From NCBI GenBank assembly GCA_030407005.1, contig JAUDYN010000003.1, positions 4,193,260-4,257,259 of the forward strand: DNA of 64,000 bases, given 5' to 3'. Below, piece by piece: positions 1 through 64,000 of this stretch. This stretch comes from Desarmillaria ectypa (Eukaryota > Basidiomycota > Agaricomycetes > Agaricales > Physalacriaceae). Position numbers and translations under genes: made by a program. Every line of letters begins with the position of its first letter. Within the stretch, counting starts at the first letter, position 1. The notes beneath the pieces are model-generated. The model ran no database searches. It saw only the letters and a program-made list of their open reading frames with translations, and was not told where the DNA came from.

Positions 1-365
1 CAGTTATATCAATGACACATTCCATCTTATCTCACATTGTTTCACTCTGCATTGATGTATTCACCGACAACCACCCCAGTTCTACATGGTTGTCACTCCC
101 GTTCAGCTCTATTAGATCACAGTCATCCAACTTTCTCCAGAAACCTTGCTGTTTCATCTATTAATAAATGCCATACATTCAGTATATAAGTAGAGTAGTT
201 TTCACACTTGTACTCTACCTTTTGACTAAATTACAATCATATACCTTCTACTCCACTGCACTAAAGACTGAGCCTAACTCTTATTAATGGGTAATTGTCT
301 GAACATGAGACAGCCCAGAGAAAGAAGCTTACATCCCAAGTCACATGCTAGACAGGGCCATAACA
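1..365 (+). repeat. Gypsy 5' LTR of element P, left end outside the window
   Basis: This is the 3' part of a long terminal repeat. It ends ...GGGCCATAACA, the same TAACA terminus seen on the other gypsy LTRs here. A TATA box (TATATAA) is at 183-189, at the position equivalent to that in all sibling LTRs, and is followed by the conserved stretch that ends with GACAGCCCAGAG. ORF0 and gag of element P follow on the same strand, so this is the 5' LTR. The TG start lies left of base 1. CpG dinucleotides are rare, as in the other old copies. Confidence 0.85.
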
Positions 366-436
366 TTAGTCAAAAGGTTCCCTACTGCTACTTCTATGCT
401 ATCCATAAAAGAAGCACCAGTTTATGCCAGAAGAAA

Positions 437-541
437 ATGAAAACCAGAAACCCTATTCTCCTCAGCATCACAATTGGTGGTGCCGCACTCATTATCATCT
501 TTACTGCTCTTCTCGTATTAACATATGCAGAGGAAGTTTGA
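437..541 (+). CDS. ORF0 of element P: small single-helix membrane protein
   Basis: This is a 34-codon ORF between the LTR and gag. After a short basic N-terminus (MKTRNP) it is almost entirely hydrophobic (GGAALIIIFTALLVLTYAEE), which predicts one transmembrane helix and a short acidic tail. Elements T1, T2, F and G have intact ORFs with the same design at the same place, and E has a broken one. A longer reading of the same frame begins at 287 inside the LTR; I prefer the ATG at 437 by comparison with the other copies. The N-terminus seems frame-shifted relative to T1, which starts MPENNN. Function unknown; this is not a recognised retrotransposon protein family to me. Confidence 0.5.
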   Translation: MKTRNPILLSITIGGAALIIIFTALLVLTYAEEV

Positions 542-614
542 ACTCTCCTATGACAAGAGTGGCAACCTCACTGCTCACCACAACTCCCTCCCCACCCTCC
601 CTGACACCTGGACC

Positions 615-2427
615 ATGTCCTTCCCAGGAGGATTTCCCCTGCCTGATTGGGAGAGAGAGAAGAAATTCCACTCTCTTGCCCCTGGGTATGTTTCTCAGCT
701 GCCTCCTCCTCTGAGGAGAACACCATCCCAACCCCAGCCATGTACTGGCTGAAACGACCCACCATCACCCCTGCCCAGGAATATGTGTGGGACATTTGGT
801 CTCAGATTGAGGACCCCCCACACCCATACTCCCTTGCCCATTGTCCCTATTCCCCTACCCCTGCTCAGCCCTACTTCAGGGCCCTCCATCCCGACAATCC
901 CAGAATGGATCACAACCACCCATACAGACCCTGGGCCCAGGAATGAGACTCCTGGCCCAGAGGAGGAACCAATTCTTCTTCCTCACTCCCCATCATTGAG
1001 CTCTCCAGTGACTCTGATGGGAGCTCTAATGCTGTGGCCAAGACTGCTCCCCTCCCCCCCAACAGTCTCTTCAACCCAGACAAGACTGACTGCTCCTGGC
1101 CTACCCTTGCTGACATTGATCGGCAAATACTCAGCCCCATTGTATCTGCCACCTGGGAACTTCAAAGGGCTGATATCACAGCCAGAATGGACTGGCCACA
1201 GCTCTGTTCTGACATGGATGAGTGGCTGGCCCTCAACAGGGGTGATCCAATTCAGGGACCCAACCCCAATGCTACAATTCACACCTGGATCCATGCAAAT
1301 AGGAACTGGGAGCTTTATCACCCTGCCATCAGTGACTTGGTGCCAGGGCTATGCCCAAGGACAGCAGAGGAATGATGGGAGCTGGGTTGCTCCCTTTGAC
1401 AACTATGGTGACTGGAACTCACCCAATGGGAGGAGAATGGACTTAATGTCCAACTTTGAAAGGAGTAGATATGACTATGGATACTACAGCAGGTGGGAAT
1501 ACTCCCAGCCCCAATATATGAATATTCCTGACTACCCCCCAGATACCCTGGTCACAAGACTGCAACCCCTACCTGACTCACCACCTCACAGTCGGACACA
1601 TCAACAAGACTACAACCCCTACCAGAGTAGAAGCCTTCTCTTTGCAGGCACTGGAGAAAGCACTGAAACCAACATGACACCTGTGGACCCTGCCCCTGCA
1701 GGACCATCATCAATTCCAAAGACAGCAGAAGAAATCCAGCAGTGCACAAGGACTGCACTGGCCAAGAAAGAACAATGCACAAGGAAGATGCATGAAGAAC
1801 TTGCAGAGGAAGAAGCCACCCAGAAGTTGATGATGGACTATCTTCATGATAATGAGAAGGAGAAGGAGCCCAAAAGGGGAAGACTGACAGAGCCACCAAG
1901 AGGCTACCCCGGACCATGGCTGGATCATTTTTCCATCCTAAGACTATCCCCCAGAAGGGGTCCTCCTGACCCTATCCCCCAGCCTGTCAGGAATGTGCCT
2001 GATGATGCCCCATATCTGGGCATCAAACCTGTCCTTGTAAAAACCCCTAATCCATTCAAAGGGGACCACAATGACATTGAATACTTCATCAGCAATTGCA
2101 TTGCCTACTTTGAGGTGTTCCAGCATTATTTCCAAGTGCTGTCACACCTGGTATTGTTTGTGACCTCACACTTTGAAGGGGCTGCCAAGGATTGGTGGGT
2201 CTATAAGAGACCTGAGTTTTGGGTTGGCAATGCCTATGACAGTACCACTGCCCACTTTCAATATCCTGCCTGGGACAACTTCATCAAAATAGTCTCTCAT
2301 CAATTTAGGGACCCTGCAATTGAAGAAGTCCATGAAAAGCAAATGTTCAACCTTCAGATGGGGATGCAGCCCACCTCCCACTATTTCCAGAAGCTAGAGG
2401 AGGAAGCCAAATTGCCAGGCCAATGAA
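615..2427 (+). pseudogene. Gag of element P, decayed and interrupted
   Basis: Gag begins at the ATG of MSFPGG, a start conserved in E and T. A TGA stop at 750-752 and frame changes break it. The region 1034-1375 reads best in one frame (WPTLADIDRQILSPIV...), then the protein continues one frame further (+1) from about 1375 (NDGSWVAPFDNYGDW). A coiled-coil-like stretch lies at about 1710-1860. The capsid-like domain (YFEVFQHYFQ, TSHFEGAAKDWWVYKRPEFW) runs from about 2020 to 2425. The gene is cut at 2428-2432 (CTGAT), the target duplication of a solo LTR. Its C-terminal part now lies inverted at 4689-5212. Confidence 0.85.
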
Positions 2428-2432
2428 CTGAT

Positions 2433-2566
2433 TGTTATGATTTTTCTATTATCTTATCTTATCCAAGTCATATCCATGACTTATCCATCTAATCCACTGT
2501 AGTTCTCACCTTGCATTAACCAACTCACTGACAAACACCCCAGTTCATGCAAACTGTCACCCCCAT
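2433..2566 (+). repeat. Solo gypsy LTR inside P gag, first piece
   Basis: This begins TGTTATGATTTTTC, the start shared by the gypsy LTRs here, directly after gag codons and without a polypurine tract. That marks an inserted LTR rather than the end of P. Family-2 copy A cuts it at 2567. The second piece is 5213-5508 on the other strand. Rejoined, the two form one LTR flanked by CTGAT (2428-2432) and CCAAT (complement of 5208-5212), both derivable from CCGAT by CpG deamination. Gag codons are continuous across this site. Confidence 0.8.
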
Positions 2567-3875
2567 TGATATGCCATCTATGCATTCACACCTAGATTTT
2601 GCGATTTTGTAACAATACTATTGCACATCTATCCTATACTAGTGATACATAAAGGACTATAGCTGAGGCTTCAAGCTGATAGTTAAAAGCAGTAAGCAAC
2701 TGGTAGAGCCAGGACTTAGATGCAACACCATTAGTGGGTTAAATCTACCAGCCGGCCAGACTAGTAACTCGAATGCTAGCAGGACTAAGTGAAATACAGC
2801 CACTAGCAAATAAAGGATGTTACTAGCACACCAAAACCAGGAGCAGAGTACACAGATCTCATCAAGTTCTGTCACTAGCAGCCCAGACTGGGCATAAATG
2901 CCTAAGTTAGGATAACTAGTCACATGGCAATCTTGAAACAGGACTTAGAAATAAATTAGGAATGGATTAACCTTGAGCCCAGATCCGACTATTTCAATAT
3001 AGATCTCTTATGATCGATGCTAGTGGAGCTGGACTGCACCCTCGATCATGATCGGATAGCTGTTACAGGCACCAATATCCGGATATCCATATAACTGCAT
3101 TACTAGGGCATGTAGTTGTGCCAAGGGTGCGGAAAGACCAACTGTGGAGTCTCTAGACCAAATATTTGAAAAGAAAACAGACTAGACCGACTATTGTATG
3201 ATTATTCACCATTATTCGTGACTAGCCAAGAAATCCTTACCAATATACCCTATACCCAGATGATATTTATAGTTTTGCCTCAGTAGTATATAAGTAGTGG
3301 GATGGGCACTCATGCAAACCAGGCAAGCCATCCCCGCAGTTGAGCCCTCACTGGTAGTAACTGGTGTCCCCAATTAAAGGCTTTTGTGCTTAACCTCGAC
3401 AAAGTGATTAATAGTCACTAAGTCACCCATAATATTGCATTGAATTGAAGTTCCTTAGAGTCACTGTTGTGTCCTGCAAAGGTCCGGAGTGTTTTGAAGT
3501 TAGTTCAAGCAAAGTTCTTGGAGTTATAGTTTATCCTTAGGCCAAGAGCGCCACTAGTCAGCCAAGAGTGTCACTAGTTCAAAGCAGTTTCAGTCAGAAT
3601 GAGCCCAGTAGCTCAAACCAAGTCACTCTTTACCCAATTGTGTCTTACCAACCCCACTAGTGCAAGTAGTACTTTGTATAACTCACTAGTAATGAATAAA
3701 ACATCTTTAAGACAACTGTACTTGATTATTGAAGTCTGCAGAGTGCTTCCATCATACTCGAAACCACCTGAATTCAATATTGGTGATTAAGTGTAGAGTA
3801 GTAAGAGGTTTAGTGTGATTGGTGTTCATTGCTATTCCCTAATTCTTTTGTCACTCGCTGTTACTAAGCACATCA
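2567..3875 (+). repeat. Family-2 solo LTR, copy A
   Basis: This is one of four copies of a ~1.35 kb repeat (A here, B 5509-6868, C 34103-35462, D 61012-62361). It starts TGATATGC and ends GCACATCA, so it has TG...CA ends within a short imperfect inverted repeat. A TATA box (TATATAA, 3287-3293) lies in the middle, and in this orientation it reads as U3-R-U5 of an LTR. Copy A is ~50 bp shorter than the others, having lost sequence between two copies of a GCCAAGAGNGNNACTAGT repeat near 3541-3585. No internal retrotransposon genes of this family are in the window. An 88-codon ORF on the opposite strand is probably chance. Confidence 0.75.
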
Positions 3876-4655
3876 CTGATACCTTCTCCTCTGAGTCAGG
3901 GGGCTTGCTACTATGTCCCTGGCTAGCACTTTCCTTGATGGAGCTAGACTGACATCTTGCTGGGCTCAGCCAAACTTTCAGATCCTGGTTCAGATGCCCC
4001 CTTTTTACTGCCTGGGCACTAGCAGCTTCCCTCTGTTCTTCAGCTTGAGTTGCTTTTGGAACTCGAATGGCATCAGAAGGATGCCGGACTTGTCTTGAGG
4101 CATCCAAGGTTCTGCTACTACCCATTCTGGCAGAGTACTTGTAGATGGTACCAGGTGCAAATATGGATGCCATCATTGCAGTCAGTTCCACCATCTGATT
4201 TCTCCCAACCAGACTGGATAGTGTATGGCCCCAGCTCTGGCCTTGGTAGGTGCTTGTTTCCCCCACTGACCCTGGTGAGGTTGGTGGACTTGGCTCCCTA
4301 GACAGGGGCACTAGGGTGTTCAGCTTCAAAGGTCTGTGGACATCCCATCTACTAACCCCTGTCTGTGGTTTTACCTGTGTATCCAGTGAGTCTACCAAGG
4401 TAGACTCAGTGGACTTCATAGCAGTGCCAGCACCACCTGGCAAATCCTGCATCTCGTCAGAGGCTCAGGATTCACTATAGATTACTGTGTCAGTTTCTTT
4501 CAGGAGTGTGATGTACCTGTTTGTATTTGATTCTTTGGTGTTCTTTGGCTTTGAGGGTTATGACAAAGTTGTATTTTTATGTAGTGTAGTTGAATGTCCT
4601 AAATCATATATATAAGTCTGACCCACAGAAGCTAAGGACTCACCATCAGGAGACT
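3876..4655 (-). pseudogene. Pol N-terminal linker of element P, inverted fragment
   Basis: On the minus strand this reads as the spacer between gag and protease. It includes the QDLPGGAGTA segment and one SAQAVKRG motif near 3990-4026. It stops at copy A, in the region that reads DSEEKV in other copies. Reading frames extend a little into copy A by chance. It is most simply the downstream part of P pol, placed on the minus strand by an inversion between copies A and B. The protease itself is missing here. Confidence 0.7.
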
Positions 4656-4680
4656 TGGTCGAGCAAGGGGAATCAAACCC
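4656..4680 (-). other. tRNA T-arm-like motif at the gag-pol boundary (P)
   Basis: The minus strand carries GGTTTGATTCCCCTTGCTCG followed by ACCA, a one-base variant of the motif in T1 that matches a tRNA B box plus 3' end. It lies just after the gag TAG stop. No matching 5' acceptor strand is present, so this is not a tRNA gene. Confidence 0.55.
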
Positions 4681-4688
4681 TTGTTGAC

Positions 4689-5212
4689 CTAATCTTTTGT
4701 CTCCTCAATCTTGGTTGTAAGCAGCACCACTTTGTTAGTGGGCCCTACTGACCTAACATCCCTGAAGTCTTTTCTTCTAGGGCAATCCTTTGCCAGGTGA
4801 CCTTTCTCATCACACTTGAAACATCTCTCTTCTGCTCATCATTGATCTATCTCCATGGGCTTACCTAACCCTCCATATGTCATCCATCTACCCATCCCAG
4901 CATCCTGACTCACCCCTGTATTAGCAGTCAGCTTTGGCACTGAGGAACTTGTCACCCCAGTGGTGGCTTTGGCACTGGGGTGCTGTGGGGGATTGGGGCA
5001 GGAGTCCTTCTTCTGCCCATCCCAGGGAATGCCTGTGGTCTGGTCGAAGACCCACTTCTGTTGTCACTTCTTATACATTTGTGAGATGCATTCTTTCCAC
5101 TCTGGATATGAGCATGGGATCTTGATGCCCATGTTAGAGATGAAGGTCATATAGGAGGTTGGTACTCCTAGATGGACAGCCTTCACTATGGTGCCATGCT
5201 CATTCTCATTGG
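4689..5212 (-). pseudogene. Gag C-terminus of element P with CCHC knuckle, inverted fragment
   Basis: Reading from 5212 downward, the first codons give NENEHGTIV, which is the continuation of the gag that stops at 2427. The nucleocapsid knuckle C-F-K-C-x4-H-x4-C lies at about 4783-4824. A conserved TAG stop is at 4689-4691. At least two in-frame stops occur. The fragment is bounded on its upstream side by the solo LTR's second target duplication (5208-5212). Confidence 0.75.
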
Positions 5213-5508
5213 TGTTATGTCCTTGTCTATCACATGACTTGGGATGTAAGCCTTTGGTCTCTGAGCTGCTTCACATTCAGGCAGTCACTCATATAGAGAT
5301 GTGGGGCTAGGTCTTCGGTGTATGAATAGAAAGTATATGAGTGTAATTTAGTCAAAAGATAGAGTATAATGGTGTAGTTTACTCTACTTATATACTGAAA
5401 ATACAGCAAGTATTAATAGATGAAATGCTATGGTTCATGAGGAGATGGTACTGTTCATGTGAGGATGGTGTGGAGCTGGATGGATTATAGCCCAATGAGA
5501 GAGAACGG
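5213..5508 (-). repeat. Solo gypsy LTR inside P gag, second piece
   Basis: This is the 3' part of the LTR that starts at 2433. On the minus strand it contains the TATATAAG promoter region and ends ACATAACA at 5213. Its outer edge at 5508 abuts copy B. Its first four bases on the minus strand are CCGT, against CCAT before copy A, which is the expected 4-bp target duplication of a family-2 insertion after one CpG transition. Confidence 0.8.
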
Positions 5509-6868
5509 TGATGTGCTTGGTAATGGCGAGTGACAAAAGAATTAGGGAATGGCAATGAACACCAATCACACTAAACCTCTTACTACTCTACACTTAATCA
5601 CCAATATTGAATTCAGGCGGTTTCGAGTACGATGGAAGCACTCTGCAGACTTCAATAATCAAGTACAATTGTCTTAAAGACGTTTTATTCATTACTAGTG
5701 AGTTTATACAAAGTACTACTCGTACTAGTGGGGTGGATAAGACACAATTAGATAAGAGTGACTTGGTTTGAGCTACTGCGCTTGTTCTGACTGAAACTGC
5801 TTCAGACTGGTGGCGCTCTTGGCCCTATACTGCTTCCTACAAGTGATAAACACTTGACTAGCCGCACTCTTGGCTAACTAGTGGCGCTCTTGGCCTAAGG
5901 ATAAACTATAACTCCAAGAACTTTGCTTGAACTAACTTCAAAACACTCCGGACCTTTGCAGGACACAACAGTGACTCTAATGGACTTCAATTCAATGCAA
6001 TTCTATTGGTGACTTAGCGACTATTAATCACTTTGTCGAGGTTAAGCACAAAAGCCTTTAATTGGGGACACCAGTTACTACCAGTGAGGGCTCAACTGCG
6101 GGGATGGCTTGCCTGGTTTGCATGAGTGCCCATCCCACTACTTATATACTACTGAGGCAAAACTATAAATATCATCTGGGTATAGGGTATATTGGTAAGG
6201 ATTTCTTGGCTAGTCACGAATAATGGTGAATAATCATACAATAGTCGGTCTAGTCTGTTTTCTTTTCAAATATTTGGTCTAGAGACTCCACAGTTGGTCT
6301 TTCCGCACCCTTGGCACAACTACATGCCCTAGTAATGCAGTTATATGGATATCCGGATATTGGTGCCTGTAACAGCTATCCGATCATGATCGAGGGTGCA
6401 GTCCAGCTCCACTAGCATCGATCATAAGAGATCTATATTGAAATAGTCGGATCTGGGCTCAAGGTTAATCCATTCCTAATTTATTTCTAAGTCCTGTTTC
6501 AAGATTGCCATGTGACTAGTTATCCTAACTTAGGCATTTATGCCCAGTCTGGGCTGCTAGTGACAGAACTTGATGAGATCTGTGTACTCTGCTCCTGGTT
6601 TTGGTGTGCTAGTAACATCCTTTATTTGCTAGTGGCTGTATTTCACTTAGTCCTGCTAGCATTCGAGTTACTAGTCTGGCCGGCTGGTAGATTTAACCCA
6701 CTAATGGTGTTGCATCTAAGTCCTGGCTCTACCAGTTGCTTACTGCTTTTAACTATCAGCTTGAAGCCTCAGCTATAGTCCTTTATGTATCACTAGTATA
6801 GGATAGATGTGCAATAGTATTGTTACAAAATCGCAAAATCTAGGTATGAACACATAGACAGCATATCA
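5509..6868 (-). repeat. Family-2 solo LTR, copy B
   Basis: This is a full-length copy, inverted relative to A: TGATGTGC at 5509 and GCATATCA at 6868. It contains 17 CTAG tetranucleotides by hand count. Its left flank pairs with copy A's left flank (ACGG/ATGG). Its right flank opens in mid-gag of element Q and has no convincing partner, so the right half probably came from a different insertion. Confidence 0.75.
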
Positions 6869-7845
6869 CCAGTACCAAATCCCATCGGGAATGCCCCCCA
6901 ATGATGTCCCTTATATGGGTATCAAACCCATACTTGTCCAACCCCCAAAACCATTCAAGGGGGATCATGATGACATTGAATGCTTCATAGGCAATTGTAT
7001 CACCTACTTTGAAGTGTTCTGTCACTATTTCCAGGTACCCTCGCACCTGGTACTATTTGTGACCTCACACTTTGAGGGGGTTGCCAAGGACTGGTGGGTG
7101 TACAAGAGACCTGAATTTTGGGTCAGTGATGCCTGGGATGGCACTGCCACTCACTTCTGATACCCCTCCTGGGAAGATTTTGTTGACATGTTATCTCAAC
7201 AATTCAGGGACCCCGCAATCAAGAAGGTCCATGAGAAACACATGTTTGACTTGTAAATGGGAACCCAATGAGTATCCCATTACTTCCAGAAATTGGAAGA
7301 AGAAGCTAAACTGGCAGGACACCAGACTGACAAACATGACCATGGCACAATGGTCAGGGCAGTCCACCTTGGTGTCCCCTCCTCCTACACCACATTTATC
7401 TCCAACATGGGCATAAACATTCCCCACACCTATCCCAAGTGGAAGGAGTGGATTATGTGCATGTACAAGGAATGTCAGCACAAATAGGTCTTCGATCAGA
7501 CCATTGGAGTACTGTGGGAAGGGCAGAAGAAGGATTCCTGCCCCCAACATCAACCCAGTGGCAAAGCCACCACTGGGGCAACAAGTCCCTTGGCCCCCAA
7601 GCTGATGGCCAACACTGGTCCCAGTTGGGATTTGGGTATGGGCTGATGGACAATGTATGGGGGGATCAGGACAGCTGATGAAAGTTGACCAATGAAAAGC
7701 AGAAGGCTGATGTTTTAGATGCAATGAAAAGGGGCACATGGCCAAGGATTGCCCTAAGAGAAAAGAGTTCAGAGATGTCAGGTCAGTAGGGCTCACTAAC
7801 AAAGTGGTGCCACCTATGACTAAAATTGAGGAGGCAAAAGATTAG
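6869..7845 (+). pseudogene. Gag of element Q (capsid and CCHC region)
   Basis: The sequence opens at PVPNPIGNAPNDVPYMG and continues through the capsid-like domain (FKGDHDDIECFIGNCITYFEVF). TGA and TAA stops break it, for example at about 7158 and 7254. The CCHC knuckle C-F-R-C-N-E-K-G-H-M-A-K-D-C is intact at 7711-7752. The conserved TAG gag stop is at 7843-7845. The N-terminal third is absent because copy B replaced it. Confidence 0.8.
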
Positions 7846-7853
7846 GTCAACAA

Positions 7854-7879
7854 GAGTTCAATTCCCCTTGCTCAACCAT
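7854..7879 (+). other. tRNA T-arm-like motif at the gag-pol boundary (Q)
   Basis: AGTTCAATTCCCCTTGCTCA then ACCA, a CpG-decayed version of the motif in T1, lies 9 bases after the gag TAG. The pol ATG that follows in T1 is lost here (ATTGTCTC in place of ATGTCTC). Confidence 0.45.
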
Positions 7880-10800
7880 TGTCTCAACCAGTGAGTCCTC
7901 AGTATCTGTGGGTTTGACTAATATACATGCACACAGACAATTATCTACTCCCAAAAATACAACTTGCTTATCAATTCCAAAACCAAAGTCTGCCAAAGAA
8001 TCGAACAAAAATAGGTATGTCACACTCTTAGAATGTACTGATATGACTATCTATAGTAACTCCCGAACCTCTGACAAGGTGCAGGATTTGCCAGGCAGTG
8101 CTGGCACTGCCATGAAGTCCAACAAGCTTACTCTGGTAAGCTCACCAGATATGCAGGTAAAACTGCAGACTGGGGTTAGTAGATGGGATGCCCTAGGGCC
8201 TCTGAAGCCAAACACCCCCATGCCTCTGTTTAGGGAGCCAAGTCCAACTCAACCCTCACCAGGACCATTGGGAGAAACAAGTGCCTACCAGGGCTGAATC
8301 CAAGGATCTGAGGACTCTCTGTCAAAATCTGAGAATCCTCTAGCAAGACAGGCATGTGATCCTTCTGATCATGTGTGCACTAACTGGAGGAAAGATGACT
8401 ACTCCTGACCTGACTCATCCTGAGCAAAGGATGTGGAAGATCCATTGGCGATGTCAGATATTGAATCCATGATGGAACCTGTGTCTGATGACTATGTTGA
8501 CAGCTGTGAGAATGGACAGGTCATCACCCCAACCTCATCAGAAGCACAGGTGCAGGCCAAAGAATCAGGGAAAGCTGCTAGCACCCAGGCAGTAAAAAGG
8601 GGGTATCTGAACCAGGAACTGAAAGTTCAGCTGAGTCCAGCAAAAACTCGGCTTAGCTCCATCAAGGAAAGTGCTAACCAGAGGTATGGTAGCAAGCCCT
8701 CTGACTTGAGGGAAAAGGTATTGGTTGAGCTGCTGATGCCAACAGATCCTGACTCCAACAATGTGGAACAAATGCCAACTTCACCAGTTCACATCCCTGA
8801 AGATCAGAGTGCAACTATCTGTCACTCATCACTGGTAGCACTAGCAACAGCTGTGAGACAGGAATCCACTAATGCCCAGGCAGTAAAGAGGGGGCATACC
8901 AGCAAAGCTACCACTGTCATTGAAGTACCTGATGAAGAAGATGATATGGCATTCCAAATTTGGAAAGCCAATCAAACCCAAATCACTCCCTAACAAGGGG
9001 GTACTGAATCTTGAAATCCCACTGGTCATGGGGGTACCTAATCATGTATGGTACAAACCTTTTGGAGTTGATTGGACTCTCTGGATCATCCATACTGCCA
9101 AGAACTTGGCAATTACCAAAGCAGCTCTTTCCATATGGGTACATCCCAAATGACTTGGAGAGATTACTGATGAGCTTGCCATGAGCTTACAGACTGGAGA
9201 GAGTCAAGCTTGAGAGTGGCTCTATGAACTCCACAAACCCATTCAGTATATCTGAGGAACCAAGAGTCTGGGACAGGACTTCTTGGTGGACATACAGTTG
9301 GTCCCTTGCACAGGGAAGAAAGCCTTGACCACCAGGGTGTTACTTGATAGTGGCTGCACTGGCAGCTCTATTAACCAGTCTTATGTGCAACAGCATGAAC
9401 TAGACACCTGAAAGTCTGCCACTCTGATCCCAGTGTACAATGCAGATGGAACCTGCAACAAAGTGGGCAATATCACTGAGTTCATAGAACTCCAAATGAC
9501 CATTGGCAGTCATGTTGAATGAATTGACCTAGCAGTAACTAACTTAGGTTCCAAAACCATCTACCTAGGCCATGACTGGCTTAAACATCATAATCCAGTA
9601 ATCAATTGGAAAACTGGATCAATAATCTTCATGTGTTGCCAATGTGTAAAAAACCCTCTCTCACTCCCTGATTCTGATGATGAAGATCAATGGGATGAAG
9701 AACTTGAGGATGGAGATATCATCCTCACAGTTAACATGCAGGAAGAACTTGTCCTTTGAGCCATCCATCATGCAAACGAGTTAGCTGCAGCAGCTAATGT
9801 GGAGAAACTGAAGAAAACTTTTGAGGAACTAGTACCTCCTCAATATCAAAGTTTTAGGGACCTGTTCTCAAAAGACAGCTTCAATGAACTGCCTTCTTGG
9901 AAATCATGAGACCATGCCATTAAGCTAGTCCCAAATGCAAAGTCTATCTGCTCAATTGTAATGAGCAAGAACAACTTGACAAGTTCCTAGATGAGAACTT
10001 AGACTCTGGATGAATCCATCTATCAAAATCTCCATTTGCATCTTCATTCTTCTTTGTCAAAAAGAAGGATGGTTCCCTTTGTCCAGTCCAGGACTACTGG
10101 AAAACTCAATGAAATGACCATTAAAAATCATTATCCCCTTCCTCTCATATCTGAACTCATCGACAAGCTCTGAGGAGCAAAGTATTTCTCAAAACTTGAC
10201 ATTTGATGGGGATATAACAATATATGAATCTGAGATGGAGATGAAGAAAAAGCTGCCTTCTGAACTAACTGAGGACTCTTTGAGCCCATGGTAATGTTCT
10301 TTGGTCTTACCAATTCACCAGCCATGTTTCAATGGATGATGAACAATATATTCAAAGACTTGATCACTGGAGGAAAAGTAACCATCTATCTCGATGACAT
10401 TCTTATTTTTACCAAGGGAATAGAAGAACATTGACACATGGTATGACAAGTCCTCCAACAGCTGTGAGAAAACAAATTATTCCTCAAAGCAGAAAAATAC
10501 GAATTCAAAGTACTCAAAACTGAGTACTTAGGAGTCATCATCAGCCAGGATGCCATCTGCATGAACCCAATCAAGGTAGCAGGAATCATGGAATGGCCAA
10601 CCCCAACCAAGAAAAAAGAACTCCAATTATTTCTTGGATTTATAAATTTCTATCAAAAATCATTCAACCTCTTATGCAGTTAACAGGAAAAGCAGAATGG
10701 AACTGGGGAATGGAACAAGAATAGACATTTGCACAACTCAAATTCCAAATGACAACCAATGTCATCTTGATGATCCCTTTGGATGAAGGAAAATTCTGAG

Positions 10801-12902
10801 TAGAGGTGGACTCCAGCAATGGAGCCATTGGCACTGTTCTAAGCCAAGAACAGCATGGGAAATGAAGGCCAGTTGCCTTCATGTCTAAAGTGTTAACTGC
10901 TACCAAATGCAACTATGAGATCTATGACAAGGAGTTGTTGGTGATAATGCTTGCATTAGAAGAATGGCACCATTACCTGATGGGAGCAAAAGAAGAAGTT
11001 GAGATTTGGATGGATCATCAGAACCTCCAATACTTTTGAAAGCTGCAGAAATTGAACCATCAACAAGCTCGATGGGTTACAGAATTGACAGAGTATCATT
11101 TTACTCTCCAACACAAGGCAGGAGTCACCAACAAAAAGGCTGATCTCCTCAGTTGATGAGATGATCACAATCAGGGGAAACAACACAATCATGATGTGAT
11201 TGTCCTCACCCCAGAACATTTCCAAGCACTCATCCTACCAACAGTGGATGAACAAACTACACATATAAGAGATGCCACTCAACATAAGAACCAATGGGAT
11301 CAAGGAATCTCAAAATCACTTGATCATGAATGAGATATTACACAGGAAGGAGGAATCCTGTACTATGACAGATGTATTTATATCCCAAGAGATGATTCCC
11401 TCAGAGGGGAAATCATCTCTCAATACCATGACCACATTATAGCCAGACACCCTGGAATAGCCAAAACTTCAAAAAGACATTAAAATATACATCAAGGGCT
11501 GCAAAACTTGCCAATGGACAAAAAGCAATACACAAGCTAAAGCTGCCCCACTCTATCCCAATACAATTCCTACTAGTCCATGGACATATATTTCAGTTAA
11601 CATGATCACTGGACTCCTGGAGTCAGATGGCTATAATACATTACTAGTCATTGTAGATTGATTCTCCAAAGCCATCATTCTGATTGCTTGTCATGAAGAA
11701 CTCTTGGCCAAAGGATGGGCTTGAATTCTTCAAGACCATATTTATGTGAGACATGGAATGCCCCAAGTTGTCATTTCAGACTGGGGACCACAATTAATCT
11801 CCAACTTCATGAAAGAACTGTATCAGATGCTGAATATCACTCAAAATGCATCTACAGCCTACCATCCACAAACAGATGGACAAATGGAACACATTAATCA
11901 AGAGATTGAAAAATATCTCTGAATATTCATCAACCATCATCAAACAGACTGGAATGAATGGTTACCACTGGCCAAATTTGCTCACAATAATTGTATCCAC
12001 TCGGCCACTGGCAAAACCCCCTTTATGATGCTATACAGACAAAATCCCTGAACCCTTCCTGAATCTAGTCAGATGACTCCATTTGCTAATCCAACAGCCA
12101 TGGAATTCACCAAATCCATGGCACAAGTACACAAGAAAGTGCATGAAGCATTGGAAAAAGTGGTGACACAAATGAAGCATCAATATGATAAAAGAAAACA
12201 GATGGCACAAGAATACCAAATAGGCAACAAAGTCTGGCTCAACACAGCCAACCTTCATCTTCCCTGTCCCAAGAAAAAACTCAATGACAAATGAACAGGG
12301 CCATTCATCATCCTCAAAAAAGCCAGCGCTTCAGCCTACAAACTGAAACTACCACTGCATTGGAAAATCCATCCATGATTTAATGAGAAACTGTTGATCC
12401 CATATATTCTTCCTATATTCCCAAATCAACAGCAACCACCACCCCCACCTCCAGACCTTGTAGAAGGACAGGAGGAATATGAGATTGAGGAAGTATTAGA
12501 CTCACAAACCCACCAGGTATGGGGGAAAAGAGAACAGCCACTGAAGGAAGTTATTGACTATCTCATAAAATGGAAAGGATGGACTTGAGAACACAATTCT
12601 TGGGTCTGAGACACCAAAATGGGTAATGCCCAGGAAGTGATTGCAGAGTACAAGAAGAATGTTAACCAAACTCTATACTCCACCAAAATCATAACCAACA
12701 AGAAAAGGGTGATCAGCATACTTGACCACAAATACTCTGATAATGGCAATGTCGCATATCTTGCTCAATGACAAGATAGACTCAGAAAATGGATCATTAA
12801 CCCAGATCTAAGGCAATGGAAAATGATGATCGATCAATACTGGATCAATCAAATCAAAACACAGCTTGAAACCCCACAAGAAAAACCTTAGCAGTTAGGA
12901 TG
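7880..12902 (+). pseudogene. Pol polyprotein of element Q, decayed (PR-RT-RH-IN-chromodomain)
   Basis: Order seen: a linker with two AQAVKRG motifs (about 8577 and 8868) and an acidic VIEVPDEEDD segment; an aspartic protease with L-L-D-S-G-C-T-G-S-S (DSG at 9346-9354); reverse transcriptase with Y-L-D-D (10387-10398) and F-F-G-L-T-N-S-P; RNase H (about 10780-11050); integrase with a zinc-binding N-terminus and DDE core (about 11340-12000); a basic C-terminal domain; and a chromodomain (about 12472-12618, I-K-W-K-G-W). Dozens of in-frame TGA codons, many at expected CGA sites, make it non-functional. It ends with TGA at 12900-12902, nine bases before the polypurine tract. Confidence 0.9.
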
Positions 12903-12910
12903 ACTGCTTT

Positions 12911-12923
12911 AACAAGGGGGTAA
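12911..12923 (+). other. Polypurine tract of element Q
   Basis: AACAAGGGGGTAA lies immediately upstream of the 3' LTR. The same tract precedes the 3' LTRs of T1 and E. It is the expected plus-strand primer for reverse transcription. Confidence 0.8.
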
Positions 12924-13296
12924 TATTATGATTTTTGCCATTTTCCTTATCTAATCCAAAATCTTACCATCCTTTGTCATCCTACATTGCTCATTCATCA
13001 ATTCACTCATGCTATCACCCTTTACAACCCTCTTTTTACCTTAAAGCAACTCTCATTCTATCATCTGACCCAAACACATGGATAATGCACAAACATACAC
13101 ATGCACTGTATTCTAGTATATAAGTAATGTAGTTTTCATGTATGTTCTGCATCTTTCAACTAAATTCAATATATATACCATTATCCACTCTTCTAAAGAC
13201 CTCCACTGCTATCCCAAACAGGGTGATTGTCTGAACATGAGACAGCCTGGGAATTAGTGCCTGGTCCCAAGATCACATGATAACTGAGTCTTAACA
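12924..13296 (+). repeat. 3' LTR of element Q
   Basis: It begins TATTATGATTTTT (TG mutated to TA) and ends GTCTTAACA. It contains a TATATAAG box near 13119. The neighbour at 13297 is protease-coding sequence of R (PIYNANGTCNK), which defines the LTR's right end. Confidence 0.85.
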
Positions 13297-16200
13297 ATTC
13301 CCATATACAATGCCAATGGAACCTGCAACAAAGTGGGAGATATCACCAAATTTGTTAAACTCCAAATGATGATTGGGGTCCACAGCAAATGAATCAACCT
13401 TGTGGTCACTGATCTTGGCTCTAAGGATCTATACCTAGGCCATGATTGGCTTAAACACCACAACCACATCATTAACTGGAAGACAGAGATGATGATTTTT
13501 GGGTGCTGTCAATGCACCAAGAACCCTTTCCCACTCTCTGACTCAGACCCAGATAACAAGTGGGATGAAGAGCTTGAAGATGGTGAAGTCATTATAGCTG
13601 TCAGCATGCAAGAAGAACTTGTCATCCATACAATGCATTATGCCAATGATCTTGCTACTGCTGCCAATGTGGAGAAGCCAAAGAAAGTCTTTGAAGAGAT
13701 GGTCCCTCTGCAATATTGTAGCTTCTGAGACCTATTCTCCAAGGAAAACTTTGACAAACTTCCTAAGTGAAAGCCCTGAGACCACTCAATTGAGCTAATC
13801 CCCAATGCCAAGTCAATGTTAGACTGCAAGGTCTATCTGCTTAACCAAGATGAACAAGAACAGCTTGACAAGTTCCTAGATGAGAATCTTAGCTTAAGAC
13901 ACATTCATCCCTTAAAGTCCCCATTTGTCTCTCCCTTCTTCTTTGTCAAGAAAAAGGATGGCTCTCTACACCCTGTCCAGGACTATCACAAACTGAATGA
14001 GATGACAATCAAGAACTGCTACCCACTCCCCCTCATTTCTGAGCTTATTGACAAACTTTGGGGAGCAAAGTACTACAGCAAGTTGGATGCTCATTGGGGA
14101 TACAACAACATCAGAATATGTGAAGGAGATGAAGAGAAAGCTGCCTTCCAGATGAACTAAGGGCTATTTGAGCCTACCATCATGTTTTTTGGCCTCACCA
14201 ACTCTTCCACTACCTTCCAGCAGATGATGAACGACATCTTCCATAACCTCATTGCTGAAGGGAAGGTCATGATCTATCTTGATGACATTCTCATCTTCAT
14301 GAAGGACTTAGAAGAATACTGACATGTAGTACAATGCATACTACAATGCCTATGAGAGAATAAGCTCTTCCTCAAAGTGGAGAAGTGCAAGTTTGAGATA
14401 CTCAAGACAGAATACCTCAGTGTCATCATCAGTCAGAACTCTGTATGGATGGATCCAGTCAAGACAGCCAGCATCACCAAGTGGCTGATGCCAACCAAGA
14501 AGAAGGAACTCCAGTCATTCCTGAGGTTCATAAACTTTTATCACAAATTTATTTGCGACTACTCCAGGATTATTCACCCCCTACCCAGTTAACTGGTAAT
14601 GCTGAGTGAAAGTGGGAAGAGACACAGGAGTGATGATTCCAGCAGTTGAAGAAGCAGATGACTGAAGACATCATCCTCACTATTCTGACAGAGACTGGGA
14701 ATTTCATAGTGGAAGAAGACTTGAGCAATGGATCCATTAGTGCTGTTCTCAGCCAACAACAAAAAGAGAGGTGGTGACCAGTGGCCTTCATGTCCAAAGC
14801 CCTGACAGCAACTGAGCAGAACTATGAGATTTACAACAAAGAGCTACTCACTATCATGCTTGCATTCAAAAAATGGCACCACTACCTGATAGGTGCAGCA
14901 GAAGATATCAAAATCTGGATGAATCACTAAAACCTTCAGTATTTTAGGAAGCCCCAGAAGTTAAACTGTCGACAGGCCTGATAGGTCACTGAATTGGCCA
15001 AGTACCATTTCATACTCAAACACAAGCCTGGGATGGCCAACAAGAAGGCTGACCTGCTCAGTCAACATGATGACCACAACCAAGGCAAGGAGAATAACCA
15101 TGACATTATCATTCTCTCTCCTCAGCACTTCTGTGCACTTATCATGCTCACTACCACTGAGACTCATTCCAAAATCTGAGATGCAACTAGGCAATGAGAA
15201 TTATGGGACCAAGGGATTGCTAACTCTCTTGACCATGAACACAGTATCACCCAAAATGATGGGGTACTATACTATGATGGGCAAATCTACATACCAAAGA
15301 AATTGATGCTCCAAGGTGAGATTATTGCTCAGAGTCATGACCATATCATGGCAGGCCACTCTGGGATAGCAAAAACACAAGAACTTATACTCTGAGAATA
15401 CTGGTGGCCAAAGATGAAGAAGGATGTAGAGACCTACATAAAAGGCTGCAAAACTTACCAATGAACAAAGAGCAGTATACAAGCCAAAGCAGCTCCATTA
15501 CACCTGAATACCATACCAACCATACCATAGATGCACATCTCCATTGACATGATAACTGGTCTTCCAGAGTCCAATGATTATGATGCCATGTTAGTAATTG
15601 TCAACTAATTCTCAAAAGCAATCATTCCAATCATCTGCAACAAGAAGCTCTCAGCAGAAGGATGGTCTAGAATTCTTCATGGCTATGTCTACTCCAAACA
15701 TGGCATGCCTCAAGTCATCATATCTGACTGGGATCCTCAATTTGTTTCTCAATTCATGAAGAACCTATATTAGATGCTTGATATTACCCAGAATGCATCC
15801 ACAGCCTATCATCCCCAGACAGACAGACAAATAGAATGGGTCCACCAAGAAATTGAAAAATACCTATAGATCATTGTCAATCATTGACATACTGATTGGA
15901 GTGACTGGCTACTGCTTGCTGAATTTGCACACAATAATCATGTGCACTCTGCTACAGGAAAGAGCCTCTTCATGGTTCTCTATGGACAAAACCCCTGACT
16001 CATCCCTAACATCAAGCAGCCCTCACCATTCTCCACCCCTGCAGCCAGGGAGTTCTCTGAAACCATAGCTGAAGTACACAAGAAGGTATATGCTGTCCTG
16101 AACAAAGTGGCAAACCAAATGAAGGCTCAGTATGATAAGGACAAGAGAATGGCAATCAATTACAATATCAGTGATAGGGTCTGGTTGGACATCTCCAATT

Positions 16201-16863
16201 TGCACCTCCAATGACTCAAGAAGAAACTTGACAACAAGCAAACAGACCCTTTTAAAATCCTCAAAAAGACCAGGGCCTCTGCCTACAAGCTCAAACTTCC
16301 TCCACACTGGAAGATCCACCCATACTTCAACAAAAAACTACTGATGCTATATACTGCACCAGTATTCCCCAACCAGCAACAACTGCCACCTCCCCCTCTT
16401 GATTTGATTGATAGTCAAGAATATTTTGAAGTTGAAGAAGTGCTGGATTCCAGAACAAGATGGGTGCATGCCAAGAAGAACCAACATTCCAAAACCATCA
16501 CCGACTACCTCATCAAGTGGAAGGGTTGGATATGGGAGCACAATTCTTGGGTAAGAGAAATAGAGATGAGGAATGTACAAGAAGTGATCAGAGACTGAGG
16601 AAAAAAATGCAGCAAGCAGAATGACTTGAAGTCACTAAAATCATAACCAACCTAAAAGCAGTCTCCATGATCCTTGACCATGACTACCAGGATAATGGAG
16701 ATGTCTGATATCTCATACAATGGAAAGATAGGATCCAAAAGTGGATTAAAAACCCTGACAAAATCCATTGGAAGGTCATACTCAATGAATATTGGGCCAA
16801 CCAATATGACTCTTCAAAGGAGGAATCTGAGTGCCCAGACAAAGCATAGGGCAGTCAGGATGA
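13297..16863 (+). pseudogene. Pol of element R, 5'-truncated and decayed
   Basis: It starts inside the protease (Y-N-A-N-G-T-C-N-K), continues through the GHDWLKHHN segment, then reverse transcriptase with Y-L-D-D at 14275-14286, RNase H, integrase with the zinc and DDE regions (about 15300-15900), and a chromodomain (about 16419-16570; I-K-W-K-G-W). Many TGA, TAG and frameshift lesions are present. A polypurine tract (16871-16883) and an LTR start at 16884 follow. The 5' half lay upstream of Q's insertion and is lost. Confidence 0.88.
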
Positions 16864-16883
16864 CTGCCTTAATGAGGGGGTAA

Positions 16884-16895
16884 TATTACAATTTT
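16884..16895 (+). repeat. 3' LTR of element R, first 12 bases
   Basis: TATTACAATTTT is the start of R's 3' LTR after the tract AATGAGGGGGTAA. Element Z is inserted here. The last five bases, ATTTT (16891-16895), are repeated at 20723-20727 as Z's target site duplication. The LTR resumes at 20723. Confidence 0.8.
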
Positions 16896-17515
16896 TGTCA
16901 TGGATCTTGAGTATCTGTAAACTCAGTGCATGAGTCAACGCATGCCTACACTCGGCCTTCTCAGTCCTAGCAGTGACTCACACATAATTTTCTTTTACTT
17001 TCTCTATTCTTCTTGCTCATACTAGAATATAATAGAACATTGTAGAATATTCATGACTCGAGCCTTTTAGTATATAAATACCATCTGTAACCTTGTAAAA
17101 GAAAGAAATCAAGCTACTCATCTTCAAGTCCACTTCATTGTGTGAACTAAGCATCTGATCGGATACGCCTAGCGCTTGCCAATCTCCTCGCTTCCTGACT
17201 ACGCCTAGCGCTTGCTGAACAACTCGTTGGATATGCCAAGCGCTTTCCGACACCAATCCGAAGACTATGCCTAGCGCTTGTCTTCATCTACAGCCCATAA
17301 TAGCTCCGCGCTCACTGGCTGCTTCCTACAGTAACTGCTTCGCACTTACTGACCCCTTTACCTCGCAAACTGGACCTCTCAGGTCTCCTCACGAACCCTT
17401 GCCGGAATCTATTCTATTCCCTAACGACATACATCTCTATAACATATCCTACCTCGCTTCGATCATCACTTGTCGCCCCTCACTCTCATATCCTGATTTC
17501 GGCAGATTCCTAACA
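16896..17515 (+). repeat. 5' LTR of Z (620 bp)
   Basis: It runs from TGTCATGG to CCTAACA. A TATATAAAT box lies near 17070. Downstream of it are four units of GCCTAGCGCTTG or close variants (17167, 17203, 17234, 17269). The 3' LTR has five such units, which explains its extra 32 bases. Other differences between the two LTRs are few and mostly C/T or G/A changes. Confidence 0.9.
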
Positions 17516-17637
17516 TTGGTGGACACATTGGGACCTGAGTATAGGTCCTTGTTTCTTATCATTAAAGGTTTGTGCAGCTGGTATATACTTTTATACAGCT
17601 ATTGGTCAAATCTCTGTCAGACAAGTAACTGGTTCCG

Positions 17638-19923
17638 ATGACTTGGAATAAAGAATTATTTAGCCCTGACCCTGGCAGAAGATATCATTCTCGCGACCTC
17701 TGTGCTTTCTATAGCATGGACCAACATGAGCAGATCAAACACAGTACACCTCCTCCTTGTGCAAGACATACTTGTCACTCATCTTCACGGACAGGCCCTA
17801 AGCACCCAAGCATTGTACATCAGCCGATACTTCATCCCTTTGATGGGCCTTTTCGGCGAGGAACCTACAACATGAATGAAATAATGGCAGTCACAATGGG
17901 CAATACCATACCCCTGTCAATGCTGGCTTCGAAGATTCTACAAGAGCCCAGGCTGACGTCTCGTAGAAACGAGGCTATAAGGATCATAAAGAGTCATTTC
18001 AATGTTGATCTTAATGAGGCTTGGACCGTCAATGAGGAACAGTACAAGACTACCTTCCGGGACGAGTTCAAGCTCCTAGACAACTTGTTGATGGAGACAT
18101 GGGCTATCCGTAGGTCCAATGGTGATGTTGGGTTCAGCATTGATTATTGGCAGTACAAGAAACTACAGCACGCATTATCAGAACGGAAACGGAAGGCCCA
18201 TCAGTCACTCATAGCTCATGGAATAGATGATCCGAAGTGCCCCGAATGGCATCAAGGCATTGATACCTTTATGACGGCAAACGACTTTGAATTGCAGGCT
18301 TTCTACTATCGGACCTCAGTTGAAGATTTCCTTGCGTTAATTGACAGTTGTCATAACTGGGGTACGAGTGAGCCATTACCGACACCGTTTCAAAGATTTG
18401 AAAGTTCCATGCGTCAATCCAAAGAAATTGTCTTGCAAATAGAGCAGCGAAAACGAGAGGATACTTTGGATGCTCCTGCTGGAAATATTCCAACTACGAC
18501 TAAAGAAGCACCCTTGCAGCAGTGTAGATCTAGTGGAAAGATATCCGAGACTCCGATAGCGAGTTCGTTGCCCTCCAAACATTGTTCTAAAGCAACTCAG
18601 ACTTCCATCAGTCATGATGGACTCAAGTACATGATTGCCAAGCCAGACATTGCAGATCATTATGCACAGATAGCTACGGAGTCGCAAGGAGACCTCAATC
18701 TACTATCCAATTCATATGAAGTAACCCTTACTCACCCGCAGTCAATGGCAGGTCATAATGGGAGTTCTCATGACATGCCTGTCTGCAGGATGGCACAGAA
18801 AAAGGCCCTTACTTCTGAAATTTTTTATGCCTTTGGTCCGTCAAAGGAAAGCATAAACTCATCTACCATTAATGAAGTAGCATCCAAAGAAACAAGTATG
18901 GATTCGCAGAATGGAGATGAATCAGCACAAGATAACCATCAGGGACAGATAAGACGAGCATCGGAAAGGGAACGGAAAACAAGCAACCAACAAGAACTGG
19001 TGCCATCAGAAGTCATGGAAATTGAACAAGAATCAACCAGATTGCATGTAGAACCTCCACAGGCTGCAGAATTCAATAAAGTATCTTTGACGCACAAATT
19101 GCCAGAGAAAACTGAACACCATCAGTTAAATCGGAGCATACAACTCAGCACAAGTCCAAACGACATACCCTACCCCATTCATATCATGCCTATTACAGTC
19201 TCTCCTATTCTATTTTCTGAAAATACCCAAACTAGCCTCCTCGGATGCTCAACCGACCTAGCATTGACCGCTCTGTTTTCAAATGTTCATACAAGTGTCA
19301 TTGGACCTAAACGACACAATATCCATGCATCAGGAGGTAGTGTTGAAGGGATAATTGTGACCATAGAAATCCCGGATGATTGCAACCAACACCATAAGGA
19401 AAGAAGCCAGTGGACTGGACTCTTAAGTGGAGTTGATGATCAAGGGAAGTTCATGGTCAAGCTCAGTATTGTCCTTGACAACAACATAGATCTGGAGTCT
19501 TCTACGCTCAGAGAGGAACTGAGATTGTGCAAGGCAGTAAGCACAAGCCAACCAATTCTGGGATTGATAACACAACGAAAGAAAGGCTGCAATCAATATC
19601 ATCAATATCATTCCCATTTTGGAAACATCTCACTGGCAATGATGCAAGCTGATTCACCTTGCCATCATTGCATGATAGAGCTGTGCTCTATTCACGCATC
19701 TCCCAAACGACATTTTGAGGCATTCAACAACAGAAAATATTTTGAATCAAGTACAAATATTACTCCAGGGCACTCCTCCACCTATACACTTGTCATCACT
19801 AGCCGTGTTTCAACTCCTGATTCTAAATTACTCTTAGACTCATCTGATAGTGATGAACCATGCTTCAAAGACAGTCCCGAATGCGTTGAACCTTGCCCTC
19901 CATATGTGCAGGGTGTGGGATAA
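17638..19923 (+). CDS. Z ORF: 761-aa protein of unknown function
   Basis: This is a single open frame between Z's LTRs, beginning 122 bases after the 5' LTR and ending 147 bases before the 3' LTR. Residues about 80-280 look folded and helical (for example EAWTVNEEQYKTTFRDEF, SIDYWQYKKLQHALSERK, then WHQGIDTFMTANDFELQAF). The middle, about 280-560, is polar, rich in S, T, Q and H, and probably disordered. A C-terminal patch has a β-rich stretch (GLLSGVDDQGKFMVKLSIV) and a C-x2-C-x4-C-x2-H cluster (CHHCMIELCSIH). This spacing is not the Gag knuckle C-x2-C-x4-H-x4-C. It could be a very divergent Gag, a captured host gene or a new element protein. I do not recognise the family. Another in-frame ATG (MDQHEQ) lies 27 codons in. 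Confidence 0.8.
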   Translation: MTWNKELFSPDPGRRYHSRDLCAFYSMDQHEQIKHSTPPPCARHTCHSSSRTGPKHPSIVHQPILHPFDGPFRRGTYNMNEIMAVTMGNTIPLSMLASKILQEPRLTSRRNEAIRIIKSHFNVDLNEAWTVNEEQYKTTFRDEFKLLDNLLMETWAIRRSNGDVGFSIDYWQYKKLQHALSERKRKAHQSLIAHGIDDPKCPEWHQGIDTFMTANDFELQAFYYRTSVEDFLALIDSCHNWGTSEPLPTPFQRFESSMRQSKEIVLQIEQRKREDTLDAPAGNIPTTTKEAPLQQCRSSGKISETPIASSLPSKHCSKATQTSISHDGLKYMIAKPDIADHYAQIATESQGDLNLLSNSYEVTLTHPQSMAGHNGSSHDMPVCRMAQKKALTSEIFYAFGPSKESINSSTINEVASKETSMDSQNGDESAQDNHQGQIRRASERERKTSNQQELVPSEVMEIEQESTRLHVEPPQAAEFNKVSLTHKLPEKTEHHQLNRSIQLSTSPNDIPYPIHIMPITVSPILFSENTQTSLLGCSTDLALTALFSNVHTSVIGPKRHNIHASGGSVEGIIVTIEIPDDCNQHHKERSQWTGLLSGVDDQGKFMVKLSIVLDNNIDLESSTLREELRLCKAVSTSQPILGLITQRKKGCNQYHQYHSHFGNISLAMMQADSPCHHCMIELCSIHASPKRHFEAFNNRKYFESSTNITPGHSSTYTLVITSRVSTPDSKLLLDSSDSDEPCFKDSPECVEPCPPYVQGVG

Positions 19924-20057
19924 AATTATTCCTATCCATTTGAAGTTACAACCATAATCAAGTCCCAACTGCTTCACAGAATAATTCAAATCTATGAGGT
20001 TTTACAGTATCACATCTTATTATTGGCTTACCTTTCGCCTCATTTCCACATGTGTAG

Positions 20058-20070
20058 ACTGGGGGGGCTC
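20058..20070 (+). other. Polypurine tract of Z
   Basis: ACTGGGGGGGCTC lies directly before the TG of the 3' LTR. It is the expected plus-strand priming site and supports reading Z as an LTR retrotransposon derivative. Confidence 0.65.
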
Positions 20071-20722
20071 TGTCATGGATCTTGAGTATCTGTAAACTCA
20101 GTGCATGAGTCAACGCATGCCTACACTCGGCCTTCTCGGTCCTAGCAGTGACTCACACATAATTTTCTTTTACTTTCTCTATTCTTCTTGCTCATACTAG
20201 AATATAATAGAACATTGTAGAATATTCATGACTCAAGCCTTTTAGTATATAAATACCGTCTGTAACCTTGTAAAAGAAAGAAATCAAGCTACTCATCTTC
20301 AAGTCCACTTCATTGTGTGAACTAAGCATCTGATCGGTTACACCTAGCGCTTGCCAATCTCCTCACTTCCTGACTACGCCTAGCACTTGTCAGAAACCTC
20401 ATCAGTTATGCCTAGCGCTTGCTGAACAACTCGTTGGATATGCCAAGCGCTTTCCGACACCAATCCGAAGACTACGCCTAGCGCTTGTCTTCATCTACAG
20501 CCCATAATAGCTCCGCGCTCACCGGCTGCTTCCTACAGTAACTGCTTCGCACTTACTGACCCCTTTACCTCACAAACTGGACCTCTCAGGTCTCCTCACG
20601 AACCCTTGCCAGAATCTATTCTATTCCCTAACGACATACATCTCTATAACATATCCTACCTCGCTTCGATCATCACTTGTCGCCCCTCACTCTCATATCC
20701 TGATTTCGGCAGATTCCTAACA
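20071..20722 (+). repeat. 3' LTR of Z (652 bp)
   Basis: It has the same ends as the 5' LTR. It carries one additional repeat unit (the stretch with GTCAGAAACCTC before GCCTAGCGCTTG, about 20387-20420). Differences from the 5' LTR are few and mostly transitions at CpG, such as ACGCC/ACACC and CTCGC/CTCAC. It is followed at 20723 by the second ATTTT and the rest of R's LTR. Confidence 0.9.
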
Positions 20723-20994
20723 ATTTTTCCACTTACCTCATCTTATCTCATATGCCTATCTTATCTTTGACACCTATCATACATGTTATCAGTTGTCATG
20801 TCCCTATTGCCATGCCCTTATTGAGAGGCTCTCATCTTTGCATTATGGCTTGCAATAGTTGCCTAGCCAATAGACATTTCTTATTGTTTCATATATAGAT
20901 GACTCATTGACAGATCTATTATTAGCTACATAATTTTGTATATAAGTAGGATAGCTCTCATTGTATATTTTCCAGCTTCAAGCTAAAGTTTATC
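20723..20994 (+). repeat. 3' LTR of element R, second piece
   Basis: R's LTR continues after Z with ATTTTTCCACTTACC. It includes a TATATAAG box near 20940 and the stretch AAGCTAAAGTTTATC, which matches the LTR of F much better than that of P, E or T. It is cut at 20994 by the 5' LTR of F, so its 3' end is not in the window. Confidence 0.75.
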
Positions 20995-21404
20995 TGTTAA
21001 GATTTTTCCATTTATCTAATCCTATCTTTGGCATCTCCTATTATCACTATCACTCACAGCAATCACTATTGCCTTGCCTATATTGAATGACTTCAGCAAT
21101 TGTACTGTGGCTCATGACAGTTGCTCACCCAATGGATACTTCTTATTGTTTCACACATGGACTATGTGACTATTTTGGACTCTTAATTTTAGTATATAAG
21201 TAGGATAGCTTTTGCTGTATAACCCCAGCTTTAAGCTAAAGTTTATCTATATCAAACCTTCACTTCCAGAACTCAGCTAAGAACTTAGCACTTCTTCATT
21301 AGATCTAAAGACTATAGCCACATTACTCCAGGTGACTGTCTGAATGTGAGACAGCCTGGGGAATTAGTGCATGTCTGCAGATCATATGGAGCTCAGATCT
21401 AACA
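20995..21404 (+). repeat. 5' LTR of element F (410 bp)
   Basis: It begins TGTTAAGATTTTTCC and ends CAGATCTAACA. It has TATATAAG near 21195. The possible left target duplication is TTATC (20990-20994); its partner is not visible because F's 3' end is missing. R, F, G and the solo LTR in H share this LTR type. Confidence 0.85.
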
Positions 21405-21444
21405 ATTAGCTTGAAGCTTTCCCATAGTCTCTTCACTGCTAGCC

Positions 21445-21594
21445 ATGAAGATACCATATCAAATGACCCTCAACCTAACTAAAGAACAAACCATCACTGT
21501 CAGCAATGCCCTTGGAGGTGCTGTGTTAATCTTCTTCTTTACTTCTCTCATCTTCCTTACATGGGGAGAACAGATAAAAAATTATTTATGCTAA
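21445..21594 (+). CDS. ORF0 of element F: 49-aa single-helix membrane protein
   Basis: This is an intact 49-codon ORF from the first ATG after the LTR. The N-terminal ~20 residues are polar (MKIPYQMTLNLTKEQ). Residues about 22-40 form a hydrophobic helix with aromatic residues (GGAVLIFFFTSLIFLTW), followed by GEQIKNYLC. The pattern aligns with T1 (GAALLILFTALLVLMYKEE) and G despite clear divergence, although gag and pol in F are wrecked. The TAA stop overlaps a downstream ATG by one base (TAATG). Role unknown; a membrane-anchoring or viroporin-like activity would be pure inference. Confidence 0.6.
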   Translation: MKIPYQMTLNLTKEQTITVSNALGGAVLIFFFTSLIFLTWGEQIKNYLC

Positions 21595-21596
21595 TG

Positions 21597-24015
21597 ATGC
21601 ATTCTTTGTCCTCTTCCACCACCTTTCTTCCCTCTCCACTATGTTCTTCTCATCCAAAACCCCACTGCCCCAAGAGTGAATATAGCAAGTCTGACATCCA
21701 CTCAGAAAGAAACCCTCCACTATCTCCCCTTCCCCTACCAATCATCTGATGAATCCCCACCATGTCAGGAGGAACCTGTTTATGCCCCAACCCCTGGCCC
21801 CAACCAACCAACCTGGTTGGCATGACCCTCCACTGCCAAGGAATATGACAGAGGCCTATAGACTAGGTTCTGAACTCTCAGTGAATCTTCTCCACCCTAT
21901 GCACCTGCTCACTCTACCCATGCAAAGGTACAATATAAAAATGATGCTGGGATGGCATTACCTCATTTCAACAGTCCTATGGTCCCCTGGAGACTATATC
22001 AAGGTTCTCAACCCATTCCCAAGAATGTCATCCCTGGCATGCCAATGAGAAAAGCAGTGACTCCAGCTTCTCACTCCCTCTTATCAAACTCCCAGATGAT
22101 GCCCTGCCTACTCCTGCTCCCAGAGTTCCTGACAACCTCCTCAATGCTCAAGGCCCCAACTATGAGTGGCCAGACCTCAACAATGCTGACCAGAGAATCT
22201 TCAGGATTTTCTGAACTGAGACCTGAGAGGTCAGACAATGAGACATCAAAGCAAGAACTCCCTATGCTGGAATCAGCTCCTGATCTGACATGGACAAATA
22301 CCTCACCCTTAACCAAGGAGACCCCATCCAAGACCCAGGTGTCAATGCCATCATATGTGCTCAAATACATGCCAACAGAAACCAGAATCTATACCCTTCA
22401 TCAGCAGGGGATAGAGTACCAGGCCTATGACCAAGAACCATAGAGGAGCAGTGAGACTTGGAGCTTACCCTCCTGGTCCTTGCCTATGAGGAAGGAGATC
22501 AGCTAGACCTTGATAGCTGAGGACTTCAACTCTAAATTCAGTAATTTTATGTATGAGTATGGCATTTATCAGAGGATGGAAGCATACCATCCCTAATATA
22601 CTTCTTCTGACTTGTATGACTACCTGCCTGATACTCCCCAGAATTACCTGAAACCTCTCTCTGATTTGCCACTATCACTGCTGAGAAGCTAAATTCAACA
22701 GCAAAACCTCTATCCTCATCAGAGAAGAAGCATTCTATTTGCAGGGGTAGGGGAAGATCCCAGTGGAAGCATGGCACCACTGGAATTACCACAACCAATT
22801 CAGAAAGAACATCTTCTACAGGCCAAGAAAGAATTAGTTCAAAAAGATCAGAGAGTTGATGAATTAAGAAGAGAACTTGCCACAGCAGAAGAACAGTATG
22901 ATGGCCATGCCATGATCTGGCAATTCCCCATCAAAGATAAGCAACTGGATCAAGAGCATCAATGGAATCTGCCCTCTGATTCACCTCCCTGACCTGATCA
23001 ATATTTGATTCTGCAGCCCCCACCTGACCAGATGCCCTCTGATCCTTATTCCCACCCAGTTGGCAATGTGCCTGATGGTGCCCCCTACCTTAATATCAAA
23101 CCAGTATTGGTACAACCCCCAAAGCTGTTCAAAGGGGAATATGATGACATTGAGTGATTCATAGGTGATTGTATTGCCTACTTCAAGGTCTTCCAACACT
23201 ACTTCCAGCTGCCCTCACACCTGGTACTATTCACCACTTCACACTTTGAAGGAGCTGCTAAAGACTGGTGGATCTATAAATATCCTAAGTATTAGATATC
23301 AATAAGCCCCACTGGTGTACCTGCCCATTTCTGGTATCCAGGATGGGAAGACTTCATCAAACTTGTCACCCAACAATTCCACAATCCTACCATCAAGGAA
23401 GTCCACAAAAAGAAAATATTTAATCTTTAGATGAGTACCCAACCTGCCAGTCACTATTTCTAGAAGTTGGAAGAGGAGGTGAAACTCACTGGATGATGCA
23501 CCAATGAGAATGAATGCAGCACCCTAATAAAGGCAGTATGACTAGGAGTTCCAAGCTTCTACACCTTCATTTCAAATATAGTTGTCAATATTCTGTGCAC
23601 TTATCCCAAATGAAAGGAGTGTATCCTCTGAATGTATGAGGAGCAGCAATGTAAGTGGGTCTTTGACCAAACCATAGGGGCCCCATGTGATAACCAATGA
23701 TGGGATGACTGCTAACCCCAACAGAATCCCAGCAGTAAGCCAACTGCTTGGGTGACAAGTTTGTCAATAGCCAAGCTGACTCCTCATGCCAGAACAGATC
23801 ATGATGCAACTATGGGAAGGTGGACAACATATGGTGGGCAAGGACAGCTCATGGAAATTGACAGATATAAGGTCAAGGGAAGATGTTTCCAATGTAATGC
23901 GAAAGGCCATATGGCTAAGGACTGTCCCAAGAAGAAGGAGTTCTGGGATGTATGCTTGCTAGCAGTAATACCCAAAGTTGAGATGGACTCAAAGATGGAG
24001 GAAGTAAAAGAATAG
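21597..24015 (+). pseudogene. Gag of element F, decayed
   Basis: The N-terminal frame contains the segment YLTLNQGDPIQDPG (about 22290-22330). The frame then moves +1 near 22500-22545 to read DFNSKFSNFMYEYG. A clear coiled coil follows (KKELVQKDQRVDELRRELA, 22800-22910), then a capsid-like domain with stops (about 23090-23560), and the CCHC knuckle C-F-Q-C-N-A-K-G-H-M-A-K-D-C (about 23885-23927). The TAG stop at 24013-24015 is at the same place as in the other copies. The exact start codon is uncertain because no MSFP start is preserved. Confidence 0.75.
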
Positions 24016-26255
24016 GTTGTCTAGAGTCCAATTCCCCTGTGATGACCAAGAACTATCCTGGTGCACTACTGTCTCCTGCTGGTCAGGCTTCTGATACATT
24101 TTAGAAACTTCTGTACATATTACCATGCACATTCATACAAAGGACAATACTATCACTTCTAATGTTTCTTGCATGATTAGCATCCAAGACAAGAATCAAT
24201 AAACCAAAACCACTATAATATGCTGTTGAGCAGCATTAATATGACTATCTATGATGGATTCCAAGCCTCCAATGAAGTGCAGGACATGCCAGGTGATGCT
24301 GGAGCCACAATATAAGCCACACTTGGGACAGAGACAAGTAGATGGGATGCTCTCAGACCTCTGAAGTCAAAAGTCTCAGTGCCTCCTATAGGGCCAAGTC
24401 ATGCTTCACTAGGATTGGTGGAAGAATCCTCAAGCACCCACTAAGACTGAACAGAAGTAGCAAACTCCAAAAGAACCCTCAATAACATAGCAAGAGTGGC
24501 CACTTCCTGAGTCAGTAATGCTGGGAGTGATTCTAATGTATCATCAGGCCTGGAGGAAAAGGGGCAAGCTGATCAGTTGATGGGTCAGGCCCAACCCATT
24601 GTCTCAGAGTAACTCTTTGCTGACAGAAATGACTCCTCCAGAAACCACAACTCCTGCCCCAGTGACCCTCCATTGGGCACTGACACAGCCAAAGAAGAGG
24701 GAGGATCCACTAGTGCCCAGACAGTAAAAAGAGGGCTGAAAGTCACAATGATTGAAATACCTGATGAAGATGATGACACCATCTTCTGAATGTGGAAAGA
24801 AAAGCAGTACAAGATATGAGAAGACCTCCTGTCCATGCCACCTAAAGTCATCCAAATTCTGGTCCATAAAGAACCTGCAACTCATTCTAATGAGGGGGTA
24901 ACCACTAATACCTGGTATAAACCCTTTGGAATTGATTGAACTCTACAGGCCATCTGTAATGCCAAAATGGTGGCTGCCACAAAGGCAACACTCTGCCTCT
25001 GGATACACCTCAAGCATCCTAATGAGATCACTGATGAACTCATCCAAGAACTAAAGGATGAAGGCAAGAATGCCAGAGAGCAGCTCTTTGAACTCCATGA
25101 ACCAATCTGTTACATTCATAGCACAAAGAATATGGGATGGGACTTTATGATAGATATACAACTTATCCTATATACAGGAACACAAACTCTTTTGACCAAG
25201 ACATTACTTGATGGCAGATATATGGGTAGTTCAATCAACTGCTCCTACATCCTGGAGCATAACCTCAGCATCTGCAAAGCCACCCCTCCCATTCCTGTCT
25301 ATAATGCTGATAGAACCCACAATAAGGTGGGCAACATTACTAAGTTTGTCAAACTATGCATGATTATAGAAGGTCATAGCAAACAAATTGATCTTGCAAT
25401 CACTGACCTTGGCTCCAAGACAGTTTATTTGGGCCATGACTGGCTGAAATGCCATAACCCCATAATTAACTGGAAAACTGGCATAATTATCTTTAGGTGC
25501 TGTCAATGCACTAAGAACCTCCTCCCACTCCCTGATGCAGATGATGATAATAAGTGGGATGAAGAACTGGAAGATGGTGAAATCACACTTGCCATCAACA
25601 TGCAAGAAGAATTAGTCATTCATGCTGTCCACCATGCTAATGACCTAGCCATTGCCACCAACACAGAGAAGCCAAAGAGAATATTCAAGGAGCTCATGCC
25701 TCCTCAATACCAGAGTTTTAGGGACTTATTCTTGAAGGAGAATTTTGACAAATTACCTGAGTGAAAACTATGGGATCATGCCATTGAGTTAGTGCCTAAC
25801 ATAAAAGCAACACTTGACTGCAAGGTCTATCCCCTGAACCAAAATGAGCAAGAACACCTCAACAAGTTCCTTGATGATAATCTCAGTTCCAGACATATCC
25901 ACCTCTTAAAATTGCCATTTGCCTCCCCCTTTTTCTTCATAAAAAAGAAGGATGGTTCTCTCCACCCCATCCAGAACTATCGAAAGCTGAATGAGCTGAC
26001 CATTAAGAACTGATATCCCCTTCCCCTCATCTCTGAACTCATTGACAAACTATGTGGGGCCAAGTACTTCTCAAAGCTCAATGTCTAATGGGAATATAAC
26101 AATGTACAGATCCATGAAGGCAATTAAGAAAAAGCCACCTTTCACATGAATCGCAGGCTGTTTGAGCCCACTGTCATGTTTTTTAGATTGACCAACTTGC
26201 CTGCCATCTTTCAGTGGATAATGAATGACATCTTTCACAACCTCATTGCTGAAAG
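24016..26255 (+). pseudogene. Pol of element F, 5' portion (linker, protease, RT fingers)
   Basis: The linker carries one AQTVKRG motif (about 24708) and MIEIPDEDDD. The protease region is open for 265 codons (24967-25764), but the catalytic D-S-G is replaced by D-G-R, so the enzyme is dead. Reverse transcriptase begins about 25800 (FFIKKKDGSLHPIQNYRKLNE). It is cut after NDIFHNLIAE at 26255 by element E. The next codons (the palm with Y-F-N-D instead of Y-L-D-D) lie at 60349 and downward on the minus strand. Confidence 0.85.
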
Positions 26256-26677
26256 TGTTATGATTTTTCTATTATCTTATCTTATCTGAGTCATATCCAT
26301 GACTCATCCATCTAATCTAGCAACGATTCTGACTCGTATCCAGCTACTCACTGGCTACTACCCTCATTCTCACCTTCTGTCACCCCAGACACTTTCTATT
26401 GGTTGTATGATCCTCCTGGACCAACATACTTCAACACTGTTTATACATGGACTCTAGCATTTCATCTATATATAATGCCATAGAAATAGTATATAAACAG
26501 AGTAAACTACATAGTTGTACTCTATCTCTTGACTAAACTTAAATCATATACTCCTTACTCACACTACACAGAAGACTGAAAGCTTCTATCTCTCACATTG
26601 GGTAACTGTTTGAATGCGTAACAGCCCAGAGGGATCAGCTGACATCCCAAGTCACATGCTCAAGGTGGTACCTAACA
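26256..26677 (+). repeat. 5' LTR of element E (422 bp)
   Basis: It begins TGTTATGATTTTTC and ends GTACCTAACA. It includes TATATAAAC near 26490. It interrupts reverse-transcriptase codons of F, and its partner LTR is 60350-60771 on the minus strand. Confidence 0.9.
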
Positions 26678-26731
26678 TTAGTCAAGAGATTCCCCTGCTT
26701 CTTCAATGCTAGCCATAAAGAAGCCTTCTTC

Positions 26732-26887
26732 ATGCCTGAAGAAGAAAACAATTGACAAGAATCATGAACTGTTTCTCTCAGTGTCACTATCAGCGGTGCC
26801 ATACTATTGACTTTTTTTACGGTCCTCACTGTATTACTATACAAGGAAGAACTCCGAGCTCTGCTTCAGTTGAGGAGAGCTCGCTGA
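26732..26887 (+). pseudogene. ORF0 of element E, broken by two TGA codons
   Basis: The frame starts MPEEENN and, after two in-frame TGA codons, continues into a hydrophobic segment (SGAILLTFFTVLTVLLYKEE). It aligns with T1 ORF0. Both stops fit CGA-to-TGA decay. The helix and the YKEE ending are preserved. Confidence 0.5.
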
Positions 26888-26924
26888 CTGACACCACCAC
26901 CCTGACCCCCAAGGCACCCAGACC

Positions 26925-29346
26925 ATGTCATTCCCCAGGAGCTACCCCCCACCTGACTGGGAGAGTGAGAGGCAGTACCACTCATCTGCCCCCATGCCTG
27001 GTTCACAATTGCCTCCTCCTCCGAGAGGAGCACTGATGCTGAGAGGCCCCAGACACCCAGGCCCTCCTCTACCCACACCCACAATGCGTGGGCAGTTCTA
27101 CTCCAGTACTGGATGGAACAACCCACTGCTGCCTACACAGTGGCCCAGGAATATGCGCGGGACGTTTGGGTTGTGCTCAATGATGCCCTGCCCCCTTACC
27201 CCAGCCCTCTGCCAGCAACATGGGCACATACGATCCCACTCACCCTCCCCAGACAGCGACAACGGGTCCTATCATGGACCCCAAAACCCTGACGATCCCA
27301 GAATGGATCATAACCACCCATATGGCCCCTGGGGCTGTGAAACCTGGCCCCAAGGAGGCTCAATATCCACTTCCTCCCTCCCTGTCATCAAAATCTCTGA
27401 TGATGAGTCCAACAGAGAGCATGACACCCTGACCCCGGCCCCTCCCCATGCCCCCGATGACTCCTTCAACCCAAATGGGGGGGACTTCATCTGGCCCGAC
27501 CTCTCTGAGGTTGATTGAAGAATCTTCGGTCCCTTCTGGACTGCTTCCTGGGAAGTTCAACACTGAGACATCAAAGCCCAAGACCTCTAGAATGAGCCCA
27601 GACCAGAGATGGACAAGTGGCTGGCCCTCAATCAAGGGGACCCCATTCAAGGCCCAAACTGGGCTGCCATCATCAACTCCTGGATACAGGCAAACCAAGA
27701 CTGGAGTCTATTCTGCCCCTCTGCAGGGGATTTATTTCCAGGGCTTTGAGCCTGAGATCTGGAGGAGCAGAGGGAGTTGGAGTGAACCCTCCAACACTTA
27801 TGGAGGCTGGAGGTGGCAAGAGAGGAATGATTGGGGGCAAAGGCCCTAGTATGATATGTTGACCTACGATACAGGTTATTATGGTGGGCTGGACTATCAC
27901 CAGCCCCAATATGAAATATATCCAGACCATCCCCTGGATACCCTAGTTGTGAACCCATGACCACTTCCAGACTTGCCCCTGCATCATTGGGTGCATCACC
28001 AAGGTTACCACCCTTATCAGGGTGGCAGTCTTCTCTTCACAGGGGTGGGAGAAGATATGGAAGCAGAAAACACCCCTGCAGGAAACACCACTGCAGGGGT
28101 GTCAAGAACCCCTGCCACAGCAGAAGAGATCTGTCAGCAGATAAAAACCACGCTGATGGAAAAGGAAAGGTGTATTGCAGAGATGCATGAAGAACTCGAT
28201 AGAGAAGAATCCACCTGCAAAATGATGACAGATTATCTCTGGGATCAAGAGAAGGGGAAAGAGCCCGAGAGGGGCAGACCATTAGGAGAGCTGCCAAGAG
28301 GCTACCCGGGTCCTAGGCTGGATCGATACTCAATCCCAAGACCACCCCCCAGCAAGGGTCCTCCTGACCCTATCCCCAATCCTGTCAGAAATGCTGCCTC
28401 TGATGCCCTGTACTTGGGCATCAAGCCAACCCTCATCAAGGTCCTCTCACCATTCAAAGGATATCATGACAACATTGAATGCTTCATTGGCAATTGTATC
28501 ACCTACTTCAAAGTGTTCCGCCATTATTTCCAGGTACCATTGCACCTGGTACTATTCACGACATCCCACTTTGAGGGTGCCACCAAGGATTGGTGGGTCT
28601 ACAAGAGACCTGAATACTGGGTAGGCAACTCGTACAATGGGACCACCACCCATTTCAGATACCCCAACTGGACTGACTTCATCAACCTGGTCACACGACA
28701 ATTCCAGGATCCTGCTATCGAGGAGATCCACAAGAAGTGGATGTTCGACCTCCACATGGGAGTGCAGCCTGCCTCCCACTATTTCCAGAAGCTTGAGGAA
28801 GAAGCCAAGCTAGCAGGCCGAAGGACCGATGAAGTCGAGCATGGCATCATGGTGAAGGTGGTATGACTAGGAGTCCCTAGTTCGTATACCACCTTCATCT
28901 CCAACATGGGTGTGAACATCCCATGCTCATACCCCAAATGGAAGGAGTGCATCCTACACATGTACAAAGAAAGACAGCAGAAATGGGTCTTTGATCAGAC
29001 CACTAGTACACCTCAGGATGGCCAGAAGCAAGGCCAGCATCCCCAACAACAGCAGCCCAGCGGCAAAGCCGCTGCTGGGGTGACAAGTTCCTCAGCCCCA
29101 AAGCCGACTGCTGGCAGTAGTACCAGTTGCAATGCCGGGACTGGTCAGTGGATGACATATGGAGGGGTGGGAAAGGCCATGGACTTAGACCAGAAATGAG
29201 CCAAGGGGCGCTGCTTCAGGTGCAACAAGAAGGGTCACCTGAGCAAGAATTGCCCTACAAGAAAAGAGAAGAACATAGTGAGATCCCTGGGGCCCACTGA
29301 CGAAGTGGTGCCAGTTACATCCAGGATTGAGGAAGTAAAAGACTAG
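26925..29346 (+). pseudogene. Gag of element E, decayed
   Basis: It starts MSFPRSYPPPDWE and is open for 197 codons to 27518. The same frame continues past that stop (RIFGPFWTASWEV). Near 27730-27800 the frame moves +1 to read FEPEIWRSRGSWSEP. From 27973 a 297-codon frame holds a coiled coil (AEEICQQIKTTLMEKERC) and the capsid-like domain (YFKVFRHYFQ, TSHFEGATKDWWVYKRPEYW). The knuckle C-F-R-C-N-K-K-G-H-L-S-K-N-C is at 29212-29253. It stops with TAG at 29344-29346. It has fewer lesions than P, Q or F. Confidence 0.85.
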
Positions 29347-29354
29347 GTCAACAA

Positions 29355-29379
29355 GAGTTTGATTCCCCTTGCTCGACCA
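29355..29379 (+). other. tRNA T-arm-like motif at the gag-pol boundary (E)
   Basis: AGTTTGATTCCCCTTGCTCG followed by ACCA lies 8 bases after the gag stop. It is the same motif as in T1, with CpG-type changes. The downstream pol ATG is changed to AAG. Confidence 0.5.
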
Positions 29380-32300
29380 AGTGTGAAGGTGAGTTCTCAG
29401 TTTCCATGGGTCAGACTGACTATTATGATAACAGACAATTATGTATGAAAAACAATACACCTATCATGACTTCACAGACCCCAAAGCCAAAGACAAAGCA
29501 AGAATCAACAAGTAAAAACAGGTACATCATCCTTCTCTCTGAAGCTGACACAGATATCTGTAGTGACAAATCCCGAGCCCCCGATGAGGTGCAGGACTTG
29601 CCAGATGGTGCTGGTGCCACCACAAAGTCCAATGAGCTTAGCTCACCAGATACACTGCTGAGTAATCAGCGACAGGCAGTGGGTAGTAGGCAGGACTCCT
29701 TCAGGCCTCCCAGAAGTCCGAATGCCGCAGTGCCCTCCTCAAGCAGAGGGACAAGTCCACCAGCCTCGCCAGGGTTGGCAGGGGACCAGGATAGCGCCTC
29801 TCACCAAGGCCAGGACTGAAACCCTGGACTACCCGGTCCAGGAGGAAGAAAACCTGACGAGGCTGAGTACCCAAACAGACCAGGTAGCCAAAGGATCAAT
29901 GCCAAAAGGAAGGATGTTGCTAGTGCCCAGGCGATAGAAAGGGGGCAGTTATACCCAAACAATGGGCATGATGGTAGCACTAACTGGGAGTCACTGACCA
30001 AGGAAATTCAAACTCTGTCAAAAGTAGTGTCAGCTGAAGAACACAGGAGTACTGACCAGGGATATGAAGGCAAGCTGGCTGACAAATTCCCATCAATGGC
30101 TGTACTCCACCAGGGGATATCCCACACTCAGGAATCTGCTAGCGCCCAGGCAGTAAAAAGGGGGCAGTTCAGCAGAACCACTATTGTTGAAGTACCCAAT
30201 GAAGAAGACGACACTGCCTTTTGACTATGGCAAGCCAGCCAGTCCAAAGCCAGTACCCTGATACCCAAAGACTTCCAAAAGCAAGGGGAAGCACAGAACC
30301 TGACACCTACCTTAACAAGGGGGTATCAGAAACTTCCCAATGCACTGGGGAGCAAAAGTCTTCCAAATGTATGAGGAAGCAGGATGATCTCCAATGGTAC
30401 AGACCATTTGGGATTGATTGGACTCTACGCACCATTTGTAGCTCCAAGGATTTGGCAGCCACCAAGGCAGTTCTCTCTATTTGGGTACACCCCAAATATC
30501 TTGGAGAAATAGATGATGAGCTCATCCAGAGCTTGAAAACCGGAGGGAGCTCTGCATGTGAGCAACTCTACGAACTCCACGAACCGATCTGCTATATCCG
30601 TGGAACCAGAAGCTCAGGACAAGACTTCCTGGTGGATATTCAACTTTCCTCATGTACTGGGAAACAGATGTTGACAACTTGTGCATTGTTGGATAGTGGC
30701 TGTACAGGCAGCTCTATCAATCAAACCTATGTCCAACAACACTGGTTGGACATGAGAAAGGCCACTGCCCCAATACCAGTCTATAATGCCAATGGAACGT
30801 GCAATAAGGCAGGCAACATCACAGAATTTGTGGAACTCCGAATGACCATCAGAGACCACAGCGAATGAATTGACCTCGTGGTCACTGACTTAGGCTCCAA
30901 GACTGTATACTTGGGCCATGACTGGCTTAAATGCCACAACCCTTTCATCAACTGGAAGGTGGGAACCATGACATTCAGAAGATGTCACTGTGTTCAGAGC
31001 CACTTCACACTACCAGATGTAGATGAAGAAGACCGATGGGACGAAGAGCTAGAAGAGGGCAAAAGGATTCTTGCAGTCAACATGCAAGAAGAAATCATCC
31101 TATGTGCCGTCCATCATGCAAACAAACTGGCAGCAGCCACAAATGCCGAGAAACCAAAGCAGATGTTTGAGGAGCTTGTGCCTCCTCAGTATCAAAGCTT
31201 TAGAGATTTATTCTCCAAAGAAAGCTTTGATGACTTACCAGAAAGATGACCCTGGGATCATGCGATCAAGTTAGTTCCCAATGCAAAGTCTACCCACTCA
31301 ACAGAAATGAGCAAGAACAACTGGACAAGTTCTTGGACAAGAACTTAGACTCGGGACAAATCCATCCCTCGAAATCACCATTTGCCTCCCCTTTCTTCTT
31401 TGTCAAGAAAAAGGATGGCTCATTGTGACCAGTTCAGGACTATTGCAAACTGAACAAAATGATGATTAAGAATTGTTATCCCCTTCCCCTCATCTCCAAA
31501 CTTATCGACAAATTGCATGGAGCCAAGTATTTCCCCAAACTAGATGTTCATTGGGGATACAACAATGTATGCATCAGAGACAGAGACGAAGAAAAAGCTG
31601 CATTCAGAACAAACTGAGGACTCTTCAAGCCCATGGTAATGTTCTTTGGACTCACAAATTCACCTGCCACATTCCAGTGGATGATGAATGATATCTTCAA
31701 GAATTTAATCACCAGAGAAAAAGTTACCATATACCTTGATGATATCTTGATCTTCATGAAATCCCTATCCAAACATCGAGACATAGTTCAGCAAGTACTC
31801 CAACATCTTTGAGAAAACAAGTTGTTCCTCAAAGCCGAGAAGTGCAAGTTCAAAGTGTTCAAAACCAAGTACTTAGGAGTGATCATCAGCGAAGATGCCA
31901 TTTGCATGGATCCAGTCAAGATCACTGGAATAGCAGAGTGGCCAACTCCAACAAAGAAGAAAGAGTTACAGTCCTTCTTAGGATTCACGAACTTTTATAG
32001 AAAGTTCATTCGGGACTACTCCAAGATCATGTGTCCCCTTACCCAGTTAACCAGAAAGGTAGACTGGACGTGGGGATCAGAACAAGAACAAGCGTTTAGG
32101 CAACTCAAGAAGTTGATGATGACAAACATAGTTCTTATGATTCCCTCCGATGATGGAAAGTTCTGGGTAGAAGCCAATGCTAGTGACAGCACCATTGGTG
32201 CTGTCCTAAGCCAAGAACAGAACAGCAAATGGAGGCCCATAGCCTTCATGTCAAAAGTGCTTACCATTACAGAACGTAACTATGAGATTTATGACAAGGA

Positions 32301-34102
32301 GCTCCTAGCAATCATGCTAGCACTAGAAGAATGGTGTCATTATCTCATGGGCACCAAGGAAACAATCGAAATCTGGATGGATCACCAGAACCTCCAATAT
32401 TTCCAAAAACCTCAGAAGTTGAACTGTTGGCAAGCCTGATGGGTTACCGAGCTAGCAGAGTACCACTTTATCCTTCAACATAAAGCTGGAACCACAAACA
32501 AGAAGGCTGATCTTCTTAGTAGATGAGATGATCAAGATCAAGGAAAGGAGGACAATCAAGACGTTGTCATCCTGTCTCCAGAACATTTCCGGGCATTGAT
32601 ACTGCCCACAACCAAAGAACAAATCATGCATATAAGAGATGCAACAAGACAGAAGGACCAGTGGGATCAAGAGATAGAGAAATCCCTCAACCATGAGCGA
32701 GGAATTACTCAGGAGAATGAACTCCTGTGGTATGATGGTCAAGTCTATATTCCTAATGACTTGATCTTACGCAGTGAGATCATTTCCCAATACCATGATC
32801 ATATCACCGCCGGACACTCAGGAATCACCAAGACCAAGGAACTCATACTTCGAGAGTACTGGTGGCTGAAGATGAAGAAAGATGTTGAGTCTTACATCAA
32901 AGGATGCAAAACTTGTCAATGAACAAAGAGTGATATGCAGGCCAAGGCTGCACCTCTTCACCCCAATGTCATACCTGACACTCCATGGATGCACATTTCG
33001 GTCAACATGGTTACCGGACTCCCAGAGTCAGAAGGATTCAATGCTCTACTCATCATTGTAGACTGATTCTCCAAAAATATCCTCCTCATCCCATGTAGTG
33101 AGGAACTATCAGCAGAAGGATGGGCATTGATGCTTCACAATCACATATATGCAAAGCATGGAATGCTGCAGGTGGTTATATCTGACCAAGGACCACAATT
33201 CGTTTCAGCATTCATGAAGGAACTGTATCAAATGCTCAACATCATGCAAAATGCCTCTACAGTGTATCATCCTCAAACAGACAGATAGACAGAAAGGATG
33301 AACCAGGAAGTTGAAAAGTATCTTCAGATTTTTGTCAACCTTCAACAAATAGATTGGGTAGCATGGCTACCCCTTGCTGAATTTGCCCATAATAACTGAG
33401 TCCATTTGGCCATGGGCAAAAGTCCATTTATGGTCCTTTATGGATGAAACCCCCAACTCATTCCCAAGTCGATACAAAAGACCAGCTTCACAAATCCAGC
33501 AGTGGTCGACTTCACTGAAACTATGGCCAAGGTCCATAAGGAGGTACATGAAGCCTTGGAAAAGGCAGCAGTGCAAATGAAGGTGCAATATGATAAATGA
33601 AAACAGTCTCCATGAGAGTACCAAATCAGGGATAAGGTCTGGCTCGATACCACCAACCTTCATCTTCCCAGACCCAAGAAGAAGCTCGACAACAAGTGAA
33701 CAGGACCATTCGAGATCATTGAAAAGTCAGGAACAGCAGCATACAAGTTGAAACTGCTGCCCCATTGGAAGATTCATCCTTGGTTCAATGAAAAACTGTT
33801 GACCCTGTACATCATGCCCTCATTCCCAAATCAGCAACAACTGCCGCCTCCTCCTCTGGACCTCATAGATGGTCAGGAAGAATATGAAATTGAAGAAGTT
33901 CTGGACTCACACATCAGAAAAGTACGATCCAAGAGAGGACAACCATCCAAGGAAGTCACAGACTACTTGGTCAAATGGAAAGGATGGACCCATGAACACA
34001 ATTCATGGGTTCGAGAAAATGAGATGATGAATACCTTGGAAGTGATCCAAGAGTATCAGGTCAGCATAAACCACACTGTATACACTCCAAAAATCATAAC
34101 GA
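29380..34102 (+). pseudogene. Pol polyprotein of element E, decayed, cut before its last ~70 codons
   Basis: The linker has two AQA(V/I)(K/E)RG motifs (about 29918 and 30135) and TIVEVPNEEDD. Protease: L-L-D-S-G-C-T-G-S-S (DSG at 30692-30700). Reverse transcriptase: Y-L-D-D at 31732-31743. RNase H: about 32100-32400. Integrase: zinc region ending G-C-K-T-C-Q near 32920, DDE core about 32990-33330. Chromodomain about 33876-34026 (V-K-W-K-G-W). Sparse TGA stops replace expected CGA codons. Copy C interrupts at 34103 within ...K-I-I-T; the next codons (N-D-K-A-V-V-K) begin at 61011 on the minus strand, in frame. Confidence 0.9.
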
Positions 34103-35462
34103 TGATGTGCTTGGTAACGGCGAGTGACAAAAGAATTAGGGAATGGCAATGAACACCAATCACACTAAACCTCTTACTACTCTACACTTAATCACCAATA
34201 TTGAATTTGGGCAGTTTCGAGTACGATGGAAGCACTCTGCAGACTTCAATAATCAAGTACAATTGTCTTTAAGACATTTTATTCGTTACTAGTGAGTTTA
34301 TACAAAGTACTAGTCATACTAGTGGGGTGGGTAAGACACAATTGGATAAGAGTGACTTGGTTTGAGCTACTGCGCTTGTTCTGACTGAAACTGCTTCAGA
34401 CTGGTGGCGCTCTTGGCCCTATACTGCTTCCTACAAGTGATAAACACTTGACTAGTCGCACTCTTGGCTGACTAGTGGCGCTCTTGGCCTAAGGATAAAC
34501 TATAACTCCAAGAACTTTGCTTGAACTAACTTCAAAACACTCCGGACCTTTGCAGGACACAACAGTGACTCTAATGGACTTCAATTCAATGCAATTCTAT
34601 TGGTGACTTAGCGACTATTAATCACTTTGTCGAGGTTAAGCACAAAAGCCTTTAATTGGGGACACCAGTTACTACCAGTGAGGGCTCAACTGTGGGGATG
34701 GCTTGCCTGCTTTGCACAAGTGCCCATCCCACTACTTATATACTACTGAGGCAAAACTATAAATATCATCTGGGTATAGGGTATATTGGTAAGGATTTCT
34801 TGGCTAGTCACGAATAATGGTGAATAATCACACAATAGTCGGTCTAGTCTGTTTTCTTTTCAAATATTCGGTCTAGAGACTCCCCAGTCGGTCTTTCCGC
34901 ACCCTTGGCACAACTACAGGCCCTGGTAACGTGGTTATATGGATATCCAGATATTGGTGCCTGTAACAGCTATCCAATCATGATCGAGGGTGCAGTCCAG
35001 CTCCACTAGCATCGATCATAAGAGATCTATATTGAAATAGTCGGATCTGGGCTCAAGGTTAATCCATTCCTAATTTATTTCTAAGTCCTGTTTCAAGATT
35101 GCCATGTGACTAGTTATCCTGACTTAGGCATTTATGCCCAGTCTGGGCTGCTAGTGACAGAACTTGACGAGATCTGTGTACTCTGCTCCTGGTTTTGGTG
35201 TGCTAGTAGCATCCTTCATTTGCTAGTGGCTGTATTTCACTTAGTCCTGCTAGCATTCGAGTTACTAGTCTGGCCGGCTGGTAGATTTAACCCACTAATG
35301 GTGTTGCATCTAAGTCCTGGCTCTACCAGTTGCTTACTGCTTTTAACTATCAGCTTGAAGCCTCAGCTATAGTCCTCTATGTATCACTAGTATAGGATAG
35401 ATGTGCAATAGTATTGTTACAAAATCGCAAAATCTAGGTGTGAATGCATAGATGGCATATCA
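34103..35462 (-). repeat. Family-2 solo LTR, copy C
   Basis: TGATGTGC at 34103 and GCATATCA at 35462, 1360 bp. The left flank ends ATAACGA, within pol of E. The right flank begins CTGGCC, within unique DNA. The flanks do not match each other but match those of copy D, so the copy is a recombinant. Confidence 0.8.
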
Positions 35463-35970
35463 CTGGCCTGCTTGTCATTACAAGCTAGATATAGGCCAGG
35501 GCATGAAGGTGATATGATATTAGCAAGGGTAGCATGCACACAAAAAATGAGCCCCATTGCTTTAATTTAGAACTTTAGGGATGTCTGCCCTGCATGTGCA
35601 AGCCTTGTGGGCACAAGGTGGTGGATGTTCAGAACAAAGCATGGAAAGCCAACAGATCAATTTCCAGATCCATCTCTGGATGGTGAACAATCTCACCAAA
35701 CCTCTTGGAAATGAATGGATTTTACCACACAAAAAACATAGCTGCTGCAAAACACCAATAGCTCCCAGCTGCTTATCTGTCAATGTGTATTTTCCTAGAG
35801 ACTTCTTTATGTTGGTTTTCACTTGGTAAGCACTAGTTCACTTTCATGAGGTCCCACTCTTTCCTCTACCAAAGCCCACAAAGTATACCTATTTTCTAGT
35901 CGTATAGTAAAATCTGAATACTTGTTTCATCCTACAGAGAGAAGAGCATTGGAAAATTTCCTCCTACTTC
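35463..35970. other. Non-repeat DNA between copy C and the palindrome
   Basis: These 508 bases match no other part of the window and show no retroelement motif. Short ORFs on both strands (82 codons 35581-35829 +, 86 codons 35562-35822 -) overlap one another and resemble nothing I know. A small hairpin, GCTTGT-CATT-ACAAGC, is near 35469-35484. By the C/D flank match, this stretch was once joined to the sequence at 62362 onward, with a family-2 LTR between them. Confidence 0.5.
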
Positions 35971-36329
35971 TGTTACAATTTTTCCGTTATCTTATCTCAT
36001 CCAACATTGATGCATTTACTGACAACCACCCCCATTCTCTTTCACTAGCACCCTCATTTACTCTCATTGGTCTATGATCCACTTGACTTCAACACTGTTC
36101 TCTCATGGACCATACCATTTCATCTGTTAATAATGCTGTACTTTCAGTATATAAGTAGAGTAGTTTTCACCATTGTACTCTACCTTTCAACTAAATTACA
36201 ATCATACACCTTCTACTACACCACACTAAAGACTAAGCTTAACTCTCATTATACAGGTGATTATCTGAATGTGAGACAGCCCAGAGAGAAGCTTATATCC
36301 CAAGTCACATGTTAGACAGGGCTGTAACA
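35971..36329 (+). repeat. 5' LTR of element T1 (359 bp)
   Basis: It begins TGTTACAATTTTTCC and ends GGGCTGTAACA. The first 42 bases differ from the LTR at the other end of the palindrome, and from 36013 onward the two are identical as far as I checked. The bases before it (ACTTC) do not match those after T1's 3' LTR (GAATT), so the two ends of T1 come from different insertions. Confidence 0.85.
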
Positions 36330-36388
36330 TTAGTCAAAAGGTATCCCTCCCACATCTTCTATGCTAGCCATAAAGACACAACAACTCT

Positions 36389-36514
36389 ATGCCTGAGAAC
36401 AACAACAATCAAGAAAACCAACAAACAATCACTCTCAGCATTGCAATCAGTGGTGCTGCACTCCTTATACTTTTCACAGCTCTTCTAGTACTAATGTACA
36501 AAGAAGAAGCATGA
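36389..36514 (+). CDS. ORF0 of element T1: 41-aa single-helix membrane protein
   Basis: This is an intact 41-codon ORF starting 60 bases after the LTR. A polar Asn/Gln-rich N-terminus (MPENNNNQENQQ) is followed by a hydrophobic helix at about residues 15-37 (GAALLILFTALLVLMYKEE) and an acidic end. It is shorter than usual gene-calling limits. P, E, F and G carry relatives at the same position. The TGA stop overlaps a downstream ATG (ATGA), but the conserved gag start is the later MSFP codon. Membrane location is inferred from hydrophobicity only. Confidence 0.6.
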   Translation: MPENNNNQENQQTITLSIAISGAALLILFTALLVLMYKEEA

Positions 36515-36584
36515 GCACTTCTTCACCAAGAAAGGCAACCCCACCATCCACAACCCCCTCCTCACCCACCCTGCTATCCAGACC

Positions 36585-38961
36585 ATGTCCTTCCCAGGAG
36601 GATATCCCCCATCAGATTGGGAACAAGAGAGGAGGTTCCACTCTCATGTCCCTGGGTCAGCTTCAGGGCCCCCTCAACCTCCTTGACCTTCTCAGAGGAC
36701 ACCAATCAGACCTCCACAGGAGCAATTCTTGCAACCTACTGGCTGGAATGATCCACCCCCACTGTAGCAGAAGAATATGCATGAGACAGATGGGCTGAGA
36801 TTGATGACCCCCCCCCCCCCCCCCCCCCCCCCATACTCCCTTCTCCCTCATCCCCATTCCCCTACCCCCGCCTGGCCCTACCTCAGGATCTTACACCCCC
36901 AATGATCCCAGAATGGATCAAAGACACTCCTATAGACCTTGGGCTCAAGAAAGAGATCCTTGGCCCAGAGGGAGCACAGACTCCTCATCCTCGCTCCCAT
37001 CATTGAGCTCTCCTCCTCAGACTCTGAGGGAAGCTCTGATGCTGTGCCTAAGACCACTCCCTTCTGCCCTGATAGTCCCTTCAATCCTGATGGGACAAAC
37101 TGGAATTGGCCCACTCTTGCCACCATTGACCAAGAGATACTCAGTCCCATTGTATCTGCCACCTGGGAACTAAGGCGAGCGGATGTCAAAGCCAGAATGG
37201 CCTGGCCTGAGCATCATCCCAACATAGATGAGTGGCTCACCCTTAACTGGGGTGATCCAATATAGGGACCAAACCCCAATGCCACAATTTGAGCCCAGAT
37301 CCACACAAACAGAAACTGGGAGCTTTATTGCCCTGCCATTGGCAATATGGTACCAGGGCTATGCCCAAGGATGGAAGAGGAATGATGGGAGCTGGGTCAC
37401 TCCCTTTGACAGCTATGGCAACTGGAGCTCACCCAGAGGAAGGAGAATGGACCCAATGTCCAGCTTTAAAGGAGCTAGATATGGGTATGGATACTATGAC
37501 AGGCTGGGACACTCCCAGCTCCAATACATAAACTTTCCTAATTACCCTCCCAACACCTCAGTCACAAGACCAAGACCCCTGCCCAACTTGCCACTCTATA
37601 GTCAGGCATGATAACCCAGCTATCACACCTATCAGGGTGGCAGTCTTCTCTTTGCAGGCATGGGAGAAGACATGGAAGCTGAGAATGCCCCTGCAGGCAC
37701 TATCCCTGCAGAATCATCAAGAACCTCAGCAACAATGGAAGAACTTTGGCAACAGATGAAAACTGTATTGGCAAAAAAGGAAAAACACATCACCAAGATG
37801 CACAAAGAGCTTGTGAAAGAAGAATCTGCCAAGAAGATGATGACAGACTATCTCTGCGATAACAATGAGGAAAAGGAGCCTGACAGGGGCAGACCCACAG
37901 AGCCACCAAGAGGCTACCCAGGTCCAAGGCCAGATCCATTTTGGATCCCAAGACTACCCCCCAGAAAAGGGCCTCCTGACCCTGTCCCAAATCCCATTGG
38001 AAATGTGCCCAATGATGCCTCATATCTGGGCATCAAACTGGTCCTCATCAAGACCCCCAACCCAGTCAAAGGGGACCATGACAATATTGAATGCTTCATA
38101 GGTGATTGCATCATCTACTTTGAAGTGTTCTGGCATTACTTCCAGGTACCATCACACCTGGTCTTATTCACAACCTCTCACTTTGAAGGGGCCACCAAGA
38201 ACTGGTGGGTCTACAAGAGACCTGAGTTCTGGGTTGGTGATTCTTATGATGGCACTGCTGCCCACTTCCACTATCCCACATGGGATGACTTTGTGGACCT
38301 GGTCTCTCATCAGTTCTGAGACCCTGCCATCAAGGAAGTCCATGAGAAACAGATGTTCAACCTTTGAATGAGGATGCAGTCCACCTCCCATTACTTCCAG
38401 AAGCTGGAAGAGGAAGCAAAACTGGCAGGGCAATAAACCAATGAAAACGAGCACAGCACCATGGTGAAGGTGGTCTGACTAGGAGTACCAACCTCCTATA
38501 TGACCTTCATCTCAAATGTGAGCATCAACATTCTGCACTCATATCTGGAATGGAAAGATTGCATTTCATGAATGTATGAAGAGTGCCAATGCAAGTGGGT
38601 CTTTGATCAGACCACCAGTATGCCCTGGGATGGGCAGAAGAAGGACTCCTGCCCCAATCCCCCACAGCACCCCAGCAGCAAAGCTGCTGCTGGGGCAACA
38701 AGTTCCTCAGCTCCAAAGCTGACTGCTAACATGGGAGTGAGTCAGGATGCTGGAACTGGTCAGTGGATGACATATGGAGGGGCAGGAAAGCCCATGGAGA
38801 TTGATCAATGAAAGGCAGAAGGTAGATGTTTCTGCTGTGATGAGAAAGGTCACATGGCAAAGGACTGTCCTAGGAGAAAGGACTTCAAGGACCTTTGATC
38901 AGTAGGGCCCACTAATGAAGTGATGCCACCTATGACCAAGATCAAGGAGGCAAAAGACTAG
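36585..38961 (+). pseudogene. Gag of element T1, decayed
   Basis: It starts MSFPGGYPPSDWEQE. A 25-base poly-C tract (36808-36832) follows within the proline-coding stretch. The N-terminal frame includes WPTLATIDQEILSPIVSATW (about 37095-37155). The frame moves +1 near 37330-37384 to NDGSWVTPFDSYGNW. The 219-codon section 37660-38319 holds a coiled coil (EELWQQMKTVLAKKEKH) and the capsid-like domain. The knuckle has C-F-C-C-D-E-K-G-H-M-A-K-D-C (38827-38868), with Cys in place of the usual Arg. It ends with TAG at 38959-38961. Several TGA and TAA stops occur. Confidence 0.85.
36808..36832 (+). repeat. 25-base poly-C tract in T1 gag
   Basis: An uninterrupted run of 25 C lies in the gag N-terminal region, where P has only a short C-rich stretch. 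The matching tract in T2 has 28 G. The length is likely unstable, or uncertain in the assembly. Confidence 0.9.
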
Positions 38962-38970
38962 GTCAACAAG

Positions 38971-38996
38971 GGTTCGATTCCCCTTGCTCGACCATG
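38971..38996 (+). other. tRNA T-arm-like motif at the gag-pol boundary (T1)
   Basis: GGTTCGATTCC is an exact match to the tRNA B-box consensus GGTTCGANTCC. It can form a T-arm-like stem (AAGGG with CCCTT) and is followed by GCTCGACCA, resembling a tRNA 3' acceptor strand plus CCA. The last A belongs to the pol ATG. It starts 9 bases after the gag stop. No complementary 5' acceptor strand or A box is evident upstream, so it is a half-tRNA mimic rather than a gene. Confidence 0.6.
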
Positions 38997-41900
38997 TCTC
39001 CTGGTGGTGAGTCCTCAGCTTCCGTGGGTCAGACTGAATATTATATACACAGACATTTTATTATGCCAAAAATACATACAACTGGGTCACAGTCACCAAA
39101 GCTAAAGAATGCCAAAGAATCGAATACAAACAGGTATGTCACACTCCTGAAAGAAACTGACACAGTAATCTATAGTGAATCCTGATCCCCCAATGAGGTG
39201 CAGGATTTGCCAGGTGGTGCTGGCACTGCCATGAAGTCCACTGAGTCTACCTCAGTAGACTTACCAGATACACAGGTAAAACCATGGACTGGGGCAAGTA
39301 GGTGGAACATCCTTGGACCTTCCAGAAGTCCAAATGCTCCTGAGCCCCCTACAAGTAGGAGGACAAGTCCCACAACCTCACCATGGTTGGTGGGGGAGAT
39401 AAGTGCCTACAAAGGCCAGGATTGGGGCCACATGCTACCTGATCCCATTGGGAGAAACTTAGTGGTGGAACCGACCACAATGCTGATAAGATTCACACCT
39501 GGTACCATGAGTCAGTACTCCATCCAAACAGGTAGTAGCAGAACCCCAGAAGCATCAAGCCAAGTCCTATCTCCTTCCAAGATAGTTCAAGTTCTGAAAG
39601 CAACTCAAGCTGAAGAACAGAGGGAAGCCACTAGTGCCCAGGTGGTAAAAAGGGGGCATCCGAAGGACCTGAAAGTTTGGCTGAGCCTGGCAAGACCTCA
39701 GTCTAGCTCCATCAAGAAAAGTGCTAACCAGGGACATGGTAGCAAGCCCCCTGACTCAGAGGAGAAAGTGTCGGTTGAGCTGCCAGTACCAGCAGATCCT
39801 GAAACTGACAACATGGAATGAATGCCAGCTTCGATGGTCGATTCCCAAGTAGGAATCAGTGTTGACATCCCTGGAGATCGGAGTGCAACTGCCTATTGCC
39901 CATTGCTGGTAGCACTCACAACAGCTGTAGGACAGGAAGCCACTAGTGCCCAGGCAGTAAAGAGGGGGCACAACAGCAGAAACACCACTATTGTCAAAGT
40001 ACCTGATGAAGAAGATGACATGGCTTTCCTACAATGGAAAGCAAAACAGTCCAAAGCCAGGACCCCGATAACCAAAATCCTGCCAGTCATGGGGGTACTC
40101 AATCATGTGTGATATAAGCCCTTTGGAGTCGACTGGACTCTACATGCTATTTGTACCATCAAGAACTTGGCAGTCACCAAAGCAGTCCTCTCCACTTGGG
40201 TACATTCCAAATGACTTGGAGAAATCACTGATGAGCTCATTCAGAGCTTGAACACTGAAGAGAGCTCTGCGCATGAGCAGCTCTATGAACTGCATGAACC
40301 AATCTGGTATATCCATGGTACCATGAGTTCTGGCCAGGACTTCTTGGTGGATATCCAACTTGCTCCCTGCACAGGGAAACAGACTTTGACAACCTGTGCA
40401 TTGTTGGATAGTGGCTGCATGGGCAGCTCTATCAACAGAACCTATGTCCAACAACACCAGTTGGATACCAGAAAAGCTGCTACTTCTATACTTATTTACA
40501 ATGCAGATGGAACCCATAATAAGGCAGGAGATGTAACCGAATTTGTGGAACTCTGAATGACCATTGGAGATCACATTGAATGAATCGACCTTGCAGTCAC
40601 AGACTTGGGCTCCAAAACAGTGTATTTGGGCCATGACTGGCTTAAACACCATAACCCACTAGTCAATTGGAAAACAGGATCAATGACATTCAGACAATGT
40701 CATTGTATCAAGAATTATTTCACTCTCCCCAATTCAGATGAAGAGGACAGATGGGATGAAGAGCTTGAAGAAGGCAAAACGATTCTTGTGGTAAACATGC
40801 AAGAAGAAATCATTCTTCAAGCTGTACATCACACAAATGAACTAGCGGCTGCTGCAAATGCAGAAAAACCCAAGAAGACTTTCAAGGAGCTGATGCCTCC
40901 TCAGTATCAAAGTTTCAGAGACTTGTTCTCCAAAGAAAGCTTTGATGAGCTACCAGATTGGAAACCTTGGGATCATGCCATTGAGTTGACTCTCAATGCC
41001 AAATCCATGCTAGACTGTAAAGTCTATCCACTCAATCAAAACAAACAGGAACAACTCAACAAGTTCCTTGATGAGAACCTCGACTCCAGATGAATTTGTC
41101 CATTCAAATCCCCTTTTGTGTCCCCCTTCTTCTTTGTCAAGAAAAAAGATGGTTTGCTGTGCCCCATTCAGGATTACCAAAAACTGAATGAAATGACAAC
41201 AAAGAATCAATATCCACTCCTGTTGATATCAGAACTCATCAACAAACTACATGGAGCCAAGTACTTCTCCAAACTGGACGTCCAATGGGGATACAATAAC
41301 ATACAAATCTGTGAGGGAGACAAAGAAAAAGCCACATTCAGAACCAACCGAGGACTCTTCAAGCCCACAGTCATGTTCTTTGGCCTTACCAATTCACCAG
41401 CCACTTTCCAGTGGATGATGAATGACATCTTTAAGGACCTGATTGCTGGAGGAAAAGTTACCATATACCTTGATGATATCCTGATCTTCACAAAATCCAT
41501 GTCAGAACATCAAATCATTGTTCAACAAGTTCTCCAATGACTACAAGAAAACAAATTGTTCCTCAAAGCAGAGAAATGCGAGTTTGAAGTACTCAAGACA
41601 GAATACCTTAGAGTGATTATCAGCAAAGATGCAATCCACATGGATCTGGTCAAAATCACTGGAATTTCAGAGTGGCCCACTCCAACCAAAAAGAAGGAGC
41701 TCCAATCTTTCTTAGGATTCATGAACTTTTACCAAAAGTTCATATGCGACTACTCCAAAATAGTACAACCTCTCATGCAGTTGACTGGCAAGGTCAACTG
41801 GACATGGGGAGTGGAACAAGAACAGGCATTCTCACAACCCAAGAAGTTGATGACCATGAATGTAGTTCTAATGATTCCCTCTGACAATGGGAAATTCTGA

Positions 41901-44040
41901 GTAGAAGCTGATGCTAGTGATGGAGCCATCAGAGCTGTTCTAAGCCAAGAACAGAATGGCAAATGGAGGCCAGTCGCCTTCATGTCAAAAGTGCTGACAG
42001 TCACTGAACAAAATTACAAAATCTACAACAAGGAATTGCTGGCCATTATGTTGGCTTTGGAGGAATGGTGCCATTACCTCATGGGCACCAAGGAAACCAT
42101 TGAAATCTGGACAGATCATCAAAATCTCCACTACTTCCAAAAACCCCAGAAGCTGAATCAATGACAAGCCCGATGGGTTACTGAGTTGGCTGAATACCAC
42201 TTTGTTCTTCAACACAAAGCTGGAGTCACGAACAAAAAAGCCAACCTTCTCAGCCAAAGAGATGATCACAATCAGGGAAAAGAAGACAATCAAGACATGA
42301 TTGTTCTTTCTCCTGAACACTTCTGGGCATTAATACTGCCCACCACTGAAGAATGAGTTATGCGTATAAGAGATGCAACTCGACAATGAGAACAATGGGA
42401 CCAGGGGATTGAAAAATCTCTTAATCATGAATGAGGGATCACTCAAGAAAATGAAGTATTGTGGTATGACGGACGCATCTACATTCCTCAAGACACCTCA
42501 CTTTGCAGCAAGATCATTGCACAATATCATGATCACATCACTGCAGGACATCCTGGCATAGCCAAAACCAAGGAACTCATTCTATGAGAATATTGGTGGC
42601 CAAAGATGAAAAGAGATGTTGAATCCTATATCAAAGGATGCAAAACATGCCAGTGGATGAAGAGTAATACACAGGCAAAGGCTGCTCCTCTTCATCCCAA
42701 CACAATACCTGATGCTCCCTGGACTCATATCTCAGTTGATATGGTCACCAGACTTCCGGAATCTGAAGGATTTGACGCTTTACTCATCATTGTGGATTGA
42801 TTCTCCAAAAACATAATCCTGATTCCATGCAATGAAGAATTATCCACAGAAGGATGGGCTCTCATGCTCCAAAATCATGTTTATGCAAAACACAGAATGC
42901 TGCAAGTGATTATCTCAGACCGGAGTCCCCAATTCATATCAACATTCATGAAGGAACTCTATCGGATGCTGAATATCATGCAGAATGCATCCACTGTATA
43001 TCACCCACAGATGGATGGACAGACAGAGTGGGTCAACCAAGAGGTTGAAAAATACCTCTGAATCTTTATCAACCATCAACAGACAGACTGGGTAGCATGG
43101 TTGCTACTTGCAGAATTCACTCACAATAACCGAATTCATTCAGCAACTGGCAAAAGTCCCTTCATGGTCTTATATGGATGAAACCCTCAACTCATCCCTG
43201 AGTCCATCCAAAAAACAAGTTTCACAAATCCTGCAGCAGTAGAATTCACAGAAACCATGGCCAAAGTCCACAAGGAAGTCCATGACACATTGGAGAAAGC
43301 AGCAGTGCAAATGAAGGCACAATATGACACAAGGAAACAATCATCTCAAGAATATCAAATCAGTGACAAGGTATGGCTCGACACTGTCAATCTTCATCTC
43401 CCACATCCAAAGAAGAAGCTCGACGATAAACAAACTGGACCATTCAAAATTATTGAGAAATCTGGTATGGCAGCATACAAACTGAAACTGTCACCTCATT
43501 GGAAAATACATCCTCAATTCAATGAAAAATTGTTGACTCCATATATTATGCCCTCTTTCCCAAATCAGCAACAACCACTGCCTCCTCCTCCAGACCTCAT
43601 TGATGGTCAAGAAGAGTATGAAATTGAAGAAGTTTTGGACTCACACACTCATCGAGTATGCTCCAAATGAGGACAACTGTCTAAAGAAGTCACAGACTAC
43701 CTAGTCAAGTGGAAGGGATGGACCAGAGAACACAACTCTTGGTTCCAAGAAACAGAAATGTTGAATGCTATGGATGTAATTGAAGAATACAAGGCTAGCA
43801 TAAACCACACCTTATACATTCCAAAAATCATAACCAAAGACAATAGTGGTCAAGATACTGGACCATGAATACTCCAAAAGTGGCAAGGTCACATATCTTG
43901 CTCAATGCAAGGATGGATATCAAAAATGGATCATCAACCCAGATGAGAAGGCATGGAAAAACTTGATTGATCAGTACTGGATCAATCAAGTCATATCACA
44001 ACTTGACACCCCTGAAGAAGAGCCTGAGCAGTCGGGATGA
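38994..44040 (+). pseudogene. Pol polyprotein of element T1 (complete length, decayed)
   Basis: The ATG (MSPGGESSASVGQTE) is 33 bases after the gag stop, in a different frame from gag. Then come two AQ(A/V)VKRG linker motifs (about 39628 and 39938), TIVKVPDEEDD, and protease L-L-D-S-G-C-M-G-S-S (DSG 40407-40415). Reverse transcriptase has Y-L-D-D (41466-41477), followed by RNase H (about 41900-42160). Integrase has its zinc region ending G-C-K-T-C-Q near 42650 and a DDE core with V-I-I-S-D near 42910. The chromodomain is at about 43613-43763 (V-K-W-K-G-W), and the protein ends in PEEEPEQSG. About twenty in-frame TGA codons, mostly at expected Arg CGA sites, disable it. It ends nine bases before the polypurine tract. 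Confidence 0.9.
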
Positions 44041-44048
44041 CTGCTTTA

Positions 44049-44060
44049 ACAAGGGGGTAA
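44049..44060 (+). other. Polypurine tract of element T1
   Basis: ACAAGGGGGTAA lies directly before the LTR start at 44061, as in Q and E. Confidence 0.8.
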
Positions 44061-44424
44061 TGTTATGATTTTTCCATTATCTTATCTTATCTCAGTCAGC
44101 ATCGATACATTCACTGACAACCACCCCTGTTCTCTTCAACTAGCACCCTCATTTACTCTCATTGGTCTATGATCTACCTGACTTCAACACCATTCTCTCA
44201 TGGACCATACTATTTCATCTATTAATAATGCCATACATTCAGTATATAAGTAGAGTAGTTTTCACCATTGTACTCTACCTTTTGACTAAATTACATTCAT
44301 ATACCTTCTACTGCACCACACTAAAGACCAAACCAAACTCTCAATATACAGGTGATTGTCCAAATGTGAGACAGCCCAGAGAACAGCTTACATCCCAAGT
44401 CACATGTTAGACAGGGCCATAACA
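44061..44424 (+). repeat. 3' LTR in the palindrome spacer (364 bp)
   Basis: It begins TGTTATGATTTTTCC and ends GGGCCATAACA. It is followed by GAATT (44425-44429) and integrase codons of element S. The 5' LTR with the matching duplication is not T1's but T2's (GAATT on the minus strand at 52747-52751). Confidence 0.88.
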
Positions 44425-44844
44425 GAATTCGTGCAAAACAACTGAATGTATTCAGCCACTAGCAAGAGTCCATTCATAGTTTGCTATGGAAGGAATCCAT
44501 GACTTGTACCAGATTCAACCAGGGAGACACTGTTTGCAAACCCAGCCACTATAGACTTCACCAAAATAATGGTGCAGGTACACAAGGAGGTACACGATGC
44601 ACTAAACAAGGCTGCTGTGCAAATGAAGGAGCAATATGACAAAAAGCAACACCCAGCCCAAGAGTATCAGATTGGTGACAAAGTCTGGCTCAATACAAGC
44701 AACCTTCACCTTCTGATGCCCAAAAAGAAGCTTGATGATGAACAGACAGGACTGTTTGAGATCCTTGAAAAGGCAGGCACATCAGCATACAAACTCAAAT
44801 TATCGACCCACTGGAAGGTCCACCCACATTTTAATGAAAAGCTA
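44425..44844 (+). pseudogene. Integrase C-terminal fragment of element S (right part)
   Basis: It reads E-F-V-Q-N-N-stop-M-Y-S-A-T-S-K-S-P-F, continuing the integrase that stops at 52747 on the other strand (LLLAEF). It then covers the linker and C-terminal domain (VHKEVHDALNKAAVQMKEQY, VWLNTSNLHLLMPKKKLDDE, 44569-44840). It breaks off in HFNEKLL at the palindrome's inner edge, where right-arm sequence starts with TTATGATTTTTGG. It has an 88-codon open stretch with no lesion and one upstream TGA. Confidence 0.85.
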
Positions 44845-47800
44845 TTATGATTTTTGGAATGTATAAGGTGTGGTTTATGCTAGCCTTGTATTCTTCAATT
44901 ACATCCATAGCATTCAACATTTCTGTTTCTTGGAACCAAGAGTTGTGTTCTCTGGTCCATCCCTTCCACTTGACTAGGTAGTCTGTGACTTCTTTAGACA
45001 GTTGTCCTCATTTGGAGCATACTCGATGAGTGTGTGAGTCCAAAACTTCTTCAATTTCATACTCTTCTTGACCATCAATGAGGTCTGGAGGAGGAGGCAG
45101 TGGTTGTTGCTGATTTGGGAAAGAGGGCATAATATATGGAGTCAACAATTTTTCATTGAATTGAGGATGTATTTTCCAATGAGGTGACAGTTTCAGTTTG
45201 TATGCTGCCATACCAGATTTCTCAATAATTTTGAATGGTCCAGTTTGTTTATCGTCGAGCTTCTTCTTTGGATGTGGGAGATGAAGATTGACAGTGTCGA
45301 GCCATACCTTGTCACTGATTTGATATTCTTGAGATGATTGTTTCCTTGTGTCATATTGTGCCTTCATTTGCACTGCTGCTTTCTCCAATGTGTCATGGAC
45401 TTCCTTGTGGACTTTGGCCATGGTTTCTGTGAATTCTACTGCTGCAGGATTTGTGAAACTTGTTTTTTGGATGGACTCAGGGATGAGTTGAGGGTTTCAT
45501 CCATATAAGACCATGAAGGGACTTTTGCCAGTTGCTGAATGAATTCGGTTATTGTGAGTGAATTCTGCAAGTAGCAACCATGCTACCCAGTCTGTCTGTT
45601 GATGGTTGATAAAGATTCAGAGGTATTTTTCAACCTCTTGGTTGACCCACTCTGTCTGTCCATCCATCTGTGGGTGATATACAGTGGATGCATTCTGCAT
45701 GATATTCAGCATCCGATAGAGTTCCTTCATGAATGTTGATATGAATTGGGGACTCCGGTCTGAGATAATCACTTGCAGCATTCTGTGTTTTGCATAAACA
45801 TGATTTTGGAGCATGAGAGCCCATCCTTCTGTGGATAATTCTTCATTGCATGGAATCAGGATTATGTTTTTGGAGAATCAATCCACAATGATGAGTAAAG
45901 CGTCAAATCCTTCAGATTCCGGAAGTCTGGTGACCATATCAACTGAGATATGAGTCCAGGGAGCATCAGGTATTGTGTTGGGATGAAGAGGAGCAGCCTT
46001 TGCCTGTGTATTACTCTTCATCCACTGGCATGTTTTGCATCCTTTGATATAGGATTCAACATCTCTTTTCATCTTTGGCCACCAATATTCTCATAGAATG
46101 AGTTCCTTGGTTTTGGCTATGCCAGGATGTCCTGCAGTGATGTGATCATGATATTGTGCAATGATCTTGCTGCAAAGTGAGGTGTCTTGAGGAATGTAGA
46201 TGCGTCCGTCATACCACAATACTTCATTTTCTTGAGTGATCCCTCATTCATGATTAAGAGATTTTTCAATCCCCTGGTCCCATTGTTCTCATTGTCGAGT
46301 TGCATCTCTTATACGCATAACTCATTCTTCAGTGGTGGGCAGTATTAATGCCCAGAAGTGTTCAGGAGAAAGAACAATCATGTCTTGATTGTCTTCTTTT
46401 CCCTGATTGTGATCATCTCTTTGGCTGAGAAGGTTGGCTTTTTTGTTCGTGACTCCAGCTTTGTGTTGAAGAACAAAGTGGTATTCAGCCAACTCAGTAA
46501 CCCATCGGGCTTGTCATTGATTCAGCTTCTGGGGTTTTTGGAAGTAGTGGAGATTTTGATGATCTGTCCAGATTTCAATGGTTTCCTTGGTGCCCATGAG
46601 GTAATGGCACCATTCCTCCAAAGCCAACATAATGGCCAGCAATTCCTTGTTGTAGATTTTGTAATTTTGTTCAGTGACTGTCAGCACTTTTGACATGAAG
46701 GCGACTGGCCTCCATTTGCCATTCTGTTCTTGGCTTAGAACAGCTCTGATGGCTCCATCACTAGCATCAGCTTCTACTCAGAATTTCCCATTGTCAGAGG
46801 GAATCATTAGAACTACATTCATGGTCATCAACTTCTTGGGTTGTGAGAATGCCTGTTCTTGTTCCACTCCCCATGTCCAGTTGACCTTGCCAGTCAACTG
46901 CATGAGAGGTTGTACTATTTTGGAGTAGTCGCATATGAACTTTTGGTAAAAGTTCATGAATCCTAAGAAAGATTGGAGCTCCTTCTTTTTGGTTGGAGTG
47001 GGCCACTCTGAAATTCCAGTGATTTTGACCAGATCCATGTGGATTGCATCTTTGCTGATAATCACTCTAAGGTATTCTGTCTTGAGTACTTCAAACTCGC
47101 ATTTCTCTGCTTTGAGGAACAATTTGTTTTCTTGTAGTCATTGGAGAACTTGTTGAACAATGATTTGATGTTCTGACATGGATTTTGTGAAGATCAGGAT
47201 ATCATCAAGGTATATGGTAACTTTTCCTCCAGCAATCAGGTCCTTAAAGATGTCATTCATCATCCACTGGAAAGTGGCTGGTGAATTGGTAAGGCCAAAG
47301 AACATGACTGTGGGCTTGAAGAGTCCTCGGTTGGTTCTGAATGTGGCTTTTTCTTTGTCTCCCTCACAGATTTGTATGTTATTGTATCCCCATTGGACGT
47401 CCAGTTTGGAGAAGTACTTGGCTCCATGTAGTTTGTTGATGAGTTCTGATATCAACAGGAGTGGATATTGATTCTTTGTTGTCATTTCATTCAGTTTTTG
47501 GTAATCCTGAATGGGGCACAGCAAACCATCTTTTTTCTTGACAAAGAAGAAGGGGGACACAAAAGGGGATTTGAATGGACAAATTCATCTGGAGTCGAGG
47601 TTCTCATCAAGGAACTTGTTGAGTTGTTCCTGTTTGTTTTGATTGAGTGGATAGACTTTACAGTCTAGCATGGATTTGGCATTGAGAGTCAACTCAATGG
47701 CATGATCCCAAGGTTTCCAATCTGGTAGCTCATCAAAGCTTTCTTTGGAGAACAAGTCTCTGAAACTTTGATACTGAGGAGGCATCAGCTCCTTGAAAGT

Positions 47801-49684
47801 CTTCTTGGGTTTTTCTGCATTTGCAGCAGCCGCTAGTTCATTTGTGTGATGTACAGCTTGAAGAATGATTTCTTCTTGCATGTTTACCACAAGAATCGTT
47901 TTGCCTTCTTCAAGCTCTTCATCCCATCTGTCCTCTTCATCTGAATTGGGGAGAGTGAAATAATTCTTGATACAATGACATTGTCTGAATGTCATTGATC
48001 CTGTTTTCCAATTGACTAGTGGGTTATGGTGTTTAAGCCAGTCATGGCCCAAATACACTGTTTTGGAGCCCAAGTCTGTGACTGCAAGGTCGATTCATTC
48101 AATGTGATCTCCAATGGTCATTCAGAGTTCCACAAATTCGGTTACATCTCCTGCCTTATTATGGGTTCCATCTGCATTGTAAATAAGTATAGAAGTAGCA
48201 GCTTTTCTGGTATCCAACTGGTGTTGTTGGACATAGGTTCTGTTGATAGAGCTGCCCATGCAGCCACTATCCAACAATGCACAGGTTGTCAAAGTCTGTT
48301 TCCCTGTGCAGGGAGCAAGTTGGATATCCACCAAGAAGTCCTGGCCAGAACTCATGGTACCATGGATATACCAGATTGGTTCATGCAGTTCATAGAGCTG
48401 CTCATGCGCAGAGCTCTCTTCAGTGTTCAAGCTCTGAATGAGCTCATCAGTGATTTCTCCAAGTCATTTGGAATGTACCCAAGTGGAGAGGACTGCTTTG
48501 GTGACTGCCAAGTTCTTGATGGTACAAATAGCATGTAGAGTCCAGTCGACTCCAAAGGGCTTATATCACACATGATTGAGTACCCCCATGACTGGCAGGA
48601 TTTTGGTTATCGGGGTCCTGGCTTTGGACTGTTTTGCTTTCCATTGTAGGAAAGCCATGTCATCTTCTTCATCAGGTACTTTGACAATAGTGGTGTTTCT
48701 GCTGTTGTGCCCCCTCTTTACTGCCTGGGCACTAGTGGCTTCCTGTCCTACAGCTGTTGTGAGTGCTACCAGCAATGGGCAATAGGCAGTTGCACTCCGA
48801 TCTCCAGGGATGTCAACACTGATTCCTACTTGGGAATCGACCATCGAAGCTGGCATTCATTCCATGTTGTCAGTTTCAGGATCTGCTGGTACTGGCAGCT
48901 CAACCGACACTTTCTCCTCTGAGTCAGGGGGCTTGCTACCATGTCCCTGGTTAGCACTTTTCTTGATGGAGCTAGACTGAGGTCTTGCCAGGCTCAGCCA
49001 AACTTTCAGGTCCTTCGGATGCCCCCTTTTTACCACCTGGGCACTAGTGGCTTCCCTCTGTTCTTCAGCTTGAGTTGCTTTCAGAACTTGAACTATCTTG
49101 GAAGGAGATAGGACTTGGCTTGATGCTTCTGGGGTTCTGCTACTACCTGTTTGGATGGAGTACTGACTCATGGTACCAGGTGTGAATCTTATCAGCATTG
49201 TGGTCGGTTCCACCACTAAGTTTCTCCCAATGGGATCAGGTAGCATGTGGCCCCAATCCTGGCCTTTGTAGGCACTTATCTCCCCCACCAACCATGGTGA
49301 GGTTGTGGGACTTGTCCTCCTACTTGTAGGGGGCTCAGGAGCATTTGGACTTCTGGAAGGTCCAAGGATGTTCCACCTACTTGCCCCAGTCCATGGTTTT
49401 ACCTGTGTATCTGGTAAGTCTACTGAGGTAGACTCAGTGGACTTCATGGCAGTGCCAGCACCACCTGGCAAATCCTGCACCTCATTGGGGGATCAGGATT
49501 CACTATAGATTACTGTGTCAGTTTCTTTCAGGAGTGTGACATACCTGTTTGTATTCGATTCTTTGGCATTCTTTAGCTTTGGTGACTGTGACCCAGTTGT
49601 ATGTATTTTTGGCATAATAAAATGTCTGTGTATATAATATTCAGTCTGACCCACGGAAGCTGAGGACTCACCACCAGGAGACAT
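44845..49684 (-). pseudogene. Pol of element T2, decayed, 3' end cut at the palindrome edge
   Basis: It is the same sequence as T1 pol: protease DSG at 48263-48271, Y-L-D-D at 47201-47212, and chromodomain at about 44915-45065. It lacks the last ~70 codons, polypurine tract and 3' LTR at its current end. If the spacer is flipped, the T1-side tail and 3' LTR complete it and the GAATT duplications face each other. Confidence 0.9.
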
Positions 49685-49707
49685 GGTCGAGCAAGGGGAA
49701 TCGAACC
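49682..49707 (-). other. tRNA T-arm-like motif at the gag-pol boundary (T2)
   Basis: Identical to the motif at 38971-38996, on the minus strand, between the gag stop and the pol ATG of T2. Confidence 0.6.
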
Positions 49708-49716
49708 CTTGTTGAC

Positions 49717-52096
49717 CTAGTCTTTTGCCTCCTTGATCTTGGTCATAGGTGGCATCACTTCATTAGTGGGCCCTACTGATCAAAGGTCCTTGAAGTCCTT
49801 TCTCCTAGGACAGTCCTTTGCCATGTGACCTTTCTCATCACAGCAGAAACATCTACCTTCTGCCTTTCATTGATCAATCTCCATGGGCTTTCCTGCCCCT
49901 CCATATGTCATCCACTGACCAGTTCCAGCATCCTGACTCACTCCCATGTTAGCAGTCAGCTTTGGAGCTGAGGAACTTGTTGCCCCAGCAGCAGCTTTGC
50001 TGCTGGGGTGCTGTGGGGGATTGGGGCAGGAGTCCTTCTTCTGCCCATCCCAGGGCATACTGGTGGTCTGATCAAAGACCCACTTGCATTGGCACTCTTC
50101 ATACATTCATGAAATGCAATCTTTCCATTCCAGATATGAGTGCAGAATGTTGATGCTCACATTTGAGATGAAGGTCATATAGGAGGTTGGTACTCCTAGT
50201 CAGACCACCTTCACCATGGTGCTGTGCTCGTTTTCATTGGTTTATTGCCCTGCCAGTTTTGCTTCCTCTTCCAGCTTCTGGAAGTAATGGGAGGTGGACT
50301 GCATCCTCATTCAAAGGTTGAACATCTGTTTCTCATGGACTTCCTTGATGGCAGGGTCTCAGAACTGATGAGAGACCAGGTCCACAAAGTCATCCCATGT
50401 GGGATAGTGGAAGTGGGCAGCAGTGCCATCATAAGAATCACCAACCCAGAACTCAGGTCTCTTGTAGACCCACCAGTTCTTGGTGGCCCCTTCAAAGTGA
50501 GAGGTTGTGAATAAGACCAGGTGTGATGGTACCTGGAAGTAATGCCAGAACACTTCAAAGTAGATGATGCAATCACCTATGAAGCATTCAATATTGTCAT
50601 GGTCCCCTTTGACTGGGTTGGGGGTCTTGATGAGGACCAGTTTGATGCCCAGATATGAGGCATCATTGGGCACATTTCCAATGGGATTTGGGACAGGGTC
50701 AGGAGGCCCTTTTCTGGGGGGTAGTCTTGGGATCCAAAATGGATCTGGCCTTGGACCTGGGTAGCCTCTTGGTGGCTCTGTGGGTCTGCCCCTGTCAGGC
50801 TCCTTTTCCTCATTGTTATCGCAGAGATAGTCTGTCATCATCTTCTTGGCAGATTCTTCTTTCACAAGCTCTTTGTGCATCTTGGTGATGTGTTTTTCCT
50901 TTTTTGCCAATACAGTTTTCATCTGTTGCCAAAGTTCTTCCATTGTTGCTGAGGTTCTTGATGATTCTGCAGGGATAGTGCCTGCAGGGGCATTCTCAGC
51001 TTCCATGTCTTCTCCCATGCCTGCAAAGAGAAGACTGCCACCCTGATAGGTGTGATAGCTGGGTTATCATGCCTGACTATAGAGTGGCAAGTTGGGCAGG
51101 GGTCTTGGTCTTGTGACTGAGGTGTTGGGAGGGTAATTAGGAAAGTTTATGTATTGGAGCTGGGAGTGTCCCAGCCTGTCATAGTATCCATACCCATATC
51201 TAGCTCCTTTAAAGCTGGACATTGGGTCCATTCTCCTTCCTCTGGGTGAGCTCCAGTTGCCATAGCTGTCAAAGGGAGTGACCCAGCTCCCATCATTCCT
51301 CTTCCATCCTTGGGCATAGCCCTGGTACCATATTGCCAATGGCAGGGCAATAAAGCTCCCAGTTTCTGTTTGTGTGGATCTGGGCTCAAATTGTGGCATT
51401 GGGGTTTGGTCCCTATATTGGATCACCCCAGTTAAGGGTGAGCCACTCATCTATGTTGGGATGATGCTCAGGCCAGGCCATTCTGGCTTTGACATCCGCT
51501 CGCCTTAGTTCCCAGGTGGCAGATACAATGGGACTGAGTATCTCTTGGTCAATGGTGGCAAGAGTGGGCCAATTCCAGTTTGTCCCATCAGGATTGAAGG
51601 GACTATCAGGGCAGAAGGGAGTGGTCTTAGGCACAGCATCAGAGCTTCCCTCAGAGTCTGAGGAGGAGAGCTCAATGATGGGAGCGAGGATGAGGAGTCT
51701 GTGCTCCCTCTGGGCCAAGGATCTCTTTCTTGAGCCCAAGGTCTATAGGAGTGTCTTTGATCCATTCTGGGATCATTGGGGGTGTAAGATCCTGAGGTAG
51801 GGCCAGGCGGGGGTAGGGGAATGGGGATGAGGGAGAAGGGAGTATGGGGGGGGGGGGGGGGGGGGGGGGGGGGTCATCAATCTCAGCCCATCTGTCTCAT
51901 GCATATTCTTCTGCTACAGTGGGGGTGGATCATTCCAGCCAGTAGGTTGCAAGAATTGCTCCTGTGGAGGTCTGATTGGTGTCCTCTGAGAAGGTCAAGG
52001 AGGTTGAGGGGGCCCTGAAGCTGACCCAGGGACATGAGAGTGGAACCTCCTCTCTTGTTCCCAATCTGATGGGGGATATCCTCCTGGGAAGGACAT
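49717..52096 (-). pseudogene. Gag of element T2, decayed
   Basis: It is the same as T1 gag except for the 28-base homopolymer (51846-51873), which adds one codon. The CCHC-type knuckle is at 49810-49851. The lesions are shared with T1. Confidence 0.85.
51846..51873 (-). repeat. 28-base poly-G (poly-C on the gag strand) in T2
   Basis: Counterpart of the 25-base tract in T1. It is the only length difference found between the arms. Confidence 0.9.
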
Positions 52097-52166
52097 GGTC
52101 TGGATAGCAGGGTGGGTGAGGAGGGGGTTGTGGATGGTGGGGTTGCCTTTCTTGGTGAAGAAGTGC

Positions 52167-52292
52167 TCATGCTTCTTCTTTGTACATTAGTACTAGAAGA
52201 GCTGTGAAAAGTATAAGGAGTGCAGCACCACTGATTGCAATGCTGAGAGTGATTGTTTGTTGGTTTTCTTGATTGTTGTTGTTCTCAGGCAT
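52167..52292 (-). CDS. ORF0 of element T2: 41-aa single-helix membrane protein
   Basis: Mirror copy of the ORF at 36389-36514, intact and identical. Same polar N-terminus and hydrophobic segment ending LLVLMYKEEA. Confidence 0.6.
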   Translation of the reverse strand: MPENNNNQENQQTITLSIAISGAALLILFTALLVLMYKEEA

Positions 52293-52351
52293 AGAGTTGT
52301 TGTGTCTTTATGGCTAGCATAGAAGATGTGGGAGGGATACCTTTTGACTAA

Positions 52352-52746
52352 TGTTACAGCCCTGTCTAACATGTGACTTGGGATATAAGCTTCTCTCTGG
52401 GCTGTCTCACATTCAGATAATCACCTGTATAATGAGAGTTAAGCTTAGTCTTTAGTGTGGTGTAGTAGAAGGTGTATGATTGTAATTTAGTTGAAAGGTA
52501 GAGTACAATGGTGAAAACTACTCTACTTATATACTGAAAGTACAGCATTATTAACAGATGAAATGGTATGGTCCATGAGAGAACAGTGTTGAAGTCAAGT
52601 GGATCATAGACCAATGAGAGTAAATGAGGGTGCTAGTGAAAGAGAATGGGGGTGGTTGTCAGTAAATGTGTCAATGCTGACTGAGATAAGATATATAGTG
52701 TTATGGATATGATGAGATAAGATAAGATAACAGAAAAATCATAACA
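52352..52746 (-). repeat. 5' LTR of element T2 (395 bp)
   Basis: On the minus strand it starts TGTTATGATTTTTCTG at 52746. Its first ~78 bases differ from T1's LTR, including a segment (ATATCCATAACACTATATAT) absent there. It is preceded on the minus strand by GAATT, inside integrase codons of S. Confidence 0.85.
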
Positions 52747-53772
52747 AATTCAGCAAGCAGCAGCCAATTACTCCAATTGTCCTGATAATGGTTTATGAAG
52801 ATTCAGAGGTACTTTTTGATTTCTTGGTTAACCTATTTGGTCTGTCCATAGGTCTGCAGATGATACATGGTGGATGCATTTGGGGTAATATCTATCATCT
52901 GGTATAGGTCTTTCATGAATTTGGAGATGAATTGGGGACCTCAATTAGAAATAATGACTTAGAGCATCCTATATTTGATGTATATGTGATCTTGGAGAAT
53001 GCATGCCCATCCTTCCACAGAGAGTTCTTTGTTACAGGTGACAGGGATGATTGACTTTGAGAATCTGTTGATGATTACTAGCAGAGTGTCATAGCTATCG
53101 GACTCTGGAAGTCCAGTGACCATATCAACAGATATGTATGTCCATGGTTTGGTGAGGATGATGTTTGGGTGCAGTGGTGCTGCCTTTGCTTATGTACTGC
53201 TTTTAGTATACTGGCAGGTTTCACATCCTTTGACATACACTTCTACATCTTTCTTTAGTTTGGCCACCAATATTCCCTAAGCATGAGTTCTGTGGTTTTT
53301 GTGATACCAGGATGACTAGCAGTGATGTGGTCATGACTGTTGGCAATGATTTTGCCCCATAAGGACTCTTTTCTGGGTATGTAAATATGCCCATCATAGT
53401 ATAACATCCTATCTCACTCAGTGATACTGCATTCATGATCAAGTGATATGACAATACCTTGGTCCTATGCTTTCTTCTGGCATGTGGTGTCCTGAATTTT
53501 CAAATACTCCTCTGTCACTGTTGGCATGATGAGGGTATGGAAATTCTCTGATTGAAGGACAACAACATCATGATTGTCTTTCTTGTCTTGATCATGATCA
53601 TTGTGTTGGCTGAGTAAGTTGGCCTTTTTGTTTGCAGTCCCTGGTTTGTGCTTGAGAGTGAAGTGGTATTCAGTGAGTTTGGTAACCCAACATGCCTGGT
53701 GGTGGTTCAGCTTCTGGGGTTTTTGGAAGTACTAGAGATTCTGATGATCTGTCCAGATTTCAACCTCTTTGG
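52747..53772 (-). pseudogene. RNase H-integrase fragment of element S (left part)
   Basis: Reading downward from 53772: P-K-R-L-K-S-G-Q-I-I-R-type RNase H end (the WTDHQNL region, frame broken), then the integrase zinc domain (ITASHPGITKTTELMLREYW near 53290) and the DDE core (about 52900-53130), ending at LLLAEF. It is interrupted at 52747 by T2; the continuation is 44425-44844 on the plus strand. It has many stops. The upstream end abuts a third-family LTR. Confidence 0.8.
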
Positions 53773-54453
53773 TGTAAGGCTGACAAACTCTCTGGTGAGA
53801 GAATTACAGTTTGCTTTTGCAAGATCTTTGGTATACAGTAAGTATTCAAGGAGATGCAAGAACCACCTTCTTCAGATCAGTAAGAATCCACTTCAGATAG
53901 CAGAGAAGAGCAAAAGAGTGGGACTCAATATCCTTTCAAGAGATTTGGGTTTTGAGAGCAATTTCTGAGTGATAGCAATGAGCTTCCATGCTGTCTGCTA
54001 GCAATACTAGGCACAAGGCTGCTAAAGTATGCTAAGCTGGAGGCTTGAATAAGGAATTTATTCCTTTAGTATGCTATGAGCTTGATTGATTATTCTCTAG
54101 TTACATTGGTGTTTTTATACTTCTCCAACTTCTTACCCCTATACCTGTCCCCTCTGAAAATCTTGCCAAGTAGTGACCTGCTCCATCATGTCCACCTCTT
54201 TTTACACTCCTAAATGATTCTCCTAAGGGAAAACCATATGGTATCACCATCCTTGATGATATTAAGACAGAGGTGTGGGCTTCCACTGGCAGATGATAGT
54301 GCAGATGGCAGTCCATTGTCCTCTGACCTTCATTTCCTTCATTTCTAGTGGATCCTAGTCCTGTATTCCTGTTAACTGAGCAGGTGGTTGTTCTTAGTCC
54401 TGTGGCTTAGCAGAAGCCAAAATTTGGTGCACACATATATGTGGTGTAGCACA
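53773..54453 (-). repeat. Third-family solo LTR (681 bp)
   Basis: On the minus strand it begins TGTGCTACACC and ends GTCAGCCTTACA, so it has TG...CA ends. It contains a likely TATA box (GTATAAAAAC near 54110-54120) and an AATAAA signal (GGAATAAATTCC near 54050). It occurs once in the window. The flanks (CTTGG and CCAAA) do not match and belong to two elements in opposite orientation (H and S), so it also sits on a rearrangement junction. Confidence 0.6.
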
Positions 54454-54706
54454 CCAAGACAATGCTGGGATGGTGCTACCCTATCCCAACAGCCCTTATG
54501 GGCCACTGGAATTCACATCAAGATTCCCAACCTATCCCTGAGGGTGTCTTCCCCCACCTGAACTCTGGCCCACCAATGAGGAGAGTAGTGACTCCAGCTC
54601 CTCACTCTCCATCATCAAGCTCTCAGATGATGCCCCATCCACTCTCACCCCCCAAGCTGATGATGACCCCCTTAACACCTGAGGCCTCAATTATGAGTGG
54701 CCAGAG
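54454..54706 (+). pseudogene. Gag of element H, first piece
   Basis: It reads DNAGMVLPYPNSPYGPLEF and continues to LNYEWPE, resembling the F gag N-terminal region (YEWPDLNNADQ). One TGA is in frame. It is cut by a solo LTR at 54707 with CAGAG as target duplication. Confidence 0.7.
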
Positions 54707-55128
54707 TGTTATGATTTTTCCACTTTTCATCTCTATGTTATCTTATCCAATCCTTTATCTTATCAGATCTCCATCTCATCAGTCCTATTATCTGATCCCT
54801 TATCCAACATCAGACTTCCAATACTCATGGTTACCTGGTGTAACACTGCACCATATTCTCACTATAGTTGCATAATGGGCATGCCATCTTTCTTGTTTCT
54901 TTCATGGACATCTCATGATTATCAGTATATATTTAACCTCACTCTAGTATATAAGTTGGGTAGTTTACACTGTATACTCCCCATCTTTCAACTAAAGTTC
55001 ATTTCTATACCACCTCTTCTCCACAAAGATCAGAAGACCATAGTCATACCCTTTGAGTGATTGTCCAAATGTGAGACAGCTCATAGGAATATGCATGTCT
55101 GCAGATCATGTGGAATGTGGGTCTAACA
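54707..55128 (+). repeat. Solo gypsy LTR in H gag (422 bp) with target duplication CAGAG
   Basis: It begins TGTTATGATTTTTCC and ends GGGTCTAACA. It is flanked by CAGAG at 54702-54706 and 55129-55133. No internal region is present, and gag coding continues on both sides. It has TATATAAG near 54950. It arose by recombination between the two LTRs of a once complete insertion. Confidence 0.9.
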
Positions 55129-56712
55129 CAGAGCTCACCAATGCCAATCAGGGAATCCTTGGACAATTCTGAACTGAGGCCTGGGAAATCTAAAGACAAG
55201 ATGTCAAGGCCAGAACTCTCTGGCCAGGGATCTATCCTGATATGGATGAATACCTCACCCTCAACCAAGGGAATCCTATTTGACCTCCCAGTATTAATGC
55301 TACCATACACATCTGGATACATGCCAACTGGGACCAACATCTGTACCCTCCATTGGTAAGAGATAGACTACCTGGACTACAACCAAGGACAGCCAAGGAA
55401 CAACAAGACCTGGAGCTCACTCTCCTGGTCCTTGCCCATAAAGAGGGAGACTGCTTGGACCTCAATGGTCAGAGGTTACAATTCTACATTCGATAATTTT
55501 ACATATGATTACTGCAGCTACCAGAGATGGGAATCATACTCATCCCAATATAACTCCTCTAATCCATATGATTACCCACCTGATACCCCTATAAACTACC
55601 CATGACCCCTCTCTGACTCACCATTATCAATCAGCCAAATTCAGCAGCACAATTCTTATCCTCATTCAGGGAGAAGCTTCTTATTTGTAGGAGCAGGTGA
55701 AGATCCCAGCAGAAGTATGACACCACTGGATCCACCACCACTAACCTGAGAAGAATGCCTCCAGCAGGCCAAAGAAGAATTGGTCCAAAGAGACCAGAGA
55801 GTCAAGGCAGTCATGCCATGATTTGGCAGTTCCTCATCAAAGAGAAACAACTGGACCAGGAATGCCCCTGGAACCTGCCTCCTGACCTATCCCCCTGACC
55901 TGATCAATACCTCATTCTGCACCTGCCCCCCAACCAAGCACCCCCCAACCCCATCCTCAATCCAGTAGGTAACACACCCAATGCTGCACCATGCCTCAAT
56001 ATCAAGCCTATACTAGTACAACCCCTGAAGCCCTTTAAAGGTGAGCACAATAACATTGAGTGATTTATAGGTGACTGTATTGCCTACTTTGAGGTCTTCT
56101 GACACTACTTCCAGCTGCCCTTGCACCTGGTACTATTTGCTACCTCACACTTTGAGGGAGCTGCCAAGGACTGGTTGGTTTACAAACATCCTGAATATTG
56201 GGTGTCAAACAGAAACACTGGTGTTCACACCTATTTCTGATATCTAGGATGGGATGACTTGATGGAACTAGTTACTCAGCAATTCCATGATCCTGCTATC
56301 AAGAAGGTCCATTAAAAAAAATATTTGACCTCTGCATAAGGACTCAGCCAGACAGTTACTACTTCCAGAAGCTGGAAGAAGAGGTGAAACTCACTGGATG
56401 GTGCACTAATGAGAATGAATGCAGTGCCCTGGTAAAGGTGGTATAACTAGGAGTTCCAAGCTCCTATATTTCCTTCATTTCTAATATGGACATCAATATT
56501 CCATGCACTTATCCCAAATGGAAGGAGCATATCCTCTGAATGTATAAAGAGCATCAATGCAAATGGATCTTTGACCAAACCATGGGGGCCCCACATGATA
56601 ATCAGCAATGAGATGACTGCCAACCTCAACAGAACCCCAGTAGTAAGCCAACTGCTGGGGAAACAAGTTCATCAATGGCCAAGCTGGCTGCCAATACCGG
56701 GATGGGTTATCC
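55129..56712 (+). pseudogene. Gag of element H, second piece
   Basis: It continues DMDEYLTLNQGNPI and RTAKEQQDLELTLLVLAHKE. The frame then moves +1 near 55470 (YNSTFDNFTYDYCSYQRWE). Later come QFLIKEKQLDQE and the capsid-like domain (FKGEHNNIE, YFQLPLHLVLFATSHFEGAAKDW, about 56030-56280). There are many stops. It ends just before the knuckle, in AKLAANTGMG, where it is fused tail-to-tail to element G. Confidence 0.8.
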
Positions 56713-58254
56713 CCCTTAAAAGGTTTTGGAGGTTGTATGAGAATGGGTTTTATGCCTAAATAAGATGCTTCATCAGGTGTGACCCCAACTGGATTTGGGT
56801 AAGGGTCAGGAGAGGCTTGTCCAGGGGGCAGGTACAGGATGGAGTATCGATTCAGTTGGGTAGGTGGTTCTTTCAGAGCTTTCCAGGGTTGTCCTCATTC
56901 TGGTTGTTTTCCTTTGATTGGGAATTGCCATATATTAGTGTAGATGTCTCTCTGGGTCTCAGCCTCCTGAAGTTCTTGTCAGAGTTCCTCAACCCTTCAT
57001 TCCTTTTGGGCCAATTGTTCTTTGGCTTGTTGGATTTGTTCTTCTAGGGTAGGTTGGGGTAGGTCTATGGCTCTTGAACTGGTGCTGGGGTCTTCTCCCA
57101 CTCCTGTGAATAGAAGACCTTCTTGTTGACCTGGATAGAAGCTGGATTGCTGGATATTGCTGATCAGACCCTGTTAATGAAGGATATCAGTCAGGGGCAG
57201 TAACATGCTTATGTCAGCTATAAGGGGTGGGGAGTTGGGAAGAGGTTGCAGATAATAGGTTAGAGTGTCTGGGAGATATTTATACTGGGAAAAAATAGTG
57301 TAATTGGGCTGGATTGTTTTCAGCCTAGGATTTCAGCCTCAATTATACATAAAACTATTAAATTGATTGATCTTGACCATCAAGGTCAGATTGATTCATC
57401 TCCCTTCAGGCAAGAACCAAAAGGGCTTGCTCCAATTCCTGCTGCTCCTCTGCTGTCCTGATGCATAGGCTGGGTACCCTATCCCCTGTGGAGAGGGGGT
57501 AGAGGCTGTGGTCCCTGTTGGCATGTATAATGGCTCTAGCACCAGGTCTATGGATTGGGTCCTCTCTATTGAGGGCAAGATACTCATTCATGTCAGGATG
57601 AATATCTGGCCAGAGGATTCTGGCCTTGATGTCAGCTCTTCAGAGTTCTCATGCTTCACCTCTGAAGGGGCTGAGGATGGCTCAGTCTGCATCAATGAGT
57701 TCCAGCCACTCATAATCAGGGCTATGGGGATTGAGAGGGTTATCAGAGTTTTGGGGAATGGGCAGGAGCATGGAGTTGTCAGAGAGCTCAATGACAGGGA
57801 GGGAGGAGCTGGAGTTGCTCTCATCACTCTTGATGGGCCATGAGATACATTGCTGTCCTTGGGATGGTGTTCCCCTGGTTGCCTAGAGGCCATAAGGATG
57901 ATGAGGATGGGATATCACTATCCTGGCATTGTCTGGGTGTTATACCCTTGCATGCACTGGGCATGCAGGCATGTAGGGAGGGGGGTCTGAGAATTGGAAC
58001 CAAGTCCATATGCTCCACATGTATTCTTCCATGGTGGTGGGTTGTTCCACCCTTGGCTGGTTTAGAATTTGAATGGGTTCTATCCTAAGTGGAAACTTGT
58101 CAGAAGACTGGGCTGAGAAGCCAATGCAGTTTCTTGAGGGGTTTTCCTCTGAAGAGGGTGTCAGACTCACAGGATCTAGCCCTCTGGTGTTTGTTCATTG
58201 GGGGATGACATGCTGTAGGGGAAGGGAAGGTGTTTGGGAGCATAAAATACATTG
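56713..58254 (-). pseudogene. Gag of element G, decayed, 3'-truncated
   Basis: Reading downward: an N-terminal region after ORF0, then EYLALNREDPIHRPGARAII and RTAEEQQELEQALLVLA (57406-57591). A +1 change near 57350 gives FNSFMYN, followed by GLLFTGVGEDPST, a coiled coil (LEEQIQQAKEQLAQKE, about 57040) and the pre-capsid stretch (EASYLGIKPILIQPPKPFK). It stops at about 56713 just as the capsid-like domain begins. There are several stops and frameshifts. Confidence 0.75.
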
Positions 58255-58386
58255 TCAGTGTAGGTAGCATTGAATACATTCTCCCCAGGTGAAGAAAATG
58301 AGAGTGGTAAAGAAAAAGACTAGAATAGCCTCATCTATGGCAGTGCTAAGTGCAACAGTTTGTTGTTTGTTGAAGTCTGGGGTCAT
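58255..58386 (-). CDS. ORF0 of element G: 43-aa single-helix membrane protein
   Basis: This is an intact 43-codon ORF, 60 bases after the LTR. N-terminus MTPDFNKQQTVALS, then a hydrophobic helix with aromatic residues (AILVFFFTTLIFFTWGE) and CIQCYLH. It matches F ORF0 in length, position and the FFFTxLIFxTWGE pattern. The TGA stop is followed after two bases by an ATG. An overlapping earlier ATG (MKKPNPYDP) in another frame soon hits a stop. Confidence 0.55.
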   Translation of the reverse strand: MTPDFNKQQTVALSTAIDEAILVFFFTTLIFFTWGECIQCYLH

Positions 58387-58445
58387 ATGGGTTTGGTTTC
58401 TTCATGGCAAGCAATGAAGAAACTATGGGAAATCTTCAAACTAAT

Positions 58446-58847
58446 TGTTAGACCCACATCTCACATGATCTGCAGACTCATGCTTGATTCCTTTGGGCTG
58501 TCTTGCATTCAGACATTCACCCATGGATAGCAGCTATGGTCTTTCAATTGTGAGGAGAGAGTGGTATAAGATAAACTTTAGTTTGAAGATGGGGTAGTAC
58601 ATCAAGGGCTAACTAGCTTATATATGTGAATTGAATAGCTAAGAATAGATGTTTTTATGAGTAATCCTTACTAGAGACAAAGAGAAAAGTATGCTGGGTG
58701 AGCAACCATCACTAGCCATGAATATAATAATCAGGTACCACATTATTATGGGCCAGTGTGTCTGGTGATTGCCATGGATACAGAGGGTGAGGAGGATCCA
58801 TTATTGATAAGATAAAATAAGAAAAGAAAGGGGTAAAAATCATAACA
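58446..58847 (-). repeat. 5' LTR of element G (402 bp)
   Basis: On the minus strand it begins TGTTATGATTTTTACC at 58847 and ends GTGGGTCTAACA at 58446. It is inserted in integrase codons of F. The flanking CATGA (complement of 58848-58852) is the likely target duplication. Its partner is not in the window because G is truncated. Confidence 0.85.
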
Positions 58848-58852
58848 TCATG

Positions 58853-60349
58853 AACCTTGAAATGAACTGGAGACCTCAATCAGAAATGATAACTTGGAGC
58901 ATTCCATGTTTGGCATATATATGATCCTGAAGGATTCATGCCCATCCTTCTGCTGAGAGTTCTTCATTACAGGTGATTGGAATTATTGTCTTATAAAACC
59001 TGTTGACAATTATCAATAGGGCATTATAACTATTGGATTCAGGGAGTCTGGTGACCATATTGACCAAGATGTGGGTCTAGGGCTCGATTGGGATAATGTT
59101 CAGGTGTAATGGTATGGCCTTAGCCTGCATGCTGCTCTTGGTGTGCTGGCACATTTCACATCCCTTGATGTATCTTTCTGTGTCTTTCTTCAGTCTTGGC
59201 CACTAGTATTCTTGGAGAACAAGCACCACAGTTTTGGCAATACCAGGGTGGCTGGCAGTGATGTGGTTATGGCTTTTGGCTATAATTTCATCATGTAAGG
59301 ATTTGTTTCTTGATATTAGATATGCCCATTGTAGTGTAGTACCCTGCCTTCCTGGGTGATGCCATATTCATGGTTAAGGGATCTGATGATACCTTGGTCC
59401 CATAGTTCCTTCTGATATGTAGCATCTTGAATCCTGGAATGCTCTTCTGGCATTGTTGGTAGAATGAGGGCTCAGAAATGCTCTGGCTGGAGGACAATCA
59501 TGTCATGGTTGTCCTCTTTGCCTTGATCATGATCATTGCATTGGCTGAGTAGGTCAGCCTTTTTATTTGTGACCCTGGTTTATATTTGAGGATGAAGTGA
59601 TACTCAGCAAGTTCAATGACCTAGCAAGCCTGGTGATGGTTCAACTTCTGAGGCTTTCAGAAATATTGGAGATTTTGATGATCTGTCCAAATTTCTACAT
59701 CTTTGGGGTTGCCCATAAGATAGTGACACCACTCTTTGAGGGTGAGCATGATAGTGAGTAATTCCTTTTCATAAATCTCATAGTTGCATTCTGTTACTGT
59801 TAGGGCTTTGGACATGAATACAACTGGTCTCCATCTATCACTCTGGTACTGACTAAGTACCATGCTGATCACTCCATTGCTGGCATCAGCTTCTATCATG
59901 AATCTCCCATCATTGGTTGGGATAGCTAAGATTATATCCTCTGTCATTTGCTTTTTCAGTGCAAAAAATGCTTGTTCTTGTGCTTCCTCACATTTCTATT
60001 TGGCATTACCTATAAACTGAGTAAGGGGTTTCACAATTGTTGAATAGTCATGTATGAACTTGTAATAAAAGTTGGTGAAGCCTAGGAATGACTGGAGTTC
60101 CTTCTTCTTGGTTGGAGTTGGCCATTCTGTGATTTCCACAACCTTGACTGGATCCATTCATACTGAGTCCTGGCTGATGATGATGCCTAGGTATTTAGTT
60201 TCTAAGACCTTGAATTCGCATTTCTCTGCTTTAAGAAACAGTTTATTTTCTCATAGTCACTGGAGGACCTGGCATATGACCCTTTGGTGTTCATCTAGGT
60301 CTCTTGTGAAGATTAGGATGTCATTGAAATAGATGATGGTCTTCCTTTC
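58853..60349 (-). pseudogene. Pol of element F, displaced portion (RT palm to integrase)
   Basis: Starting at 60349 the codons read ERKTIIYFNDILIFTRDLDE, the exact continuation of F's reverse transcriptase cut at 26255. The catalytic Y-L-D-D is Y-F-N-D here, so this copy was dead. RNase H follows (IPTNDGRFMIEADASNGVIS, about 59890) and WTDHQNLQYF (about 59660), then the integrase zinc region (about 59150-59330) and part of the DDE core. G is inserted at 58853 within QVIISD...QFIS. The rest of F is not in the window. Confidence 0.88.
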
Positions 60350-60771
60350 TGTTAGGTACCACCTTGAGCACGTGACTTGGGACATCAGCTGATCCCTCTG
60401 GGCTGTTACACATTCGAACAGTTACCCAATGTGAGAGATAGAAGCTTTCAGTCTTCTGTGTAGTGTGAGTAGGGAGTATATGATTTAAGTTTAGTCAAGA
60501 GATAGAGTACAACTATGTAGTTTACTCTGTTTATATACTATTTCTATGGCATTATATATAGATGAAATGCTAGAGTCCATGTATAAACAGTGTTGAAGTA
60601 TGTTGGTCCAGGAGGATCATACAACCAATAGAAAGTGTCTGGAGTGACAGAAGGTGAGAATGAGGGTAGTAGCCAGTGAGTAGCTGGATATGAGTCAGAA
60701 TCATTGCTAGATTAGATGGATGAGTCATAGATATGACTTGGATAAGATAAGATAACGGAAAAATCATAACA
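60350..60771 (-). repeat. 3' LTR of element E (422 bp)
   Basis: On the minus strand it runs from TGTTATGATTTTTCCG at 60771 to GTACCTAACA at 60350. It has the same length as the LTR at 26256-26677 and is very similar to it. It is preceded by E's polypurine tract and followed by the second GAAAG (complement of 60345-60349). Confidence 0.92.
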
Positions 60772-61011
60772 TTACCCCCTTGTTAAAGCAGTCATCCTGA
60801 CTGCTAAGGTTCTTCTTCTGGGGTATTGAATTGTGTTGCGATTTGACTGTCCCAGTACTGGTCAATTAGTTTTTTCCATACGTTCTCATCTGGATTGATA
60901 ATCCACTTGGTATATCCATCTTTTCATTTGGTGAGGTATGCTACATTGCCATGTTCCGAGTATTTGTGGTCTAGGATTTTGACCACTGCTTTGTCATTCG
61001 TTGATATGCCA
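60772..61011 (-). pseudogene. Pol C-terminal tail and polypurine tract of element E
   Basis: Reading from 61011: N-D-K-A-V-V-K-I-L-D-H-K-Y, then KWIINPDENVWKKLIDQYW and a stop at 60792-60794. The tract AACAAGGGGGTAA precedes the LTR. It continues in frame the pol frame cut at 34102. One TGA replaces an expected residue near 60925. Confidence 0.88.
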
Positions 61012-62361
61012 TCTATGCATTCACACCTAGATTTTGCGATTTTGTAACAATACTACTGCACATCTATCCTATACTAGTGATACATAGAGGACTATAGCTG
61101 AGGCTTCAAGCTGATAGTTAAAAGCAGTAAGCAACTGGTAGAGCCAGGACTTAGATGCAACACCATTAGTGGGTTAAATCTACCAGCCGGCCAGACTAGT
61201 AACTCGAATGCTAGCAGGACTAAGTGAAATACAGCCACTAGCAAATGAAGGATGCTACTAGCACACCAAAACCAGGAGCAGAGTACACAGATCTCGTCAA
61301 GTTCTGTCACTAGCAGCCCAGACTGGGCATAAATGCCTAAGTCAGGATAACTAGTCACATGGCAATCTTGAAACAGGACTTAGAAATAAATTAGGAATGG
61401 ATTAACCTTGAGCCCAGATCCGACTATTTCAATATAGATCTCTTATGATCGATGCTAGTGGAGCCGGACTGCACCCTCGATCATGATTGGATAGCTGTTA
61501 CAGGCACCAATATCTGGATATCCATATAACTGCATTACTAGGGCATGTAGTTGTGCCAAGGGTGCGGAAAGACCAACTGTGGAGTCTCTAGACCAAATAT
61601 TTGAAAAGAAAACAGACTAGACCGACTATTGTATGATTATTCACCATTATTCGTGACTAGCCAAGAAATCCTTACCAATATACCCTATACCCAGATGATA
61701 TTTATAGTTTTGCCTCAGTAGTATATAAGTAGTGGGATGGGCACTCATGCAAACCAGGCAAGCCATCCCCGCAGTTGAGCCCTCACTGGTAGTAACTGGT
61801 GTCCCCAATTAAAGGCTTTTGTGCTTAACCTCGACAAAGTGATTAATAGTCGCTAAGTCACCAATAGAATTGCATTGAATTGAAGTCCATTAGAGTCACT
61901 GTTGTGTCCTGCAAAGGTCCGGAGTGTTTTGAAGTTAGTTCAAGCAAAGTTCTTGGAGTTATAGTTTATCCTTAGGCCAAGAGCGCCACTAGTCAGCCAA
62001 GAGTGCGACTAGTCAAGTGTTTATCACTTGTAGGAAGCAGTATAGGGCCAAGAGCGCCACCAGTCTGAAGCAGTTTCAGTCAGAACAAGCGCAGTAGCTC
62101 AAACCAAGTCACTCTTATCCAATTGTGTCTTACCCACCCCACTAGTATGACTAGTACTTTGTATAAACTCACTAGTAACGAATAAAATGTCTTAAAGACA
62201 ATTGTACTTGATTATTGAAGTCTGCAGAGTGCTTCCATCGTACTCGAAACTGCCCAAATTCAATATTGGTGATTAAGTGTAGAGTAGTAAGAGGTTTAGT
62301 GTGATTGGTGTTCATTGCCATTCCCTAATTCTTTTGTCACTCGCCGTTACCAAGCACATCA
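61012..62361 (+). repeat. Family-2 solo LTR, copy D
   Basis: TGATATGC at 61012 and GCACATCA at 62361, 1350 bp, same orientation as A. Its left flank (outer bases TCGT, complement ACGA) matches the left flank of C. Its right flank CCGG matches C's right flank CTGG. It carries three copies of a GCCAAGAGNGNNACNAGTC unit at about 61976-62066. The TATATAAG box is near 61720. Confidence 0.8.
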
Positions 62362-64000
62362 CCGGCGAACTTTAATCCAGTGATGAGGCAAGGTAGAGAT
62401 ATTCCCTTCCTTCATTGAAGACTCGATAAATATTCTGTTTTTTAAATGGATGGGCTGTTAATGCTAGATGCTCTGACAGTATTTAGGACCATTCTCTTTT
62501 ATTGTCTTCAATGTATTTGTATCTGAAGAACAGAATAGCGATTGCCGAGTCTTGTAATTGATACATCATCACCTCTGACACTATCTGCAAGCACTTCATC
62601 ATCCTTTGGTTTGCAACTTGCTGACAGTGTGTGCTTGTATTTGCCTAGTCTCCCCTTGTCCATGATTCTACACTCGAGTCTTGTTTTCAATACACCCACA
62701 TTTTGGGCACTTGCATAGTGAGTAATTCCAGAACAGAGACTTTCATATATGAGGAATCATTCAGCTTTCCGCAGTATAAGAGGAATTTGTGCGGGGGCAT
62801 CACAGATTTACACGGTTCTACCCCCACAACTTATAATAGAATAATCGAACCACCCAGCTATAAAGCTGTGATCATCATACAACATGTGCCTTTCACTACT
62901 ACCTTACCACATTGAGCAGATTGTATTACAAATGTGCCTCTTGAGATACTCTTCGGCTATAACCTTGTTACTTTGGATGAGACACCATACAGATCAGATC
63001 ATTGGCGCTCAAAACTTTAGTGCTCAGAGATTGAAGTCAAGTGGTTGGCACTCGGTGTTACAGGGCCGCAGTGCAATTATGTTACATACAAGGTTTGACA
63101 GCGGTTCTCGATCCTCCGGAAGTGAGAATGTGGCGAATCCATATATTACTTACCCTATCAAGCGCCTGATCATGGACTGCTTTCCTATGCCATCAAATTC
63201 TGAGTTCTAGAAGAATGATTGACACATTGTCAGTGCAAGGATATTGAAGTAATGCCGAACTTTCATAACAATACTCAGAAGCCAGGCTGTGCCACCCGTA
63301 GTAACAGTACATAATAGTGCTGTACTCTCATGATTTCCACAGCTCTCTATGAAATTACAGAAAACTGAAAAGATATTCATTATTATAGAAAGAAGTGAAT
63401 ATATTTTCATCAAAATATGAATGAATCTTGAAGGAGTATCACAGCAGTCTTCATGCTCGGACTCTATTACACCCACGATGTTGGCAGTAACTTCTTGTCA
63501 GTGCTAGGTCATTTAAACCCCAGATGGTCTACAGGTGCCTTTACTTTGCCTTCACCCTGAAGTTTCAAGGAAGTAACTAAGCTGATCTGATTTTAGTTAG
63601 ATGCAAACATCCAGAGCACACAGTGAGGAAGCGCCGTACACTGGTATGCCCGTATTATGCCCGTATTACTGATTGCTACCATTGTCAGCAAATATCCATT
63701 GGGATTGTTCATAGCTGTTAAAGGACCACGGAAAATGAATAAATAGGAAAGTGGATGGCAATCTATTCCACACTTATCAACCACATTACATACTGAAATC
63801 CTCTCAGTTGCCCCCACCAACGCAACTATGCGATTCCAACACACGCACTTCTTATCTGATGAGCAGCAGGAGCTTATAAGTGACTCGAGATCTGACACTG
63901 AAAAAACGACCATACTGCCCCACCTGGGGACATTGCACAACGGGGTCCTTCGTGTTGATCCTGGAAAACTCTCCTCACTCTCGGGGGACGTACAGCGCTA
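62362..64000. other. Non-repeat DNA at the right end, no recognised gene
   Basis: These 1.6 kb have no retroelement motifs or match elsewhere in the window, and CpG is more frequent than in the gypsy copies. Several short ORFs occur: 63 codons minus (62508-62699), 70 plus (62703-62915), 108 plus (62884-63210), 89 minus (63207-63476), 115 minus (63593-63940). None resembles a family I know and none is convincing alone; a split gene with introns cannot be excluded. An 11-base tandem repeat, TATGCCCGTAT twice, lies at 63645-63666. Confidence 0.5.

What the first reader, a model, noticed from the sequence alone, without database searches (positions are those of the whole stretch)
34103..62361. 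A 25.5-kb inversion between two family-2 solo LTRs, proved by swapped target duplications
Copies C (34103-35462, minus) and D (61012-62361, plus) are inverted relative to each other. Their own flanks do not match. Cross-matched, they do: E pol ending ATAACGA before C pairs with ACGAATGAC beside D, and CCGG beyond D pairs with CTGG beyond C. Inverting 35463-61011 makes E's pol continuous in frame (K-I-I-T then N-D-K-A-V-V-K), brings E's two 422-bp LTRs into a normal element, and rejoins F's reverse transcriptase. Three independent element structures are repaired by a single inversion. This is direct evidence of LTR-mediated ectopic recombination between solo LTRs.
Basis: seen in the sequence. 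Interest (0 to 1): 0.88.

Follow-up and report, generated by a model that had tools for sequence, protein, structure and literature searches.

The report
Inversion between two inverted solo LTRs
Two copies of the same jumping-gene end repeat, lying in opposite directions near a fungal contig end, appear to have recombined and flipped the 25.5 kb of DNA between them, and a second contig still shows the unflipped order at one of the breakpoints.

Summary
The inversion holds up. Their flanks match only crosswise (ACGA/ACGA, CCGG/CTGG), which alone is weak: about 1 such pair in 861 is expected by chance. Four further lines agree: E's inverted LTRs, 33.7 kb apart, are mutual best matches with a perfect crosswise duplication (GAAAG); E's pol halves map to adjoining positions on relatives; F's pol halves do too; and contig C1 carries breakpoint 2 uninverted, with a single CCGG and no LTR. 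C and D are identical over LTR positions 1-590, with 14 of 15 differences in 591-897, as homologous exchange would leave. The window holds two more inversions. Among 50 copies, identical runs of 500 bp or more (threshold set after seeing the data) occur in 7 of 15 inverted same-contig pairs within 100 kb, 0 of 10 direct pairs of different elements and 0 of 1198 others. A second swapped pair lies on contig C13. Retrotransposon-mediated inversion is known from primates: a well-supported new case of a known kind. Misassembly was not tested with reads.

The parts
34103..35462 (-). LTR copy C (left breakpoint), family-2 Ty3/gypsy solo LTR, 1360 bp
   Evidence: element orientation from primer-binding-site-like and polypurine flanks of other copies
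61002..62361 (+). LTR copy D (right breakpoint), inverted relative to C, 98.9% identical
35463..61001 (.). inverted segment, 25,539 bp
34099..34102 (+). ACGA, target duplication; partner is 60998-61001 read on the minus strand
60998..61001 (-). ACGA, partner of 34099-34102
35463..35466 (+). CTGG, target duplication with one CpG transition; partner is CCGG at 62362-62365
   Evidence: the single CCGG of the empty site on C1
62362..62365 (-). CCGG, partner of 35463-35466
26256..26677 (+). LTR of element E, preceded by duplication GAAAG (26251-26255)
60350..60771 (-). other LTR of E, followed (minus strand) by GAAAG (60345-60349)
30404..34102 (+). E pol, left part
60772..61001 (-). E, right remnant of the internal region
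24894..26255 (+). F pol, left part
58848..60349 (-). F pol, right part
62362..64000 (+). sequence beyond D up to the contig end, 95% like the end of contig C1
35463..35970 (-). sequence beyond C; on C1 it directly precedes the homologue of 62362
35988..43833 (+). left arm of near-perfect palindrome (element E', second copy)
44845..52693 (-). right arm of palindrome (element E', first copy, inserted in G; its LTR starts at 52746)
43834..44844 (+). palindrome spacer: 3' end and LTR of E' plus right part of G; flipped relative to G's left part (duplication GAATT at 44425-44429 and 52747-52751)
2567..3875 (+). LTR copy A, partner of B in a second, smaller inversion
5509..6868 (-). LTR copy B; A/B cross-match ATGG/ACGG at one junction (other: TCAG/CCAG, unlike at one base); an older LTR is split 2433-2566 / 5213-5508 (minus)

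Best explanation
Two family-2 LTRs sat in opposite orientation about 25.5 kb apart, one inserted in element E at ACGA and one in sequence near the contig end at CCGG. Homologous recombination between them, with associated gene conversion, inverted the DNA between them and exchanged their flanks. Shown (on the assembly as given): the inverted order, both breakpoints inside the LTRs, the ancestral order at breakpoint 2, and shared identical tracts within C and D. Inferred: that a crossover between sister or intrachromosomal copies did it, and that both LTRs were already solo at the time.
For: Crosswise duplications ACGA/ACGA and CCGG/CTGG. E's two inverted LTRs with perfect GAAAG and mutual best-match status. 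E pol adjacency on E' and H; F pol adjacency on J and order on E', E and H. LTR-free uninverted homologue of breakpoint 2 at the end of contig C1: 62362-64000 matches at 95%, 35970-35465 at 94%, abutting at one CCGG. C/D: 0 differences in 1-590, 14 in 591-897, 1 in 898-1360, against means of 20.0, 11.8 and 12.1 over 779 other pairs; such clustering in 0 of 20,000 simulations; run-length test p 0.0028. Genome survey: runs of 500 bp or more in 7 of 15 inverted pairs within 100 kb, 0 of 10 direct pairs of different elements, 0 of 1198 others. A second swapped pair on C13 (CCGA|CCGG with CTGG|CCGA, 4 differences in 1361).
Against: No reads were available, and the window ends 1.6 kb beyond D at the contig end. 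The second duplication is 3 of 4 identical. The 4-bp cross-match alone has a chance expectation of about 1.2 pairs in 861. C/D differences do not let parental haplotypes be phased, so the crossover point is not located. Of four inverted pairs newly fetched as a prediction, only one reached the 500-bp threshold; the others had runs of 428, 249 and 93 bp, of which the first two still had p below 0.01. The C13 pair lies on a 37-kb contig. Consensus polishing of near-identical repeats could in principle make false identity; why it would favour inverted neighbours is not obvious.
Confidence: 0.9

Rival explanations
1. Misassembly: the assembler joined the flanks of two near-identical 1.36-kb repeats the wrong way round, so the chromosome is really uninverted.
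For: C and D are 98.9% identical and inverted; the segment holds a 99.9% palindrome with 7.8-kb arms; D lies 1.6 kb from the contig end. The second swapped pair, on C13, lies on a 37-kb contig, so the same doubt applies there.
Against: 33 of the 40 complete copies listed lie on contigs of 1.97 Mb or more (lengths), so the assembly mostly carries on through repeats of this length. The clustered differences between inverted neighbours suggest that exchange between inverted copies does happen here.
Confidence: 0.07
2. The exchange occurred between full-length family-2 elements, which later lost their interiors and became solo LTRs.
For: Full-length copies exist: C23:692004-702493 has PBS-side and PPT-side flanks, LTRs 99.5% identical and ACGG on both sides. 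A full-length copy on C7 has unlike outer duplications ACGC/TCGG and shares an 823-bp identical run with an inverted solo LTR 71 kb away.
Against: Needs two further deletions; C and D carry no internal sequence. Not excluded.
Confidence: 0.2
3. Break repair or replication template switching unrelated to LTR homology, with breakpoints falling at the LTRs by accident.
For: The palindrome's inner junction 44844/44845 joins unlike sequences, so non-homologous joins seem to occur in this region.
Against: Both breakpoints lie within the 1360-bp LTRs with flanks exchanged to the base, and the LTRs share long identical tracts.
Confidence: 0.03

Closest known systems
Retrotransposon recombination-mediated inversions between human and chimpanzee (PMC2603318, passages read)
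   Same: Inversion between inverted retrotransposon copies; breakpoint elements become chimeric and their target duplications no longer match; ancestral state read from duplications and comparison
   Different: L1 and Alu in primates, not LTR elements in a fungus; here the comparison is a paralogous contig end, and nested elements give extra evidence
Non-allelic gene conversion among human LTRs (PMC4921805, passages read)
   Same: Conversion tracts between dispersed LTRs
   Different: Maximum tracts there 14 to 450 bp; here identical runs (not the same measure) of 590-1360 bp in seven inverted neighbour pairs, two of them with fully swapped duplications
Human Y palindrome P6 (PMC3723533, abstract and outline read)
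   Same: Inverted arms kept over 99.9% alike by gene conversion, with rare inversions
   Different: The 7.8-kb palindrome here is built of retrotransposon copies, and its spacer is flipped relative to the host element of one arm
Ty1-mediated gross rearrangements in yeast (PMC3102749, passages read)
   Same: Homologous recombination between dispersed LTR elements; inversions named among Ty1 outcomes
   Different: The passages seen treat translocations, dicentrics and duplications in a genetic assay; Ty1 is copia-type (recalled)

Membership tests
Retrotransposon recombination-mediated inversion | Homologous repeats in opposite orientation at both breakpoints | tested here: met
   C and D, 98.9% identical, inverted
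Retrotransposon recombination-mediated inversion | Own target duplications mismatch, crosswise ones match | tested here: met
   ACGA/ACGA; CCGG/CTGG with one CpG transition
Retrotransposon recombination-mediated inversion | Ancestral uninverted order seen elsewhere | tested here: met
   Breakpoint 2 on contig C1; for breakpoint 1, relatives of E and F
Retrotransposon recombination-mediated inversion | Inverted order confirmed on DNA molecules | not testable with these tools
   no reads or strains available
Ty3/gypsy LTR retrotransposon (family 2) | TG...CA LTRs in a direct pair with PBS and PPT flanks and matching duplications | tested here: met
   C23:692004-702493: LTRs 99.5% alike, PBS-side and PPT-side flanks, ACGG duplications; that these flanks are PBS and PPT is inferred from position and purine content
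Ty3/gypsy LTR retrotransposon (family 2) | RNase H upstream of integrase in pol | tested here: met
   RT_RNaseH_2 at 205-305, Integrase_H2C2 at 545-601 in one frame of L024; no reverse-transcriptase family was reported for that piece
Solo LTR (C and D) | One LTR without internal sequence between matching target duplications | tested here: met
   No PBS or PPT flank; duplications match after the exchange is allowed for
Gene conversion between repeats | Identical tract with sharp edges in otherwise diverged repeats | tested here: met
   C/D p 0.0028; 9 of 14 testable inverted pairs within 100 kb at p below 0.01 (the 15th has no differences); 1 of 10 direct pairs of different elements (A/D) and 1 of 2 direct same-element pairs (L031/L056); 3 of 200 control pairs

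The most novel reading that the evidence does not exclude
Inverted pairs of this LTR within about 100 kb form flip-flop units: they convert each other repeatedly and sometimes cross over, so that the orientation of whole transposon islands is fluid and may differ between nuclei or strains, while direct pairs rarely show such tracts.
Probability: 0.4. Interest if true: 0.6.

Novelty: new member of a known kind. Interest (0 to 1): 0.45.

Why it matters
It is an unusually complete case: two nested elements, crosswise duplications, conversion tracts and an unoccupied uninverted site agree on one inversion. The genome survey turns it from an anecdote into a testable pattern, exchange between inverted LTR neighbours on one chromosome. 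It also warns that LTR divergence and mismatched duplications in such regions cannot be read as simple insertion ages.

Tried and rejected
Chance match of the 4-bp duplications was considered seriously: a random left/right flank pair matches in 8.4% of 1722 cases when CG, TG and CA cores are treated as one, so the duplications alone were not accepted as proof. The idea that family 2 is a non-autonomous inverted-repeat DNA element (nearly all first hits are 1359-1361 bp, with near-mirror ends TGATGTGC/TGATATGC) was dropped when PBS-side and PPT-side flanks and a full-length copy with gypsy-type domains were found. Similarity of inverted neighbours through simultaneous insertion is disfavoured for the pairs whose differences are clustered; it remains possible for the fully identical C3 pair, which that test cannot judge. 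A/B: the right junction does not abut on relative E' (39772 against 37981), so only the left junction of that inversion is established. C7 pair (L017/L031): the predicted outer flank CCGG turned out to be TCGG, so it counts as suggestive only. Of the seven long-run pairs, only C/D and C13 show a full duplication swap; A/B shows it at one junction, and the C3, C6, C29 and C7 pairs do not show it in full.

Dropped before the survey counts: seven partial family-2 hits, several cut by the end of a fetched locus. Checked later: of the 6 inverted ones, 2 (L041: 1 difference in 294 bp; L023: 23 in 734 bp, run 251) have their complete neighbour as closest of 50 copies, 4 do not; the 1 direct one does not. 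Not every neighbour seen was fetched. The survey is biased: the search scores about 40 of some 518 candidates per query, the 10 extra copies were picked because they pair with or lie near others, the 500-bp threshold was set after seeing the first 40 copies, and pairs sharing a copy are not independent.

Paper searches without any hit. Passages were read of PMC4921805, PMC3102749, PMC7251063, PMC2672092, PMC2603318 and PMC10787394; of PMC3723533 abstract and outline; of all other papers only the listing. Hydrophobin matches (24 places) and DNA-methylase matches (4 places) were sought only to place the organism (that hydrophobins are fungal is recalled) and to make CpG decay plausible; methylation itself was not tested. 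Of 5 window frames scanned with Pfam, 1 matched (RNase H), 4 had no family.
Full report
Setting. The window is the last 64 kb of contig C23 (positions 4193260-4257259) of a 40.6-Mb, 32-contig genome. It holds many nested, decayed gypsy-like elements. Hydrophobin-like matches at 24 places suggest a fungus (that hydrophobins are fungal is recalled).

The LTR family. C and D belong to a family of 1360-bp repeats with TG...CA ends. Forty complete copies were collected first and ten more later. Of 50 copies, 4 have a shared flank that looks like a primer-binding side and 4 a purine-rich flank. C23:692004-702493 is a full element: its LTRs are 99.5% identical, it has ACGG on both sides, and its interior carries RNase H then integrase domains. 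So the repeats are Ty3/gypsy LTRs and C and D are solo copies. The target duplication is 4 bp with a CpG core: 51 of 92 outer flanks have CG, 20 CA, 20 TG and 1 AG, against 1.9% CG dinucleotides in 62,700 bases beside the copies. CG to CA or TG is the expected decay of methylated CpG (established knowledge), so CCGG/CTGG is an ordinary decayed duplication. Of 42 solo-like copies, 12 have identical duplications, 23 match when decay is allowed (these 12 included), and 19 do not match.

The inversion. C reads ACGA|CTGG and D reads CCGG|ACGA in the same orientation. Among 861 solo pairs only C/D and one pair on C13 match doubly crosswise with both own pairs unlike. About 1.2 would be expected by chance, so this is supporting evidence only, although both pairs found are inverted neighbours on one contig. 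Stronger: E's LTRs at 26256-26677 and 60350-60771 are inverted, mutual best matches (97%, next 92% and 91%; 40 of 777 and 40 of 764 candidates scored), and share GAAAG at their outer edges only if the segment is read inverted. E's left part ends at E' position 43834, and its right part, read inverted, continues from there; relative H gives the same picture. F's left part ends at position 14259 of relative J and its right part, read inverted, starts at 14257; on E', E and H the two parts follow in order with gaps.

The empty site. The sequence beyond D (62362-64000) is 95% like the end of contig C1, and the sequence beyond C (35970-35465, inverted) is 94% like the stretch just before it; on C1 the two abut at a single CCGG with no LTR. 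This shows directly the uninverted, pre-insertion order at breakpoint 2, on a paralogous contig end.

Trace of exchange. C and D differ at 15 sites; 14 lie in LTR positions 591-897, none in 1-590, one in 898-1360. The 779 other pairs of the first 40 copies average 20.0, 11.8 and 12.1 differences in these parts; clustering as tight as 14 of 15 in 307 bp arose in 0 of 20,000 simulations. With differences redistributed by site variability, a run as long as 590 has p 0.0028. Long shared tracts with sharp edges are what homologous exchange leaves.

A wider pattern. In the first 40 copies, identical runs of 500 bp or more (a threshold set after seeing them) occur in 6 of 10 inverted same-contig pairs within 100 kb, 0 of 8 direct ones and 0 of 762 others. 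I then wrote down a prediction for six new pairs. Of 4 inverted pairs, 1 reached 500 bp and the others had runs of 428, 249 and 93; of 2 direct pairs, 0 did (169, 123). By the run-length test 3 of the 4 inverted and 0 of the 2 direct new pairs have p below 0.01. Over all 50 copies the counts are 7 of 15, 0 of 10 and 0 of 1198; Fisher p 0.020 for inverted against direct, 8.5e-15 against others. Two direct pairs that are the two LTRs of one element were set apart: L024/L055 (run 650, 6 differences, p 0.12) and L031/L056 (run 296, p 0.003). In the run-length test 9 of 14 testable inverted pairs and 1 of 10 direct pairs (A/D) fall below 0.01, with 3 of 200 control pairs. Seven partial hits were left out of these counts; 2 of the 6 inverted ones, and not the 1 direct one, are closest to their neighbour. 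The C13 pair (C13:11150 and 17785, on a 37-kb contig) has 4 differences and fully swapped duplications, hence a second probable inversion of this type.

Other inversions in the window. A and B are inverted, share an 827-bp identical run, and split an older LTR (2433-2566 and 5213-5508) crosswise with ATGG/ACGG; their other junction (TCAG/CCAG) does not abut on a relative and is not explained. Inside the inverted segment is a palindrome, 35988-43833 against 44845-52693, identical but for five mismatches near the start and a C-run of 25 against 28. The first E' copy has GAATT before its 5' LTR (52747-52751, minus) and GAATT after its 3' LTR (44425-44429, plus), and the two parts of its host element G abut on E' at 43117 / 43113. 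So the 1.0-kb spacer is flipped relative to the right arm, as recombination between the arms would do; an assembly error in so perfect a palindrome cannot be excluded.

Comparison. Inversion between inverted retrotransposons, with ancestral state read from unlike duplications, is described for primates (PMC2603318, passages); conversion among LTRs is reported or proposed for human, plants and a fungus (PMC4921805, PMC7251063, PMC10787394, passages); arm conversion with rare inversions for the human Y (PMC3723533, abstract). The case is therefore a new member of a known kind. The bias towards inverted neighbours is the part that most deserves follow-up, with the caveat that direct pairs that cross over delete themselves and so are under-represented.

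Limits. No reads, strains or relatives were available. The time order of solo formation and inversion is open. Frame continuity of pol was not examined. Pairs in the survey share copies and are not independent, and the copies were chosen by similarity to three queries.

Noticed in passing
family-2 flanks genome-wide; 92 outer flanks of 50 copies: The 4-bp target duplication is CpG-centred (CG, CA or TG in 91 of 92 flanks; background CG 1.9%), with no strong preference in the 11 bp outside it (74 half-sites): a gypsy element that appears to integrate at CpG.
   Followed up: partly
35988-43833 and 44845-52693: Near-perfect 7.8-kb palindrome of two gypsy copies whose LTR starts differ; its spacer is flipped relative to the host element of the right-arm copy.
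   Followed up: yes
43833 against 34099-34102: The palindrome arm ends within 1-2 bp of the position homologous to the LTR target site in E. Coincidence or shared fragile site; unexplained.
   Followed up: no
2567-3875 and 5509-6868: A second inverted LTR pair with a crosswise-split older LTR; the right junction joins non-adjacent parts of a gag-pol relative (39772 / 37981 on E').
   Followed up: partly
L057, L058 (C13:11150-12510 and 17785-19145): Inverted pair with swapped duplications (CCGA|CCGG, CTGG|CCGA) and 4 differences in 1361 bp: a second probable LTR-LTR inversion, on a 37-kb contig.
   Followed up: partly
L012 (C3:91644-95602): Two inverted LTRs 1.2 kb apart that are 100% identical over 1360 bp; one has a PPT-side flank, the other is solo with CCGA on both sides.
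   Followed up: no
L031/L056 (C7:26447-36964) and L017 (C7:97999-99358): Full-length element with unlike outer duplications (ACGC, TCGG); its left LTR shares an 823-bp identical run and ACGC with an inverted solo LTR 71 kb away.
   Followed up: partly
L041 (C1:483715 and a partial copy about 3 kb away): A partial inverted neighbour differs at 1 of 294 bases from the complete copy, the closest of 50: a further candidate for exchange.
   Followed up: no
36808-36832 and 51846-51873: Long C/G homopolymers (25 and 28) inside the palindrome arms; their length difference may be a sequencing error.
   Followed up: no
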